64,000 nucleotides of DNA from an uncultured Gemmatimonadota bacterium (lineage in GTDB: Bacteria > Gemmatimonadota > Gemmatimonadetes > Gemmatimonadales > Gemmatimonadaceae), in NCBI GenBank assembly GCA_902826615.1, contig CADEFN010000007.1, forward strand, positions 1-64,000, given 5' to 3'. Position 1 is the first letter of the stretch. Each line of letters opens with the position of its first letter. The translations under genes were made by a program, and so were the position numbers. The notes below the pieces were generated by a model. That model made no database searches, was not told the origin of the DNA, and saw only the letters and a list, made by a program, of their open reading frames with translations. Below, one piece after another: positions 1 through 64,000 of this stretch.

Positions 1-478
<478 letters not shown>

Positions 479-571
479 ACCCTTTGCAATACCAGCAGAG
501 CATGCAAGATCTAGCTGAGATTCAGTAACTCGATCTACTCCCTTTTCGCTGTCGTTCTTCTTGAACGAATC

Positions 572-687
<116 letters not shown>

Positions 688-694
688 ACCCCTT

Positions 695-735
695 CGCGGG
701 CTATCCTTTCCAAAGGGTAGCCCGCGTTTTTTTTT
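695..735 (+). terminator. Intrinsic terminator of the rRNA operon
   Basis: A 13-14 bp stem pairs GCGGGCTATCCTTT (696-709) with AAAGGGTAGCCCGC (712-725), closed by a tight loop, and is followed by nine T residues at 727-735. This is a textbook rho-independent terminator. The T tract ends only 3 nt before the era start codon, so the hairpin also sits exactly where era's leader and ribosome-binding site would be. Confidence 0.95.
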
Positions 736-738
736 CCT

Positions 739-1620
739 ATGACCAATTCCTCTCGTTGCGCTGTCGTCGCCGTCGTCGGTCCGCCTAACGCCGGCAAGTC
801 CACACTCCTGAACCGGCTCGCCGGCCAACATCTGGCCATCGTTAGTGCGCGCCCGCAGTCCACGCGATCACGCGTAACGGCGATCATTACCGAAGGCGAC
901 ACGCAACTCGTCATCGTTGACACACCAGGCCTTATGGATCCGCGATATCACTTGCATCGCGCCATGCAAAGTGAAGCATGGGAAGCAGTTGACGGCGCTG
1001 ATGTCGTGCTGTTTCTCGTGGATGGAACCAGGCCGGACGCCCCTGGACCAGACATCCTGCGCAGTCTTGGCCCGCTTCCGTCACACCCGATGGTGGTGGG
1101 AATCAGTAAAGCGGACGTCAACGATGATGAGACGAAGGCCGCCCTCTCGCTGCGCTTTCCACAGGGCGTGCACTTCTCGGCGCGCAGTGAGATGGGAATG
1201 CCGCAGCTCTTTGAGGCTATCCGTTCAGTCGCCCCCATCGGGCCCTTTCACTATCCGGATGACGACCTCAGCACCCAGCCGATGCGATTTTTCGTAGCAG
1301 AGGCTCTCCGCGAGGTGGCATTTGAGCTGCTCGAGGAGGAACTCCCGTATGCGGTGCACGTCGAAATCGATGAGTTCCGGGAGGGGAGTCGTCCGCTGTA
1401 CATTCGAGCGACGCTGCATGTAGAGCGCGACAGCCAGAAGCGAATCCTCATTGGTGCCAAGGGGGCGCAGATTCGCGCCATCGGCCAGGCGGCTCGGGCG
1501 CGTATCGAAACCTTGGTGGGTGAGGCGGTGTACTTGGATCTCTGGGTCAAAGTGCTCCACAACTGGCGACGAGACATGGCCGCCCTCCAGCGACTTGGTT
1601 TCACGTTCAAACAGGAGTAG
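739..1620 (+). CDS. era: GTPase Era, ribosome assembly factor
   Basis: Era binds the 3' end of 16S rRNA and helps mature the small ribosomal subunit. The 293-residue protein has the G1 loop GPPNAGKST at residues 14-22, a G3 DTPG at 61-64 and a C-terminal KH domain with the GAKG turn. The G4 motif is SKAD (123-126) instead of the usual NKxD. ATG 739 is the only usable start: upstream in frame there are only the T tract and then a stop, and the next in-frame start would lie beyond the P-loop. It therefore begins 3 nt after the rrn terminator with no Shine-Dalgarno sequence. The mRNA must come from terminator read-through or be almost leaderless. Length matches the family (~300 aa). Confidence 0.95.
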   Translation: MTNSSRCAVVAVVGPPNAGKSTLLNRLAGQHLAIVSARPQSTRSRVTAIITEGDTQLVIVDTPGLMDPRYHLHRAMQSEAWEAVDGADVVLFLVDGTRPDAPGPDILRSLGPLPSHPMVVGISKADVNDDETKAALSLRFPQGVHFSARSEMGMPQLFEAIRSVAPIGPFHYPDDDLSTQPMRFFVAEALREVAFELLEEELPYAVHVEIDEFREGSRPLYIRATLHVERDSQKRILIGAKGAQIRAIGQAARARIETLVGEAVYLDLWVKVLHNWRRDMAALQRLGFTFKQE

Positions 1621-1622
1621 TT

Positions 1623-1796
1623 GTGCCGCTCTCACCAGTACTGCAACGACTCCTTGTGTGCCCAGGGTGCAAAGGCGCGCTTGTCCATCAGGATGCCGAG
1701 GATCGGCTGGTCTGCGAGGTATGCCAGTTGGCCTACCCGGTTCGGGACGGCATCCCGATCATGCTCCGCGATGAAGCGATTCCGCTCAAGGGCTGA
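1623..1796 (+). CDS. Trm112-like / UPF0434 zinc-binding small protein
   Basis: A 57-codon reading frame from GTG 1623, two bases after the era stop. It encodes a typical Trm112-type peptide: LLVCPGCKGAL near residues 10-20, then CEVCQLAYPVRDGIPIML at 31-48. The two CxxC pairs would bind zinc. In bacteria this family (E. coli YcaR) is of uncertain role; in eukaryotes Trm112 activates methyltransferases. Its last 26 bases overlap the start of the next gene in another frame. Gene and family are clear; function is not. Confidence 0.85.
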   Translation: MPLSPVLQRLLVCPGCKGALVHQDAEDRLVCEVCQLAYPVRDGIPIMLRDEAIPLKG

Positions 1797-2754
1797 CGTC
1801 GCGGTTCTGTTCCTGGGGCTGCTCGCGGGGAACGCCAACGCTCAACGGCGACCCGCTGCGGCCGAGGCGACGCTCTTCCTCTTGCTGCCGGTCGGAGCGC
1901 GGGCTCCGGGAATGGGGAACGCGACCGCGGCGGCAAGCGGGACCACCGAGGGGATCTTCTGGAACCCCGCGGGATTGGCCACCATCGGGAAGCGCGAGGT
2001 AGCCCTCAACCATTCCCAGAGTGTCATTGGAACCGGAGACGCCGTGGCGCTAGCGTTCAGGAGCCGGCTAGGAGTGACCGGCGTCGCTGGCAACGTTCTC
2101 GACTATGGTGGGGGCGATGTTACCGGCCCCGACTCTGTGCCATCCGGACAGCTTTTTCCAAGAAATGTCGCCGTGGTAGTTTCGCACGGTGCCCGAGTCG
2201 GAAAGGGTCTGAGAATCGGCGCGAGCTACAAGTATCTGCAGTTTCGGTTTGACTGCAGCGGAGAGTGTCCTGCGGTGCCATCCACACTTTCCTCCACCTC
2301 CGCTTTCGACCTGGGTCTCCAGTATGACCTCCAGCTGGGGCTTCCCATTCAGCTCGGCGTGGCGTTCCGGAATATGGGGCTGCGTCTGGCGACGAGTTCC
2401 GAGGGGGACGACCAACCGGTGCCGTCTCAGATTCAGGTGGGCGCGCTCGTCCGCTATGCCGTCCCCAAGACGGTGGCAAATGACGCGGTGGTCTCCCTGG
2501 CGGTGGACGTCATCGACCGGCTCGAAGTGCGTCGGCCGCTCCCCCGTGTGGGGGGGGAATTTGTCTGGGAAGGGACGGTTTCTGTTCGCGGTGGATACGT
2601 GTTTGAGGAACGGGGAACGGAGTCGGGTGGGGCATCGCTGGGGATCGGCTTTTCGGTCCGGAGATTGACCATCGACTTCGCCAGGAACTTCTCGGGCCTG
2701 TCGGCGGATGCCGGCCAGCCCCCCGCCTTCCTGTCCCTTCGGGTGGGGTTTTAG
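1771..2754 (+). CDS. PorV/PorQ-family outer-membrane beta-barrel protein
   Basis: A 327-residue protein starting at ATG 1771. The first ~24 residues are a signal peptide (MKRFRSR, a hydrophobic stretch, then ANA|Q). The mature part resembles the PorV/PorQ (UPF0164) barrels. It has an early APGMGNATAAA segment followed by EGIFWNPAGLA, alternating strands with many Gly and aromatic residues, and an ending (LRVGF) of the kind that closes outer-membrane barrels. In Bacteroidetes, PorV and PorQ serve type IX secretion. Outside that phylum the family is often found without a proven role. I chose this start because it gives a clean signal peptide; a longer frame upstream reads through the Trm112-like gene. 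Confidence 0.75.
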   Translation: MKRFRSRADVAVLFLGLLAGNANAQRRPAAAEATLFLLLPVGARAPGMGNATAAASGTTEGIFWNPAGLATIGKREVALNHSQSVIGTGDAVALAFRSRLGVTGVAGNVLDYGGGDVTGPDSVPSGQLFPRNVAVVVSHGARVGKGLRIGASYKYLQFRFDCSGECPAVPSTLSSTSAFDLGLQYDLQLGLPIQLGVAFRNMGLRLATSSEGDDQPVPSQIQVGALVRYAVPKTVANDAVVSLAVDVIDRLEVRRPLPRVGGEFVWEGTVSVRGGYVFEERGTESGGASLGIGFSVRRLTIDFARNFSGLSADAGQPPAFLSLRVGF

Positions 2755-2898
2755 GCCTCGGGGGAGGCGGCACTTCGTGCCTGTCACGACAGCCGGGCTT
2801 GCTCGTCGTTCAAGGCGTGCCGCCCGCCCGAAATTGGGGAGGGGACACGCGATCTCATTTCGCTAACCCGACGGGCGGGACCCGCCATACCCACTCCA

Positions 2899-3894
2899 GT
2901 GCGCTCGCCTTCTCCTGCCGTGCTCTTCGCGCGCGCTCATGCGGATGCGTCCAGCCTCATTCTGGAATGGCTGGAGAGCAACCGCATTCCTGTCGCGGCC
3001 GCAGGAAGTGCTGATGACCTCATGGGACTTTCACTTCGGGCGCGACCACGGTTGGTGCTTGTTGACGACCGTGACGGCGAGCGATCGTTGGCGGCCCTGC
3101 GCAGACTGAAGGGCGACTCTTACACCGGCATCGTTCCCGCCGTCGCGTTGACCGACGGATCGGAGGCGTCGTTCCAGTCCGCCTTTGAGGCTGGAGCCGA
3201 CGAAATCATTCCCCGCGATCTTTCAGCCGCGGAGTTTCGGCAGCGCCTCGATCTTCTTCTACGGCGCTCGGACCGGGATGTCCATGTACATCCGTCGACC
3301 CGATTGCCTGGCACCTTTGCCATCGAGGCAGAGATGCAGAGGCGGATCGACCTCGGGTTATCGTTTGCCGTGTGTTACGCTGACCTCGATCACTTCAAGG
3401 AATTCAACGATCGCTACAGCTACTACGACGGCGACCGCGTGATCCGGGTGCTATCGAAGCTTCTTCACGACGTCGTGAAGGGGATGTGCAGCGAGGATGG
3501 CTTCGTGGGGCATATCGGTGGTGACGACTTCATCTTTATCATCCCGTCCGACAAGGTGGCGGAAACGTGCGGTGAGATCGTGATGGTGTTCGACACTCTC
3601 ATCGGCTATCAGTACTCGGAGCAGGACAGACAGGCGGGATACTTCTTCGGGAAAGATCGTCGAGGGCAGCTGCATCGGGTGCCCCTGATGACCCTCTCGA
3701 TCGGGGTGGTCACCAACACGCGTCGCAAATTCACCCATGCGGCTCAGGTGAGTCAGCTCGCAACGGAGATGAAGGGGTATGCCAAGACCCTCAACGGTTC
3801 GGTATACTCTGTGGACCGTCGAGCGGACGGGGTGGAGGAAGGTGAACGCACCCCAGCCCGCGCACCCAAGGCCATCAGCATTGTCGATGCATGA
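2899..3894 (+). CDS. Receiver-like plus GGDEF-domain protein (degenerate signature GGDDF)
   Basis: 331 residues from GTG 2899. Residues 1-125 look like a response-regulator receiver fold, with an acidic VLVDD stretch near 50 and DGSEASFQ...GADEIIPRDLS near the end. Residues ~135-305 form a GGDEF domain: YADLDHFKEFND, then HIGGDDFIFI around 205-214, and LSIGVV later. The active-site loop reads GGDDF where diguanylate cyclases have GG(D/E)EF, so catalysis is doubtful and it may only bind c-di-GMP or GTP. It ends in an ATGA overlap with the zinc-ribbon gene, suggesting joint translation. Confidence 0.75.
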   Translation: MRSPSPAVLFARAHADASSLILEWLESNRIPVAAAGSADDLMGLSLRARPRLVLVDDRDGERSLAALRRLKGDSYTGIVPAVALTDGSEASFQSAFEAGADEIIPRDLSAAEFRQRLDLLLRRSDRDVHVHPSTRLPGTFAIEAEMQRRIDLGLSFAVCYADLDHFKEFNDRYSYYDGDRVIRVLSKLLHDVVKGMCSEDGFVGHIGGDDFIFIIPSDKVAETCGEIVMVFDTLIGYQYSEQDRQAGYFFGKDRRGQLHRVPLMTLSIGVVTNTRRKFTHAAQVSQLATEMKGYAKTLNGSVYSVDRRADGVEEGERTPARAPKAISIVDA

Positions 3895-4694
3895 ACGTCA
3901 CGTGTCCTGAGTGTCGCACCGTGTACCGCGTAGACCCCGCCCGCGTTGTCGGTGCGAGGGTCCGAGCCCGTTGCAGCGTGTGCGGGGGCGTCATCGTCGT
4001 CACCGACCAGGTGCAGTGGGGTGACGACTTTCCTGATGACCGCCTGACGAGTCGGGAACCGGTGCGTGTGGCGACTCCGGTGTCGGTGGCAACGGCAGCG
4101 CAGCAGCCCGGTGGCGCTCCGGCGACTGAGACGGTCACACCTCCAGCGGTGCGGGTTCCTCCGTTCGCGCCACCGCGACGGCCAACTCCGGGGCCGTCCT
4201 TCGTGGCTCCGTCATTTCCGGCTTCGACCATTCGCCCGCCGACGCCGAGCTTTACTCCGGCTGTCGCTCCTCCGCGCGGGACGTTTGGCGCGCCGCTGAC
4301 CCCGGCCTCTGCGCCGGTTCAGGCACCTCCAGCTGTACCACGTCCGTCGCCGGTTGGAACGCCGATTACACCGGTTGCAGCAGCGACACCTTCGCCAACT
4401 CCCGCGCCTCCTCCACTCGTTGTCCGCAAGCCGATCAACCCGTTTCTCTCCAACGACCCGAATCAGAAGGCGCGGCGCCTGGCGAGGGCACTGGTCTCTG
4501 ATATGACTGCGTATCACCCTCAGAAGCGAGCTGAAGGTGAGCGCATGGGCACACTCAAGCAGCTCTTCCGGGAGGAGATCAAGAAGAGCTACGAGGAATA
4601 CGTGGAGCAGGTGGGTCGTGAGTTTGCCGAGGCGACCTCCCATTTCCAGGACGCACTCAACGAGATCCTGGCATCGGGGAAGCGGCTCTTCTGA
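3891..4694 (+). CDS. MJ0042-type zinc-ribbon protein with proline-rich linker
   Basis: 267 residues, starting inside the last codons of the upstream GGDEF gene (ATGA overlap). The N terminus is a zinc ribbon: MNVTCPECRTVYRVDP, then RCSVCGGVIVV, giving two CxxC pairs. Residues ~60-175 are a low-complexity Pro/Ala/Thr linker, probably disordered. The last ~80 residues (from NPNQKARRLAR) are charged and helical, with KSYEEYVEQVGREF. Such proteins occur in myxobacteria and related groups, often in regulatory settings, but I cannot assign a specific role. The pairing with a GGDEF protein suggests signalling. Confidence 0.65.
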   Translation: MNVTCPECRTVYRVDPARVVGARVRARCSVCGGVIVVTDQVQWGDDFPDDRLTSREPVRVATPVSVATAAQQPGGAPATETVTPPAVRVPPFAPPRRPTPGPSFVAPSFPASTIRPPTPSFTPAVAPPRGTFGAPLTPASAPVQAPPAVPRPSPVGTPITPVAAATPSPTPAPPPLVVRKPINPFLSNDPNQKARRLARALVSDMTAYHPQKRAEGERMGTLKQLFREEIKKSYEEYVEQVGREFAEATSHFQDALNEILASGKRLF

Positions 4695-4758
4695 GCCAGA
4701 GGGTTCACCCGCCTGCTGACGGGTGCTAGTTTTGCCACGACGCTATCTGCGTCTGTCC

Positions 4759-4788
4759 GGGCCGCTTTCCCTGACCGGGAAGCGGCCC
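4759..4788 (+). terminator. GC-rich hairpin between zinc-ribbon gene and prfB
   Basis: GGGCCGCTTTCCC (4759-4771) pairs with GGGAAGCGGCCC (4777-4788), with one bulged T. The tail (ACTTGTTAGGT) is poor in T, so termination would be weak. It could equally be a regulatory hairpin in the prfB leader. The rest of the 129-nt gap shows no convincing promoter. Confidence 0.45.
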
Positions 4789-4823
4789 ACTTGTTAGGTC
4801 CTCCCCAACCACCCCTCCGTTCC

Positions 4824-5946
4824 ATGGCCGAGACCGAACGCGCCCGCGCGCTGGCAACCTACCACCAGCGTCTCGAGGATTTGCGGAGGTATCTTTGACG
4901 TCGCCACGCGGCGCGAACGACTGACGGCCCTCGAACAGCGCATGACCCAGGCGGGATTCTGGGATGACCAGGAGAACGCACGAGCGGTGGTGCAGGACGT
5001 GAAAACGCTCAAGGGCTGGGTGGACCCGTTTGATTCGCTGGTGTCGCGCGTGGCAAGTGCGCGCGAACTCGAAGAGCTCCTGAGTGCGGAGCCCGACGAG
5101 GCGATGCTCAAGGATCTCGACCGCGAGGTGGCGGCGACCGAGGGGGAGCTGCGCGCGTTCGAACTCAAATCGCTGCTGCAGGGAACGGACGACTGGCGCG
5201 ATGCACAGATCGAAATTGCGGCTGGCGCTGGCGGCACCGAGGCGATGGACTGGGCCGAAATGCTCGAGCGGATGTACATCCGCTGGGCCGAGCGCCACGG
5301 CTATACCATCGAGGTGCTCGACCGGTCCGAGGGCGAAGAGGCCGGCATCAAGGGCTCCGTCCTCGAGGTGCGCGGTCCCTCCGCCTATGGCTTCCTGCGC
5401 CCCGAGACGGGTGTGCATCGCCTCGTGCGCATTTCGCCGTTTGACTCCAATGCGCGCCGCCACACCAGTTTCGCGTCGGTGTTCATCTATCCGGTCGTGA
5501 ACGAGGAGATCAACATCGAGATTCGCGATGAGGACATCAAGATGGATGTCTTTCGCGCGAGCGGGGCGGGCGGACAGCACGTCAACAAGACCAGCTCGGC
5601 GGTCCGGCTGACGCATATTCCGTCCGGCATTGTGGTGGCCTGTCAGCAGGAGCGGTCGCAGGGCAAGAACAAGGCGACGGCCATGAAGCAGCTCAAGAAC
5701 AAGCTGTATCAGCTCGAAGTGGACAAACAAGCAGCAGCCAAGGCCAAACTCGACGCCACCAAGTCGGATGTGTCGTTTGGCAGCCAGATTCGCAGTTACG
5801 TCTTCCAGCCCTACACCATGGTGAACGACCACCGCACCGAACTGAAGATCCCCGATGTGCAGCGTATCATGGACGGGGATCTGGACGAGTTCATCGAAGC
5901 CTACCTCAAGCAGTTCGGTGCAGGGGCGGGAGGAGCGGCCGCATGA
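4824..5946 (+). CDS. prfB: Peptide chain release factor 2, with programmed +1 frameshift
   Basis: RF2 reads stop codons UGA and UAA. Translation starts at ATG 4824 and runs 24 codons ([13 protein letters not shown]...LRRYL) to an in-frame TGA at 4896-4898, then must shift +1 at CTT|TGAC into the main frame, which continues from 4897 to the stop at 5944-5946. The predicted joined product is ~373 residues, the usual RF2 length. It carries the SPF anticodon-like motif (ISPFDSN) and the catalytic loop [10 protein letters not shown]. The frame downstream of the stop has an internal ATG (4942), but starting there would remove the conserved N terminus. The gene ends in an ATGA overlap with lysS. Confidence 0.95.
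4885..4899 (+). promoter_or_regulatory. prfB autoregulatory +1 frameshift site
   Basis: GGAGGTATCTTTGAC: an internal Shine-Dalgarno-like GGAGG, a short spacer, the slippery CTT codon and the in-frame TGA followed by C, the classic RF2 recoding signal. When RF2 is scarce, termination at TGA is slow and ribosomes slip +1, making more RF2. Confidence 0.93.
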
Positions 5947-7478
5947 GTGACGACCTGAATTTTGTCCTCAAGGCCCGGCGGGACAAGCTGGCCCAGCTCG
6001 AGGCCGCAGGTGTCGAGCCCTTTGCCTACTCGTTTGATGCATCGCACGATGCGGCGTCGGCCCTGCGGTCTCTTGCGGCAGATGCCGCCGAGGGGCCACG
6101 GGTGACCATTGCGGGGCGGATCGTGGCGTGGCGTCCGCACGGCAAGACCGTGTTTGGTCACGTCGCCGACGCCACGTCGCGTATCCAGGTGTACTTTCGC
6201 CGCGACGAGCTGGGGGATGCGGTCTGGGCGCAGCTGGAGTTGCTCGACATTGGCGATATCGTCGGTGTCGGGGGTGTTGTGTTTCGCACCCGCACGGGAG
6301 AAACCACGGTGAAGGCCGACGCGTTCACGCTGCTGGCGAAATCGCTTCGCCCCCTGCCGTACGGCAAGGAGGAAATTGTCGACGGTGCGGTGGTTCGGCA
6401 CTCGGGTTTTGCCGATCCGGAGCAGCGCTACCGTCAGCGGTACGCCGATCTCGCGGTGCACGCGGAGGTGCGCCGGCGGTTCATCGCCCGCACACGCATG
6501 ATCACCGAAATTCGTCGCTATATGGACGGCCTCGGGTATCTCGAGGTCGAGACCCCGGTGCTGCAGCCGTTGTACGGCGGCGCGGCCGCCCGCCCCTTCA
6601 CGACGCATCACAACGCGCTCGACATGCCGCTCTACCTGCGGATTGCCGACGAGTTGTATCTCAAGCGGCTGGTGGTCGGGGGGCTTGATCGCGTCTACGA
6701 GATCGGGCACGACTTCCGGAACGAGGGCATCGATCGGACGCACAATCCCGAGTTCACGATGCTGGAGTTCTACGAGGCCTATGCCGACTACACCGTCATG
6801 ATGGGCCGTGTGGAGCAGCTTTTGGTGCGGGCAGGCGAGGCCGTGCGCCAGGTGCTGGACCCGGCTGCCGCCACACCCGAGGAGCGACTGCTCCTGCCTG
6901 ACGAGGGACTGGTGCAGGTGCCCGCCTTTCATCCGCCATTCCCGCGAATCGAATGGGTGCCGTCGCTCAACCAGGCGTTAGGCCTTGACGTGATGACGGC
7001 CGACGATGCGACGCTGCGGAACCGGGCCGAACGAATCGGGGTACACAAGGTCGAGACACTGAGCCGGCCCAAGGTGCTGGACGAGATGTTCCAGGCGCTC
7101 GTGGAATCCAAGATCGACACTCCGACGTTCGTGGTCGACTATCCGGTGGAGCTTTCGCCGCTGGCAAAACCCAAACGGGGAGTGCCGGGCCTGACCGAAC
7201 GCTTCGAGCTGTTCGCGAAGGGCAAGGAACTCGCCAATGCGTTCAGCGAGCTCAACGATCCCATTGACCAGCGGCAGCGATTCGAGGCACAGGCGCGCCT
7301 CAAGGAAGCGGGTGATGAGGAGGCGACCGGCGTTGACGAGGACTACCTTCGCGCCATGGAATATGGGATGCCGCCCATGGGCGGTGTGGGAATCGGAATG
7401 GATCGGCTGTTCATGTACCTGTCGTCGTCGCAGAATATTCGAGACGTGATTCTTTTTCCTACCATGCGCCCTGAATGA
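5943..7478 (+). CDS. lysS: Lysyl-tRNA synthetase, class II
   Basis: 511 residues; charges tRNA-Lys with lysine. An N-terminal OB fold that binds the anticodon ([17 protein letters not shown]...) is followed by the class II core. Motif 2 reads FRNEGID...[14 protein letters not shown] and motif 3 near the C terminus reads [14 protein letters not shown]. Its ATG overlaps the prfB stop, and its own stop overlaps the next ATG (ATGA), so it sits in the prfB-to-clpC series. Family length and motifs are normal. Confidence 0.97.
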
Positions 7479-8725
7479 GCACGCTCGAACTCGGCATTGC
7501 GTGGCGCTATTTGCGCAGTCGACGCGGTTCGCGCCTGCTGTCCTTCATCAGCCTTATCGCGATCGGTGGCGTGATCGTCGGGGTGAGCGCCCTCATTGTG
7601 GTAATGGGGGTCATGAACGGACTGCAGCGGGATCTGCGCGAGAAAATCCTCATTGGCTCGCCGGACGTTCGTGTCCTGCCCTACGGCGAGGACTTGCGTA
7701 TTGATGACTGGAAAGGGCTCCTCCGGCGAGTGCGATCGGAAGATGGTGTAGTTGGCGCCGCGCCCTTTGTTCTGACCCAGGGCGTTATCAGCGCTGGTCA
7801 TGCCTACCGAGAAGGGGCGTACGTCGCGGGGATCGAGGCGGTCGGCCCCGGAAAAGAGGGGGTGACCGCCATCCGGGAGCACGCGACGCAGGGGGACTTC
7901 AAATTCGAGTCGTCGGATGGGTTGCAGCGTGGCGCTGTGGTCGGCCGCCTGTTGGCGGCCAAGCTCAACGCCTTTGTGGGCGACACCATCACGGTCGTGA
8001 CGCTTGGGGGAACCAAGGTGAATCGGGCGACCGGCACGGTGATTCCGCTACAGGTGCAGTTCGAGGTGACCGGGATCTTTGACACCGGGATGTACGAGTA
8101 CGACAACGCCTACATCTACCTCTCGCTCCCCGTGGCTCAGGAGGTGGCGGCGATGGACAGTGCGGTCACCGGCATCGAGGTCAGAACGACCGATCGTTGG
8201 TCTGCCAGCGCCGTGGCACAGCGCCTCGCCCAGAACCTCGGCTACCCGTACCGCACGGTCGACTGGCAGGAGCAGAATTCGACGCTCTTCCAGGCACTCA
8301 AGCTGGAGAAGCTGGGGATGGGTGTCATCCTCCTGCTGATTGTCTTGGTGGCCGCGTTCAATATCGTGAGCAACTTGACCATGGTTGTGACGGACAAGAC
8401 GCGGGAGATCGGGATACTCAAGGCCATGGGAATGACGTCCAAATCGGTGCGACGCGTCTTTCTGGCCCAGGGATTGACGATTGGCATGGTCGGTACCGGT
8501 CTCGGGCTGGCGCTTGGCCTCGTGGTTTCAGTCGTGCTCGGCAAGTACAAGCTCATCCGTTTGGATCCCTCGGTGTACTTCATCGACCACCTGCCTGTCG
8601 CCACCGAGGCCCTTGACGTCATAGTGACCGTTCTGGCGAGCGTCGCGATTGCGGGGTTGGCCACACTGTACCCAGCTCAGCAGGCGGCCAAGCTCTATCC
8701 AATCGAAGCGATCAGGCACGAGTAG
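7475..8725 (+). CDS. Lipoprotein-releasing ABC transporter permease (LolC/LolE family)
   Basis: 416 residues. An N-terminal membrane helix ([23 protein letters not shown] region) precedes a large periplasmic MacB-like domain (~50-265), followed by three C-terminal helices ([20 protein letters not shown] onward), ending [10 protein letters not shown]. This is the FtsX-like topology of LolC/LolE, which extract lipoproteins from the inner membrane for transfer to the outer membrane. Only one permease gene is present next to lolD, so it may act as a homodimer (LolF-like), as in species with a single permease. Start overlaps the lysS stop. Confidence 0.88.
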
Positions 8726-8800
8726 GGTCAGGGTAGGGAATTCGGGGGAGTTGTGCGCGGCGTGTGATTCGGTGAGCGTTCGGTCTCACGAGGAGCAACT

Positions 8801-9499
8801 GTGGCTGTTCTGAAAGCAGAGGGCATCGTCAAGACGTTTCGCGGGGGCGACGGGGCAACGCTGAACATCCTCAACGGCGTCAACCTCGAAGTTTTTCGAA
8901 GCGAGATGATTGCCGTGGTGGGGGCGTCCGGCGCCGGGAAGAGCACGCTCCTGCATGTTCTCGGGGCCCTCGACCGCCCCAACCGGGGTGATATCTGGAT
9001 TGACGGTGAGTCAATCGAGGGACGCACGGACGAGGAGCTGGCCCTGCTTCGGAACCGCAAGGTGGGCTTCGTCTTTCAGTTCCATCACCTGCTTCGTGAG
9101 TTCTCGGCTTTGGAGAACGTCATGATGCCGTTGCGCATTGCCGGGGTTCCCGATGCTGAGGCGCGCCGAAAGGCCGAGGAACTTCTGGGGATGGTGGGAC
9201 TTGGCTCTCGTAAGGGGCATCATCCTTCGCAGCTATCGGGAGGAGAGCAGCAGCGGACGGCGGTGGCCCGAGCGCTCGCCACCGATCCAGCGGTTCTGCT
9301 GGCCGATGAGCCGTCCGGGAACCTGGACCACGGAAATGCAGAGCGTTTGCACGACCTTCTTTCGCGACTGGCGCGGGACTTCGAGATTGCACTGGTGGTT
9401 GTGACGCACAATGCCTCACTTGCGGCGCGAGCCGGACGGATGCTGGTACTGGCAGACGGTGTGCTGGCCGAAACTGATGGAAAGGGAGTAGTGGCCTGA
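8801..9499 (+). CDS. lolD: Lipoprotein-releasing ABC transporter ATP-binding protein
   Basis: 232 residues from GTG 8801, preceded by AGGAG at 8791-8795. Walker A GASGAGKS, signature LSGGEQQRTAVARAL, Walker B VLLADEPSGNLD and the H-loop histidine in VVTHN are all present. It energises the permease encoded just upstream. A 75-nt gap separates the two, longer than other junctions in this series; I saw no clear promoter in it. The stop TGA shares a base with the ATG of mcsA. Confidence 0.93.
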   Translation: MAVLKAEGIVKTFRGGDGATLNILNGVNLEVFRSEMIAVVGASGAGKSTLLHVLGALDRPNRGDIWIDGESIEGRTDEELALLRNRKVGFVFQFHHLLREFSALENVMMPLRIAGVPDAEARRKAEELLGMVGLGSRKGHHPSQLSGGEQQRTAVARALATDPAVLLADEPSGNLDHGNAERLHDLLSRLARDFEIALVVVTHNASLAARAGRMLVLADGVLAETDGKGVVA

Positions 9500-9984
9500 T
9501 GCTCTGCGACGAATGCCGGGAACATGATGCGAGTGTACACCTCACCAAGTTGGTCCGCGGTGAGGTGGCACAGGAGCATTTGTGTGCGCAGTGCGCTGCG
9601 GCGCGCGGAATCACCACCACGGTGACGACGCCGAAGAGCGTGCTGGGCGAGTTTCTGCATGCCGTGCAGCAGCAGGAGGTGACTGATGCGTCGGAGTCGA
9701 CGCGCTGCTCGTTCTGCAACATGACGCTGAAGGACTTCCGGACCAGTGGACGGCTGGGTTGCGCGCAGTGCTATACGGCGTTTGAAGGCCGACTGCGCGA
9801 GCTCCTGCTGCGGGTGCACAGGCATTCGCAACATCAGGGGCGGCGTTATATGCCCCCGGCGTCTCACATTCTCGAGCAGGCCACAACGGTGGGTGAGCTG
9901 CGCGACCGGTTGCAGCGCGCCATCTTCAACGAAGAGTTCGAGCTGGCCGCGTCGTTGCGCGACAAACTGAAGGATGTGGAGTGA
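9499..9984 (+). CDS. mcsA: McsA-like zinc-finger/UVR-motif protein, activator of McsB
   Basis: 161 residues. Four CxxC pairs (CDEC, CAQC, CSFC, CAQC) form two zinc-binding regions in the first ~95 residues, and a C-terminal UVR motif (LRDRLQRAIFNEEFELAASLRDKL) matches that of UvrB, UvrC and ClpC. In Bacillus, McsA activates the arginine kinase McsB. The fixed order mcsA-mcsB-clpC supports the assignment. The CtsR repressor that heads the Bacillus operon is absent here; the gene follows lolD instead. Confidence 0.9.
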   Translation: MLCDECREHDASVHLTKLVRGEVAQEHLCAQCAAARGITTTVTTPKSVLGEFLHAVQQQEVTDASESTRCSFCNMTLKDFRTSGRLGCAQCYTAFEGRLRELLLRVHRHSQHQGRRYMPPASHILEQATTVGELRDRLQRAIFNEEFELAASLRDKLKDVE

Positions 9985-11092
9985 TGTTCGACCTTTCTCT
10001 GCTTCCGGAAGGAGGGCTCAAGTGGCTCCATGGGACGGGTGACCACCGCGACGTGGTCCTGTCCACACGGATCCGCCTGGCGCGCAACATCGAGGGCATT
10101 GCCTTTCCCAGCCGGTCGCGGGAAGGGGAGCGGCTTCGGGTGCTGCAGCTCATGAAGGACGCCCAGCCGCATGTGGCGGGGCTGAAGGGCGCGGTGCTGT
10201 TACGAATGGATCAGCTGGAGCCTAACGATCGGCAGTTGTTGCATGAGCGGCATCTGGTGAGCAAGGAACTGGCGGGGCTCGAGGCGTCAGGCGTGCGTGG
10301 CGCGTCGGCCGTGCTGGTGGGCGAGTCGTCCGGGGTGATGATCAATGAAGAAGATCATCTGCGGCTGCAGGCGGTCCATGCGGGTCTTGCACCGCGCGAG
10401 GCCATCGACCAGCTGCTGGCGCTTGACCGGGAGATCGGTTCGCGCGTGCCCTATGCCTACCACGACGAGTTCGGCTTCCTGACATCCTGCCCGACCAACA
10501 CGGGCACCGGACTCCGGGTCTCGATGCTGATCCATTTGCCAGGACTGGTCCTTACAAAGGAAATCGGGAAGGTTTTGTCCGGTCTTCAGGCCATGGGGCT
10601 GACGTACCGGGGGTGGTATGGGGAGGGGAGCGAAGTGGTCGGCAATTTCTTCCAGTTCTCGAACCAGATGACACTGGGCCGGTCAGAAGAAGCCCTGGTC
10701 GACGAGTTGCAACGCGTCGTCCGCCACGTCATAGAGAGGGAGCATGAGGCCAGGCGCGTGTTGTGGCGCGACGCCGGGTATATTATCGAGGACAAGCTGT
10801 GGCGCGCGTACGGTACCCTGCGTTTTGCCCGCAGTCTCACGTTCGACGAGGCGATGAATTACCTCAGTGGGGTGCGGCTGGCGGTGGGTCTGCAACTGAT
10901 CACCGGGCTCAGTGTATCGACGCTCAACAAGCTCCTGATTTTCTGCCAGGGTGCGCACCTCTCGTACGCCGAGGGTCGCGTGCTGAAGGATCACGAGGCG
11001 AATATCGCGCGGGCGCGATATGTGCGTGAGGCGTTAGGTGCGGAGTCGCCGGAATTTACCGGGCATTCAGACGGGCCCCAGTCGAGGGATAC

Positions 11093-11096
<4 letters not shown>
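9984..11096 (+). CDS. mcsB: Protein-arginine kinase McsB
   Basis: 370 residues; phosphorylates arginine side chains and so marks proteins for ClpC-ClpP. The guanido-kinase fold is clear: STRIRLARN at ~27-35, the NEEDH loop at ~121-125, and the active-site cysteine in SCPTNTGTG (Cys169). A C-terminal pArg-receptor-like region follows. I chose ATG 9984 because AAGGA at 9970-9974 is well spaced from it; GTG 9981 is the alternative. The gene overlaps both neighbours (TGATG and ATGA). Confidence 0.93.
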
Positions 11097-13594
<2,498 letters not shown>

Positions 13595-13620
13595 CCCAAG
13601 CGGGGTTCAAGGTGACCAAA

Positions 13621-13657
13621 GGACCGGCTGGGTTCCCTGAACCCAGCCGGTCCTTTT
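13621..13657 (+). terminator. Intrinsic terminator after clpC
   Basis: GGACCGGCTGGGTT (13621-13634) pairs perfectly with AACCCAGCCGGTCC (13640-13653) around a 5-nt loop, followed by TTTT. It closes the prfB-to-clpC transcription unit. A TATATT hexamer at 13661-13666 just beyond might be a -10 box for bamA, but no good -35 is visible. Confidence 0.88.
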
Positions 13658-13674
13658 GTGTATATTCGGTGGCT

Positions 13675-16101
13675 ATGTTACGACGGCTCTTCGCATTTCT
13701 CGCTTTCCTCCCCGCGATCCATCCGGCGGCGGCACAGGACGTTTCCGCCCAAGGGCGGTGCGCCACGCCTGATTCCGTGGCTGTCCGCGGCAATAAGCGT
13801 GTCACCGAGCTCACGGTGCTCGCGGACGCCGGGGTCGTGGCCGGTACCCTTCTGAACTTCAAGGCGATCCAGCGCTCCCTTCGGGCTCTGTACGAGACCG
13901 GACAGTTCGAAAGTGTGCGGGTCGGCTGCGACCTCGACGATACGAACAACAAGGCGACGCTGGTGCTCGAGGTGAAGGAGCGCCCCATGCTCATGGAGGC
14001 GGACGTCACCGGGGTCAACCGCCTTTCGGCCGGAAGTGTGAAGGACCGAGTCGACCTCGTGTATTCGCGTCCGCTGGATCCGTCGGCAGTTGCCGGTGTG
14101 GTCACGCGCATTGACTCGCTCTACGAGCGCAACGGCTACTACCTGGCGCGTGTCTACGTCGACACGACCAAACTGGCCGACGACGCAGTGAAGCTGACCT
14201 TTCGCGTCGACGAGGGCCGTCGGTTGGCGGTGTCAGGCGTTCGTGTCATCGGCAACAAGAGTCTGAAGTCGGCCGAGGTTGCCGCTGCGATGAAGACGCG
14301 GCCAGAAGGATTCTGGTGGTTCCGCAAAGGCGAGTTTGACGACGACAACTACGCCGGTGACCTGTCCGAGCGGCTCCCGGCGCTGTACGCCAAGCAGGGC
14401 TTTATCGACTTCCGCGTCGCTGGCGACACGATGATCATCGACCGCGAGCGCGGGAAAGCGCTGCTCGAGGTCCGCGTTGAGGAAGGGCCGCGGTACAAGG
14501 TTGGCGACTTCGAGATCAACGGGAACCGGCACTTCTCCAGCGAAGACATTGCCCGCTTCTACCCATTCACCGACTACAGCCGACCCATGATGGCCCGGGT
14601 GACGGACTTCATCCGTCGCCGAAAGCCCACACCGACCGGTGTGTTCGATGCCGCCCGGTGGGAAGACGCCAAGAGCAAGATTTCTGGTGCGTACGCCACC
14701 GACGGCTACATCTACGCCAACGTGCGGCCCGTGGTGGACCGGCGGGTGGCTGATGACTCGTCTCGTTATGTCGATTTGCGCTGGGAGGTTGAAGAGCGCT
14801 CGCCCGCGATCATCAACCGGGTTGAGATATTCGGCAATGACTACACACAGGAACCCTGCATCCGGGATCAGCTCGTCATTCTCCCCGGGCAGGTGTTCAA
14901 TCAGGACGCGCTGATCCGCAGTTGGCAGAGCCTGGGGAACCTGGGTTTCTTCGAGACTCCCATTCCGCCCCCTGACACGCGTACGGCTAACGACGCCGGC
15001 GATGTGGATGTGATTTTCCGTCTCAAGGAGAAGCGCACCGGCAACATCAACTTCGGGGCGTCGATGGGGCAGGGTACCGGTGTCGGCGGGTTCATCGGTC
15101 TCGATCAGCCCAATCTCTTCGGCTCGTGCAAGCGCGGCTCACTGCAATGGCAGTTCGGCCGGTTCATCAATGACTTCCAGCTGAGCTATTCGGACCCGCG
15201 CATCAAGCAGTCGTTCATCTCCGGGACCGTCTCGCTCTATCGGTCGCAGGCGCGGTACTTCATCGCCGATCTCGGCCGGTCGCTGCGGACCGGTGGCAAT
15301 CTCCAGATCGGCGTGCCGATGCCGCGTGATCGTTGGTCACGTGTGTTCTTCTCCTATGGTGCGGAGAACGTGCAGTTTGGTACGGGAGGTTTGCTCGGCG
15401 ATGTGCGCGGTGAGTTCGGCAATTCATCGTTCCGCTCCACGTTAGGCGCGCAGCTCACACGCGACACCCGGATTGACATGCCATTCCCGACTGCGGGGTC
15501 GCAATACTCGGTGTCGGCCAACTTCAATGGCGGCTTGCTGGGCGGAACATCGACCTTCTCCCGGTTTACCGCCGACGCGTCAGCGTACGCACCGCTGGCA
15601 CAGTTTGGTGGCGGTGGACCGGGCTCTCAGCCGATGAAACTGCTCGTGGGGTTGAGTATGAAGTCGGGGATGGTGTCTGGTGATACCGGACCTTTCTTCT
15701 TCTCCCAGGAGTTTGCACTGGGTGGCGTGCAGTTCGGGGAACGCCTCCGCGGTTACGATGAGTTCTCCATTTCGCCGAACGGCTTTATTACGGGGACCAC
15801 GACGTTCAACGCGCAGCGTGGTTCTTTCGGAAAGGCGTTCTTGACGACAACGGCTGAAGTGGGTTTGCGCCTCAACCAGGCGTTGTACCTTGCGGCATTC
15901 TACGATGCAGGCAATGTGTGGCGGGCCCCCCGGGACTTCGATCCGACGCGGTTGTTCCGGGGGTCGGGCATCAGTGTGTCAACGGTGACACCACTGGGTC
16001 CGTTAGGGCTGGACTACGCGTACGGGTTTGACCGGCTGGATGCGCAAGGGCGCCAACGGCCGAAATGGCAGCTGCACTTCCGACTTGGACAGTTGTTCTA
16101 G
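13675..16101 (+). CDS. bamA: Outer-membrane protein assembly factor BamA
   Basis: 808 residues. A signal peptide (MLRRLFAFLAFLPAIHPAAAQ) is followed by about five POTRA domains (~25-430; for example VAVRGNKRVTELTVLADAGVVAGT) and a C-terminal Omp85 barrel ending in WQLHFRLGQLF. BamA inserts barrel proteins into the outer membrane. ATG 13675 gives the clean signal peptide; an upstream in-frame GTG at 13612 would place the start before the clpC terminator hairpin and is rejected. It heads the skp-lpx block, an arrangement also seen in E. coli (bamA-skp-lpxD-fabZ-lpxA-lpxB). Confidence 0.94.
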   Translation: MLRRLFAFLAFLPAIHPAAAQDVSAQGRCATPDSVAVRGNKRVTELTVLADAGVVAGTLLNFKAIQRSLRALYETGQFESVRVGCDLDDTNNKATLVLEVKERPMLMEADVTGVNRLSAGSVKDRVDLVYSRPLDPSAVAGVVTRIDSLYERNGYYLARVYVDTTKLADDAVKLTFRVDEGRRLAVSGVRVIGNKSLKSAEVAAAMKTRPEGFWWFRKGEFDDDNYAGDLSERLPALYAKQGFIDFRVAGDTMIIDRERGKALLEVRVEEGPRYKVGDFEINGNRHFSSEDIARFYPFTDYSRPMMARVTDFIRRRKPTPTGVFDAARWEDAKSKISGAYATDGYIYANVRPVVDRRVADDSSRYVDLRWEVEERSPAIINRVEIFGNDYTQEPCIRDQLVILPGQVFNQDALIRSWQSLGNLGFFETPIPPPDTRTANDAGDVDVIFRLKEKRTGNINFGASMGQGTGVGGFIGLDQPNLFGSCKRGSLQWQFGRFINDFQLSYSDPRIKQSFISGTVSLYRSQARYFIADLGRSLRTGGNLQIGVPMPRDRWSRVFFSYGAENVQFGTGGLLGDVRGEFGNSSFRSTLGAQLTRDTRIDMPFPTAGSQYSVSANFNGGLLGGTSTFSRFTADASAYAPLAQFGGGGPGSQPMKLLVGLSMKSGMVSGDTGPFFFSQEFALGGVQFGERLRGYDEFSISPNGFITGTTTFNAQRGSFGKAFLTTTAEVGLRLNQALYLAAFYDAGNVWRAPRDFDPTRLFRGSGISVSTVTPLGPLGLDYAYGFDRLDAQGRQRPKWQLHFRLGQLF

Positions 16102-16120
16102 CCCCCCAGGAGATATTGCA

Positions 16121-16729
16121 ATGAACGTGACTCGTTGGATCCTCGCCGGCGCGGTTGCAGGTGTATCGCTGACCGCGCAGCGCGCTGAGGCCCAGGCGCA
16201 AAAGTTTGCTTACGTTGACTCGCGCGCGATTGTCGAGCGTGCACCGGGCGCAATTGCGGCACAGGCCGCGTTGCAGAAGGAGCAGGAGGTGCTGCAGGCA
16301 CGTGTCAAAGTCTGGCAGGACTCCCTGCAGGCGATGATCACGGCCTATCAGAACGCAGAGAAGACGCTCACCGAGGCGCAGAAGCAGACCCGTCAACGCG
16401 CCATCCAGGATCGCCAGGCCGACTACGCCAAGCGGGCCGAGGAGCTCGATCAGCAGATGCAGGTGCGCCAGCAGGAGCTGTCGCAGCCGGTCATGGCCCA
16501 GATCAAGGAAACGCTCGAGGATGTCCGGAAAGAAGACGGCTACACCTTCATCTTTGACATTGCCAGCAATGGCGTGATTGTCGCCGTGGACAAGAACCTC
16601 GATCTCACGGACAAGGTGGTTGGTCGCCTCAAGCCGATTCCGGTGGCCACCAAGGCTGATTCGGCCAAGTCGCCGTTAGGCGCCAAGCCCGCGCCCGCTG
16701 GCGTGACCAAGAAGCCGCCGACGCAGTGA
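16121..16729 (+). CDS. skp: OmpH/Skp-family periplasmic chaperone
   Basis: 202 residues with a signal peptide ending near AEAQAQ, then [16 protein letters not shown], a long coiled coil rich in Gln/Lys/Glu (~50-125), and a closing strand region ([19 protein letters not shown]). Skp trimers carry unfolded outer-membrane proteins to BamA. AGGAGA at 16108-16113 serves the ATG. Compared with E. coli Skp (~161 aa) it has an extra Pro/Lys-rich tail. The order bamA-skp-lpxD is conserved in many diderms. Confidence 0.88.
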
Positions 16730-16770
16730 TCGACGCCCGGTCCGCCGGGACATCTGCGAGCGGTGAGGGT

Positions 16771-17799
16771 ATGGCGTTGAGCCACGCTCTCACCGCTCGA
16801 CGCATTGCCGAGCTGGTTGGTGGCGAGTTGCACGGCGATGGCGACGTGCAGGTGCGGCGTGTTGCCCCGATCGAACGCGCCACCACCGATGCGGTGACCT
16901 TTCTGGGCAGTGCGCGATATGCGGCTTTCCTGGGGGAGTGTGAAGCCGGCGTCGTGCTGGTTTCACCGGAGCTGGCAGAGACTCCTGGCCGGCCGGCGGC
17001 GCGCGTGGTGATTCGCAATCCCCAGGAGGGGATTCTGGCGCTGCTTCCTCACTTTCATGCTCCCGCGCCTCGACGACCGGGGGTCGATGCCACTGCTCGC
17101 ATCGGACGCGGGGCGGAGCTCGGCGAAGGAGTGGAGATTGGCCCGTACGTCGTGATCGGTGCGGGGGCTCGGATCGGCGATGGCAGCAGGCTTGGCGCCC
17201 ATGTGGTCGTTGGTGATGGGGTGGAGATCGGGGATCACTGCACGATCATGCCCCATGTCACCTTGTATGGCGGAACCTCGTTAGGCGCGCGGGTCATCGT
17301 GCACGCCGGTGCGCGCATCGGGAGTGACGGCTTCGGCTATGTCTTTTCGGCGGGCGCCCACCAGAAAATTCCGCATGTCGGTCGCTGCATTATCGAAGCG
17401 GACGTGGAGATCGGCGCCAACAGCACCATCGATCGTGGGTCGATCGATGACACCGTTGTCGGGGCAGGCACCAAGATCGACAACCTTGTCCAGATCGCGC
17501 ACAACGTGCGTATCGGCAAGCTGTGTCTGATCATGGCGCAGGTCGGCATTGCGGGGTCGGTTCGGATCGGAGATGGGTGTGTGCTGGCGGGACAAGTGGG
17601 CGTCTCGGGCCATCACACCATCGGTGACGGAGCCAGGTTGGCTGCGCAGGCCGGTGTGTTCGGCGATGTGCCTGCGGGTGAGACCTGGTCCGGATATCCA
17701 GCGCGACCCCATCGCGAGGCGTTGCGATCTCAGGCGACCCTCTTCAAGCTTTCCGGAATGATCAGGCGTATCGAGAAACTGCTGGGAGACCGAGAGTGA
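16771..17799 (+). CDS. lpxD: UDP-3-O-(3-hydroxyacyl)glucosamine N-acyltransferase
   Basis: 342 residues from ATG 16771; adds the second hydroxyacyl chain in lipid A synthesis. An N-terminal uridine-binding domain ([20 protein letters not shown]) precedes a left-handed beta-helix of hexapeptide repeats ([30 protein letters not shown]...). The His-containing catalytic segment is [15 protein letters not shown] at 16726 overlaps the skp stop and would add 15 residues; the shorter start fits the family length (~341) better. The stop overlaps the lpxC/fabZ start. Confidence 0.93.
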
Positions 17800-19067
17800 C
17801 GGGCCGGCGCACCATAACGCGCGAAGCCGTCCTGGAGGGTACGGGGTTACACCTGGGGATTCCTTGTCGGCTGACCTTTCGACCCGGCCCCTGTCGGTCT
17901 GGCGTTCGTTTCGTCCGTGATGACCGCCCGGGTTCTGAGCCGATTCCCGCCAGTGTCACGGTGGCGGTGGAGAGCGAGCGTCGCACCCAGCTGGGTGACG
18001 GCGACAACGCGCTGCACACGGTGGAACATGTGCTGGCCGCGGTCGTTGCCGCACAGATGGACGACCTGGAGATCGGGCTTGATGGGCCGGAGCCGCCGAT
18101 CATGGATGGCAGCGCCGGCCCCTTTCTTCGCGCGCTCCTCGGCGCCGGGGTGCGCACCAACGGAGGAATGCCGGATACACTGGTGATCCGGGAGCCCTTC
18201 CGTATGGACGACGGGGAGTCCTGGTACGAGGCGTATCCCGCGAGTGGTCTGACGGTGGGGGTCACGATATCGTTCGATCATCCCCTGGTGGGTCGTCAGA
18301 GCGGTACGTGGCGTGTGACGACGGAGGAATTCACACGGGAACTGGCCGACGCCAGAACGTTCGGCTTCGCCGCCGAGGTGGACCTGTTGCGGAGCCGCGG
18401 GCTCATCCGGGGCGGGAACACCGGGAACGCCGTCGTGCTGGACGAGGTTGGGGTGGTGGAAAACGAACTCCGCTGGCCTGACGAGTTTGTGCGGCACAAG
18501 GCCCTGGATTGTATTGGCGACCTCGCCCTGGCAGGTCGCCGGGTGCAGGGTCGGATCATGACATACCGCCCGAGTCATGCGGGCACCGTTCGCTTCGTTC
18601 GGGAGTTGACCAAACGCGCGCAGAAGGAGACGCACGTGATCGGCATCGAGGAAATCATGAAGGTGCTACCGCACCGGTACCCCTTTCTGCTCGTGGACAA
18701 GGCCATCGAGTACGAAGAAGGGAAGCGGGTGGTCGGCATCAAGAACGTCACCATCAATGAGCCCTTCTTTCAGGGCCATTTCCCGGGGCATCCAATCATG
18801 CCCGGGGTCCTCATCATCGAGGCCATGGCGCAGGTCGGCGGCATTCTGCTGATGGGCACCGTGCCTGATCCATCGAGCAAGGTGGTGTATTTCACTTCGC
18901 TCGATAACGTGCGCTGGCGCAAACCCGTGAAACCGGGTGATCAGCTGCGATTCGAACTCGAGGTGGTGCAGATCCGCGGGCCGGTGTGCCGCATGAAGGG
19001 GGTCGCCAAGGTCGATGGCAGTCTGGTGGCCGAAGCCGAAATGTCCGCCATGCTGCGCGATAAATGA
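17796..19067 (+). CDS. lpxC/fabZ: Fusion of LpxC deacetylase and FabZ dehydratase
   Basis: 423 residues with two enzymes in one chain. Residues 1-~280 are LpxC, the zinc deacetylase that commits UDP-sugar to lipid A. Zinc ligands lie in HTVEHVLA (~73-80) and HKALDCIGD (~234-242), and IMDGSAGPF is present. Residues ~283-423 are FabZ, with the active-site His in [11 protein letters not shown] and the Glu in [11 protein letters not shown]. FabZ makes the unsaturated acyl-ACP used in fatty acid elongation and competes for hydroxyacyl-ACP, so the fusion ties the two activities one to one. The same fusion is known from Bacteroidetes and Chlorobi. Start is GTG 17796, overlapping lpxD. Confidence 0.93.
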
Positions 19068-19843
19068 CCGGTACCGTCATTCATCCCACTGCGGTCGTTT
19101 CGCCGAGCGCCGAGATCGGTGCCGGCGTTCAGATCGGCCCTTTTGCGATTGTCGGAGACAACGTCACCATTGGTGACGGGGGCGTGATCGAGGCGCGGGC
19201 CACGCTGGAGCGCAACGTGCGTTTGGCCGCGAACGTGACCATCGGAAGCGGAACCATCATCGGTGGCGATCCTCAGGATCTCAAGTTCAAGGGTGAGGAG
19301 ACCTGGGTCGAAATCGGGGAGGGGACGCGTATCCGCGAGTACAGCACCATCAATCGCGGCACGGCCCAATCGTGGAAAACATCCGTGGGGAAAGGGTGTT
19401 TCCTGATGTCCTACGTACATCTCGCGCACGATTGCCATATCGGCGATGGCGTGATCATCTCCAATGGTACGCAGCTGGCCGGGCACGTGACCATCGAGGA
19501 CCGCGCCATTCTGTCGGGGCTGGTCGCCGTGCACCAGTTTGCGAAGATCGGGCGGCATGCCTTTGTCGGCGGGTGCTCGCGTGTTGCCAAGGACGTGCCG
19601 CCCTTCATCAAGGCGGTAGGCAATCCGGTCAAGCTTTACGGACTCAACAGCGTCGGTCTGCAGCGAAGCGGATTTCCGGATGACACCATTCGTGAACTCA
19701 AGCGTGCGTATCGGCTCTTCTTCCGGTCCGAGCTCAATGTGTCGCAGGCCATGACGCGTGCGCGCGCGGAGCTGCAGCAACTCGATGAAATCGAACATTT
19801 CCTGAGTTTTCTGGAGGCCTCCGAACGGGGGACCGCGATTTGA
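19064..19843 (+). CDS. lpxA: UDP-N-acetylglucosamine acyltransferase
   Basis: 259 residues; first acylation of lipid A synthesis. Hexapeptide-repeat beta-helix (SAEIGAGVQIGPFAIVGDNVTIG), GGDPQDLKF, the catalytic His in VHLAHDCHIGD, and a helical C terminus with GLQRSGFP. Length is that of the family. ATG 19064 overlaps the upstream stop. The following gene is gnnA-like, so the true substrate may be UDP-GlcNAc or its 3-amino analogue (see findings). Confidence 0.94.
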   Translation: MTGTVIHPTAVVSPSAEIGAGVQIGPFAIVGDNVTIGDGGVIEARATLERNVRLAANVTIGSGTIIGGDPQDLKFKGEETWVEIGEGTRIREYSTINRGTAQSWKTSVGKGCFLMSYVHLAHDCHIGDGVIISNGTQLAGHVTIEDRAILSGLVAVHQFAKIGRHAFVGGCSRVAKDVPPFIKAVGNPVKLYGLNSVGLQRSGFPDDTIRELKRAYRLFFRSELNVSQAMTRARAELQQLDEIEHFLSFLEASERGTAI

Positions 19844-20847
19844 GCAGCGCGCCCCTTCGGCTTGGGGTGATTGGCGCGGGGGCACTCGGCTTTCACCACG
19901 TGCGGATCCTGCGTGAGCTTCCCGACGCGACACTGGTCGGGTTCTCCGATACTCGACCTGACCGGGCCGCACAGGTGGCAGGTGAGCTGGGCGTGCAGGC
20001 CTGGACCGATCCCGATGCGCTCATGGCGGCGTGTGATGCGCTGTCGATAGTTGTGCCGACGCCGGCGCACTACGAGGTTGCTTGTCGCGCGCTGGCCATG
20101 GGCAAACATGTCCTCATCGAAAAGCCGCTGACGACAACGATCGCACAAGCCGATGAATTGCTCGCGCTTGCCGAGCGGCATGGAGCGCTGATCCAGACCG
20201 GGCATGTCGAACGCTTCAACCGGGCGATTCGTGCGGCGCTCCCGTATGTGGAGGAGCCCCGATTCATCGAAAGCGATCGGCTGGCGCCGTTCAATCCGCG
20301 TGGGTCCGATGTGGCCGTTGTGCTGGACCTGATGATCCACGACATCGACCTCCTTCTGACGTTGGTACGGAGCAGCGTCCAGGACGTCGCGGCGGCCGGT
20401 ATCGCGGTACTCACGCCATTCGTGGATATCGCCAATGCGCGACTGACGTTTGGCAGTGGCGCGGTGGCGAACATCACGGCCAGTCGTGTGTCGCGCGACC
20501 GCACGCGCAAGTTGCGGATCTTTCAGCGGTCCGGCTATCTGTCACTGGACCTCGCAACCGGAGAGGGGGAGTTCTATCGGCTGAGGCAAGGCGTGGATCT
20601 CGCCGCGTTGGCGTCGGCACCGCAGAGCCTCGAGGCGTTCGTGGAGCGGGTTCCGCTTGTGGCGCCGGAGGGAGAGCCGCTGCGGCTCGAGCTGCAGAGT
20701 TTCCTTGACGCGCTGCGGGGCCGCTCTCCCGTCACTGTGACGGGGCGGGATGGCCGCGATGCTCTTGCTGTTGCCCTGCGCATTCTCACCGAGATCGAAC
20801 GCTCGGCGCCATCGCTGGCTGCCGGGGTGGGCGTGCCTCGTGCCTGA
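19840..20847 (+). CDS. Gfo/Idh/MocA oxidoreductase, GnnA-like
   Basis: 335 residues from TTG 19840 (overlapping the lpxA stop). A Rossmann NAD(P)-binding start (LRLGVIGAGALGFHHVRIL) is followed by the family signature EKPLTTT near residues 93-99 and a C-terminal GFO domain with MIHDIDLLLTL. Between lpxA and lpxB the best-known member of this family is GnnA, which oxidises UDP-GlcNAc at C3 so that GnnB can aminate it, giving an amide-linked acyl chain on lipid A. No gnnB aminotransferase lies in the window, so the role is inferred only from family and position. Confidence 0.78.
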   Translation: MSSAPLRLGVIGAGALGFHHVRILRELPDATLVGFSDTRPDRAAQVAGELGVQAWTDPDALMAACDALSIVVPTPAHYEVACRALAMGKHVLIEKPLTTTIAQADELLALAERHGALIQTGHVERFNRAIRAALPYVEEPRFIESDRLAPFNPRGSDVAVVLDLMIHDIDLLLTLVRSSVQDVAAAGIAVLTPFVDIANARLTFGSGAVANITASRVSRDRTRKLRIFQRSGYLSLDLATGEGEFYRLRQGVDLAALASAPQSLEAFVERVPLVAPEGEPLRLELQSFLDALRGRSPVTVTGRDGRDALAVALRILTEIERSAPSLAAGVGVPRA

Positions 20848-21952
20848 GGTGCTGGTTATCGCCGGCGAGGCGTCCGGCGATCTGCATGGGGCGGGGCTGG
20901 TCAACGCGTTAGGCGCGCTGCGCCCGGAGTGGCGCTTTGCCGGCCTTGGTGGGGTGTGCATGCGGGATGCCCGCGTGACCCTGCTGGAGGACGCGGAGCA
21001 CCTCGCCGTAATGGGATTTGTTGAAGTGTTGCGTCAGGTGCCGCAGCACTACCTGCTGCTGCGTCAGCTGGAGCGACGCATGGCGGGTGGCGAGGTGAAA
21101 CTGGTGGTGGTGATCGACTATCCCGGCTTCAACATGCGCGTGGCTGCAGCGGCGCAGCGTCATGGTGTGCCGGTGCTGTACTACATCACACCGCAGGTAT
21201 GGGCCTGGGGTGCGGGTCGGCTTCCGCGACTCAAGCGGCTCATCACGCGCGCGGCGTGTATTCTGCCGTTCGAAGCTCCGCTGCTGCGCGAGCATGGTAT
21301 CGATGCCACTTTTGTAGGGCATCCTCTGCTCGACCGGGCGCTCAATCTGCCGGCCCGTGATGAGGCCCGTGCGTCGTTAGGTGTGGCCGCCGATACGCCA
21401 TTGCTCGTGCTCTTTCCCGGGAGCCGGACACAGGAGATTCGACGTCACCTGGAGGTGTTCGCCGAAACGGGGCGCCGACTGCAGGCCCGTGTCCCTTCAC
21501 TGGAAGTGCGCGTGGCCGTGGCGCCGACCATCCGCCTTGACGCGTCGTCGGTGCCATTCCCGCTGGTCCATGGGGCGTCGTTCGCGCTGCTGCGCGCAGC
21601 CGATGCGGCGTTGTGTAAAAGTGGCACGACGACCCTCGAAGCGGCCGTCGCGGGGTGCCCGCATATCGTCGCTTACCGGACGAGTGGGTGGACATACGCC
21701 ATCGCGCGCCGTCTGGTGACCATTCCACGGATCGGACTGGTGAATGTGGTGGCGGGGGCCGAAGTCGCGCCGGAGTTCGTCCAGGAGCGTGCCGTCCCCG
21801 ATCTCATGGTCCCGGCGTTGGAGCCGCTGCTTGATCGTTCATCGCCCCAGCGCGCCAGGATGGTGACGGCGTTAGGCGAGGTTCGCGAGCAGCTCGGGAG
21901 CCCCGGAGCCGCGCAGCGCACCGCCGAGATTGCGTCGGCAATGGTGGTGTGA
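20840..21952 (+). CDS. lpxB: Lipid-A-disaccharide synthase
   Basis: 370 residues from GTG 20840 (8-bp overlap with the upstream gene). Joins UDP-diacyl-glucosamine and lipid X into the lipid A disaccharide. The start VLVIAGEASGDLHGAGL, the segment YYITPQVWAWG and the C-terminal CKSGTTTLEAAV are LpxB hallmarks (GT19). Longer in-frame starts lie inside the gnnA-like gene and are not supported. Confidence 0.94.
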   Translation: MPEVLVIAGEASGDLHGAGLVNALGALRPEWRFAGLGGVCMRDARVTLLEDAEHLAVMGFVEVLRQVPQHYLLLRQLERRMAGGEVKLVVVIDYPGFNMRVAAAAQRHGVPVLYYITPQVWAWGAGRLPRLKRLITRAACILPFEAPLLREHGIDATFVGHPLLDRALNLPARDEARASLGVAADTPLLVLFPGSRTQEIRRHLEVFAETGRRLQARVPSLEVRVAVAPTIRLDASSVPFPLVHGASFALLRAADAALCKSGTTTLEAAVAGCPHIVAYRTSGWTYAIARRLVTIPRIGLVNVVAGAEVAPEFVQERAVPDLMVPALEPLLDRSSPQRARMVTALGEVREQLGSPGAAQRTAEIASAMVV

Positions 21953-22612
21953 GTGTCTGACGCCCGGCCCGAGGGTTTGGCCCGTCGATTCAAAACGGCG
22001 CTGGCTGCGTGGCTCGGCGCCTGGCTGGTGCGTCTGCTGGCGGTCACCTGGCGGGTACGGGTGCAAGGTCCTGAAGTCCGGCTGCAAACACGCGCCACGG
22101 GAGAACCCGTTGTCCTGGCGATGTGGCACGGGGAGCTGCTGCCGCTGGTGTGGTACTATCGCGGGAAAGGCATCGCGCCCCTGATCTCCACCCACGCAGA
22201 CGGGGAGATCATCGCGAGGATCTGCGAATCACTAGGCTACGAACCGATTCGCGGCTCGTCGAGCCGGGGCGGGGCACGTGCCCTGCTCGAAGCGGTGCGG
22301 GTGCTGGGTGAGCGGCGCGACGTGGCCTTCACCACCGACGGGCCGCGAGGGCCCAGGCGGCAGTCGGCGCCTGGAGTGGGCATGGCTGCCGCCAAGGCAG
22401 GTGCCGCCGTGGTGCCGGTGGGTGTGGAAGTTGACCGCAAATGGCAACTGCAGTCGTGGGATCGGTTCGTGATCCCCAAACCCTTTGCCCGCGTGACCGT
22501 GCGGTACGCGGCCGCCCTGCGGGCCGGTGGATCACGTTCCGAGCAAGGTGCGGCGCTCGTCCCCGCGATCGACGCGGCCTTGCTGCAGGTGTGTGGTGCC
22601 GATGTGGCGTGA
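21953..22612 (+). CDS. DUF374 lysophospholipid acyltransferase-like protein
   Basis: 219 residues from GTG 21953, directly after the lpxB stop. It has one N-terminal hydrophobic helix (~15-35), then VVLAMWHGELLPL, a histidine motif of the LPLAT type, THADGEIIA, and FTTDGPRGPRR. DUF374 proteins are relatives of the late lipid A acyltransferases (LpxL/M). No LpxL or LpxM of the usual kind is in the window, so this gene is a good candidate for secondary acylation of lipid A. That role is inference from position between lpxB and lpxK. Confidence 0.82.
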   Translation: MSDARPEGLARRFKTALAAWLGAWLVRLLAVTWRVRVQGPEVRLQTRATGEPVVLAMWHGELLPLVWYYRGKGIAPLISTHADGEIIARICESLGYEPIRGSSSRGGARALLEAVRVLGERRDVAFTTDGPRGPRRQSAPGVGMAAAKAGAAVVPVGVEVDRKWQLQSWDRFVIPKPFARVTVRYAAALRAGGSRSEQGAALVPAIDAALLQVCGADVA

Positions 22613-23651
22613 TAGGGCCGGTATCGCGGAAGCGCTGTGGTATGGCGCGGGCCCGGGCGCACAATTGTGCCGGACGGCGCTGATGCCGCTGGAAGGCGTA
22701 TACCGCGGGGTCGTTGCACTCCGGGGCGCCTTGCTGTCGGGCGGCACTGGCGTGGTCAGCGCCGGGGTTCCCGTTCTTTCGGTGGGCAATCTGTCGGTAG
22801 GGGGAACGGGAAAGACCCCGGTCGCTTCCTGGTTGGCGGGACGTCTGCTCGCGCGAGGGGCGCGTCCCGGACTGGTGCTGCGCGGATACGGCGATGACGA
22901 ACCTGCGGTGCACCGCATGCTGCAGCCGGAGGCGATCGTGGAGGTCAATCCGGACCGGGTGAGTGGAGCGGAGGCCGCACGTCGCGCGGGGGCGACCGTG
23001 GTCGTGCTCGACGACGCCATGCAGCACCGCCGGATTGCGCGGGATCTCGATGTCGTCCTCCTCAGCGCCGACCGGCCCTGGACGACGCGCTGCCTCCCGT
23101 CCGGTCCGCTGCGTGAGCCCGTCAGCGCGTTGCGACGCGCCGGCCTGGTGCTCGTCACTCGTAAGGCAGCCAGTCGCGAGGCTGCGGCCATGCTCGAGCA
23201 GCGTGTGCGTGAGGTGGTTGGCGGCGCGCCGATCGCCCACTGCGCCTTGGTCCTCGATGGCCTCGTCCGCGTCGGCGACGGGCCGGACCCCGGCTGGCGT
23301 CCCATGTCGGACCTGTCGGGGCGGCGCATCGTGGCGCTGTCGGGGATCGGTAACCCCTCCGCATGGCATGCCCAGCTGCTCGCCCAAGGTGCGACGATCC
23401 AGCCCATGGTGTACCCGGACCACCACCGGTATGACGCCGCTGATACCGGCCGGATCGTTGCTGGTGTCCCCCACGACCACTGGGTCGTCTGTACGCTGAA
23501 GGATGCGGTAAAGCTTCGGACGCTGTGGCCTCGCTCTGGTCCGGCGTTGTGGTATGTTTCGCAGCGCGTTGACCCGGGGGAGGACCTCGCCGGAATCGAA
23601 CGCGCGCTGGACCGAGTGTGGCCCGACCCCTTCAGAGAACGTCGCCAATAA
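22602..23651 (+). CDS. lpxK: Tetraacyldisaccharide 4'-kinase
   Basis: 349 residues starting at ATG 22602, which overlaps the DUF374 stop by 11 bp. Phosphorylates the 4' position of lipid A at the inner membrane. The N-terminal [11 protein letters not shown]...[18 protein letters not shown] includes the P-loop [19 protein letters not shown] carries the Walker B-like DD, and a conserved C-terminal DHHRY is present. Length is slightly above E. coli LpxK (328). Confidence 0.94.
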
Positions 23652-23683
23652 CCGCCGGCGTTGCCGGCACTCATCGTTTCTCA

Positions 23684-24991
23684 ATGCCGACCGATCTGCG
23701 ACTCCCGACGAACGCTATCGTCAAGCCGGACAAGGATCGTTTTCTTAACGAAGAAAACCCGTTTGAAGCCATGATGTCGCGCTTTGACAAGGCGGCAGAA
23801 TTGCTGGACCTGGAGCCGGGGCTCTACAAGGTGCTGCGCAAGCCCGAGAAGCAGATCATCGTGGCGTGCCCCACCATGCTGGATAACGGCGAGATCGAGG
23901 TGTACACCGGGATTCGTGTGTTGTACAACACGTCCCGTGGCCCCGCCAAAGGGGGCATTCGCTTCGACATGCAGGTCAACCTCGACGAAGTCACCGCGCT
24001 GGCGGCCTGGATGACCTGGAAGTGTGCGGTCGTCAACGTGCCATTCGGCGGCGCCAAGGGCGGGGTGATTTGCGACCCGCTCAAGATGAGTGTCGGCGAA
24101 CTGGAACGGCTGACCCGCCGCTACACCGCCGGGATCATTTCCACGTTAGGTCCGGACTCCGATGTGCCGGCCCCGGACGTCAACACCAATGAACGGGTGA
24201 TGGCGTGGCTGATGGACACCTACTCGATGCACGTCGGGCACACGGTGACGGCCGTGACCACTGGAAAGCCGGTGGAAATGGGTGGATCGTTAGGTCGACG
24301 TGAGGCAACGGGGCGCGGGTGCATGCTCGTCACCAAGGAAGCCCTGGCGCATCTTGGCATGAATGTGAAGGGCACCACGGTTGCGGTGCAGGGCTTTGGC
24401 AACGTCGGGAGCGTGTCGGCGCAACTCCTGGCGCGTGAGGGCTGCAAGATCATCGCGATCTCCGACCGCACGGGTGGCTGGCACAATGCGGCGGGCATCG
24501 ATGTGGAAGACGCGGTGAACTACGTGAAGCAGCACCGGACGCTGGAGGGGTATGGCAAGGGCGATCCCATCTCGAACGAAGACCTCCTCACGCTGGATGT
24601 CGATGTCCTGCTTCCGGCCGCACTCGAGAACGTGATCACCACCAAGAATGCGTCGAAGATTCGTGCGAAGGTGATCTGCGAAGGGGCCAACGGTCCGACC
24701 AGCGCTGCCGCCGACGCGATCCTGGATGAAAAGGGGGTGTTCGTGATTCCCGACATCCTGGCGAATGCGGGTGGAGTGACCGTGTCGTACTTCGAGTGGG
24801 TGCAGGACCGCGGTGGGTACTTCTGGGACGAAGACACCGTCAACGACCGGCTGCGCAACATCATGGTGAAGGGATTCCGCGATGTGCTGGGACTGTCCAA
24901 GCAGCACAAGGTGAACATGCGGACCGCGGCCTACATGCTCTCGATCAGCCGGGTCGCTACGGTGCACCGGTTGCGGGGCATCTACGCCTAA
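23684..24991 (+). CDS. gdhA: Glutamate dehydrogenase (Glu/Leu/Phe/Val dehydrogenase family)
   Basis: 435 residues; interconverts glutamate and 2-oxoglutarate plus ammonia with NAD(P). The dimerisation domain holds the catalytic Lys in PFGGAKGG, the substrate-binding GPAKGGIRF and the DVPAPDVNT loop. The Rossmann domain shows [14 protein letters not shown] near residues 230-243. ATG 23684 gives the normal start; an upstream in-frame extension lies inside lpxK. No recognisable promoter fits in the 32-nt gap, so it may be cotranscribed with the lipid A genes. Cofactor preference cannot be decided from sequence alone. Confidence 0.93.
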
Positions 24992-25060
24992 CCGGCGACA
25001 CCGAAGTGGCGAGCAGGCGGGCGGCGTTGGCGAAGGCCATCGTCGCCCGTTGTGCGTCGC

Positions 25061-25537
25061 GTGAAGTTTCGGGTGGTTTGCGTCGGGCGTCCCAGGGACC
25101 GCGAGCTGGGCGCCGTCATCGCGGCCTATGAGACCCGGGCAGCGCGGTACTGGCCCCTCGACTTCACCGAAGTGCGCGAGGAAAGTGGGCGCGACGACGC
25201 GGGTGTGGTGCGCCAGCGCGAAGGGCAGCGTCTTCTCGAGGCGAGTGCGGGAGCGGTCCTGGTGGCCGTGGACGAACGCGGCATGACGATGACGTCAACG
25301 GCCTTTGCGTCGTGGATGCAGCGCCTGCGGGAGGAGGCGCGCGATGTGGCGATGGCCGTGGGGGGCGCCAACGGGCTGGATGAGCCGGTTCGCCAGCGGG
25401 CGAGTTATCTGCTGGCGCTGGCGCCGTGGACCTTGCCACACGAACTTGCTCGCCTGGTGCTGGCAGAGCAATTGTACCGTGCCGGCACGATTGTTAGGCG
25501 CGAACCGTATCACAAGCAGGGAGACAGGAGCGCATGA
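25061..25537 (+). CDS. rlmH: 23S rRNA (pseudouridine1915-N3)-methyltransferase RlmH
   Basis: 158 residues from GTG 25061. A small SPOUT methyltransferase acting on Psi1915 in helix 69. It shows the RlmH start KFRVVCVGRPRD, the SAM-binding knot segments (LLEASAGAVLVAVDERG, VAMAVGGANGLDEPV) and the C-terminal REPYHK. A GTG 9 bp upstream (25052) is also possible. Length matches the family (~155-159). Confidence 0.92.
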   Translation: MKFRVVCVGRPRDRELGAVIAAYETRAARYWPLDFTEVREESGRDDAGVVRQREGQRLLEASAGAVLVAVDERGMTMTSTAFASWMQRLREEARDVAMAVGGANGLDEPVRQRASYLLALAPWTLPHELARLVLAEQLYRAGTIVRREPYHKQGDRSA

Positions 25538-25538
25538 C

Positions 25539-27134
25539 GTGTGGGAGCTGTCGCAGAACCGCGGAACGCTGTCGATGACGGTGCCGCCATTGCAGGTGGT
25601 GACGGAGGCGCTGGGCGGGAGCCCGCTCGCGCGCGCCGCGCTGGCGGGTGAGGCTGGCGAGTGGTACGGACATCGTCCCTCCGGTGTAGCCGAATGGCGG
25701 GAACACATCATGTCGGTTCGCGGGGTGGGCGGCTCGTGGCTCGATCAGCTTGCGCCGGCGTTTGCGGCCAGTGGCGCAGCGGCCGCTCGTCTGTTGCACG
25801 CCGCGACCAGTGGTGTGGTGGTCACTACCGGTCAGCAACCGGGGCTCTTTGGAGGGCCGATGTACACGTTGAGCAAGGCCCTCTCCGCCCTGGCCCTTGC
25901 CGACGTGCTCCAAACCGAAACGGGGATTCCGGTCGCCCCTGTCTTCTGGGCCGCCACCGACGATGCCGACTTTGCCGAGGCATCGTCCGTGTGGTTGCGG
26001 CTGGCGGGTGGCGCTCGGCGGGTGTCGCACGACCAGCTGCCCACTGAAGGGATTCCCCTCGCTGACGTGCCGCTGGAAGGGTGCGAAGCGGCGCTGGCGA
26101 TGCTGGAAGAGTCGTGTGGTTCAGCGGCCGACCCCACAGTCCTTGCCGCCGTGCGGGCAGCCTACACACCCGGTGCAACCATCGGGGGCGCATACCTGCA
26201 GCTGATGCGGACCCTGCTCGAGCCTCTGGGCATCGCGGTGCTCGATGCCAGTCATCCGGCCGTGCTCGCGGCCGGCCGGCCGGTGATGGAGACCGCGCTG
26301 CGACGCGCATCGGAAATCAATCAGGAGCTCACCGCTCGTGAGGCGGCTCTGACCGTGCGCGGCTTCAGTGCGCAGGTCACGGCCATGACCGAGCTCTCGC
26401 TGGTCTTTGGCCGCGTGCAGGGACGCAAGGTGAGGATTCCCGTGTCGGAGGCACTGGCGGTCGCCGCGCAGGGAGGGGTGTGGTCGCCTAACGTTTTGCT
26501 GCGCCCGCTGGTGGAACGCGCGATTCTCCCAACGGCCGGGTATCTCGCCGGTCCGGGTGAGGTGGCGTACTTCGCGCAAGTCAGCGCGGTGGCCGACGCA
26601 ATCGGCGCACCAAGGCCACGTGTGCTTCCCCGATGGTCGGGAACGGTGCTCGAACCTGCCGTGCTTGACCTCTTGGCCCGTCGCGGCATTGCCTGGCGCG
26701 ACCTCGAAGCCCCGCACGGGGCCGAGGCGCAGATCGCGGCAGCCGCCACCGATCCGCGGATTCTGGCCCAACTCGACGCATGGCGTGGTGGTATCGCGAA
26801 GCACGGCGCGGAGCTCCAGGCGCTGCTTGGCCTGCAGCCCGACGTGCTCGATGCCCGCGTGGTGGATGGCAGTGTGCGGGCCATGCAATGGCGGGCCGAT
26901 CGGTTGCAGCGACGCATCCTGGCGGGAGCCAAACGCCGGGAAGCGGGCGCGATGCATGATGTGGAAACGCTCCGCGGTGCGCTTTTCCCCGGAGGCAAGC
27001 GGCAGGAACGTGCGCTCAGTTTTGTGCCGATGATGGCGCAACACGGGCCGGTGGTGGTGGCGGCGATGCGGGAGGCGGCCACTCGTCATGCCATGGCGCT
27101 GGTGCAGGGCGAGGCGATCCCCCGCGACCCATGA
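25539..27134 (+). CDS. bshC: Putative cysteine ligase BshC (bacillithiol biosynthesis)
   Basis: 531 residues if started at GTG 25539, which has AGGAG at 25526-25530; ATG 25575 is a later alternative. BshC joins cysteine to GlcN-malate, the last step of bacillithiol synthesis. Family marks are TTGQQPGLFGGPMYT, PVFWAATDDADFAE, GPGEVAYFAQ and the C-terminal coiled-coil/LPxGKRQER-like FPGGKRQERALS. BshA and BshB are not in the window. Length fits the family (~540). Confidence 0.88.
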   Translation: MWELSQNRGTLSMTVPPLQVVTEALGGSPLARAALAGEAGEWYGHRPSGVAEWREHIMSVRGVGGSWLDQLAPAFAASGAAAARLLHAATSGVVVTTGQQPGLFGGPMYTLSKALSALALADVLQTETGIPVAPVFWAATDDADFAEASSVWLRLAGGARRVSHDQLPTEGIPLADVPLEGCEAALAMLEESCGSAADPTVLAAVRAAYTPGATIGGAYLQLMRTLLEPLGIAVLDASHPAVLAAGRPVMETALRRASEINQELTAREAALTVRGFSAQVTAMTELSLVFGRVQGRKVRIPVSEALAVAAQGGVWSPNVLLRPLVERAILPTAGYLAGPGEVAYFAQVSAVADAIGAPRPRVLPRWSGTVLEPAVLDLLARRGIAWRDLEAPHGAEAQIAAAATDPRILAQLDAWRGGIAKHGAELQALLGLQPDVLDARVVDGSVRAMQWRADRLQRRILAGAKRREAGAMHDVETLRGALFPGGKRQERALSFVPMMAQHGPVVVAAMREAATRHAMALVQGEAIPRDP

Positions 27135-28705
27135 GTACCGCGCCGGTCGCGCGGAAGGCAGCCGGCGGCGGATCGGTCGCGGTCGCTGCGGGGATCCTGG
27201 CGAGCCGGCTCATGGGACTGGTTCGTCAGAAGGTTTTCGCGTTCTACCTGGGCGCGGGACCGGACGCGGACGCGTTCAATCTCGCATTCCGCATCCCCAA
27301 CCTGCTGCAGAATCTCTTCGGTGAAGGGGCGCTGAGTGCGTCCTTTATTCCGGTCTACTCACGTCTGCTGGCGGCGGGAGACGATGACGCCCGCCAGCGC
27401 CTGGCGGGGGCGATCTTTGCCCTGCTTGCGCTGGGCATGACCACCATGGCACTGGTCGGCGTCCTGGCGGCGCCCTGGCTGGTGGACGTGATTGCGTCTG
27501 GTGTCGAGGGTTCCACACGGGCGCTGACGATTTCCCTGGTTCGCATTCTCTTCCCTGGCGCCGCTGTGCTGGTGTTGTCCGCATGGTGCCTTGGCGTGCT
27601 CAACTCGCACCGGCGATTTCTGCTGTCGTATGCGTCGCCGGTGATCTGGAATGCGATGATGATCGGCGCACTGGTGTGGTACGGCGGTCGCACATCACTG
27701 CCGCGCCTGGCCGAGTTGCTGGCGTGGGCGAGCGTGGCCGGGAGCGTGGGGCAGGTGCTCGTGCAGTGGCCGGCCGTGTACGGCGTCCTGGGTGCGTGGC
27801 GGTTGTCGTTAGGGCGGCGCATGGTCGCTGTGCGCACGGTGCTCGGCAACTTCGGCCCCGCGTTGCTCGGGCGCGGCGTCACGCAGATCTCTGCCTATGT
27901 CGACACGGGCATTGCGTCGCACCTGGTCACCGGTTCGGCGACCATGCTCGCCAACGCGCAGGTGTTGTACATGTTGCCCGTGAGTCTTTTTGGCATCAGC
28001 ATCTCGGCGTCGCAGCTGCCCGCCATGTCTGGAGAGGGCGATGACGAGGCGGCGCTCGTGCGGGTGAGAACACGCCTCAACGAGAGCCTGCTGCGCGTCG
28101 CCTTTTTTGTCGTGCCCTGTGTGGCGGCGTTTGTTGCCATTGGAGATGCCATTGGCTCCCTCGTGTTTCAGGGAGGCCGGTTTGGCGCCGAGGAAAGTCG
28201 ATGGTTGTGGGGCACGTTGGCAGCGTCATCCCTCGGACTGCTCGCGGCGACGCTGGCGCGACTCTACTCCACCACCCTGTACGCGCTGCAGGATACACGG
28301 ACACCGCAGCGGCGCGCCGTTGTGCGAGTGGTTGTGGGTGCTGCGCTCGCTATTGCGGGTGCCCGGTGGGGACCCACGATGGCGGGTCTGGATGCGCGAT
28401 GGAGCGTTGCATTTCTCGCTTTGGGATCGGGGCTTGCCGCGTGGATCGAGTGGGCATTGTTGCGTGGGGATGTGGCGAAGCGCGTGGGACCAGCACACAT
28501 CGAAACCGGCGCGGTGCTGCGCATCTGGGGAGCGGCAGTCGTGGCCGCCGGCGCGGCGTCTGCGCTGCGACTGGCCGGGCTTGCCGGGTTGACCTTTGCC
28601 CTGGCGGCTCTCGGACTGTTTGCCATGGTATACGGGGTGTCTGCTCTGGCGATGGGCGTGCAGCCCGCCCGCGTCATGTTCCAGCGGCTGAGGGCGCGTC
28701 GCTGA
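27131..28705 (+). CDS. murJ: Lipid II flippase MurJ (MviN)
   Basis: 524 residues with about 14 predicted membrane helices. The start GILASRLMGLVRQKVFAFYLG, followed by DAFNLAFRIPNLLQNLFGEGALSASFIPVY, is diagnostic of MurJ in the MOP superfamily. It flips lipid II across the inner membrane for peptidoglycan synthesis. ATG 27131 overlaps the bshC stop (ATGA). Confidence 0.95.
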   Translation: MSTAPVARKAAGGGSVAVAAGILASRLMGLVRQKVFAFYLGAGPDADAFNLAFRIPNLLQNLFGEGALSASFIPVYSRLLAAGDDDARQRLAGAIFALLALGMTTMALVGVLAAPWLVDVIASGVEGSTRALTISLVRILFPGAAVLVLSAWCLGVLNSHRRFLLSYASPVIWNAMMIGALVWYGGRTSLPRLAELLAWASVAGSVGQVLVQWPAVYGVLGAWRLSLGRRMVAVRTVLGNFGPALLGRGVTQISAYVDTGIASHLVTGSATMLANAQVLYMLPVSLFGISISASQLPAMSGEGDDEAALVRVRTRLNESLLRVAFFVVPCVAAFVAIGDAIGSLVFQGGRFGAEESRWLWGTLAASSLGLLAATLARLYSTTLYALQDTRTPQRRAVVRVVVGAALAIAGARWGPTMAGLDARWSVAFLALGSGLAAWIEWALLRGDVAKRVGPAHIETGAVLRIWGAAVVAAGAASALRLAGLAGLTFALAALGLFAMVYGVSALAMGVQPARVMFQRLRARR

Positions 28706-28741
28706 ACCGGGAGCGTTGCGCCCTGGAGTAACTTTCCCCGC

Positions 28742-30610
28742 ATGATCGCGCCTCCGGAGGCCGTTGCCTCCAAGCTCCCGCATTTGCCGGATTCGCCCGG
28801 CGTGTACCTCTGGAAGGACGCTCAGGGGACGGTGCTCTATGTGGGCAAGGCCAAGGGGCTTCGTTCACGCGTCCGCAGCTACTTCGGGTCGGATCACTTC
28901 GGAAGTGTGAAGACGCAGGCATTGGTGCGCCTCATCGCGGAGCTGGACACCATCGTCGTGCCGAGTGAGGCGCATGCACTGATTCTCGAAGCCAACCTCA
29001 TCAAGGAGTACCGGCCGCGCTTCAACATCTCGCTGCGTGACGACAAGTCGTATCCCTACATCAAGGTGACGCTGCAGGAACCCTTTCCCCGAGTGCTGGT
29101 GACGCGGCGGCTTGTCTCCGATGGGGCGCGGTATTTCGGGCCGTATACCGACGTGGGTGCCATGCGGCGGGCGCTGAACGTGGTGAAGCGCATCTTCACC
29201 GTGCGCTCGTGTCACTACGGGTTGCCTGACGATGCTCCGGATCGCGCCTGCCTCGACTATCACATCGGCCGGTGCAAGGCACCATGTGTGGGCCTGCAAA
29301 CCGTCGCCGACTATCGCGGCATGATCGACGAGGTCGTGCTCTTTCTCGACGGGAGAACGGACGAGGTGATTCGGCGGGTGCGGCAGCGGATGATCGAGGC
29401 GTCATCCACTCTCAGTTTTGAGCATGCGGCCGAGCTGCGTGATGCGCTGCGTCATCTCGAGCAGATGGAGGAGCCGACCGTTGTGGTGCAGGTGGAAGGG
29501 GGCGATCGCGATGTCGTGGGTTTTGCGCGGGACGGGGAGGACGCCTGTGTGGTGGTCCTCCGCATTCGCGGGGGCAAGCTGCTCGCCCGCGACCAGCGCT
29601 TTCTGGAGAACATCGAAGGGGAAGAGGATCCGGCGATTCTGGCGGCCTACCTCAATGGAGCATATCGGCAATCCGAGGCCCGGGCCGCCGAGGTGCTGGT
29701 GCCCTTCGAGTTCGAGGATCGTGTGGTGCTGGAGGAGTCGTTAGGCACCGGCCGCATTCTGGTCCCGCAGCGCGGGCCGCGTCGCGAGCTCGTACAGCTG
29801 GCGGAGCAGAATGCCCGCCATCTGCTGGAGGAGTTCCGGCTCGCCTCTCTCGAAGTCGAGGAGCGGGCTGCGAGCCCGGTGTACGAGCTGCAGCGGGAGC
29901 TTGGACTGCAGCGACTCCCTCGCGCGCTGGTGTGCTTCGACATCTCGACCGCACAGGGCACCGACACCGTGGGATCGTGCGTGTGGTTCGAGAATGCCCG
30001 GCCACGCCGCGGCGAGTACCGGAAGTTCAAGGTGAAGACCGTTGAGGGGACCGATGACTTTGCGTCGATGCGTGAAGTGGTCGGTCGTTATTTCCGCCGC
30101 CGGCTCGACGAGCAGAAACCCCTACCCGATCTCGTGGTGGTTGATGGGGGAAAGGGGCAGCTTGGTGTGGCGGTCGAGGTTCTCGCCGAGCTGGGACTCG
30201 CCGACCTGCCCGTGATCAGTCTCGCCAAACGCGACGAGGAGGTGTTCCTCCCGGGACGCAGCGAGTCTGTGCGGCTGTCGCGCCGCTCCCCCGCGCTGCG
30301 CACTCTGCAGCAGGCACGCGACGAAGCACATCGCTTTGCCATCACCTTCAACCGGCAGCGGCGCAGTATGCGCACGCTCACGAGCGAACTGCTGCAGATT
30401 CCGGGTGTGGGGCCCACGAAGCGCCGTTCGCTCCTGCACCGGTTCGGCTCACTCCAGGGCGTAAAGGACGCCACGGCTGAAGATATCGCGGCCTTGCCGG
30501 GGTTTTCCCTCGCCTCCGCGCGGAAGATTCTGGACACGCTGACCGGCCCCGCGGTGACAGATCAGCCGCCTAACGAAAGCCCCCTTGTCACGGACACGCC
30601 CGAGGGATAG
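28742..30610 (+). CDS. uvrC: Excinuclease ABC subunit C
   Basis: 622 residues. The N-terminal GIY-YIG nuclease (PDSPGVYLWKDAQGTVLYVGKAKGLRSRV) makes the 3' cut in nucleotide excision repair. A UVR motif lies near 220-240 (HAAELRDALRHLEQM), then an RNase H-like domain for the 5' cut (CFDISTAQGTDTVGSCV, VVDGGKGQL) and a C-terminal helix-hairpin-helix pair (LQIPGVGPTKRRSLLHRFGS, IAALPGFS). All expected domains are in order and complete. Confidence 0.96.
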   Translation: MIAPPEAVASKLPHLPDSPGVYLWKDAQGTVLYVGKAKGLRSRVRSYFGSDHFGSVKTQALVRLIAELDTIVVPSEAHALILEANLIKEYRPRFNISLRDDKSYPYIKVTLQEPFPRVLVTRRLVSDGARYFGPYTDVGAMRRALNVVKRIFTVRSCHYGLPDDAPDRACLDYHIGRCKAPCVGLQTVADYRGMIDEVVLFLDGRTDEVIRRVRQRMIEASSTLSFEHAAELRDALRHLEQMEEPTVVVQVEGGDRDVVGFARDGEDACVVVLRIRGGKLLARDQRFLENIEGEEDPAILAAYLNGAYRQSEARAAEVLVPFEFEDRVVLEESLGTGRILVPQRGPRRELVQLAEQNARHLLEEFRLASLEVEERAASPVYELQRELGLQRLPRALVCFDISTAQGTDTVGSCVWFENARPRRGEYRKFKVKTVEGTDDFASMREVVGRYFRRRLDEQKPLPDLVVVDGGKGQLGVAVEVLAELGLADLPVISLAKRDEEVFLPGRSESVRLSRRSPALRTLQQARDEAHRFAITFNRQRRSMRTLTSELLQIPGVGPTKRRSLLHRFGSLQGVKDATAEDIAALPGFSLASARKILDTLTGPAVTDQPPNESPLVTDTPEG

Positions 30611-30696
30611 CCTCGGGCAAGGCGCGGACGCCTCCGTTGACGACCCCGCGCCCCGTGCCCGTTCCGCGATCCTGCCCGCCACCTCAACACTGTCAC

Positions 30697-31842
30697 GTGA
30701 CTACCTGGACCCTTGTCTGTTCCGGATGCGCCTCGCGCGCTGAGCAGCATGCTCCCGTTGGGCTCTGCCCGTCGTGCAATCAGCCGTATCTGGCGGAGTA
30801 TTCCGGACCCGCGCCGCGCAGGGAGGATTTGCTCCCGCGCTGGGACATGTGGCGATACGCGCCCGCGCTCCCGCTCCTCGAGGGCGAGGCGCCGGTCACG
30901 TTAGGCGAGGGATGCACTCCGCTCACCGATCTCCCCATCCTCGCACGCGAAGTGGGAGTGCGGCGTCTCTGGGTGAAGGACGAGGCCGTGAATCCGACTG
31001 CGTCGTTCAAGGCTCGCGGTCTCTCGGCGGCGGTCACACGCGCCAAGGCGCGGGGGGTACCGGGAATGGTGGTGCCCACGGCCGGCAATGCCGGAGCCGC
31101 GCTCGCCGCATACGGTGCCGCCGCGGGTGTCCCCGTGCGTGTTTATGCCCCGGAGACAACCCCGCGGCCCATCCTGGACACCATCCGGGCGATGGGAGTG
31201 GAGTTGATCACCTTCGACGGGCATATCGGCGACGCAGGTCGCATGAGCGTCGCCTTTGCCGCCGAGTCCGGATACTTCAACGTGGCCACGCTCCGCGAGC
31301 CGTACCGTGCCGAGGGGAACAAGACACTCGGCCTCGAGCTGGCAGAGCAACTCGGGTGGAGGCTCCCCGATGTCGTGGTCTATCCCACTGGTGGTGGCGA
31401 GGGTGTAATCGGCATGTGGAAGGTTTTCGGCGAGATGATCAAGTGGGGTTGGCTCCCGCGCGACACCAAGCTTCCGCGGGTAATCGTGACGCAGTCGACG
31501 GGGTGTGCGCCTCTGGTTCGCGCCTTTGACGCCGGAGCGGACAGGGCGACACCCTGGGAAAACCCGATCACCCACGCCTCGGGGCTTCGGGTGCCTGGGC
31601 CACTGGGAGACCGTCTGGTACTGAAGGCGATCAAGGAGAGCGACGGCATCGCCGCCGCGTGCAGCGAAGACGACATTCGCGCCTGGACCCGGATCATGGC
31701 GAACCAGACGGGAATCGACGCGGCACCGGAGGGAGGATGTGCCCTCGGTGTCACCGCCCAGCTCGTGGCCGCCGGTCGCATCTCGAGGGACGCCGAGGTG
31801 GTGGTGTACAACACAGGGAGCGGGGCGTCGTATCGCGCCTGA
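30697..31842 (+). CDS. thrC: Threonine synthase
   Basis: 381 residues from GTG 30697; makes threonine from O-phosphohomoserine. The N terminus has a zinc ribbon (CSGCA and CPSC) typical of one threonine synthase class. The PLP lysine is in NPTASFKARG (~105), and PTAGNAGAAL and YPTGGGEGVIGMWK are the phosphate-binding and core motifs. A longer frame starts 60 bp upstream but lacks conserved residues. No thrA or thrB nearby. Confidence 0.88.
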   Translation: MTTWTLVCSGCASRAEQHAPVGLCPSCNQPYLAEYSGPAPRREDLLPRWDMWRYAPALPLLEGEAPVTLGEGCTPLTDLPILAREVGVRRLWVKDEAVNPTASFKARGLSAAVTRAKARGVPGMVVPTAGNAGAALAAYGAAAGVPVRVYAPETTPRPILDTIRAMGVELITFDGHIGDAGRMSVAFAAESGYFNVATLREPYRAEGNKTLGLELAEQLGWRLPDVVVYPTGGGEGVIGMWKVFGEMIKWGWLPRDTKLPRVIVTQSTGCAPLVRAFDAGADRATPWENPITHASGLRVPGPLGDRLVLKAIKESDGIAAACSEDDIRAWTRIMANQTGIDAAPEGGCALGVTAQLVAAGRISRDAEVVVYNTGSGASYRA

Positions 31843-31845
31843 CGA

Positions 31846-31869
31846 AAGGCTGGCCTAACTTCCGGCCTT
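31846..31869 (+). terminator. Weak hairpin after thrC
   Basis: AAGGCTGG (31846-31853) pairs with CCGGCCTT (31862-31869) with one mismatch. No T run follows (CTCATCG), so its effect on transcription is uncertain. The loop contains a CCTAAC word. Confidence 0.3.
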
Positions 31870-31891
31870 CTCATCGTTTGCTGCTCCCTCT

Positions 31892-33055
31892 GTGATTGCG
31901 ATTCTCGATCCCTTCAGCGGGATCTCAGGCGACATGACCCTTGGGGCCCTGGTTGATCTGGGGCTCCCCGTGGCGTGGCTTGAAGCCCTTCCGTCCCGGC
32001 TTGGGCTTGAAGGGGTAGGCGTGGACGTTTTCCCGGTAGTGCGGGGGGCGCTCGCCGCCCGGAAGGTCGATTTCCGCATTCCCGAGCAGCCACACGGGCG
32101 GCACGTGGAAGAGATCCGCGAGATCGTCGCGGGTGCCGGGCTCCCGGCCTCCGTCGCGACCCAGTGCGACGCCGTGTTCACGGCCATTGCTGAGATTGAA
32201 GGGGAAGCGCATGGGGTCTCCCCGACCGAGGTCCACCTCCATGAGGTAGGTGCCGTTGACGCGATTCTCGACGTCGTCGGTGCCGTGTGGGGCCTTCAGC
32301 AGCTGGGAGTCACGCGGGTCTATTGCGGCCCTGTTTCGCTTGGCGACGGCTTCGTGCGGGCTTCGCATGGGGTGTTGCCCGTGCCTGCGCCAGCGACACT
32401 TCGACTGCTCGAGGGTCACCGCGTGCGTCCGGGGCCCGAGGGGACGGGTGAGCTGGTCACTCCGACAGGTGCGGCGCTTGTAAAGGTCCTCTCCGTGGGG
32501 CCCCCGCCGCGGTCGTACGTGCCCATTCGGACGGGTTTCGGCGCCGGGACACGTGACCTCGTGGGACGGCCCAATGTGCTTCGCATTGTGCTCGCGGAGG
32601 CGGAGTCTGGGACGGAGCGCGAGAGTCTCGTTATGCTCGCTTGTGATCTGGACGACATGACTCCTGAGGCGCTCTCGGCGGCTGCCGGGGTGTTGCTGGC
32701 GGCCGGGGCCCTCGACGTGGTGACCATTCCCATCCAGATGAAGAAGGGAAGGGCGGCTGCCCGGCTGGAAGTCCTGGCGTCCATGGGCGATGTTTCCCGT
32801 CTCGAAGAACTGCTTTTTCTGCACACCAGTACCCTTGGGGTGCGGCAGTGGGATGTTGGGCGGCGTGCGTTGCCCCGGCGAGAGCAGAAGGTGCAGGTGC
32901 TCGGGCACACGGTGCGAGTGAAGATCGCGACACTGCCTAACGGGAGTTCGCGAGCGAAGGCGGAGTTTGACGACGTGGTTGCGGTTGCGCAGGCGAGTGG
33001 GCGAAGCGTGACGGACATCTCGGCGTTGGCCATCGCAGAACTGGAACGGACGTAG
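31892..33055 (+). CDS. larC: Nickel-insertion protein LarC (nickel-pincer cofactor synthesis)
   Basis: 387 residues from GTG 31892. LarC inserts nickel into the pyridinium thiocarboxylate cofactor of lactate racemase and related enzymes. Family marks: ILDPFSGISGDMTLGALVDLG at the start, VHLHEVGAVDAILDVVGA, TPTGAALVK, and the C-terminal CDLDDMTPE. In Lactobacillus the gene is split and joined by a frameshift; here it is one continuous frame. larB, larE and larA are not in the window, so which enzyme uses the cofactor is unknown. Confidence 0.9.
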   Translation: MIAILDPFSGISGDMTLGALVDLGLPVAWLEALPSRLGLEGVGVDVFPVVRGALAARKVDFRIPEQPHGRHVEEIREIVAGAGLPASVATQCDAVFTAIAEIEGEAHGVSPTEVHLHEVGAVDAILDVVGAVWGLQQLGVTRVYCGPVSLGDGFVRASHGVLPVPAPATLRLLEGHRVRPGPEGTGELVTPTGAALVKVLSVGPPPRSYVPIRTGFGAGTRDLVGRPNVLRIVLAEAESGTERESLVMLACDLDDMTPEALSAAAGVLLAAGALDVVTIPIQMKKGRAAARLEVLASMGDVSRLEELLFLHTSTLGVRQWDVGRRALPRREQKVQVLGHTVRVKIATLPNGSSRAKAEFDDVVAVAQASGRSVTDISALAIAELERT

Positions 33056-33122
33056 GCGACGCGTGTAGCATTTCCTTCTGGCGCGGACTTCCGCGCGATA
33101 CCCTGTACGGAGACTCGAACGC

Positions 33123-34736
33123 ATGAACTGGAAGCGACTTTCGCTCACGCTCGCTGTGACGGCCGCTGCCCTACCCGCACGCCTTCTCGGACAAGCGGCG
33201 TGTAACGTCGACCTGGGCAAACCGGGTCAGGTCAAGGACGCCAATAGCGCGCTCGCCAAAGCGGCGCTGTTTGCCGGCAAGCCCGAGCAGATCACCGCGG
33301 CAGTCAAGGAAGCCTTTACCAAGATGTCGAAGGAAGAGGCCAAGGTGATTGCGGCCAATCCCGCAGGCCGTGCCCTGGTTCTCGGGAACGCGTTCGTGGA
33401 ACTCGCCTCGTTGCCAAACGGTACGGCGCCTGTCTCGCGAACGAGCCTGGGTCTCACGGGTGATGGCAACATCGATCCCGTCGCAGCGGCGGATTCGATG
33501 TACGACATCGTGGACGCGGCCGGCCCGAACTGCAAAGACCAAACCGAAGAAGGCCGCCGCAAGATTTACGCGGCGTTCATCAATGACGCGGTCAACCAGT
33601 ACAACGCCCAGCAGGTTGATTCGGCGCTCGCGCTGGCCCGGCGCGGCATCGCCATTTATGACGGCTACAAGCTCGCGTATATCGCCTACAACATTCAGGG
33701 GAACGCACTGCAGTCGAAGGACGACCTGAATGGAGCCGTGGCGTCGTTCATGAGAATGACCGACCTCATGAAGGGCGACACCGCGCTGGTCGAAGATCGC
33801 AAGAACACCATTTCAAACATCACGCAGGTGATGCTGGCGCACGCCGAGAACCTCGAGGGTGACGCCAAGAAGGCGAAAATCGCTGAGGCGATGGCGCACC
33901 TCCAAAAGGTGCTGGAGGAGTTCCCGGGTGATGCCAAGGCCGAAGGCGCCATGGCCCGTGCTCAGATCATGAGCGGCGATGAGGGGGCGGCAGCTCGCGT
34001 CTTTGGCGCCATGGCTGCCAGTCCGGAGAAGTACAGCGAAGGCCAGCTGATGGACGCTGCCGTCAACGCGGCTCGCGCCGAAAAGACCAAGGAAGCGGCC
34101 GCGCTGTTCGAAGCCGGGCTCAAGAAAAACCCCTACTCGAGAGACGGTCTCTTCAACGCTGCGCTTACCATCCAGAAGATGGAGCAATGGAACGCGTCCG
34201 AAGGGCACATCCGGAAGCTGATCGAGGTCGATCCTGAGAACCCTGAGGCGTACCAGGTGATGGCGCTCAATTACCAGGGCGCCGCCAAGGTGAGCAAGCA
34301 TCTCGTCGATTCACTGCGCAAAGTGGCCCTCGACGCGGCGAATGACAAAAAGACAACCACCGCCCAGAAGAACACCATTGCTGCCAGGGTCAAGGCCGAA
34401 CTCGACCCGGCTGAGGCAACGTTCAAGCAGCTGAACGACTCACTGCTCAAGTACTTCAACCGCTACCAGAACTCCAAGGCGAAGGTCGCCTTCAATCTCT
34501 GGAGCCACGATGGAACGAAGCATGTCCTCGGCGGCACCGTCGAGAACATTTCGGATGCGGCTGCCGACTGGACAATGAAGTTCGACTTCCTCGACGCCAC
34601 CGGCAAAGTGGTGGCTTCCAAGGAGACCAGTGTTGCGGGCCTCGCTTCGAAGAGCTCCAAGGCTTTCCGGGTCGAGGTAGAAGGTGAAGGTGTCGTCGCC
34701 TTCAAGTACGCGCCCTTCTCAGGAACTCCCTGGTAG
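33123..34736 (+). CDS. Exported TPR-repeat protein of unknown function
   Basis: 537 residues, signal peptide with likely cleavage after ARLLGQA. Several TPR-like helical pairs occur at ~150-400 (for example NAALTIQKMEQWNASEGHIRKLIEVDPENPEAYQVMALNYQG). The last ~100 residues form a beta-sandwich-like domain (FNLWSHDGTKHVLGGTVENISD...) resembling FxLYD domains. Probably periplasmic and a binding or scaffold protein. I do not recognise a named family. A clear terminator follows. Confidence 0.7.
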   Translation: MNWKRLSLTLAVTAAALPARLLGQAACNVDLGKPGQVKDANSALAKAALFAGKPEQITAAVKEAFTKMSKEEAKVIAANPAGRALVLGNAFVELASLPNGTAPVSRTSLGLTGDGNIDPVAAADSMYDIVDAAGPNCKDQTEEGRRKIYAAFINDAVNQYNAQQVDSALALARRGIAIYDGYKLAYIAYNIQGNALQSKDDLNGAVASFMRMTDLMKGDTALVEDRKNTISNITQVMLAHAENLEGDAKKAKIAEAMAHLQKVLEEFPGDAKAEGAMARAQIMSGDEGAAARVFGAMAASPEKYSEGQLMDAAVNAARAEKTKEAAALFEAGLKKNPYSRDGLFNAALTIQKMEQWNASEGHIRKLIEVDPENPEAYQVMALNYQGAAKVSKHLVDSLRKVALDAANDKKTTTAQKNTIAARVKAELDPAEATFKQLNDSLLKYFNRYQNSKAKVAFNLWSHDGTKHVLGGTVENISDAAADWTMKFDFLDATGKVVASKETSVAGLASKSSKAFRVEVEGEGVVAFKYAPFSGTPW

Positions 34737-34757
34737 GTCCTCGCGCCTTGCATCATC

Positions 34758-34794
34758 GAAACGGGCCGGCCTCGCGCTGGCCCGTTTTGCTTTT
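34758..34794 (+). terminator. Intrinsic terminator after the TPR gene
   Basis: AAACGGGCCGG and CTGGCCCGTTT (about 34758-34785) form a stem with one mismatch around a CCTCGCG loop, followed by TTTGCTTTT. Confidence 0.8.
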
Positions 34795-34855
34795 CCCGCC
34801 AGGTGCGGGCTTCTGAACTCGCGTTCGGTGAGGAGCCTGAAGTCCATGCGCTGCA

Positions 34856-34884
34856 TTGATATCGGCCACTGGAGTTGCTACGTT
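34856..34884 (+). promoter_or_regulatory. Sigma-70-type promoter for the DUF512-der-plsY-gpsA-merR operon
   Basis: TTGATA (34856-34861), a 17-bp spacer and TACGTT (34879-34884). It lies after the terminator and ~58 bp before ATG 34942. The transcript leader would carry a small perfect hairpin, GAGCCCG/CGGGCTC at 34899-34916. Prediction from sequence only. Confidence 0.45.
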
Positions 34885-34941
34885 CCTTGAGCCTTGCCGA
34901 GCCCGGAGTCGGGCTCAAGAGCGATCTCAGGAATTCCAGAT

Positions 34942-36234
34942 ATGGTTCGCGTTACCCGGGTTCTTCCGGGAAGCATTGCTCATGAACTCGACTGGCTGCC
35001 GGGAACCGAGATTCTTCGGGTCAACGGACGCGAGATCGATGATTTCCTTGACTGGGAGTTCCAGACGGCTGTCGACGACCTCGAGATCGAGGTCAAGACG
35101 CCCTCTGGGGAGTCTGTGGTGTTCGAGATTGAGCGGCCCGAGGGTGAGCCACTTGGGGTTGAACTCGAGCCGCCGACAGTAAGGCGATGTGCCAATCGGT
35201 GCGAGTTCTGTTTCATCGAAGGACTCCCCAAAGGCATGCGGAAGCCCCTCTACGTGCGCGACGACGATTATCGCCTGTCATTCGCTTACGGCAACTTCGC
35301 GACCCTTTCGAATCTCAAGGATCGCGACTTCGCGCGGATCCTGGAGTACCGCCTCTCGCCGCTCTACGTCTCGGTGCACGCGACCCCCTGGGAGGCGCGA
35401 AAAAAGCTCCTGAACAATCCGCGGGTCCCGAACATCATGGAACAGCTGGGCCGCCTTACCGAAGGTGGCATCGAGTTTCATGGGCAGATGGTGATTGTGC
35501 CGGGGCTCAACGATGGCGATGTGCTCGAGGCCTCGCTGGCCGATCTCTGGTCGTTTGAGGAACGCTGCTTGTCTGTGGCGATCGTTCCGGTGGGCCTCAC
35601 GCAGTTCTCGCATCTCTACACGGGCAAGTCCATGGACCGGGAGAATGCTTCGGGACTGCTTTCGGTCGTGGAGCGATGGGCAGAGCGCGGGTTGGGAGAG
35701 CGTGGGCACCGCTGGGTGTACGGTTCCGATGAGCTGTATCTCCTGGCGGGTCGCGACCTCCCGGGGCCTGAGTTCTACGGGGACTTCCCCCAGATCGAAA
35801 ACGGCGTCGGTGCCGTGACGTCGCTGCGGCAGCGGATACGCGACGGAGTGGGGGAACTGCCTCGCCTCGATGGAAAGCGGATTGGTGTGGTCACGGGGCT
35901 GGCCATGGAGGCACTCATGCCGGAACTCCTCGAGGAGCTCACCCGATCGACGGGCGCTCGGTTCGAGCTTCTTCCGGTTGAAAACTCGTTGTTCGGAGCC
36001 ACCACGACCACGGCTGGTCTCCTTGTAGGTGAAGACATCCGGCGCGCACTCGGTGGCCGGCGGGATCTCGATCTGGCGCTGATCCCGGCCGAATCCATCA
36101 ACGAGGATGGCGTCTTCCTCGACGACCTCCGTTTTGCGGAGCTCAGGGAAGAGTTCAGTATGCCCGTGTATCCCTCGTACGATTTCATCGATGTGTTGCA
36201 GCACGAAGGTTCGCTGGCATGGAGCGCCGCATGA
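34942..36234 (+). CDS. DUF512 protein: PDZ-like domain plus radical-SAM-like cysteine cluster
   Basis: 430 residues. The N-terminal ~70 residues form a PDZ-like fold (VTRVLPGSIAHELDWLPGTEILRVNGREI). A cysteine motif CxxxCxxC follows (RRCANRCEFCF, ~83-92), resembling a radical-SAM cluster site, then the DUF512 domain. I chose ATG 34942 with AGGA at 34928-34931. The family is widespread next to der (engA) and has been linked to radical SAM chemistry, but its substrate is unknown. The stop overlaps the der start. Confidence 0.82.
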   Translation: MVRVTRVLPGSIAHELDWLPGTEILRVNGREIDDFLDWEFQTAVDDLEIEVKTPSGESVVFEIERPEGEPLGVELEPPTVRRCANRCEFCFIEGLPKGMRKPLYVRDDDYRLSFAYGNFATLSNLKDRDFARILEYRLSPLYVSVHATPWEARKKLLNNPRVPNIMEQLGRLTEGGIEFHGQMVIVPGLNDGDVLEASLADLWSFEERCLSVAIVPVGLTQFSHLYTGKSMDRENASGLLSVVERWAERGLGERGHRWVYGSDELYLLAGRDLPGPEFYGDFPQIENGVGAVTSLRQRIRDGVGELPRLDGKRIGVVTGLAMEALMPELLEELTRSTGARFELLPVENSLFGATTTTAGLLVGEDIRRALGGRRDLDLALIPAESINEDGVFLDDLRFAELREEFSMPVYPSYDFIDVLQHEGSLAWSAA

Positions 36235-37538
36235 GCCTCCCCGTCGTCGCCCTCGTGGGCAGGCCTAACGTTGGCAAGAGTGCCTTGTTCAACCGCATCG
36301 TTGGGCATCACGCGGCCATCGTGAGCGATGAAGCCGGCACAACACGCGATCGACACTTTGCACGCGCCGAGTGGAACGGCTCGGCGTTCTGGCTGGTCGA
36401 CACCGGTGGGCTCACGGACGACAGCCGCGGCCTGATGGACGTTGAAATCCGCCGCCAGGTGGACGAAGCAATCGGCGAGGCGGATCTTCTGCTCTTCGTG
36501 GTCGACGCCAAAACCGGGCTGCATCCCGTTGATCACCGTATTGCCACAATGCTCCGCGAAGCAGGGAAGCCCTTCGTGGTGGTTGCCAACAAGGCCGACA
36601 ATCCCAAGTCGACCGATTACTTCGAGTTCTTCGAGCTGGGGGCAGGGGATCCCGTTCCCGTGTCGGCCATCAGCGGCAAGCAATCGGGCGATCTGCTGGA
36701 TGTGCTGGTGGAGCGGATTCCCGCCATGCCACCCGAAGACGAGGCCGCCCTTCGGATCGCAGTGATCGGGCGTCCCAACGTGGGCAAGTCGTCGTTTGTC
36801 AATCGGCTGCTTGGGGAGGATCGCCTGGTGGTCAGCGAGGTGGCCGGGACCACACGCGATGCCATCGACACGCCGATGAAGTACCATGGCCGCGACCTGA
36901 TTTTTGTCGACACCGCCGGATTGCGCCGTCAGTCGAAGGTGGACGATGGCGTGGAGTTCTACTCCGGGCTGCGTTCGCGAAGGGCCATTGAACGCGCGGA
37001 CATTTGCTGTCTTGTGATCGACGGGACCGAACAGTTGCAGGGGCAGGACCTCAAGATTGCCCATCTCGCGTGGGACGCCGGACGCGCGCTCGTCATCATC
37101 GTGAACAAGTGGGATCTGGTCGCCAAGGATGACAAGACGTCGGCGAAGTTCCAGAAGGAGGCCCGGGAGAAGGCGCCCTTCCTCAACTTCGTGCCGTTCC
37201 TGTACACATCGGCTAAAACGGGGCAGCGGGTGACCAAGGTCCTCGATGTGCTGCTCGAGGTGGAAGCCGAGCGCCAGAAACGCATCTCGACATCCAAGGT
37301 GAATGCGCGGCTCGAGGAACTGCTGCAGCGTCGGCAACCGCCTCAGGCGGCCGGGCGCGAGATTCGCCTGATGTACGCCACCCAGGTGGAAACAGCCCCG
37401 CCAACGATTGCCGTCTTCAGCAATCATCCCGATCTCGTCGAGGAGCACTATATCCGTTTTCTGCACAACGGATTCCGGGAGTCATGGGACTTCACCGGCA
37501 ACCCGCTCCGTGTTGTCATGCGACGGAAGGCGGGCTGA
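36231..37538 (+). CDS. der: GTPase Der (EngA), 50S ribosome assembly
   Basis: 435 residues with two GTPase domains in tandem and a C-terminal KH-like domain. G1 loops are GRPNVGKSALFN (domain 1) and GRPNVGKSSFVN (domain 2); DTGG and DTAG serve as G3; NKAD and NKWD as G4. Unlike Era in this window, both G4 motifs are canonical. ATG 36231 overlaps the DUF512 stop (ATGA). Confidence 0.96.
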   Translation: MSLPVVALVGRPNVGKSALFNRIVGHHAAIVSDEAGTTRDRHFARAEWNGSAFWLVDTGGLTDDSRGLMDVEIRRQVDEAIGEADLLLFVVDAKTGLHPVDHRIATMLREAGKPFVVVANKADNPKSTDYFEFFELGAGDPVPVSAISGKQSGDLLDVLVERIPAMPPEDEAALRIAVIGRPNVGKSSFVNRLLGEDRLVVSEVAGTTRDAIDTPMKYHGRDLIFVDTAGLRRQSKVDDGVEFYSGLRSRRAIERADICCLVIDGTEQLQGQDLKIAHLAWDAGRALVIIVNKWDLVAKDDKTSAKFQKEAREKAPFLNFVPFLYTSAKTGQRVTKVLDVLLEVEAERQKRISTSKVNARLEELLQRRQPPQAAGREIRLMYATQVETAPPTIAVFSNHPDLVEEHYIRFLHNGFRESWDFTGNPLRVVMRRKAG

Positions 37539-37541
37539 CGG

Positions 37542-38165
37542 ATGGGCGAGTCCGGACGCTGGCTGGGGCTCGTGGTGGCCTACCTGGTGGGCTCGACGCC
37601 GTTTGCGTTCATGGCGGGGAAGCTGCTCAAGGGGATTGACCTGCGGCAGCACGGATCGGGGAACCTCGGCGCGACCAATGTGCTCCGCACGTTAGGCGTG
37701 CCTGCCGCGGTGGTCGTGCTGTTGCTCGACGCGGCCAAGGGGGCGCTCCCGGTGTTGTTCTTCCGCGACTGGTTCGGGGGCGGGCCGGGACTCTGGTGGC
37801 CCGCGGCCTTCGGGCTCGCCGCGATTGCGGGGCATGTGCGGCCGTACTTCGGGCTCTTCAAGGGTGGGGGCAAAGGTGTTGCGACGGCATCAGGTGTGTT
37901 TGCTGCGCTGTCGCCCGCTGCCTATGCCGTCGCGGCGGGAGTATTTGCGCTTACCGTCTGGCGCTCGCGGTACGTGTCACTGGGCTCCATGCTGGCGGCC
38001 GGTGCACTGACGGTGGCGTCGGCGCTGCTGTATGGACCTGCCTCGCAGCGGACGCTGCTGTCCGCCGCCATTGCCGCGTTTGTTGTCTACACGCATCGTG
38101 CCAACATCGGCCGGTTGCGTCGTGGCGAGGAATCGCGGGTGGGACAGCCGGCGGGGAATCGCTGA
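37542..38165 (+). CDS. plsY: Acyl-phosphate:glycerol-3-phosphate acyltransferase PlsY
   Basis: 207 residues, about five membrane helices. Conserved loops are GSTPFAFMAGKLLKGIDLRQHGSGNLGATNVLRTLG and FKGGGKGVATASG. It starts phospholipid synthesis by making lysophosphatidate from the glycerol-3-phosphate supplied by GpsA, encoded next (TGATG junction). PlsX is not in the window. Confidence 0.94.
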   Translation: MGESGRWLGLVVAYLVGSTPFAFMAGKLLKGIDLRQHGSGNLGATNVLRTLGVPAAVVVLLLDAAKGALPVLFFRDWFGGGPGLWWPAAFGLAAIAGHVRPYFGLFKGGGKGVATASGVFAALSPAAYAVAAGVFALTVWRSRYVSLGSMLAAGALTVASALLYGPASQRTLLSAAIAAFVVYTHRANIGRLRRGEESRVGQPAGNR

Positions 38166-39160
38166 TGCGGGTCACGGTCGTGGGTGGCGGAGCCTGGGGT
38201 ACGGCGCTGGCCCATGCCCTCGCGTCTCGGCATCACACGGTGTGCCTCTGGGCGCGCGAACCCGATGTCGTCGAACACATCAGCACCACACACGCCAATC
38301 CGCGCTTTCTGCCGGGTGCCACGCTGCACCCCGATCTGCGCGCCACCGGGGACCTCACAGCGGCGGTCCAGGACGCGGCGTGTATCGTGTATGCCTCTCC
38401 CTCGTTTGTCCTGCGGCATGTCGTGCGTGAGTCCGCCACAGCCGTGCCACGCCACGCCATCATGGTGGTCGCGACCAAGGGAATCGAGCAGTCCAGTCTC
38501 GCCCTGATGACCGATGTGGTCCACGAAGAGGTGCCCGGCCGCGACGTGGTGGCGCTTTCGGGGCCAAGCTTTGCGTCCGAAGTGGCTCACGGTCAGCCGA
38601 CGGCACTGGTGGCGGCGTCCGAGTCGGACGCGGCACGCCGCGCGGTGCAGCAGGCCTTCAGTGGCGGCCCTGTGCGTGTCTATACAAACGACGATGTGCC
38701 GGGCGTGGAGTTGGGTGGGGCGCTCAAGAACGTGATGGCGGTGGCAACCGGCATCGCGGAAGGCGTAGGCCTCGGGCTCAATTCCCGCGCGGCGCTCATC
38801 ACCCGCGGACTCGCGGAAATGACACGCTTGGGAGTGGCGGTTGGCGCCCGTCCGGAGACCTTTGCCGGTCTCGCCGGCATGGGGGACCTGGTGCTCACCT
38901 GCACGGGATCATTGAGCCGAAATCGCGCGGTGGGAATTGCCGTTGGCGAGGGGCAGGAGTTGCAGGACGTGCTCGCCGGAAAGGAAAGCGTGGCGGAGGG
39001 CGTGGTAACCACACGAAGTGCACTGGCCCTGGCTGAGCGGCACGGCGTCGACATGCCGATCGCGCGCGCGGTCGCGCAGGTGCTGTTCGAGCGCGCCCCC
39101 GCACGCGAAGTGCTGGCCGCGTTGATGGGCCGGGAATTGCGACCGGAGCGTGACACGTGA
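38165..39160 (+). CDS. gpsA: Glycerol-3-phosphate dehydrogenase (NAD(P)+)
   Basis: 331 residues from ATG 38165. The Rossmann start VTVVGGGAWGTALAHALA, the segments VATKGIE and LSGPSFASEV, and the catalytic-lysine region ELGGALKNVMAVATGIAEG are all present. It makes sn-glycerol-3-phosphate for PlsY. An open upstream extension lies wholly within plsY and is not the start. Confidence 0.95.
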   Translation: MRVTVVGGGAWGTALAHALASRHHTVCLWAREPDVVEHISTTHANPRFLPGATLHPDLRATGDLTAAVQDAACIVYASPSFVLRHVVRESATAVPRHAIMVVATKGIEQSSLALMTDVVHEEVPGRDVVALSGPSFASEVAHGQPTALVAASESDAARRAVQQAFSGGPVRVYTNDDVPGVELGGALKNVMAVATGIAEGVGLGLNSRAALITRGLAEMTRLGVAVGARPETFAGLAGMGDLVLTCTGSLSRNRAVGIAVGEGQELQDVLAGKESVAEGVVTTRSALALAERHGVDMPIARAVAQVLFERAPAREVLAALMGRELRPERDT

Positions 39161-39546
39161 AAGGGGAACCTGTCCAGGAGTTTTTCTCGATCGGCGAGGT
39201 CTGCGAACTCACCGACCTGCGGCCTCACGTCCTGCGGTACTGGGAAAGCCAGTTTCGCTTTCTCAGTCCGGCCAAGAACCGGTCGGGGAACCGGGTCTAC
39301 CAGCGGCGTGAGGTCGAACTGATCCAGCTCGTGAAGCAGCTGCTGTACGGGGAGAAGTACACCATCGATGGTGCCCGGCAGAAGATCGACGAGTACCGCC
39401 GCAATGGCTCACTCAAGGTCGTGGCGCGCGAGGCACTCGGGGTCGAGGTGTTTGCCGAACTGGAACGGGAGCTCGACCATGTGTCGCGGGTGCTTGACGG
39501 GTCGGCGCCGGTGCCGGCACCCGAAAGCGAGTCCCCGGGCGCATAG
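39157..39546 (+). CDS. MerR-family transcriptional regulator
   Basis: 129 residues from GTG 39157, overlapping the gpsA stop. The N-terminal MerR winged helix (FFSIGEVCELTDLRPHVLRYWESQF, then NRSGNRVYQRREVELI) is followed by a short acidic tail with no sensor domain or metal-binding cysteines. Similar short MerR proteins lie near der/gpsA or ribosome-protein genes in other phyla. Its signal and targets are unknown. Confidence 0.82.
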   Translation: MKGEPVQEFFSIGEVCELTDLRPHVLRYWESQFRFLSPAKNRSGNRVYQRREVELIQLVKQLLYGEKYTIDGARQKIDEYRRNGSLKVVAREALGVEVFAELERELDHVSRVLDGSAPVPAPESESPGA

Positions 39547-39579
39547 CGGACGTGCCAGCCGCCCGTTATCGTTAGGTCC

Positions 39580-40341
39580 ATGCGATTGCTTTGTTCCAAC
39601 GACGACGGGATCCTGGCACACGGCCTCGACTGCCTGGTGCGCGCTGCCAGCCAGATTGGCGACGTCACCGTGGTGGCTCCCGACCGCGAGCAGAGTGCCA
39701 CCAGTCACTCCCTCACCCTGCATCATCCATTGCGCCCGGTACGTCGTGGCGACCGGCGCTTTCAGGTGGATGGCACCCCGACCGACTGCGTGATGCTCGC
39801 CATCGAGGTGCTCATGCCGGAGCGCCCGGACTTCGTCCTCAGCGGGGTGAATCACGGGCAGAACATGGGTGAAGACGTGCTCTATTCGGGCACGGTGGCG
39901 GCGGCCATGGAAGGGCTCGCGTTAGGTGTTCCGTCGATTGCCATTTCGTTCGCGGGTGGCGATCTGCGCGCCGACATTGCCCGTCTCGACGAACAGGTCG
40001 AAGTGCTGGTGCCGCTCCTCCGGCATCTGACTTCCCTGACAAACTTCCCTGAGCATACGTTGCTCAACGTGAACCTTCCGCCGTTGCGGGCAGACCAGGT
40101 GCGTGGGGTCCGGTTGACACGGCTGGGACGCCGGGTGTATTCCAATTCCATCTCGCCCATGCGCGATCCGTACGGGCGCCAGATCTACTGGATTGGCGGA
40201 GGGGAGTTTTCCTGGTCCGGAGCCGAAGACTCGGATTTTCAGGCGATTCATGATGGCTACATCTCGGTGACCCCGTTGCATCTCGACCTTACTCATCGCG
40301 ACATGCTCGATACCGCGGATCGCTGGTGGCGAGCTCCGTAG
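39580..40341 (+). CDS. surE: 5'/3'-nucleotidase SurE
   Basis: 253 residues. The start LLCSNDDGILAHGLDCL supplies the metal-binding DD. DREQSATSHSLTLHHPLR, SGVNHGQNMGEDVLYSGTVAAAMEG and the C-terminal ISVTPL region are family marks. It dephosphorylates nucleoside monophosphates. A CGTTAGG word lies 9 bp upstream of the start. It overlaps pcm by 16 bp; the surE-pcm pair is common and linked to stress survival. Confidence 0.93.
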   Translation: MRLLCSNDDGILAHGLDCLVRAASQIGDVTVVAPDREQSATSHSLTLHHPLRPVRRGDRRFQVDGTPTDCVMLAIEVLMPERPDFVLSGVNHGQNMGEDVLYSGTVAAAMEGLALGVPSIAISFAGGDLRADIARLDEQVEVLVPLLRHLTSLTNFPEHTLLNVNLPPLRADQVRGVRLTRLGRRVYSNSISPMRDPYGRQIYWIGGGEFSWSGAEDSDFQAIHDGYISVTPLHLDLTHRDMLDTADRWWRAP

Positions 40342-40976
40342 GCCCCGACCACCGCGCGCGACGGCGGCGGCTCATTGAGTACCTCCAGGCGAACGGCATC
40401 TCCGATCTCGCCGTACTTCGCGCCATCGAACTGACCCCTCGGCATCTGTTCATGCCGTCGGGATTCAGCGAACGTGCCTACGAAGACACGTCCGTGCCCA
40501 TCGGCAACAGGCAGACCATCTCACAGCCTTCGCAGCATGCGCGCTATCTCCAGCTGCTCGAACTCAAGGGCGAAGAGCGGGTGCTGGAGATCGGGACGGG
40601 TTCCGGGTATCAGACGGTCCTGCTGAGCCACCTCGTCGCGCAGGTGTTCAGCGTCGAGCGCGTCGCACCCCTGCTTGAACGCGCGCGCGTGATGATCAAG
40701 GAGTGTGGCGCACGCAACGTCACGACGCAGCTTGGAGATGGCACCATCGGCTGGCGCGAGTACGGGCCCTACGATGCGGTGCTCGTCAGCGCCGGCGGAC
40801 CGACAATCCCTGAACCCCTGCTGGAGCAGCTGAAGGAAGGGGGCCGAATGCTCATCCCGCTCGGCGATACAGGGGAGCAGACTTTGGTGATGTTGACCCG
40901 CCGTGGCAGCCGGTTCGAGCGGCGTGACATCGCTCCCGTGAAGTTCGTCCAGCTGAAGGGGACTCACGGCTGGTAG
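40326..40976 (+). CDS. pcm: Protein-L-isoaspartate O-methyltransferase
   Basis: 216 residues from GTG 40326, inside the end of surE. Repairs isoaspartyl residues in aged proteins. The segments TPRHLFMPSGFSERAYEDTSVPIGNRQTISQP and VLEIGTGSGYQTVLLSHL (SAM site) and VSAGGPTIPEPLLEQL are typical. Length and motifs are normal. Confidence 0.94.
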   Translation: MASSVGPDHRARRRRLIEYLQANGISDLAVLRAIELTPRHLFMPSGFSERAYEDTSVPIGNRQTISQPSQHARYLQLLELKGEERVLEIGTGSGYQTVLLSHLVAQVFSVERVAPLLERARVMIKECGARNVTTQLGDGTIGWREYGPYDAVLVSAGGPTIPEPLLEQLKEGGRMLIPLGDTGEQTLVMLTRRGSRFERRDIAPVKFVQLKGTHGW

Positions 40977-41027
40977 GCCTGCAGTAGGCGGCCGGTGCGG
41001 CCCCTCTCAGACCCCAGGAGAGGCACC

Positions 41028-41921
41028 ATGCCATTATTTCGACCCGGATCTTCCTCAGCCAGCCGTCCCCTGCGACCGTTTTCCGGTGCGGCCGGTCCTT
41101 TTCACCCGGGTCGCCTCGCAGGGCAGGGGACACGCCTGATCGGTGTCGCAACACCCGAGCCTGCCGAGCCAGCGTTGGAAGAGCCGACAACTTCGGTGGC
41201 AGTGGACGTATCGGCACCTGAACTCTCGCACGCCGAAACTCCGGCTTGGGCCAGTGAGTTCGCAGCCGAAGCACCTGCGGTCGTGGGAGAGGAACCTCTC
41301 GCAGACCTGATCGAGCCGCCCTCTTCGTCTGACATCACGAGTGATTCGGCGCTCGACACGCAGTCGTTGCTTGAACAGGCGGTAGCGCCTGAACTCGCAT
41401 GGGATGTTGAGCCCGAGGATCAGGGACTGCCAACGGAGCCGGTGCCAGAGCTCCTCGCTTCCGAGGAAGTTGTCGACGTGACGATGGCCGAGGTCCCTGG
41501 CGAGGTGATCGAGGCCAGCGTGGCTGAAGAGCAGGGTACCGCCGCCCCGGTAGAGCTGGTCGAATCGACACTTCCCAGTACTGACGACGTGGAGCTCGAG
41601 TCCGCCCCAGGTCCTGTGGCTGCGTGGGCAGAGCCGCTCTATAGCGCCGTGGACATCGCTCCAAGCGCTGAGGTGGTGTCTGTTCAGGCTCCCGTCGAGG
41701 TGGAGAGCGTGACGGAGATCGCACTCCCCAACGAGACACTGACGGCGGACTTTCAGTCGTTGGTCGCCGAGACCGATGGTCGGGAGCGTGCATTGTTGGT
41801 GCTGGAGACGGTGGCGCGACGCGTGCGGGCGGGCGAGATTTCCGTGTCCGCCGATGCGGGACCGTCAGACGAGTCCGTTCTGGCATCCATTCTCGCCTCA
41901 TTGTTAAGCAATAGACCGTAG
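41028..41921 (+). CDS. Hypothetical acidic, lysine- and cysteine-free protein
   Basis: 297 residues from ATG 41028, with AGGAGAGG just upstream. It has three parts. An Arg/Ser/Pro-rich basic head spans ~1-40. A very acidic low-complexity middle spans ~45-235, rich in Glu, Ala, Val and Pro (EEPTTSVAVDV, EPEDQGLPTEPVPELL). A more ordered, probably helical tail covers the last ~55 residues (DGRERALLVLETVARRVRAGE). I see no lysine and no cysteine in the whole chain. No family recognised; likely mostly disordered. It lies between pcm and acylphosphatase. Confidence 0.6.
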   Translation: MPLFRPGSSSASRPLRPFSGAAGPFHPGRLAGQGTRLIGVATPEPAEPALEEPTTSVAVDVSAPELSHAETPAWASEFAAEAPAVVGEEPLADLIEPPSSSDITSDSALDTQSLLEQAVAPELAWDVEPEDQGLPTEPVPELLASEEVVDVTMAEVPGEVIEASVAEEQGTAAPVELVESTLPSTDDVELESAPGPVAAWAEPLYSAVDIAPSAEVVSVQAPVEVESVTEIALPNETLTADFQSLVAETDGRERALLVLETVARRVRAGEISVSADAGPSDESVLASILASLLSNRP

Positions 41922-41940
41922 GTACGCGACCAGGCATGGC

Positions 41941-42216
41941 GTGCGCATAGTCCACCTCGAAATTGCCGGGCAGGTGCAGGGGATCGGCTTTCGAAATTTC
42001 ATGCGTGAGCACGCCATGCGGCTTGGAATCGCCGGATGGGTGCGCAACCTGTCGAGCGGCAATGTCGAGTGTACCGCGGCCGGTCCTCATGAGGCAGTGG
42101 AGCTTTTTCTCGCGGAGCTGCGACAGGGCCCGCCCGGTGCCGTGGTCAAGCAGATCATCAACCTCGCGGCGCCGGCCAATCCCGAGCTTCCGCAGCCGTT
42201 CACGATTCTCAAGTAG
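41941..42216 (+). CDS. acyP: Acylphosphatase
   Basis: 91 residues from GTG 41941. The loop VQGIGFRNFM holds the catalytic Arg that binds phosphate, and WVRNLSSGNVECTAAG contains the catalytic Asn. The usual first residue pair in this loop is GVGFR; here GIGFR. Hydrolyses acyl phosphates. It ends right where apt starts. Confidence 0.9.
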   Translation: MRIVHLEIAGQVQGIGFRNFMREHAMRLGIAGWVRNLSSGNVECTAAGPHEAVELFLAELRQGPPGAVVKQIINLAAPANPELPQPFTILK

Positions 42217-42735
42217 ATGACCGAGCCGGAACTTCGCGCGCTGGTTCGCACCGTTCCTGATTTTCCAACGCCCGGTATTCTCTTCAAGGACATCACGCCG
42301 CTGATTGGCCATGCGTCGGCCTTTCAGGCGGCGTGCAGGCTCATGGCCGACCGATATCGCGACGGGGGTGCCACCCATGTCGTGGCTGTGGAGAGTCGCG
42401 GGTTCTTCTTCGGAGCGCCAATTGCCGTCGACCTGGGAGCCGGGTTTGTGCCGGTCCGAAAGCCGGGAAAGCTGCCGTCAGAGCGAATTCGGGAAGAGTA
42501 CGCGTTGGAGTACGGAACCGACTCGCTGGAGATGCATGTGGATGCCGTCGGTCCCGGCTCGCGAGTGATCATCGTCGACGATGTACTCGCGACGGGAGGC
42601 ACCGCCGCCGCGACACAGCGGCTGGTGGAACGACAGGGCGCAACGGTGCTGGGGTTCCTCTTTCTGATTGAGCTGTCGTTTCTGTCCGGTCGCGAGAAAT
42701 TGCGCGGGCGGGTTGAGGGACTGCTGACCTACTGA
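42217..42735 (+). CDS. apt: Adenine phosphoribosyltransferase
   Basis: 172 residues. Salvages adenine to AMP. PDFPTPGILFKDITPL, the adenine-recognition segment VAVESRGFFFGAPIA and the PRPP loop VIIVDDVLATGGTAAA are present. ATG 42217 follows the acyP stop with no gap, so the two are coupled. Confidence 0.95.
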   Translation: MTEPELRALVRTVPDFPTPGILFKDITPLIGHASAFQAACRLMADRYRDGGATHVVAVESRGFFFGAPIAVDLGAGFVPVRKPGKLPSERIREEYALEYGTDSLEMHVDAVGPGSRVIIVDDVLATGGTAAATQRLVERQGATVLGFLFLIELSFLSGREKLRGRVEGLLTY

Positions 42736-42737
42736 GA

Positions 42738-42767
42738 TTGAAGAGGGGAGCCGGGTCTTCGTAGATT
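42738..42767 (+). promoter_or_regulatory. Possible promoter for tRNA-Arg
   Basis: TTGAAG (42738-42743), 18-bp spacer, TAGATT (42762-42767). The predicted start would fall within a few bases of the tRNA 5' end at 42776. Partly inside the 3' flank of apt. Prediction only. Confidence 0.4.
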
Positions 42768-42775
42768 GCGGAAAC

Positions 42776-42850
<75 letters not shown>

Positions 42851-42864
42851 TGGTGAAAAGCAGC

Positions 42865-42893
42865 GAGGGCGATCCCCACCGGGGATCGCCCTC
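42865..42893 (-). terminator. Shared hairpin terminator between tRNA-Arg and the AP2-like gene
   Basis: A perfect 13-bp inverted repeat GAGGGCGATCCCC/GGGGATCGCCCTC with a 3-nt loop. On the minus strand it is followed by CGCTGCTTTTC, so it best serves the AP2-like gene at 42916; it may also stop the tRNA transcript. Confidence 0.65.
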
Positions 42894-42915
42894 TTCGCAT
42901 CTGATGCCGAGTCGC

Positions 42916-43338
42916 CTACTTGGTGGCGCGCTTGGCGTAGATGTCCTTCTCGAGCTTGAGACGCAGCTTCTTTGCCTCTTCCAGCGCCTCGGCCCGCTTG
43001 CGGCCCTTGGCAGGGACGTAGTAGCGCTTCTGCTTGCCGGGTTCGGGATTGATCGACACGATGAACGCCATGTGACGCTTGTCCCACTGCACACCGGTGA
43101 CACCGAACTTGTTACGGCGCGAGCGAACCACCACGCGACCGGTCGCCGGCTTGCCCAGCGCCTTCTCGGTCTTGTCGCGCCACACCACTGCATCTGCGAA
43201 GGCCTTCTTGCGGCCGCCGTGCTTGTTGTCCGAGAACCACTTTCGATGAGTTTTTCCTTCGAAAGTCACCTGGACTAACCAGCCGTGATTGTGCTTCTCC
43301 GGTTGGTCGATGCGGGAGATACCTTTTCGCCTGATCAT
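42916..43338 (-). CDS. AP2/ERF-like DNA-binding-domain protein
   Basis: 140 residues, very basic (about a quarter Lys+Arg). It has the look of the bacterial AP2-domain family. An N-terminal strand pattern (GISRIDQPEKHNHGWLVQVTFEGKTHRKWFSD) and AFADAVVWRDKTEKALGKP are followed by a second AP2-like unit (NKFGVTGVQWDKRHMAFIVS). AP2 domains bind DNA in plants and apicomplexans; bacterial copies occur in homing endonucleases and as stand-alone proteins of unknown role. It is the only minus-strand gene in this part. The family call rests on pattern memory, not an alignment. Confidence 0.6.
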   Translation of the reverse strand: MIRRKGISRIDQPEKHNHGWLVQVTFEGKTHRKWFSDNKHGGRKKAFADAVVWRDKTEKALGKPATGRVVVRSRRNKFGVTGVQWDKRHMAFIVSINPEPGKQKRYYVPAKGRKRAEALEEAKKLRLKLEKDIYAKRATK

Positions 43339-43369
43339 GGGAATGGGTTGAAGGGTGAGGGGCGACTAA

Positions 43370-43398
43370 AGCATAGCGGCTGTGACTCGTCAGGCCAA
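43370..43398 (-). promoter_or_regulatory. Possible promoter of the AP2-like gene
   Basis: On the minus strand: TTGGCC (43398-43393), 17-bp spacer, TATGCT (43375-43370), ~31 bp before the start codon. The 186-nt gap 43339-43524 also holds a perfect hairpin, TGGCCAGC/GCTGGCCA, at 43443-43461, and a smaller one at 43467-43484, between the divergent genes. Confidence 0.3.
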
Positions 43399-43524
43399 GA
43401 CCGGACTTCCAACATTGGTCCGAATTCGACAATTTTCATGGGTGGCCAGCCGCGCTGGCCAGCTCCCGGGTCGCCGATGACCCGAAATACACGTTTGACG
43501 CGGCTCACCCTAGCTTACAACAAC

Positions 43525-44178
43525 ATGACAAACCCTACCCAGACAACACGTCTGGATCTCGATGACTCTGCAGACAGCCTCGTAGACTGGCTCAAGGGTC
43601 ACGGGCGGCAACTAGGCCTTGGAGTGATCGGGGCGGTCGCCGTTGCCGGGATCCTCTGGGTGGTCCGGGCACAAAACGGGCGCAACGAGATCACGGCATC
43701 GCAGCAGCTGGTGGCGGCGCAGCGGAATGTCGGGTCCGGCAACCTCCCACTCGCGGCCGCCGACCTCAAGAAAGTGGCCGATCGTTATGGCTCCACCCGG
43801 GCGGGGACCGACGCGAAGGTTCTCCTTGGGCAGGTCCTGCTGCAGCAGGGCAAGCCGGATGAAGCGCTGAAGCTCCTCGCGGAGATCGGCACGTCGGGAC
43901 CCACGGCGGCCTCCGTCTACGCCCTCAAAGCGTCGGCACTGGAGCAAACCGGCAAGGCCGCTGAGGCCGCGGCAGCTTATTTGGAGGCGTCCCGTACCAC
44001 GCAGCTCAAGGCCGAAGCCGAGAGCTTCAAGGCCGACGCCGCACGGGCATTCCTGGGATCAGGAAAGAAAGCCGAGGCCCTCAAGATCTGGCAGGAGATC
44101 GCAGCCAACCCGGCCTCGGTCCTGTACAATGAGGCGCTGCTGAGGGTGGGCGAACTGACGGCAGAGATCGCGAAGTAA
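43525..44178 (+). CDS. YfgM-like membrane-anchored TPR protein
   Basis: 217 residues. A short cytoplasmic start (MTNPTQTTRLDLDD...WLKGHGRQ) is followed by one membrane helix (LGLGVIGAVAVAGILWVV, ~33-50) and a periplasmic helical-repeat region with three or four TPR-like units (VLLGQVLLQQGKPDEALKLL). This is the topology of E. coli YfgM, an ancillary partner of SecYEG and of periplasmic chaperones. The match is by architecture; sequence identity cannot be judged here. A terminator follows. Confidence 0.6.
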   Translation: MTNPTQTTRLDLDDSADSLVDWLKGHGRQLGLGVIGAVAVAGILWVVRAQNGRNEITASQQLVAAQRNVGSGNLPLAAADLKKVADRYGSTRAGTDAKVLLGQVLLQQGKPDEALKLLAEIGTSGPTAASVYALKASALEQTGKAAEAAAAYLEASRTTQLKAEAESFKADAARAFLGSGKKAEALKIWQEIAANPASVLYNEALLRVGELTAEIAK

Positions 44179-44208
44179 GTCGGGCTGGCTGCAGCCCAAT
44201 GGCTCGAG

Positions 44209-44246
44209 GGCGACCCATTCTCCATGAATGGGTCGCCTTTGCATTT
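44209..44246 (+). terminator. Intrinsic terminator after the YfgM-like gene
   Basis: GGCGACCCATT (44209-44219) pairs perfectly with AATGGGTCGCC (44227-44237), loop CTCCATG, followed by TTTGCATTT. Confidence 0.8.
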
Positions 44247-44479
44247 CGGGTGTGGGCGCGCGCTGAGTTGGGCCTGGTGGTCCTCCACGGAGCCTGGTAA
44301 GAGACACGTGTTTCAGAGCCTCACCGTGTGCAGAAGTGCCGACCTCGTCCGGAGCGATGGCGGTTTGGGCAGGTGCAACTGTCGCGATGGATACTTCGCA
44401 TAATATGTGTTATGTCAACTTGGCCTGTGGGAAAGTGTGGAGAACCCAAAGCGCCTTTTCCCCACTCTTCCAGCAGACC
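44247..44479. other. Intergenic region between convergent transcription units
   Basis: About 230 bases with no gene I can support. The stretch around 44399-44414 is AT-rich and partly palindromic (CATAATATGTGTTATG), unlike its GC-rich surroundings. It lies downstream of both converging units, so it is unlikely to be a promoter for either. No T-rich terminator for the minus-strand operon is visible here. Confidence 0.4.
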
Positions 44480-47400
44480 TCAGAGTGATTCAGTGAGGGC
44501 TTCTTCGATGACTTCGAGGAGAATGGCGGTGTGTTCCGCCTGGAAGGTCATCGGTGGACGGACCTTGATGACGTTGTCGTATGGGCCGTCGGTGCCCAGG
44601 AGGACGCCCAGCCTTTTGCAGTGATTGGCGACCCGACCCGCCAGGTCGGTCGCTGGCGTTCGGCTTTCCCGGCTCGTGACGAGCTCGACCCCCAGAAAGA
44701 GTCCCCTGCCGCGGACGTCTCCGACTTCGGCAAATCGCGTGGCGAGTGATGCCAGTCCACGGTGGATGCCTTCGCCTGCCTTCCGGGCGTTCTCCAGAAG
44801 GTTCTGGTCCCTCAGCGCGTCGAGCACAGCGAGTCCGGCGGCGCATGAGACTGGGTTGCCACCGAAGGTGTTGAAGTACTCCATGCCGTTGGCAAAGGAA
44901 TCCGCGACCTCACGAGTTGTGACCACCGCGCCCAGGGGATGCCCATTTCCGATGGGCTTGCCGAGCGTGAGGATGTCGGGCACCACGCCGTGCTCAGTAA
45001 AAGCCCACATGTCGCCCGTCCGGCCCATTCCGGCCTGCACTTCATCGAGAATGCAGAGCCCACCACCGCTGCGAACATGGGCGAAGGTCGGCGCCAGAAA
45101 ACCCTGTGGAATCACCACTTGTCCGGCGCAGCTCGGAATCGTCTCTGCGAGAAACGCTCCGACTGGCCGGTCGAGCATGGTCTTGGCCAGGTCCGCGTAC
45201 CGCGGCCCACAATCGTCAGCCGACCAACTCGCGGGTGCACGGTATGGGTCGGGCACCGGGAGCTCGACAACAAAGGGGGGGCGCCCTGCTCCGCCACTTC
45301 GTTTGTATTTGTACGGAGAAACTTCGATCAGCGAGGGCGTCCAGCCGTGGTAGGCCCAGTCGAGCACGGCGGTCTCGCGACGGCCGGTGTGTGTGCGCGC
45401 GAGACGGAGAGCGAGTTCATTCGCTTCACTTCCCGAATTTGTGAAGAAGCAGACCTCGAGGGGCTTTGGCAGTGTCCGAAGGAGGCGCTCGGCGTACTCG
45501 CCGAGCAGCTGGTGGAGATACCGGGTGTTGGTGTTGAGTCTCGCTGCCTGGTCGGCGATGGCCCGAACAACACCGGGATGGCAGTGGCCGACGTGAGCTA
45601 CGTTGTTGTAGCAGTCGAGGTACTCGCGCCCATGGGCGTCAACGAGCCAGACGTCGTGACCGCGGACGATGTGCAGTGGTTCGCGGTATGAGAGCTTGAG
45701 GTTCTTTGCGAAGTGGTCACGCCTAACTGCAAGCAAGGAAACGCTTTCGGGCTGATGGGCCGCAGTAACCTCTGGAGGACATCCGGCCAATGCGGTTGCA
45801 TCCGGGTAGAGCGATTCCCAGAGCGGCAGCAGCTCGGATTCGCCCACCCCGATGATGTCGGCCGGGTCGTCTTCGCCCGTCAGGACCAGCTGAAGATGGA
45901 GGTGCGGGACCCATCCGCCATTTACCTCTGCGCTCCCCAGCCGTGCGAAAGGTTGACCCGCGGCGATCTGGTCGCCGGCGCGCAACGTCGCGATAGAAGC
46001 CGGATCGAGATGTCCCCACAGTGTTCTGAACGGCCTGCCACCAGGTCCTTCGTGCTCGAGGAGCACAACGCCGCCGTAGTCTTGGGGTAGCTGGACGTTG
46101 CTGGCGGCGACCACCTTGGCGGGCAACATGGTTTGGAGTGCCGATCCCGCGGGCACGAACACATCCAGTCCGAGATGGGTATCGCGCCGGGATTCCGAGA
46201 GAACTCGAGATTCGAAGGCCTGAGCGGCATAGATCGCCCGCCGCTCGCCCCACCTGCCAATTCCGACTTCGAAGGCCTGATCACGTTGCTGCGCGGCGTA
46301 TGCGGCGGCGGCGGCATCGTGATCCGAGGCGATGGTCGCCGAGACAACGGGATCATCGACGTCCGACCAGCTGAGGGCGCGGCAGGTGTATCTGGCGAGC
46401 GGGCGCTCCAGAATGGGCCTTAGCGCCTCGCCAAGGCCTCCGAGCCAGTGCTGAAGCTCCCTAGTGCCCTCTGCAGGCTCGAGGCCGCAGGAAAGGCGCA
46501 GGAAGCCAATGACATGTGGTCTACGCAGCCCTGACAAAGCCTTGAGAAGCGCCCAGCCCTTGGCTTCTGAGACAAACCAGTACTCGTTGACTTCAGATGC
46601 GCCGGCCCGGCGAGCGGCCGAGATCGTCAGCGAGGTGCAGAGCCTCGCGCGAATGAGGTCCGTCAGGATCTCCAGCTCCGCCACTTCGAGAGGACGGATT
46701 CGGTGGTATCCACGGACCAGGTGGCCGAGCGCTACAAGTGGATTCGCGGCGTCCATGAGCGCATATGTCGCGGCCACCGCCAGGTCAGCCACAACCGGAC
46801 CGAAGTGAGCATCGCCGAAATCGATGATACCGGCGACCTGATCCGGGCGACCTTGCTGGACAAGGAGATTCCAGTCGTTCAGGTCACCGTGAACGACTCC
46901 ATGAGGGAGCGCGCGGAGGTCGATTCGGCTGAAGTCATCGAGCGCCGCCGCGATCAAGGCACGTTGCGTGTCGTTCGCGAGATGATGGAGGCGTTCGCGG
47001 GCCTGCAGTGTTTCTTGCATGGCCCATTCGAAGCGCCGATGTGCCCCCGGGTGACCGAAGCTGACGAGTGCGCGCGTCAGCTGACCGACGGCGACGCCGA
47101 TGGCTTCGAGCTGAGGACGCGACCGTGGGGTTTCGTGGAGGGGCTGTCCAGCCACCCACCTGACGAGACGGATATGATGCGAACGGCCCTCGAGATCGAC
47201 CTGCGGGAGGTCTCGCCCATGCTTGTCCTGCTCGAGCTGGGGGATGGCGAACGGCAGCGCGGCGCGAGCCAGGCGCCGCATGAGGGCGCACTGTAACTCC
47301 AGCACCGCCAGTGGTTCGTCGGCCCAGGCCACTTTGAGCGTGTGAGTCTGCTGGCCATTGCGGGCGACAGCAAAGTTGCGGTCGCGCTCTCCGGCAAGTG

Positions 47401-47494
47401 GGCTCAGCTCACCGCCTGAGTCGTAGTGCTGTGCCAGAAGCCGCGCGGCGTCGTGCGCCGACAGCGGCGGAAGGTCCGGCGATATGAGCGACAC
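44480..47494 (-). CDS. Three-domain fusion: APH-type kinase, M23 peptidase-like domain, class-III PLP enzyme
   Basis: 1004 residues from GTG 47494, two bases after dapF. Residues ~20-330 are an aminoglycoside-phosphotransferase/choline-kinase fold (HGDLNDWN at 202-209, DFGD at 225-228). Residues ~400-560 are an M23-like domain (HLGLD at 440-444, HLHLQL at 531-536). Residues ~590-1004 are a class-III aminotransferase fold with NSGSEANELALRLAR (~686-700), ILDEVQAGMGRTG (~815-827) and the PLP lysine at 846 in LTLGKPIGNG. The kinase/PLP pair resembles human hydroxylysine kinase with 5-phosphohydroxylysine phospho-lyase, or ethanolamine kinase with ethanolamine-phosphate phospho-lyase. A phosphorylate-then-eliminate pathway is therefore likely; the substrate is unknown. 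An upstream extension would run into dapF and is rejected. Confidence 0.85.
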   Translation of the reverse strand: MSLISPDLPPLSAHDAARLLAQHYDSGGELSPLAGERDRNFAVARNGQQTHTLKVAWADEPLAVLELQCALMRRLARAALPFAIPQLEQDKHGRDLPQVDLEGRSHHIRLVRWVAGQPLHETPRSRPQLEAIGVAVGQLTRALVSFGHPGAHRRFEWAMQETLQARERLHHLANDTQRALIAAALDDFSRIDLRALPHGVVHGDLNDWNLLVQQGRPDQVAGIIDFGDAHFGPVVADLAVAATYALMDAANPLVALGHLVRGYHRIRPLEVAELEILTDLIRARLCTSLTISAARRAGASEVNEYWFVSEAKGWALLKALSGLRRPHVIGFLRLSCGLEPAEGTRELQHWLGGLGEALRPILERPLARYTCRALSWSDVDDPVVSATIASDHDAAAAAYAAQQRDQAFEVGIGRWGERRAIYAAQAFESRVLSESRRDTHLGLDVFVPAGSALQTMLPAKVVAASNVQLPQDYGGVVLLEHEGPGGRPFRTLWGHLDPASIATLRAGDQIAAGQPFARLGSAEVNGGWVPHLHLQLVLTGEDDPADIIGVGESELLPLWESLYPDATALAGCPPEVTAAHQPESVSLLAVRRDHFAKNLKLSYREPLHIVRGHDVWLVDAHGREYLDCYNNVAHVGHCHPGVVRAIADQAARLNTNTRYLHQLLGEYAERLLRTLPKPLEVCFFTNSGSEANELALRLARTHTGRRETAVLDWAYHGWTPSLIEVSPYKYKRSGGAGRPPFVVELPVPDPYRAPASWSADDCGPRYADLAKTMLDRPVGAFLAETIPSCAGQVVIPQGFLAPTFAHVRSGGGLCILDEVQAGMGRTGDMWAFTEHGVVPDILTLGKPIGNGHPLGAVVTTREVADSFANGMEYFNTFGGNPVSCAAGLAVLDALRDQNLLENARKAGEGIHRGLASLATRFAEVGDVRGRGLFLGVELVTSRESRTPATDLAGRVANHCKRLGVLLGTDGPYDNVIKVRPPMTFQAEHTAILLEVIEEALTESL

Positions 47495-47496
47495 GC

Positions 47497-48390
47497 TCAG
47501 GACAGGGGAAGGTCGTGCAGCTCTCCCGACGCCACGAGGCGCCCTTCCCCGCGAAGGGTCGGCGCGGAGCCATCGTGGGCCACACTCGCGCTGACGGTCC
47601 GTCCACTTTTTGTTGAGAGGGCCGCGGTGCCAGGCACGGTGCCCCATGCATCGAGCAGCGCCACCGTGGCGACGGTGCCGGTGCCACACGCCATGGTTTC
47701 GTCTTCGACGCCGCGTTCAAACGTCCGCATGTGCCATGCGCCGTCCTTGTCGCGCGAGACAAAGTTCACGTTGGCGCCGTCGCGGAGTTGTTTGAGGTGC
47801 CGGAGGTGGCTCCCGCGACGCACGACATCGACGGTGGCGGCATCGTCGACCCGCACCACGAGATGAGGCACTCCGACGCGCGCGAAGCCGATCTTGCGTT
47901 CTCCGGTCTCCAGCGGCGTGTCGAAGACCGTGGCGAGTTCGGATACCGGTGTCATGTCGAGCGTGGGAGCGTCGTCGACAAACCGGGCGCGCACAGGTCC
48001 CGATGGAGTGCTGAAGGAAAAGGCGGCGCCATCGCGGACGATGCCGAGGAACTGCGCCAACCTGGCACTGCAGAGCGCGGCGTTGCCACACATTTCCGCG
48101 AGGGACCCGTCGCGGTTGTAGTACCGCATATCGAATGCGTGCACGGCACTGCTGCTCAGCAGCACGATGCCATCGGCACCAATTCCTGCGCGACGATCGC
48201 ACAGCGCCGCAATGACGGCCGGGTGTGCGAGGTCTTCGTGCGCAGCAGTTCGGTTGTCGAAGAAGACGAAGTCGTTACCGGAGCCGGTCATCTTGAAGAA
48301 GCGGCGTCCGCGGAGAGGAGCGTGCAGCGGGGACGCACTGGGGGCCCCCCCCGGTTGAAAAATAGCGTCGATCGCGCGTTCCTCCGTCAT
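47497..48390 (-). CDS. dapF: Diaminopimelate epimerase (variant active-site motif)
   Basis: 297 residues. Converts LL- to meso-diaminopimelate for peptidoglycan and lysine. It has an N-terminal extension of ~30 residues before FFKMTGSGNDFVFFDNR. The two catalytic cysteines are Cys101 in MCGNAALC and Cys235 in ACGTGT. The first motif is usually MCGNGARC, so the Gly-Ala-Arg part is changed, while both cysteines and the Asn remain. It lies just upstream of the kinase/PLP fusion with a 2-nt gap. Confidence 0.87.
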   Translation of the reverse strand: MTEERAIDAIFQPGGAPSASPLHAPLRGRRFFKMTGSGNDFVFFDNRTAAHEDLAHPAVIAALCDRRAGIGADGIVLLSSSAVHAFDMRYYNRDGSLAEMCGNAALCSARLAQFLGIVRDGAAFSFSTPSGPVRARFVDDAPTLDMTPVSELATVFDTPLETGERKIGFARVGVPHLVVRVDDAATVDVVRRGSHLRHLKQLRDGANVNFVSRDKDGAWHMRTFERGVEDETMACGTGTVATVALLDAWGTVPGTAALSTKSGRTVSASVAHDGSAPTLRGEGRLVASGELHDLPLS

Positions 48391-48409
48391 CGTTCTGTCC
48401 CCGATAGTG

Positions 48410-49180
48410 TCATTTTGCGGCGACTGGCCGAGACTCCCCCGGCCGACTCACCGCCTTCGACAGCCGCCCTGTCATCCCCCACCACCGCAGTCGCCACACC
48501 ATCCAGATCGCCTCACGCACAATGCGTTTGGACATCTTGCTCTCGCCTTCGGTGCGATCCACAAACACAATCGGAATCTCCACAATCCTGAAGCCAAGCT
48601 GCCAGGCCCGGAAGCTCATCTCGATCTGGAAGGCGTAGCCGTTGGACCGCACATCGTCGAGGTCGATGGCCTCGAGCACCTTGCGCCGGAAACATTTGAA
48701 GCCCCCTGTGGCATCGAATAGCGACAGCCCGGTGACAAACCGTGCGTAGATGTTCGCGGAGTAGCTCAGGATCAGGCGCCCCATCGGCCAGTTCACCACC
48801 GTCACCTTGCCATCGCGATAGCGCGAGCCGAGCACGAGGTCCGAGTCGGCGATCGATGCCAGGAACTGCGGCAGGTGCGACGGGTCATGCGAGAAGTCGG
48901 CGTCCATCTCGAAGACAAACTCATAGTCGCGGGCCAGTGCCCACTTGAACCCCGCGACGTACGCGGTGCCGAGTCCCAGCTTTTTCTCCCGGCTCAGCAG
49001 ATGAACGCGTGAATCACCTGCCTCGCGTTCACGAACCAGTTGACCCGTGCCGTCTGGCGACCCGTCGTCGACCACCAACACTTCGATCCGCGTGTCCTGG
49101 GACAACACGGCATCAATGAGGCGGATAATGTTTTCCCGCTCATTGTACGTGGGGACGATGACGAGGGCTTTTTCAGGCAC
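48410..49180 (-). CDS. Polyprenol-phosphate mannosyltransferase-like glycosyltransferase (GT2)
   Basis: 256 residues. GT2 fold with the start ALVIVPTYNERENI, VVDDGSPDGT, EMDADFSHDP (the DxD-type metal site) and GSRYRDG. The ending SKMSKRIVREAIWMVWRLR is typical of DPM1-type dolichol/polyprenol-phosphate mannose synthases without a membrane domain. It would supply a lipid-linked sugar to a GT-C enzyme such as the YfhO-type protein encoded next (8-bp overlap). The sugar cannot be told from sequence. Confidence 0.85.
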   Translation of the reverse strand: MPEKALVIVPTYNERENIIRLIDAVLSQDTRIEVLVVDDGSPDGTGQLVREREAGDSRVHLLSREKKLGLGTAYVAGFKWALARDYEFVFEMDADFSHDPSHLPQFLASIADSDLVLGSRYRDGKVTVVNWPMGRLILSYSANIYARFVTGLSLFDATGGFKCFRRKVLEAIDLDDVRSNGYAFQIEMSFRAWQLGFRIVEIPIVFVDRTEGESKMSKRIVREAIWMVWRLRWWGMTGRLSKAVSRPGESRPVAAK

Positions 49181-51590
49181 TCGCCACCTGCCGCCGGGTG
49201 TTCATCGCCCCCAGGCCAAGCCAGAGGAGCGACGCGCCTAACGCCAGCCAGGTGACCATACGTCCAGTGGCATACGGCTCATTCACGAAGGAGAGCTCGA
49301 TCTTGCGTGCACCTTCGGGAAGTGGCACGCCGATCAGGGCCACATTGGCACGTCCGACGGCGACCGGCTTGCCGTCCACCGTGGCGCGCCAGCCCGGGTA
49401 GTAGTTCTCCGACACCACCAGCGCCGAGCCGGCCGGTGCCGGGGTCTCGAGCTCGATGGTGGCCGATCCCGGTTGGTAGGAGAGAACCCGGGCAATCGTC
49501 ATCGCCGGGGCCGGTACCGTCGTGACGTTGGCGGCCGTGACGGTGGCCGATGAATCAAAGATGGCCACCGTGCGCACATCAAAACGCGGATCGAGGACGG
49601 TGGCGGCCGACGCCTCATCCCCAGCCTTCACGATGGCACTGGCAAGCCAGGCGTAGTGACTGGCTGCCGGTAGTTGATGCACGTACATGTTGTTGCCATG
49701 CACGTTCTTCACGGGGCCGAAGACCATCCGGGCACTGTCGATCGGTGGGCTTTCCGTGTCAGTGAGGACATACCGCGTGTTTGACAGCAGCCAGAAATTC
49801 GGGTTGGCCAACTGACGGTAGCCATCCTCCAGCGACCCGCTCAGCAGGTCAAACTTGCCAATGTGGTTGCCGTGATAGCCGAGTGTGACCGGGATTCGGT
49901 GCGTCATCAACCCGTCGTAACTCAGCATGTTGAGATACTGATCGCGTGGATTGCCTTCCCTGGGAGGGAACGCCATGACGCGGAACGGGCCGGGCTGTTT
50001 CTGGAGGAAGGTGATGGCCTCGTCGGCGGCAAAAATCTGGCCGGCGGGCGGAGTGAACTGGAAGTACTGCTTGAGAACGGTCCAGAGATCGGTCGCGACG
50101 AGTGCGATGAGCAGCGCACCCGCGAGGTCACGAGAGAGCCGCCTGGTGCCAATCAGGAAAATACCGGCGCCGGCGAGCGCCCCCATGAGCAACATGCGAA
50201 TAGCGCCGGTCTTGAGCGCGGTCTCATTCTGGATGACGGCCTGCGCCATCTGCTCGCCCGCGATGGAAAGCGCGCTGTTGGTGAGCCCGCCCGAGAGTCC
50301 AAAGAGCGCGAGCAGCAGGAGGGCCACACCGCCGCCAATCAGCGGGCCACGACGCAACTCGCCCCGGAACAGCCGATCGGCGCCGAATGCGGCGAGACAG
50401 GCCAGCGAGAAGTTCACGATAAAGAGCATCGTACTCGGCGCGCGGAAGAACTTGGTGCCGGGCACAATGGCGTAGACCAGCGAGTAGAACGGCGTGAAGC
50501 CGCCCATCGCCCAGAACAAGGAGATCACGAACGTCGCCAGCAGAAAGCGCACGACACGACGATGTGCGCCGGCCGGCCACGCTCCGATGGCACAGACCGC
50601 CAGCAGGATCACTACCACACCGACATACTCGGAGTGCAGGTGAAGCCCGTTGCGTCCCCAGTAGTTGCCGAGGATTCCCGAGAACTGCGGCAAGGCGAAG
50701 TTGATGACCTCTTCCGGCGGGAGCGAGTAGGAGATGGCGTGCTCCCAGCCCATGCCTCCGCTGCGTGGTGACCAGGGGGTGTAGGTCTTTACCGGCCAGA
50801 ACTGGATGGCGCCCATGAGCATGCCGAGGGCCACCGCGCCTAACGCCGCACCGAGTCGCTTGAGACCTGGTGCTCCTGTCACGGAGGCGTCGCCTGCTTC
50901 ACTCCCCCAGCCCCGCCACAGAAAGAGTGCGAAGGCGCCCGTCAGGAGGAGCATGTACTGCAGGAGCTGCGGATGCGGCGAGAGTACCGCGAGGCCAACC
51001 ACGATCGCAAGTGCGCCCCACGCCCACGATTTGGCATCACGGACACCGCGTACGACGAAGTAAAGCGCGAGGGGAAGGAGGGCGGCGACGAAGATCTTGC
51101 CGTCGTGACCGGGGGAGACGAGCCCGGCGATGTTGCCCGACATCTGGTACGCGACACCACCCAGCATGGCGGCAAAAAACGAGAGCCGCAGGGAGCGCAG
51201 GAATACGTACGTGAAAATGCCGGCAAGGAAGAGATGGATGACCAGCCCCCATGTCATCCCGGGTCCGGTGCCGATGAGCAGCCGAAGGAGAGCCGTGGGA
51301 TAAAACGTGTCGCCGTGCATGGCGTCCACAAACGGCATCCCGCCATACAGGTACGGGTTCCACTGCGGAATGCTGCCGTGATCAAGGAAGTACTGCCGCG
51401 CGAAGTCGCGAAAGGCGTACCCTGCCTTGTACTGGTCAGACGACGGATTGAGCAGCAGCTGGCCGCTCAGCGCGGGATAACACAGCACCATCGTCGCCAG
51501 CAGGTGCACCCCAACCGCCATGAGCCCCGCAAAGCGAGGCGCTGCCGGTGCGGCCGGTGTCGAGGAGTCGCCGGAGCTGGACTTGGTCAT
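49173..51590 (-). CDS. YfhO-family multi-pass membrane protein (GT-C-like)
   Basis: 805 residues with 12 or more hydrophobic segments across the first ~500 and near the C terminus (MVTWLALGASLLWLGLGAM), plus a soluble domain at ~510-760. The early loop NPSSDQYKAGYAFRDFARQYFLDHGSIPQWNPYLYGGMPF carries the acidic residue and W-N-P pattern of YfhO/GT-C proteins. YfhO transfers sugar from a lipid carrier to envelope polymers in Gram-positives. A 110-nt gap to the upstream GT4 gene contains TAAATT on the minus strand (51653-51648), a possible weak -10. Confidence 0.82.
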   Translation of the reverse strand: MTKSSSGDSSTPAAPAAPRFAGLMAVGVHLLATMVLCYPALSGQLLLNPSSDQYKAGYAFRDFARQYFLDHGSIPQWNPYLYGGMPFVDAMHGDTFYPTALLRLLIGTGPGMTWGLVIHLFLAGIFTYVFLRSLRLSFFAAMLGGVAYQMSGNIAGLVSPGHDGKIFVAALLPLALYFVVRGVRDAKSWAWGALAIVVGLAVLSPHPQLLQYMLLLTGAFALFLWRGWGSEAGDASVTGAPGLKRLGAALGAVALGMLMGAIQFWPVKTYTPWSPRSGGMGWEHAISYSLPPEEVINFALPQFSGILGNYWGRNGLHLHSEYVGVVVILLAVCAIGAWPAGAHRRVVRFLLATFVISLFWAMGGFTPFYSLVYAIVPGTKFFRAPSTMLFIVNFSLACLAAFGADRLFRGELRRGPLIGGGVALLLLALFGLSGGLTNSALSIAGEQMAQAVIQNETALKTGAIRMLLMGALAGAGIFLIGTRRLSRDLAGALLIALVATDLWTVLKQYFQFTPPAGQIFAADEAITFLQKQPGPFRVMAFPPREGNPRDQYLNMLSYDGLMTHRIPVTLGYHGNHIGKFDLLSGSLEDGYRQLANPNFWLLSNTRYVLTDTESPPIDSARMVFGPVKNVHGNNMYVHQLPAASHYAWLASAIVKAGDEASAATVLDPRFDVRTVAIFDSSATVTAANVTTVPAPAMTIARVLSYQPGSATIELETPAPAGSALVVSENYYPGWRATVDGKPVAVGRANVALIGVPLPEGARKIELSFVNEPYATGRMVTWLALGASLLWLGLGAMNTRRQVASA

Positions 51591-51700
51591 GAAGTAGGGC
51601 TGAGGCAGGATCGCCTGGGGCGAACGCGCAGTTGCATGCAGCCGCGCAATTTAGCCCTCGCGGGCCGCCACGCGAAGCACCAGCTCTTTGGTACCACCCG

Positions 51701-52894
51701 TCACCGAAAGGGTGCCCTGCCCCCTTCCTGTAACACTTGCCGATACAGATCGGCGTATCGGCGGGCGGCGGACTCCGGTGAAAACAAGGCCAGGGCGTTG
51801 GTTCTCCCTGCCGCACCGTAGCGGTTTCGCAATTCGGTGTTGCCCATGAGCTGGTCCAGGGCTGCAGCGAGTGTCGCAACATCGCCCGGAGGGACGAGAA
51901 TCCCCGTTTCGCCATCGAGAACGGTGTCGGTCGTGCCGCCGGAGGCATAGGCGACCACCGGGGTTTCGCAGAGCTGTGCCTCGACGGCGACGAGTCCCAG
52001 CCCTTCTCCGATCGACGGAACCACCAGCACACCAGCGCGCTGATAAAATGGGAGCAAGGCGGGTTGGGGCAGCTGACCATGCCAGGTTACTCGGGTATCG
52101 ACTCGCAGTTCGCGCGCCCTGGCTTGAAGGCGCTCGCGGTCGGGACCGTCACCGACGACATCCAGGCTGATTCCAGACCGCATCTGGCCGAGGGCCTCGA
52201 CGAGGTCGGCGATCCCCTTTTGCGCGTTGAGCCGTCCCACGAAGAGGAGTCGATCACGCACGCTTCCGGCTTGCGGGGCAAACGTAGAAGTGGAAACCGG
52301 CATCGGTGCCACAGTGACCCGCGTCGCGGGTGCAATGTCCGCGACCTCGTCAGCGAGCCAACGGGAAACCGTGGTGACCGCCCGTGACTGCTTCATGACA
52401 TGACGAAAGAGCGGTCGCGCGAAGTGTTTTGCCCTTGCCAGCCTTACGTCACTGCCGTGCATCGTAGTGACGAGTGGAAGTCCGGCTAGCCGTGCCGCCC
52501 ACGCGCCCGCCAGTCCGCCAGGAAACCACCAGTGCGCATGAATCAGGTGTGGCGCGAATTCACGCCGCAACCGAGACGTTGCTGCAACCTGGGCACCCAG
52601 AAAACCTACCAGTGCAAAGCGAGCGCTCCAGGAGTCGCGTACCTCCTGCACCATGTTGCCGGTATAGGCCAGGTTCTCGTGGCGGCCGGGTGCATAACGA
52701 AAGCGATCGACCGGAATGCCATCAAAGACGTCGTGCGCTGGGAGGCCTGGCGCAGACGGCGCGATCACGCGCACCTGCACCTCTTCGTGTTTGAGCGCGA
52801 CGGCGAGATGCCAGAGAAAGGAGCCTGCGGCGTCGCCGGGAACGCGCGGGTACGAATGGGTGAGAAAGAGGACCCGCAGCGGCCCGGCGCTCAC
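51701..52894 (-). CDS. Glycosyltransferase, GT4 (group 1) family
   Basis: 397 residues from GTG 52894, overlapping the stop of the next upstream gene. GT-B fold: LFLTHSYPRVPGDAAGSFLWHLA, HAHWWFPGGLAGAWAA, TTMHGSDV, LLFVGRLNAQKGIADLVEAL, and the nucleotide-sugar ExxxxE region PSIGEGLGLVAVEAQ. It probably builds a polysaccharide or glycolipid with the neighbouring genes. A longer upstream frame lies over the GT2 gene and lacks homologous content. Confidence 0.88.
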   Translation of the reverse strand: MSAGPLRVLFLTHSYPRVPGDAAGSFLWHLAVALKHEEVQVRVIAPSAPGLPAHDVFDGIPVDRFRYAPGRHENLAYTGNMVQEVRDSWSARFALVGFLGAQVAATSRLRREFAPHLIHAHWWFPGGLAGAWAARLAGLPLVTTMHGSDVRLARAKHFARPLFRHVMKQSRAVTTVSRWLADEVADIAPATRVTVAPMPVSTSTFAPQAGSVRDRLLFVGRLNAQKGIADLVEALGQMRSGISLDVVGDGPDRERLQARARELRVDTRVTWHGQLPQPALLPFYQRAGVLVVPSIGEGLGLVAVEAQLCETPVVAYASGGTTDTVLDGETGILVPPGDVATLAAALDQLMGNTELRNRYGAAGRTNALALFSPESAARRYADLYRQVLQEGGRAPFR

Positions 52895-53955
52895 TCGCCC
52901 GAAGGTTCGTGCAGTTCGTCGGTGACCCGCCGGAGTTCGCGGACCTGCGCGCGAAGACCTGCGACCTGCTCGCCGAGTATGCCGGCGACAAAAAAGATGG
53001 AGCCGAGGATCAGGGTCGTCTGGATGACGGTCCACACCGACCGCGTGCCCACGCCAAGAAGGGCCAGCCGTCCGAGCGCAACAAGCCCCGCCAGCACGCC
53101 CACGCCGAAGAGTGCCGCGCCCATCATGCCGAAGAGAAGCAATGGCTTCTGGCCGAAGCGCAGCTCGAACCACACGGAGAGCATGTCCATCACACCCACC
53201 GGAATGCGCCCAATGCCGAACTTCGACTTGCCGGCATGCCGTGGGTAGAGTGGCACGGGGATCTCGCTCACCGTGTAGCCCTGCGCCGCAGCGAGGACAA
53301 TCATGTAGCGATGCCAGTCAGGACGCACCGGGAGCTGCTCCATGATCTCCCGGCGATAGGCTTTCACGTTGTTGAGGTCCTTTACGCGGACATCAAACAA
53401 GACTCGGCTAAGCAGATTGTAGATGCGAGAGACAAACGCCTTTTCGTATTTCCCCTGCTTGTACCCGGTGACCATATCGGCCTCGTTGGCCATGATGGGG
53501 GCCACGAGTCTGGGAATGTCTTCGGGCTTGAACTGCATGTCGGCCGGATAGAACACCAGCACCTGGCCACGGGCGTTGAGGAATCCGGTACGCAGTGCGT
53601 CGGCAATGCCGCGACGGCTGCGATGTCTGACCGCGCGGAGAAAGGGATACTGCTCGCGCAGTTGCTCGAGCACGGCCCAGGTCCGGTCGGTGGAGCCATC
53701 GTCGATGACGAGGACCTCGTAGCTGAACCCGTCCTTGCCTAACGCCGCTTGCGCCTCGGCCATGAACAGCGGCAGGTTCTCGGCTTCGTCCTTGGCCGGG
53801 ACAAGCACGGAGATCTGCACGGGAGGAGCGGTTCGAAGGGGTGCCGGCTCGCGTGTCTGCGAGAGGCTCGCCGGCGCATCCGCTCCCTCATGCCCAGAGG
53901 CTGCCTGGCGAACGGCTACCTCGGTCCCCACTGTCAACGGTGTGCCGCGTTCCAT
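52891..53955 (-). CDS. GT2 family glycosyltransferase with two C-terminal membrane helices
   Basis: 354 residues. After ~45 variable residues comes a GT2 domain (ISVLVPAKDEAENL, VIDDGSTDRT, FYPADMQFKPED, then KDLNNVKAYRRE). Two hydrophobic helices follow at ~265-330 (LLLFGMMGAALFGVGVLAGLVAL and TTLILGSIFFVAGILGEQV) and a short charged coiled tail. This is the layout of ArnC/GtrB-type enzymes that load a sugar onto undecaprenyl phosphate. Start touches the rpoN stop. Confidence 0.88.
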   Translation of the reverse strand: MERGTPLTVGTEVAVRQAASGHEGADAPASLSQTREPAPLRTAPPVQISVLVPAKDEAENLPLFMAEAQAALGKDGFSYEVLVIDDGSTDRTWAVLEQLREQYPFLRAVRHRSRRGIADALRTGFLNARGQVLVFYPADMQFKPEDIPRLVAPIMANEADMVTGYKQGKYEKAFVSRIYNLLSRVLFDVRVKDLNNVKAYRREIMEQLPVRPDWHRYMIVLAAAQGYTVSEIPVPLYPRHAGKSKFGIGRIPVGVMDMLSVWFELRFGQKPLLLFGMMGAALFGVGVLAGLVALGRLALLGVGTRSVWTVIQTTLILGSIFFVAGILGEQVAGLRAQVRELRRVTDELHEPSGE

Positions 53956-55457
53956 CAGACGCGCTTCCGCATCCGCGCCGACAGCACCCCCAGCTGGTCG
54001 CGGTATTTCGCGACGGTGCGCCTGGCGATGTGCACTCCGGTGTCCTGCAGGATCTGCACGATGGCCTGGTCGGTCAGGGGGTTCTTGGGGTCTTCGCTGG
54101 TGACCAGCTTCTCGATTTGATCACGGATGCCGCGCGCCGATACGTCCTCGCCCCCGGTGGTGGAGAGGCCGGACGAGAAGAAGAACTTGAGCGGGAGCAC
54201 TCCGCGTGGTGTCTGCACGAACTTTTCGTTGGTCACGCGGCTGACGGTGCTCTCATGCATCCCGATCACATCGGCGACTTCGCGCAGCGTCAGCGGCTTG
54301 AGGGAGCGCACGCCCTTCTCGAAGAAATCCCGCTGCCGTTCGACGATGTAGTTCATGACCTTGAGCATCGTCTGACGTCGCTGCTCGATGGCCTGAATCA
54401 TCCAGTTGGCCGAGTTGAGCTTGCTCGAGATGAACTCCTTGTTCTCGCCGTCGAACTTCTTCTTGTCGCGGGCGATTTCCTGATACGCTTTGCTGAGTTT
54501 GAGCCGCGGTACGTTGGCGTCGTTCACAAACACGTGGTAGGCGCCATCGATCTTTTCCACCACCATGTCGGGCACGATGTACCCATCACTGGCACTGGAG
54601 TAACGCAGTCCCGGCTTGGGGTCGAGCTTGGCCACTTCGTCGGCCGCGTGCTGCACTTCGGCCGGGCTGATCCCGAAACGCTTGGAGATCTCACTCCAGC
54701 GGTGGGCGATCAACTCCTCGAAGGCGTCGCGGACGAGTTTGTAGTGGGGCGTGTCCTCCTGCTTCAGATCGCGAAGCTGCAGGAGCAGACATTCACGGAG
54801 GTCGCGAGCCCCAACTCCGGCCGGGTCGAGTGCCTGCACCACCTGCAGCACCGCATCCACCTCGGAGGCCGTGTAGAAGGGAAGCTCACCCTCGTACCCC
54901 TCTTTCTCGGCTGCGCGGGCCACCACCTCGTTGATGGAGGTCAGGATCTCTTCGAGCGAGCAGGCGAGGTAGCCGTCCTCGTTGATGTTTCCGATGAACT
55001 CATCGGCCAGGAGCAGCTGCCGCGGGTTGAGCTCCAGGAGGGAGATCTGATCCTTCAGGTGGTCGTTGAGATCACGCGTTTCGACGGAGACGGGCTCGTA
55101 GTACTCGCGTTCCTCCTGCTCTTCGCGAGGACCATCGGACGCAAAGCCGTCCTGCAGTATTTCTTCCCAGTCGACGGTGTCGTTTTTCTGGGCCTCGAGT
55201 TCCGGCGTGCTGTGCTCGGCCTCGGGCTCCGACATGTCGACGGGCCCTTCCTCTCCTTCTTCCGCCTCGGCTGTCTCCTCGCTTTCGTCGTCCTCGGGTT
55301 CGACCATCTCGAGGAAGGGATTGACGAGCAACTCCTGTTTCAGGTGCTGCTGGAGATCGAGGAGCGGCATGTACAGCAAGTCCATCGCCTGGTAGAGGCG
55401 TGGATTGATCTTGAGCTCCTGCCGGAGTGAGGCACTCTGGCTGAGCCCGGTCCTCAT
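53955..55457 (-). CDS. rpoN: RNA polymerase sigma-54 factor
   Basis: 500 residues. Region I at the N terminus is Gln/Leu-rich ([39 protein letters not shown]) and region II is strongly acidic (~50-90). A helix-turn-helix is seen in [21 protein letters not shown], and the RpoN box ARRTVAKYR lies near the end. As in many proteobacteria it follows lptB. The window shows no enhancer-binding protein. Confidence 0.96.
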
Positions 55458-56725
55458 GCGACGCCGATCGGTTCGGGATCCGGCATACCGTGAGCTCCCG
55501 GCGGTGGTTCGTGCTCATTCGAGAAACGATCGCGAAGGCGCGCGGTGAGGGTGGGGCCCAGATAAATGCGAGAGACCTCGTCATCAAAAACGAGTTCTTT
55601 CACCGTCCCCGAGACCTTGACCTGTCCGTCAAACATGATGTAAGCGCGATCCACGATGTCCAGCGTTTGTTCCACGTTATGGTCACTGATGAGCACTCCA
55701 ATCCCGCGCTGCCGCAACCCTGCCACGATCTTCTGGATGTCATGAACCGCGATGGGGTCGACCCCGGCAAACGGTTCATCGAGCATCATGAATTTCGGTT
55801 GTGACACCAGCGCTCGGGTGATCTCGAGTCGGCGCCGCTCGCCCCCGGAGAGGGCGTATGCCTTGCTTCGTCGCAGGTGCTTGATCTGCAGCTCGTCCAG
55901 CAATCCTTCCAACCTAGCTCGACGCTCTTCCTTGCTCAGAGGCAACGTCTCGAGGATGGCCAGGAGGTTCTCCTCAACGGTGAGTTTCCGGAAGATCGAG
56001 GGTTCTTGTGAAAGGTAGCCAATGCCCCGCCGCGCGCGGCGATACATCGGCATACGGGTGATGTCTTCGCCGTCGAGGCGGATCTCGCCTTGCACGGGTG
56101 GAATCAGCCCGACGATCATGTAGAAGGTAGTCGTCTTTCCGGCGCCATTGGGGCCGAGCAAGCCCACGATCTCGCCCTGCTGGAGCCGGAATGCGACGTC
56201 GTTCACCACCTTTCGGCGGCGGTAGATCTTTACCAGGCCTTTGGCCTCGATGACGGAGCCAGCGGGTGCCGAACGGGGAGTCGGTGTGGCGGCCTTGGCC
56301 GCGGCGACGCCGACGTGCTCGCCGGTCTTGCGGAGGGCTTCGGCGAGGTCGGAACGCTGCGGGACGATGGCCGACCATAACGACGGAGCAAGCCGGATTG
56401 GGTCTGCCACATCCTTCGGCGGGTTGGGCACCGGATAGATGATGGCGCCCTTGCTTGCCAGCCGCGGGAGTACGGACTTGGTCAGGAAGGCTCGCACCTC
56501 ATCCAGACTGAGGCGTGCGGCCTCCTGATCGGCGTCGCCGCCGCGGGCGCGGAAGCTCTCGATATAGTCCTCACGGAAGCCGATCGCCGCGTTATGCAGC
56601 GAGGCCAGACCGGTGGCGTCAGCGGCTACGATGAGGGCATGGAGCCCGAACGTGAGGGAGCGGTCCCCCTCGGCGAGTTCCTCGATACGACGGTGGACGT
56701 CGTCGGGAAGATTGGGGGAACTCAT
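55454..56725 (-). CDS. lptB: LPS export ABC ATPase LptB with a long N-terminal extension
   Basis: 423 residues; typical LptB is ~240. The ATPase starts near residue 157 ([20 protein letters not shown]). It has Walker A GPNGAGKT at 191-198, [17 protein letters not shown] (Q-loop), signature [15 protein letters not shown], Walker [12 protein letters not shown] and the switch His in SDHNV. Residues 1-155 are an extra domain I do not recognise ([28 protein letters not shown]..., [14 protein letters not shown]), ending in an Ala/Pro/Thr linker. Overlaps of 4 bp on both sides keep it in the kds-lpt-rpoN operon. Confidence 0.93.
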
Positions 56726-58269
56726 TGACGCGGGCGTCTGGGAATTGGAGTTGGAGCGGCGGCGCCACGGCGTGCCGGACGTTTGGAGCCCTTCTTTGGT
56801 GGTGCTTCGACAGTATCCGGCGGAGTCGCCTCGAGAAAGACCCCAGCCACCGAATCGACGACAGTAACGGTCTGGACCTCACGTTCCTTGAAGTCCACCG
56901 TAATCCGCCGTCCCCGGACATAACTCAACCCGGGCCTTTCCCTCTCGCCCTTGTTTGACGGCAGCTGATAAAAGCTGCGGGCATCACCTTCTGCCACGAG
57001 ATCGCGCAGCGTGGGCTGCGACGTCGTGTCCTTCGTGGCGCTGCTGTCGAAGCGGGCCACGATGGTATCGCCGCGCAACCAGTCGCGCTCAGTCGAGATG
57101 ATCTTGAGCGTGTCAACCTCACTTTCGGCGTACGCATTCCGTACGGCGTGCAGTTCGCGCAGTCGCTGCCCGGGCATGAGCACGTCCAGGGAATCGGCGA
57201 TGATCAGCCGTTCCTTCGTGATGGCGTTCGCGCGTGAGGCACCCCAGGCAAATGCACGATTCAGCTTGTTGTCCGCCACTCGCAGATCGACCGTGTCGGC
57301 GGTGAGGGTGAGCTCCTTGCTGACCGCTTTGGCCGAGTCCACCGAGAGCACACGGTCCACACGTTTGGTGCGGCCGAAGACGTCGATGACACGTCCCACA
57401 AGTGTGAAGGGTTGGCTGCCTTTGCTTTCGACGACGGGTCCCTTCATCAGCCGCGAGAACTGGCGCAAGTTGTCCAGAATAGCCGAGTCACTTCGCGCCT
57501 TGAGGTCGGTGCGATCCATCTGCACGTTGCCGTTGGCTATGAAGAGGGTGTCCCCTTCCCCGATGATGTTGTCGGCGATGAGCACCACCGGGTCGGGCTG
57601 GCGTTTCCCGACGGAGTCGGTCTCGTACATCCGCAGGGTGGGTCGCGCATTCATGACGACCTTGCTGGCTGGCCGGAGTCCGCGCACCGCCCGGAAGTAC
57701 TCGGCCCGTGGCCCGGTCATCGAGGACGAGTCCTTCATGGTCACCAGGACATTGCCCTCGGCAAGGAGGCGCTCTTCGGCCTGGAAGTAGGTGACTCTGT
57801 CCGCGTCGAGGGAGACACGATCCTCGCGGTACTTCACGTTCCCGATGAGGAAGTGCAGCCGGTTCTGCTCGTAGCTCTCGGCGGAGTCGGCAAGAATCCT
57901 GATGGACTGGGAACGGCAGATTCCGACGACTCCACCGCCCACGTAGGTGGTGTACTTCTCCGAGATCGGATCACGAATGGCCTGACTGCGCGTCTCGGGA
58001 GTATTCTCGAAATCGAACAAACAGCGCTGTGCAGGCTTGTCGTCGCGTCGCGGTGTCTTGACGGAGTCACCCGGTGCGAACGTTGGCGCGGGGGGAAGCA
58101 CCGACGTCGACTCCGGGGGAATTTTCGGGATGGGGGTGGTATCGGGTACCACCACGGGTCCGGGCGGTGGAGTGACGGGCCTGACGGCAGAACGGCCGAG
58201 CAAACGGCCGCACCCGCTCGAGAGGAGCACGATGGCCGCGATGCCGGCCGTCACCCCGCGAAAGGTCAT
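56722..58269 (-). CDS. OstA/LptA-like LPS transport protein, lipoprotein form
   Basis: 515 residues, far longer than E. coli LptA (185). The start [20 protein letters not shown] ends in a lipobox, so the protein is probably anchored to a membrane. A Pro-rich linker follows (~30-75), then OstA-type beta-jellyroll repeats ([49 protein letters not shown]). The C-terminal tail is Pro/Arg/Lys-rich. Position between lptC and lptB supports a role as the periplasmic LPS bridge, or as a combined LptA/LptD-N part. Confidence 0.82.
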
Positions 58270-58820
58270 CGCCGCGGGAGCGTCACGGGGTTCCCAGACG
58301 ATTGCGCGGCCCGCAGGATCCGGATCGAATTCAGGTCCGGGTCGCTTACGAAGCCGATTCCCTTCATGATGCGTCCGCTTTTCTGCGTCAGGGTGAAGGC
58401 GCTGTCAGAGGAGATCTCATTGCGCGTCGGGTCGAAGCGAAGGTGTGGTGTGACCAGGTTGTTCCCGACCGTGGAGTTCACCACGACGTCACCGCGGGCT
58501 TCCATGCTTCCAATGCGCGAATTGTACGTACCCTGCTTTGACGTCAGGACGGCATCCTTCTCGCCCGAGACCTTGAAGAAGGTCGCGTTCACTTTGCGGA
58601 GCTCGGTGCGCGTGTTCTCTTCGAACATGTAGGCCGTATCCGACTTCACCTCGGCGCGGCGCAGGCCTGCGTCGGTGACGAAGAAGTGGACCCCGAACAT
58701 GGTCTGGTCGGCGGAGTCGGCGACGGTGGCCGGCGGCGCCACCTGCGGCGTGGACGAGTCGCGGCACGCGCCGAGAACGAGGAGCGCAAAGCCGAGCGAC
58801 CAGAGTGGTCCGCGGCTCAT
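58266..58820 (-). CDS. lptC: LptC-like protein with lipoprotein signal
   Basis: 184 residues. The start MSRGPLWSLGFALLVLGAC has a lipobox (LGAC), unlike E. coli LptC, which keeps an N-terminal membrane helix. The remainder is a beta-jellyroll pattern (LRRAEVKSDTAYMFEENTRTELRKV, SKQGTYNSRIGSMEARGDVVV). Order kdsD-lptC-lptA-lptB is that of the classic LPS transport operon. Confidence 0.83.
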   Translation of the reverse strand: MSRGPLWSLGFALLVLGACRDSSTPQVAPPATVADSADQTMFGVHFFVTDAGLRRAEVKSDTAYMFEENTRTELRKVNATFFKVSGEKDAVLTSKQGTYNSRIGSMEARGDVVVNSTVGNNLVTPHLRFDPTRNEISSDSAFTLTQKSGRIMKGIGFVSDPDLNSIRILRAAQSSGNPVTLPRR

Positions 58821-59779
58821 GCCACCCCCGCGCGCATGAGGTCGTGCAGATGAATCACGCCCACCAGTTTCTGCTCCTCGTCGATGACCGGCATCGCCAT
58901 GATGCCGATCTGTTCCATGCGGTACACCACGGCCGAGGCCAGCTCCCCGTCCTGCGCCAGTTTGGGATTCCCCGTCATGACATGCTCGAGCCGGGCGGCC
59001 AGCGGATCGGGGACTCGCTCAAGGGCCCGCGGCAGGTCGCCGGCAGTAAAGACCCCGGTCACGCCTCGATGTTCATCGGTCACCACGACGATCCCGCGGC
59101 GAGCGGCCAGCAGCACCACGGCCTCCCGGAGGGTGGCCGCCGGACCCAGGACCGGGAGTTGGTCGACCTCCATGATTTCGTGCGTCCGCATGACGAGCTT
59201 GCGTCCGAGGGCGCCGCCGGGATGAATCCGCGCAAAGTCCTCGCGGCGAAAGCCCTTGCGTTCGAGCACCGCCACCGCGAGGGCGTCGCCTAACGCCAGC
59301 GCCACGGTGGTGCTGGTGGTGGGCGCCAGATCGTGAGGGCAGGCTTCTTCGCGCACCCAGCCATCGAGGACCGCGTCACTCCCGCGCGCCAGGGACGACG
59401 AAACCACTCCTGTCAGGGCCACCGTCCGCGTGCCGAATCGCTTGAGATGCGCAAGGAGAGTGAGCAGCTCATCACTCTCCCCGCTCTTGGAGAGGAGGAT
59501 GGCGACGTCGTCCTCACCCACGATGCCGAGGTCTCCATGCACACTTTCGGTGGGATGCAGGAAGGTCGCCGGGGTGCCTGTGGATGTCAGCGTCGCGGCA
59601 ATCTTTCGCGCGATCAGGCCCGACTTCCCGACACCGCTCACAATCACCCGTCCGGTCGCGGTGACGATGAGATCGACGGCACGCGCGAAACCATCGCCAA
59701 GACGGCGACGCGCTTCGCCTAACGCTTCGGCCTCGAGGTCGAGCACGCGCTGACCTGCCGCAATGGCCTCGGCGCTCAT
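58817..59779 (-). CDS. kdsD: D-arabinose-5-phosphate isomerase (KpsF/GutQ family)
   Basis: 320 residues from ATG 59779, which overlaps the kdsC stop. Makes arabinose-5-phosphate, the first step toward KDO. SIS domain: VIVSGVGKSGLIARKIAATLTSTG, FLHPTESVHGDLGIV, LSKSGES. Two CBS domains follow from ~205 (MRTHEIMEVDQLPVL and LEHVMTGNPKLAQ). An earlier in-frame start inside kdsC is not supported. Confidence 0.93.
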   Translation of the reverse strand: MSAEAIAAGQRVLDLEAEALGEARRRLGDGFARAVDLIVTATGRVIVSGVGKSGLIARKIAATLTSTGTPATFLHPTESVHGDLGIVGEDDVAILLSKSGESDELLTLLAHLKRFGTRTVALTGVVSSSLARGSDAVLDGWVREEACPHDLAPTTSTTVALALGDALAVAVLERKGFRREDFARIHPGGALGRKLVMRTHEIMEVDQLPVLGPAATLREAVVLLAARRGIVVVTDEHRGVTGVFTAGDLPRALERVPDPLAARLEHVMTGNPKLAQDGELASAVVYRMEQIGIMAMPVIDEEQKLVGVIHLHDLMRAGVA

Positions 59780-60369
59780 GCCACCACCTCCGAGCGGCTG
59801 CGCACGTACCACTCCGTGAGTGGCTCCCACTCGCCACGCGCCCTGAGCAGCACTTCGGCAAACTCGCGAATGGCGCCGTCACCACCCTTGCGCTCCAGGC
59901 GATAGTGTGCCGACTCGATGGCGTCTCGTGAGGCATTGTCCACCACCACGGCAAGCCCGACTTCGCGCAACACACCCACATCCGGCAGATCATCGCCAAT
60001 GAAGGCGATCTCGTGCATGCCGATCCCGCGGCGCTCCGCGATCGACCGGAGTGCTGGAAGCTTGCGGGCATGTTCGTCCTGCACCAGGTCGTCGACGCCC
60101 AGTTCGCGGCCCCGGAGCGCAACACTTTCCGAGACACGACCAGTGATAATGGCCACAAGGATACCCGCCTTCTGCAGCATCTTGATCCCGAGCCCATCCT
60201 GAATCTCGTAGCGCTTGAGCTCCACGCGGCTGCCGCCGGCATCACCGAGGTAGATGCCGCCGTCCGTGAGCACGCCGTCGACGTCCAGACCGACCAAACG
60301 AATGGAAGCGGCCAGCGCCGGTCCTTCGCTGGTGTCGAGAATGCTGCGCCAGAGGGGCAGGTCGCTCAT
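59776..60369 (-). CDS. kdsC: KDO-8-phosphate phosphatase (HAD family)
   Basis: 197 residues. Removes phosphate from KDO-8-phosphate. HAD motif I VGLDVDGVLTDGGIYLGD, motif II AIITGR, and motif IV FIGDDLPDVGVLREVG are clear. No cap domain, as expected for KdsC tetramers. The C-terminal ~20 residues extend slightly beyond the core. Confidence 0.93.
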   Translation of the reverse strand: MSDLPLWRSILDTSEGPALAASIRLVGLDVDGVLTDGGIYLGDAGGSRVELKRYEIQDGLGIKMLQKAGILVAIITGRVSESVALRGRELGVDDLVQDEHARKLPALRSIAERRGIGMHEIAFIGDDLPDVGVLREVGLAVVVDNASRDAIESAHYRLERKGGDGAIREFAEVLLRARGEWEPLTEWYVRSRSEVVA

Positions 60370-61190
60370 GCGCGCGCAGCGCTCCAGACGGCGATGGTGC
60401 GCGTGAGGAGTGGGGCCAGTTCGTGCAGGGGGAGCATATTCGCACCATCACTCGGCGCGTTCGCCGGGTCGGGATGCGTTTCGAGAAAGAGGCCGTCGAC
60501 GCCAGCTGCGGCGGCCGCCAGGACCAGTGTGGGGATGTGCTCACGCACACCTCCGGACGCACCACCCTCCCCCTTCCCCGGTTGTTGTACCGAGTGGGTT
60601 CCGTCGAAGATCACGGGTGCACCAGTCGCCGATCGCATCCGGGCAAAGGCTCGTACATCGACCACCAGGTCACCATACCCGAAGAAGGTGCCTCGTTCGG
60701 TCACCGCCACCGACTCGTCAGGCAGGGCGACGGGAGCGGGTCGCGCGCTCCGTACCTTGGCCACCGCTCCCACCATCCCTTCCGGATGCATCCACTGCCC
60801 CTTCTTGATATTCACAGCCTTCCCGGTCGCGCCTGCCGCCTCGAGCAGATCGGTCTGCCGCGACAGAAAGGCCGGGATCTGCAGATAGTCGACGACCTCG
60901 GCGGCCATCGCACATTGCTCGGGGAGGTGCACGTCGGTCAGCACCGGCAGACCCGTGGCCACGCGCACGCGGCGGAGAATTTCGAGTCCCTCGTGCAGAC
61001 CCGGGCCTCGCACCGCACCTGCATTCGACCGGTTGGCCTTATCGAATGAGGACTTGTAGATGACACCACCCGGAATGGACGGCGCCAAACGTGCCAGTGC
61101 CTCACCCACCCGCACGTTGAGCTCGTAGCTCTCAACCACGCAGGGCCCGGCAATGAGGAAGAGCGTTCCCGTACTGAACCCGGCGCCCAT
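60366..61190 (-). CDS. kdsA: KDO-8-phosphate synthase
   Basis: 274 residues from ATG 61190, just after the pyrG stop. Condenses arabinose-5-phosphate with PEP. LIAGPCVVES, YKSSFDKANRSN, LTDVHLPEQ, IPAFLSRQTDLL, NIKKGQWMHPEGM and FDGTHSVQQPG are the family segments. The motif FDGTHSVQ rather than FDxTHCVQ may indicate the metal-independent or metal-dependent class; I do not decide. A longer frame upstream lies inside pyrG. Confidence 0.94.
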   Translation of the reverse strand: MGAGFSTGTLFLIAGPCVVESYELNVRVGEALARLAPSIPGGVIYKSSFDKANRSNAGAVRGPGLHEGLEILRRVRVATGLPVLTDVHLPEQCAMAAEVVDYLQIPAFLSRQTDLLEAAGATGKAVNIKKGQWMHPEGMVGAVAKVRSARPAPVALPDESVAVTERGTFFGYGDLVVDVRAFARMRSATGAPVIFDGTHSVQQPGKGEGGASGGVREHIPTLVLAAAAAGVDGLFLETHPDPANAPSDGANMLPLHELAPLLTRTIAVWSAARA

Positions 61191-61192
61191 CG

Positions 61193-63618
<2,426 letters not shown>

Positions 63619-63657
63619 GGGGTCGGGGCGCGCGGGGTCACTTCAGGCACGCCCGTC

Positions 63658-63685
63658 AAGTTATCCCTCCACACCCATGAATCAA
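63658..63685 (-). promoter_or_regulatory. Possible promoter of the kdsB-to-rpoN operon
   Basis: On the minus strand: TTGATT (63685-63680), 16-bp spacer, TAACTT (63663-63658), about 40 bp before the kdsB start. No other promoter this good was seen in the following genes up to rpoN, all of which overlap or lie within 2 bp. A T8 run on the plus strand (63702-63709) lies upstream of it. Confidence 0.4.
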
Positions 63686-63716
63686 AGCGCCGTTTTGGGC
63701 CTTTTTTTTGAAGGCT

Positions 63717-64000
63717 TCACCCTCGCGGGTGGAACTGCTTGTGCACGCTGCGGAGGTAGTCCCGGTTCACGTGCGTATAGATCTGGGTTGTGGAGATGTC
63801 GGCGTGGCCGAGCATCTCTTGCACCGCGCGGAGATCTGCCCCGCCTTCGAGCAGATGGGTCGCAAATGAGTGGCGGAGTGTGTGCGGCGAGACGTGTTTC
63901 TTGATTCCGGCTCGCTTGACGAGTGACTGCAGCACCTTCCAGGCCCCCATCCGGCTCAGGGGTCGGCCGCGGGCGTTCAGGAAGAGGATCCCCTCCCCCT
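63717..64000 (-). CDS. xerD: Tyrosine recombinase XerD, C-terminal part (cut by window edge)
   Basis: About 94 C-terminal residues are visible. They contain the catalytic HxxR ([19 protein letters not shown]), the [15 protein letters not shown] segment with the nucleophilic Tyr, and an ending (HKQFHPRG) close to that of E. coli XerD (HPRA). XerC/XerD resolve chromosome dimers at dif. The N-terminal part and start lie beyond base 64000. The gene points the same way as kdsB, with a 98-nt gap; I saw no clear terminator in it. Confidence 0.85.

What the first reader, a model, noticed from the sequence alone, without database searches (positions are those of the whole stretch)
783..59723. Strictly phased, over-represented word CGTTAGG across most operons
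In a ~65% GC window the heptamer CGTTAGG should occur about 8 times on both strands by base composition; I count 29. All 28 copies inside genes are in one of two frames. In 22 it encodes Leu-Gly using the rare Leu codon TTA (nCG-TTA-GGn), and in 6 it is antisense and encodes Pro-Asn (CCT-AAC-G). Outside this context TTA codons are nearly absent (I noted about five, for example near 3359, 10200, 11330, 17845 and 41900). Functionally unrelated genes (lysS, clpC, bamA, lpxA-series, murJ, plsY, surE, YfhO, kdsD) carry it. Both orientations occur (20 and 14 for the hexamer), following gene direction. Possible explanations are a DNA-uptake, recombination or segregation signal fixed where the protein allows it, a codon-pair preference, or depletion of synonymous words such as CTGGGC by restriction or repair.
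Basis: partly seen in the sequence, partly recalled or inferred. Interest (0 to 1): 0.7.

Follow-up and report, generated by a model that had tools for sequence, protein, structure and literature searches.

The report
Genome-wide uptake-like DNA word
A bacterium of the Gemmatimonadota carries about 2,200 scattered copies of one eight-letter DNA word, spread much like the 'self' tags that a few other bacteria use to recognise DNA they take up, and the word is switched on or off from genus to genus among its relatives.

Summary
CGTTAGG occurs 29 times in the window (2.8 expected); 28 copies lie in genes, in the two frames described. The unit is CGTTAGGY, 2223 copies in the 5.9-Mb genome. It is a DNA word, not a codon-pair effect: NCG-Leu-Gly uses TTA in 155 of 286 cases, NCG-Leu-other in 24 of 2054, and two relatives use all four stop-free frames. 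Copies show no replication polarity and avoid each other at short range. Several imperfect cores are rescued by a CT prefix, as if a protein bound with graded strength. The word is ON in 26 of 179 family genomes, scattered on a tree (7-9 changes), with genus-level dialects. My best explanation, at about 0.5, is a DNA-uptake (DUS/USS-like) self-recognition word. PilT and ComEC genes are present but do not track ON/OFF, and no ComP-type receptor passed its cut-off in an ON genome. A methylation- or repair-made word (HIP1-like) is the main rival. Integron, Chi/KOPS and codon-pair readings failed tests. Function is inferred, not shown.

The parts
784..790 (-). CGTTAGG (antisense in Era-like GTPase gene 739-1620)
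6976..6982 (+).
10221..10227 (-). CGTTAGG (antisense in ATP:guanido phosphotransferase-family gene 9981-11096; conserved in G002)
11032..11038 (+). CGTTAGG (sense, same gene)
12558..12564 (+).
15440..15446 (+). CGTTAGG (sense in bamA/Omp85 13612-16101)
16001..16007 (+). CGTTAGG followed by G, not Y (sense in bamA)
16674..16680 (+). CGTTAGG (sense in ORF 16028-16729)
17279..17285 (+). CGTTAGG (sense in gene 16726-17799; conserved in G002)
20907..20913 (+). CGTTAGG (sense in lpxB 20750-21952)
21375..21381 (+). CGTTAGG (sense in lpxB)
21870..21876 (+). CGTTAGG (sense in lpxB)
24144..24150 (+). CGTTAGG (sense in Glu/Leu/Phe/Val dehydrogenase-family gene 23618-24991)
24288..24294 (+). CGTTAGG (sense, same gene; conserved in G015)
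26487..26493 (-). CGTTAGG (antisense in bshC-like gene 25305-27134)
27807..27813 (+). CGTTAGG followed by G, not Y (sense in gene 27131-28705)
29739..29745 (+). CGTTAGG (sense in uvrC 28742-30610)
30569..30575 (-). CGTTAGG (antisense in uvrC)
30899..30905 (+). CGTTAGG (sense in PLP-enzyme gene 30637-31842; conserved in G002)
32936..32942 (-). CGTTAGG (antisense in nickel-insertion protein gene 31892-33055; conserved in G002)
36264..36270 (-). CGTTAGG (antisense in EngA-like GTPase gene 36219-37538)
37690..37696 (+). CGTTAGG (sense in gene 37542-38165)
39570..39576 (+). CGTTAGG, the one intergenic copy (39547-39579); conserved in G002
39920..39926 (+). CGTTAGG (sense in gene 39580-40341; conserved in G002)
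49237..49243 (-). CGTTAGG (sense in YfhO-family gene 49173-51590)
50839..50845 (-). CGTTAGG (sense, same gene)
53738..53744 (-). CGTTAGG (sense in glycosyltransferase gene 52891-53955)
59289..59295 (-).
59718..59724 (-). CGTTAGG (sense, same gene)
4042..4051 (-). second word CTCGTCAGGC
6896..6905 (-). second word CTCGTCAGGC
12247..12256 (-). second word CTCGTCAGGC
18476..18485 (-). second word CTCGTCAGGC
43386..43395 (+). second word CTCGTCAGGC
60714..60723 (+). second word CTCGTCAGGC

Best explanation
CGTTAGGY (full site about (A)CTCGTTAGGC, with the weaker companion CTCGTCAGGC) is a genome-wide recognition word of the DNA-uptake type. Proposed mechanism: a DNA-binding part of the type IV pilus/competence machine on the cell surface prefers fragments that hold the word. 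Fragments with it are taken up and recombined more often, so alleles with the word spread wherever protein and stop codons allow, one copy per few hundred bases being enough. Shown here: the word, its excess, its DNA-level nature, core/flank compensation, no polarity, short-range avoidance, patchy ON/OFF distribution with dialects, and presence of PilT and ComEC genes. Inferred: that a protein binds it, that the protein acts in uptake, and that uptake bias made the excess.
For: Copy number: 2223 in 5.9 Mb, near the 1,465 USS and 1,892 DUS cited in PMC7811141 (passages), though those genomes are two to three times smaller (recalled). DNA-level word in any allowed frame. Graded recognition: four of ten one-base variants of the core tested carry the CT prefix far more often (CGTCAGGC 58 of 133, CGTTAGGT 23 of 77, CGTTATGC 11 of 27, TGTTAGGC 9 of 28) than the perfect core (8 of 278), Fisher p 2e-6 to 9e-25; these four were picked after a screen. 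USS likewise has a core with interacting flanks. Avoidance: in 600 kb, gaps under 200 bp number 3 vs 19 expected; among 594 protein-allowed slots, 179 filled, 1 vs 11.4 (0 of 2000 draws as low); 1 vs 7.5 in G024 and, weaker, 15 vs 24.5 (P 0.015) in G020. No polarity: 130 leading, 115 lagging, with 51.5% of coding bases leading. More slots filled in typical (native-looking) genes, 57 of 155, than in the most atypical, 25 of 130. Conserved in G002 at 7 of 25 aligned sites vs 9.8% of 8-mers in codon phase, P 0.0085. Dialects: CTCGTCAGGC enriched in 7 of 11 ON genera; CGTTAGGT 458 of 2223 in G000 but 24 of 4493 in G020. PilT in 42 of 42 and ComEC in 39 of 42 genomes tested.
Against: Nothing found tracks the switch: ComEC is in 15 of 17 ON and 22 of 23 OFF genomes, GspH-type pilins in 11 of 17 and 16 of 23, PilT in all (the two other genomes of the 42, G262 and G208, are intermediate). 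The Neisseria receptor family ComP_DUS (PF16732) is over its cut-off in 1 of 42 genomes, an OFF one; two ON genomes (G130, G174) have weak matches below it. ON is scattered on the tree, whereas DUS and USS types follow phylogeny in their families (PMC3630211, PMC1626085; passages). Conservation is modest: 7 of 25 in G002 (4 of 20 in like codon phase), 1 of 21 in G015, 1 of 15 in G009, far below the 71% exact conservation of DUS in PMC2397512, though at greater divergence. Evenness beyond short range is not significant: coefficient of variation P 0.07 and, among slots, P 0.22; gaps under 500 bp in G020 and G024 P 0.19 and 0.09. Six of ten core variants show little or no CT excess. No close inverted pairs of the terminator kind: the nearest copies are 144 bp apart in the window and 177 bp in 200 kb of C1. 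No competence experiment for this phylum turned up in one search.
Confidence: 0.5

Rival explanations
1. HIP1-like word: a DNA methyltransferase plus a methylation-guided repair or conversion process creates and keeps the word; it has no uptake role.
For: HIP1 is also highly iterated, on or off between lineages, and tracks methyltransferases (PMC4390886, passages). The patchy distribution here would suit a transferable enzyme. Two 20-kb megaplasmid samples of G020 carry 12 CGTTAGGC each, about as dense as the chromosome.
Against: The word is not a palindrome; several core flaws are rescued by a flank upstream of the core, unlike a methyltransferase target; sites that differ between species mostly differ at two or more bases, transversions included, so no single repair step explains them; one-base neighbours are not generally depleted; copies avoid each other. 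HIP density is 1000-2000 per Mb in that paper, here about 376 per Mb. No methyltransferase search was made.
Confidence: 0.2
2. Chi-like or other nuclease/helicase 'self' word that protects or recombines the cell's own DNA.
For: Chi words are short, over-represented, enzyme-specific and could switch with the enzyme (recalled). Anti-clustering could follow from diminishing returns.
Against: No replication polarity in 600 kb around the skew minimum at 340 kb (130:115; differs from a 75:25 split, recalled for E. coli Chi, at p 1e-13); 21 spread samples of the G020 chromosome give 119:101 without a clear swing. RecBCD/AddAB genes were not searched.
Confidence: 0.12
3. Binding word of a nucleoid, segregation or replication protein.
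For: Thousands of spread, graded sites; a 10.4-kb gap at C1:340,088-350,490 by the skew minimum.
Against: Similar cover of chromosome and megaplasmid samples, no polarity, presence and absence in sister genera, which is odd for a core chromosome function.
Confidence: 0.1
4. Integron attC/secondary-site word: GTTAGGC fits the integron core GTTRRRY.
For: Same-strand CGTTAGGC arrays some 600 bp apart in OFF relatives look like attC arrays, and the word fits the recalled attC core.
Against: Integron integrase TIGR02249 is over cut-off in 93 of 179 family genomes, among them both ON (G000, G020, G024) and OFF (G006, G023, G080) ones; the word here sits singly in unrelated genes.
Confidence: 0.03
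5. Codon-pair or translational preference for TTA-GG.
For: The window shows only two frames.
Against: Needs the preceding CG; antisense and other frames used, sense 22 and antisense 23 in G024; about as dense outside called genes, 0.42 vs 0.37 per kb.
Confidence: 0.01

Closest known systems
DNA uptake sequence (DUS) of Neisseriaceae
   Same: About 1,900 copies per genome of a short non-palindromic word, dialects between genera, strong core with weaker contributions around it (PMC7811141, PMC3630211 passages).
   Different: Different word, different phylum, no ComP_DUS receptor above cut-off in ON genomes, ON/OFF scattered on the tree, weaker conservation.
Uptake signal sequence (USS) of Pasteurellaceae
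   Same: 9-bp core with interacting flanks, about one per kb, arises by point mutation (PMC7811141, PMC1626085 passages).
   Different: AT-rich flanks are missing here; density lower (one per 2.7 kb); lineage-scattered.
HIP1 (GCGATCGC) of cyanobacteria
   Same: Genome-wide word, present or absent by lineage (PMC4390886 passages).
   Different: HIP1 is a palindrome tied to methyltransferases; this word is asymmetric with a rescuing flank.
Chi / KOPS
   Same: Short over-represented asymmetric words (recalled).
   Different: Those are polar with replication (recalled); this one is not.
Integron attC core GTTRRRY
   Same: CGTTAGGC fits the core (recalled) and occurs in array form in relatives.
   Different: Single sites in genes of the window; no link with integrase presence.

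Membership tests
DUS/USS uptake word | short word over-represented by hundreds to thousands of copies across the genome | tested here: met
   2223 CGTTAGGY vs 521 for the reversed word
DUS/USS uptake word | both orientations, not tied to replication or to one reading frame | tested here: met
   130:115 leading:lagging; four frames in G020, G024
DUS/USS uptake word | graded recognition, core plus flanks | tested here: met
   CT prefix enriched at four of ten imperfect cores tested
DUS/USS uptake word | type IV pilus and ComEC machinery present | tested here: met
   PilT 42 of 42, ComEC 39 of 42, G000 in both; OFF genomes have them too, and two ON genomes (G001, G126) show no ComEC
DUS/USS uptake word | word itself more conserved than surroundings | tested here: inconclusive
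   7 of 25 vs 9.8% background in G002; 1 of 21 in G015, background 6.4%
DUS/USS uptake word | rarer in recently acquired genes | tested here: inconclusive
   slot filling 25 of 130 in the least typical gene quartile, 57 of 155 in the most; acquisition itself not tested
DUS/USS uptake word | word increases DNA uptake | not testable with these tools
   needs an uptake assay
DUS of Neisseriaceae | ComP minor pilin receptor | tested here: not met
   PF16732 over cut-off in 1 of 42, an OFF genome; weak matches in ON genomes G130 and G174; no match at E 0.001 in G000
HIP1-like words | palindrome | tested here: not met
   CGTTAGGY is asymmetric (sequence itself)
HIP1-like words | cognate methyltransferase present | not tested
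   no methyltransferase search was made
Chi / KOPS | strand polarity with replication | tested here: not met
Integron attC | tied to integrase and cassette arrays | tested here: not met
   single sites in unrelated genes

The most novel reading that the evidence does not exclude
Gemmatimonadales hold a third, independent DNA-uptake 'self' word outside Neisseriaceae and Pasteurellaceae, with a non-ComP receptor. It is gained or lost many times among sister genera, and it has dialects made of two related words in one genome, so that the birth and decay of uptake specificity could be watched in one bacterial order.
Probability: 0.42. Interest if true: 0.88.

Novelty: new variant of a known kind. 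Interest (0 to 1): 0.74.

Why it matters
[quoted passage not shown] A third case in a distant phylum, with several ON/OFF pairs of near genera, would make testable whether such words arise by selection or by molecular drive, how receptor and word evolve together, and whether Gemmatimonadota exchange genes by biased uptake. Even if the cause is not uptake, I met no described word in the papers I looked into that is asymmetric, self-avoiding, graded and switched on and off between near genera.

Tried and rejected
Rejected: codon-pair preference; depletion of synonymous words; KOPS/Chi polarity; integrons, first suspected because GTTAGGC fits the recalled attC core and arrays appear in relatives; single-step mutation or repair, since sites that differ between species differ mostly by two or more bases. 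Led nowhere: the five largest word-free stretches of C1 showed no clear mobile element, judged by eye from the first 40 residues of their genes; receptor families PF16732 and PF12019 and ComEC/PilT do not separate ON from OFF; literature searches for Gemmatimonas or Gemmatimonadetes, or for uptake and over-represented words in general, gave no paper on this word in their listings (one search returned none at all); a text search for CGTTAGG matched 1,228 papers, 40 were listed, and none of those titles concerns a bacterial genome-wide word; the rest were not seen. Only three control 8-mers of like count were found for the spacing test, so the slot model was used instead. Not tried: methyltransferase or RecBCD/AddAB phyletic profiles, for want of searches.

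Rows dropped: G020 stretch L109 overlaps L110 (seen) and was dropped only; still include it. Five genomes with fragmentary ClpC (G011, G012, G115, G128, G135) of 55 were left out of the tree, where ON means over 80 CGTTAGGY per Mb, so the intermediate G262 and G030 counted as off. Genes come from a home-made caller. The sample of G000 is 864 kb of 5.9 Mb, window included.
Full report
Where it is. The window is G000:C7:1-64000 of a 5.9-Mb genome in 98 contigs. One relative, G020, is taken to be Gemmatirosa kalamazoonensis KBS708: its contig C3 and the public plasmid 1 both have 1,106,233 bases. From that I take the family f1 to be Gemmatimonadaceae.

The observation. CGTTAGG occurs 29 times against 2.8 in dinucleotide shuffles. 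Against a second-order Markov model it is the most over-represented 7-mer of the window and, extended to CGTTAGGC, the top 8-mer. In 464 kb of the genome the word is CGTTAGGY: 198 copies, C before GTTAGG in 85% and C or T after it in 94% of 248, with little signal further out. Genome-wide: 2223 CGTTAGGY against 521 for the reversed word. Synonymous-codon shuffles give 6.6 in the genes of a 600-kb stretch against 181 observed (largest 11 of 60).

It is a DNA word. In 600 kb, NCG-Leu-Gly uses TTA in 155 of 286 cases, while NCG-Leu followed by another residue uses it in 24 of 2054; [SPTA]-Leu-Gly without NCG never does (0 of 215). Of 594 places where the protein would allow the word in the two common frames, 179 hold it. 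The two frames of the window are not universal: in G024 the four stop-free frames hold 14, 8, 12 and 11 copies, in G020 85, 13, 45 and 13. Density outside called genes, 0.42 per kb, is close to that inside, 0.37. Samples of seven OFF genomes hold no CGTTAGGY in 511 kb.

A second word and graded recognition. CTCGTCAGGC occurs 58 times in 864 kb where 3.8 are expected, in genes on either strand. It shares CGTYAGGC with the main word. Four one-base variants of the core carry a CT prefix in 9 of 28 to 58 of 133 cases, the perfect core in 8 of 278; a fifth, CGTTAGGA, has 2 of 7 (p 0.02), and five others show no significant excess. This looks like a protein that needs a certain total strength of contact: full core, or weaker core plus flank. 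That reading is inference. G020 shows another tolerance: TGTTAGGC 36 vs 4.6 and CGTTGGGC 54 vs 11.9 expected, dispersed rather than in arrays (these counts include the overlapping stretch L109), and a final T in only 24 of 4493 copies.

Spacing and polarity. In the 600-kb stretch, 245 copies leave 3 gaps under 200 bp where 19 are expected. Drawing 179 of the 594 allowed slots at random gives 11.4 such gaps against 1 seen (0 of 2000 draws as low) and 26 gaps under 500 bp against 13 (0 of 2000). Over longer range evenness is not significant: coefficient of variation 0.91 vs 0.99, P 0.07; among slots 0.93 vs 0.98, P 0.22. G024 agrees below 200 bp (1 vs 7.5) and G020 weakly (15 vs 24.5, P 0.015), but below 500 bp neither is significant (P 0.09, 0.19). 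The GC-skew minimum lies at 340 kb of C1; 130 copies are on the leading and 115 on the lagging strand, with 51.5% of coding bases leading.

Distribution. In 179 genomes of the family, 26 have about 93 or more copies per Mb and the other 153 at most about 27 (my count). ON genera, 11 of 35: g1, g6, g12, g17, g21, g33, g38, g40, g41, g43, g46; one member of g40, G125, is OFF. In the wider phylum sample of 298, four of five members of g48 and the one of g61 are ON, G262, G030 and G208 lie between (51-78 per Mb), and none of the 126 genomes outside the order exceeds 33 per Mb (my count). On a ClpC tree of 50 genomes the ON label needs 9 changes, at least 7 forced by well-supported branches, against 16 for shuffled labels, so it is partly inherited and often switched. 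CTCGTCAGGC exceeds 25 per Mb only in ON genomes, in 7 of the 11 genera, and stays under 7 per Mb in OFF genomes (my count); in g6 it nearly equals the main word (756 vs 1004 in G009).

Change over time. Against G002 (same genus, 74% nucleotide identity over the aligned part) 7 of 25 fully aligned words are words there too, against 9.8% for all 8-mers in codon phase (P 0.0085); in like phase it is 4 of 20, and 0 of 15 for other NCG-Leu-Gly sites. Against G015 it is 1 of 21 and against G009 1 of 15. Where the partner lacks the word it mostly has CGCTCGGC, CCCTGGGC or the like, two or more changes away, with transversions. Filled slots rise from 25 of 130 in the least typical genes to 57 of 155 in the most typical.

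Mechanism. I favour uptake bias: a surface DNA-binding protein of the type IV pilus prefers the word, and recombination of what is taken up spreads it. The needed machinery is present: PilT in 42 of 42 and ComEC in 39 of 42 tested genomes, G000 in both. In soil populations studied in PMC7305173, ComEC with adjacent operonic genes went with more recombination (passages; not specific to this phylum). But these genes do not separate ON from OFF, GspH-type pilins do not either (29 of 42), and the Neisseria receptor family was not found above its cut-off in an ON genome. So the receptor, if there is one, is unknown. A methylation-made word is the main rival; it fits the patchiness but not the flank rescue, the multi-base differences or the self-avoidance.

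Known or new. PMC12616744 (passage) says that only Neisseriaceae and Pasteurellaceae are known to select DNA by such words. My searches of the held library listed no report of this word or of an uptake word in Gemmatimonadota; subscription papers and preprints were not searched. All papers cited here were seen as passages only. The filing as an uptake word rests on resemblance and on features that were met, not on an uptake test.

Noticed in passing
G025:C95 (L146, 1-20000), G025:C43 and C80, G256:C2, G271:C5, G348:C14: CGTTAGGC mostly on one strand every few hundred bases, with GCCTAACA partners in L146: looks like integron attC cassette arrays in OFF relatives of the same order.
   Followed up: partly
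family f1 (taken to be Gemmatimonadaceae): Integron integrase (TIGR02249) is over its cut-off in 93 of 179 genomes, so integrons are very common in this family.
   Followed up: no
G007 samples (L132-L134, L217, L218): About 30 copies of an exact repeat of some 30 bases (k-mers such as CTCCATTGAA, GTTGACCTGA), possibly a CRISPR array.
   Followed up: no
window 44480-47689 (-): A 1069-aa protein that joins an APH-type phosphotransferase, a peptidase M23 and a class-III aminotransferase domain.
   Followed up: no
G000 samples, 864 kb: CCTTGAGC/GCTCAAGG is also over-represented, 113 vs 30 expected, and overlapping words too; not explained.
   Followed up: no
G000:C1:340088-350490: A 10.4-kb word-free stretch at the GC-skew minimum with dnaN- and mnmE-like genes by eye, probably the origin region.
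   Followed up: partly
G000 samples: The full site CTCGTTAGGC is rarer than expected among perfect cores (8 of 278; the Markov ratio 0.8 to 11.8 suggests about 7%), as if over-strong sites were not favoured.
   Followed up: no
G030, G262, G208: Intermediate densities (about 51 to 78 per Mb) may be genomes gaining or losing the word.
   Followed up: no
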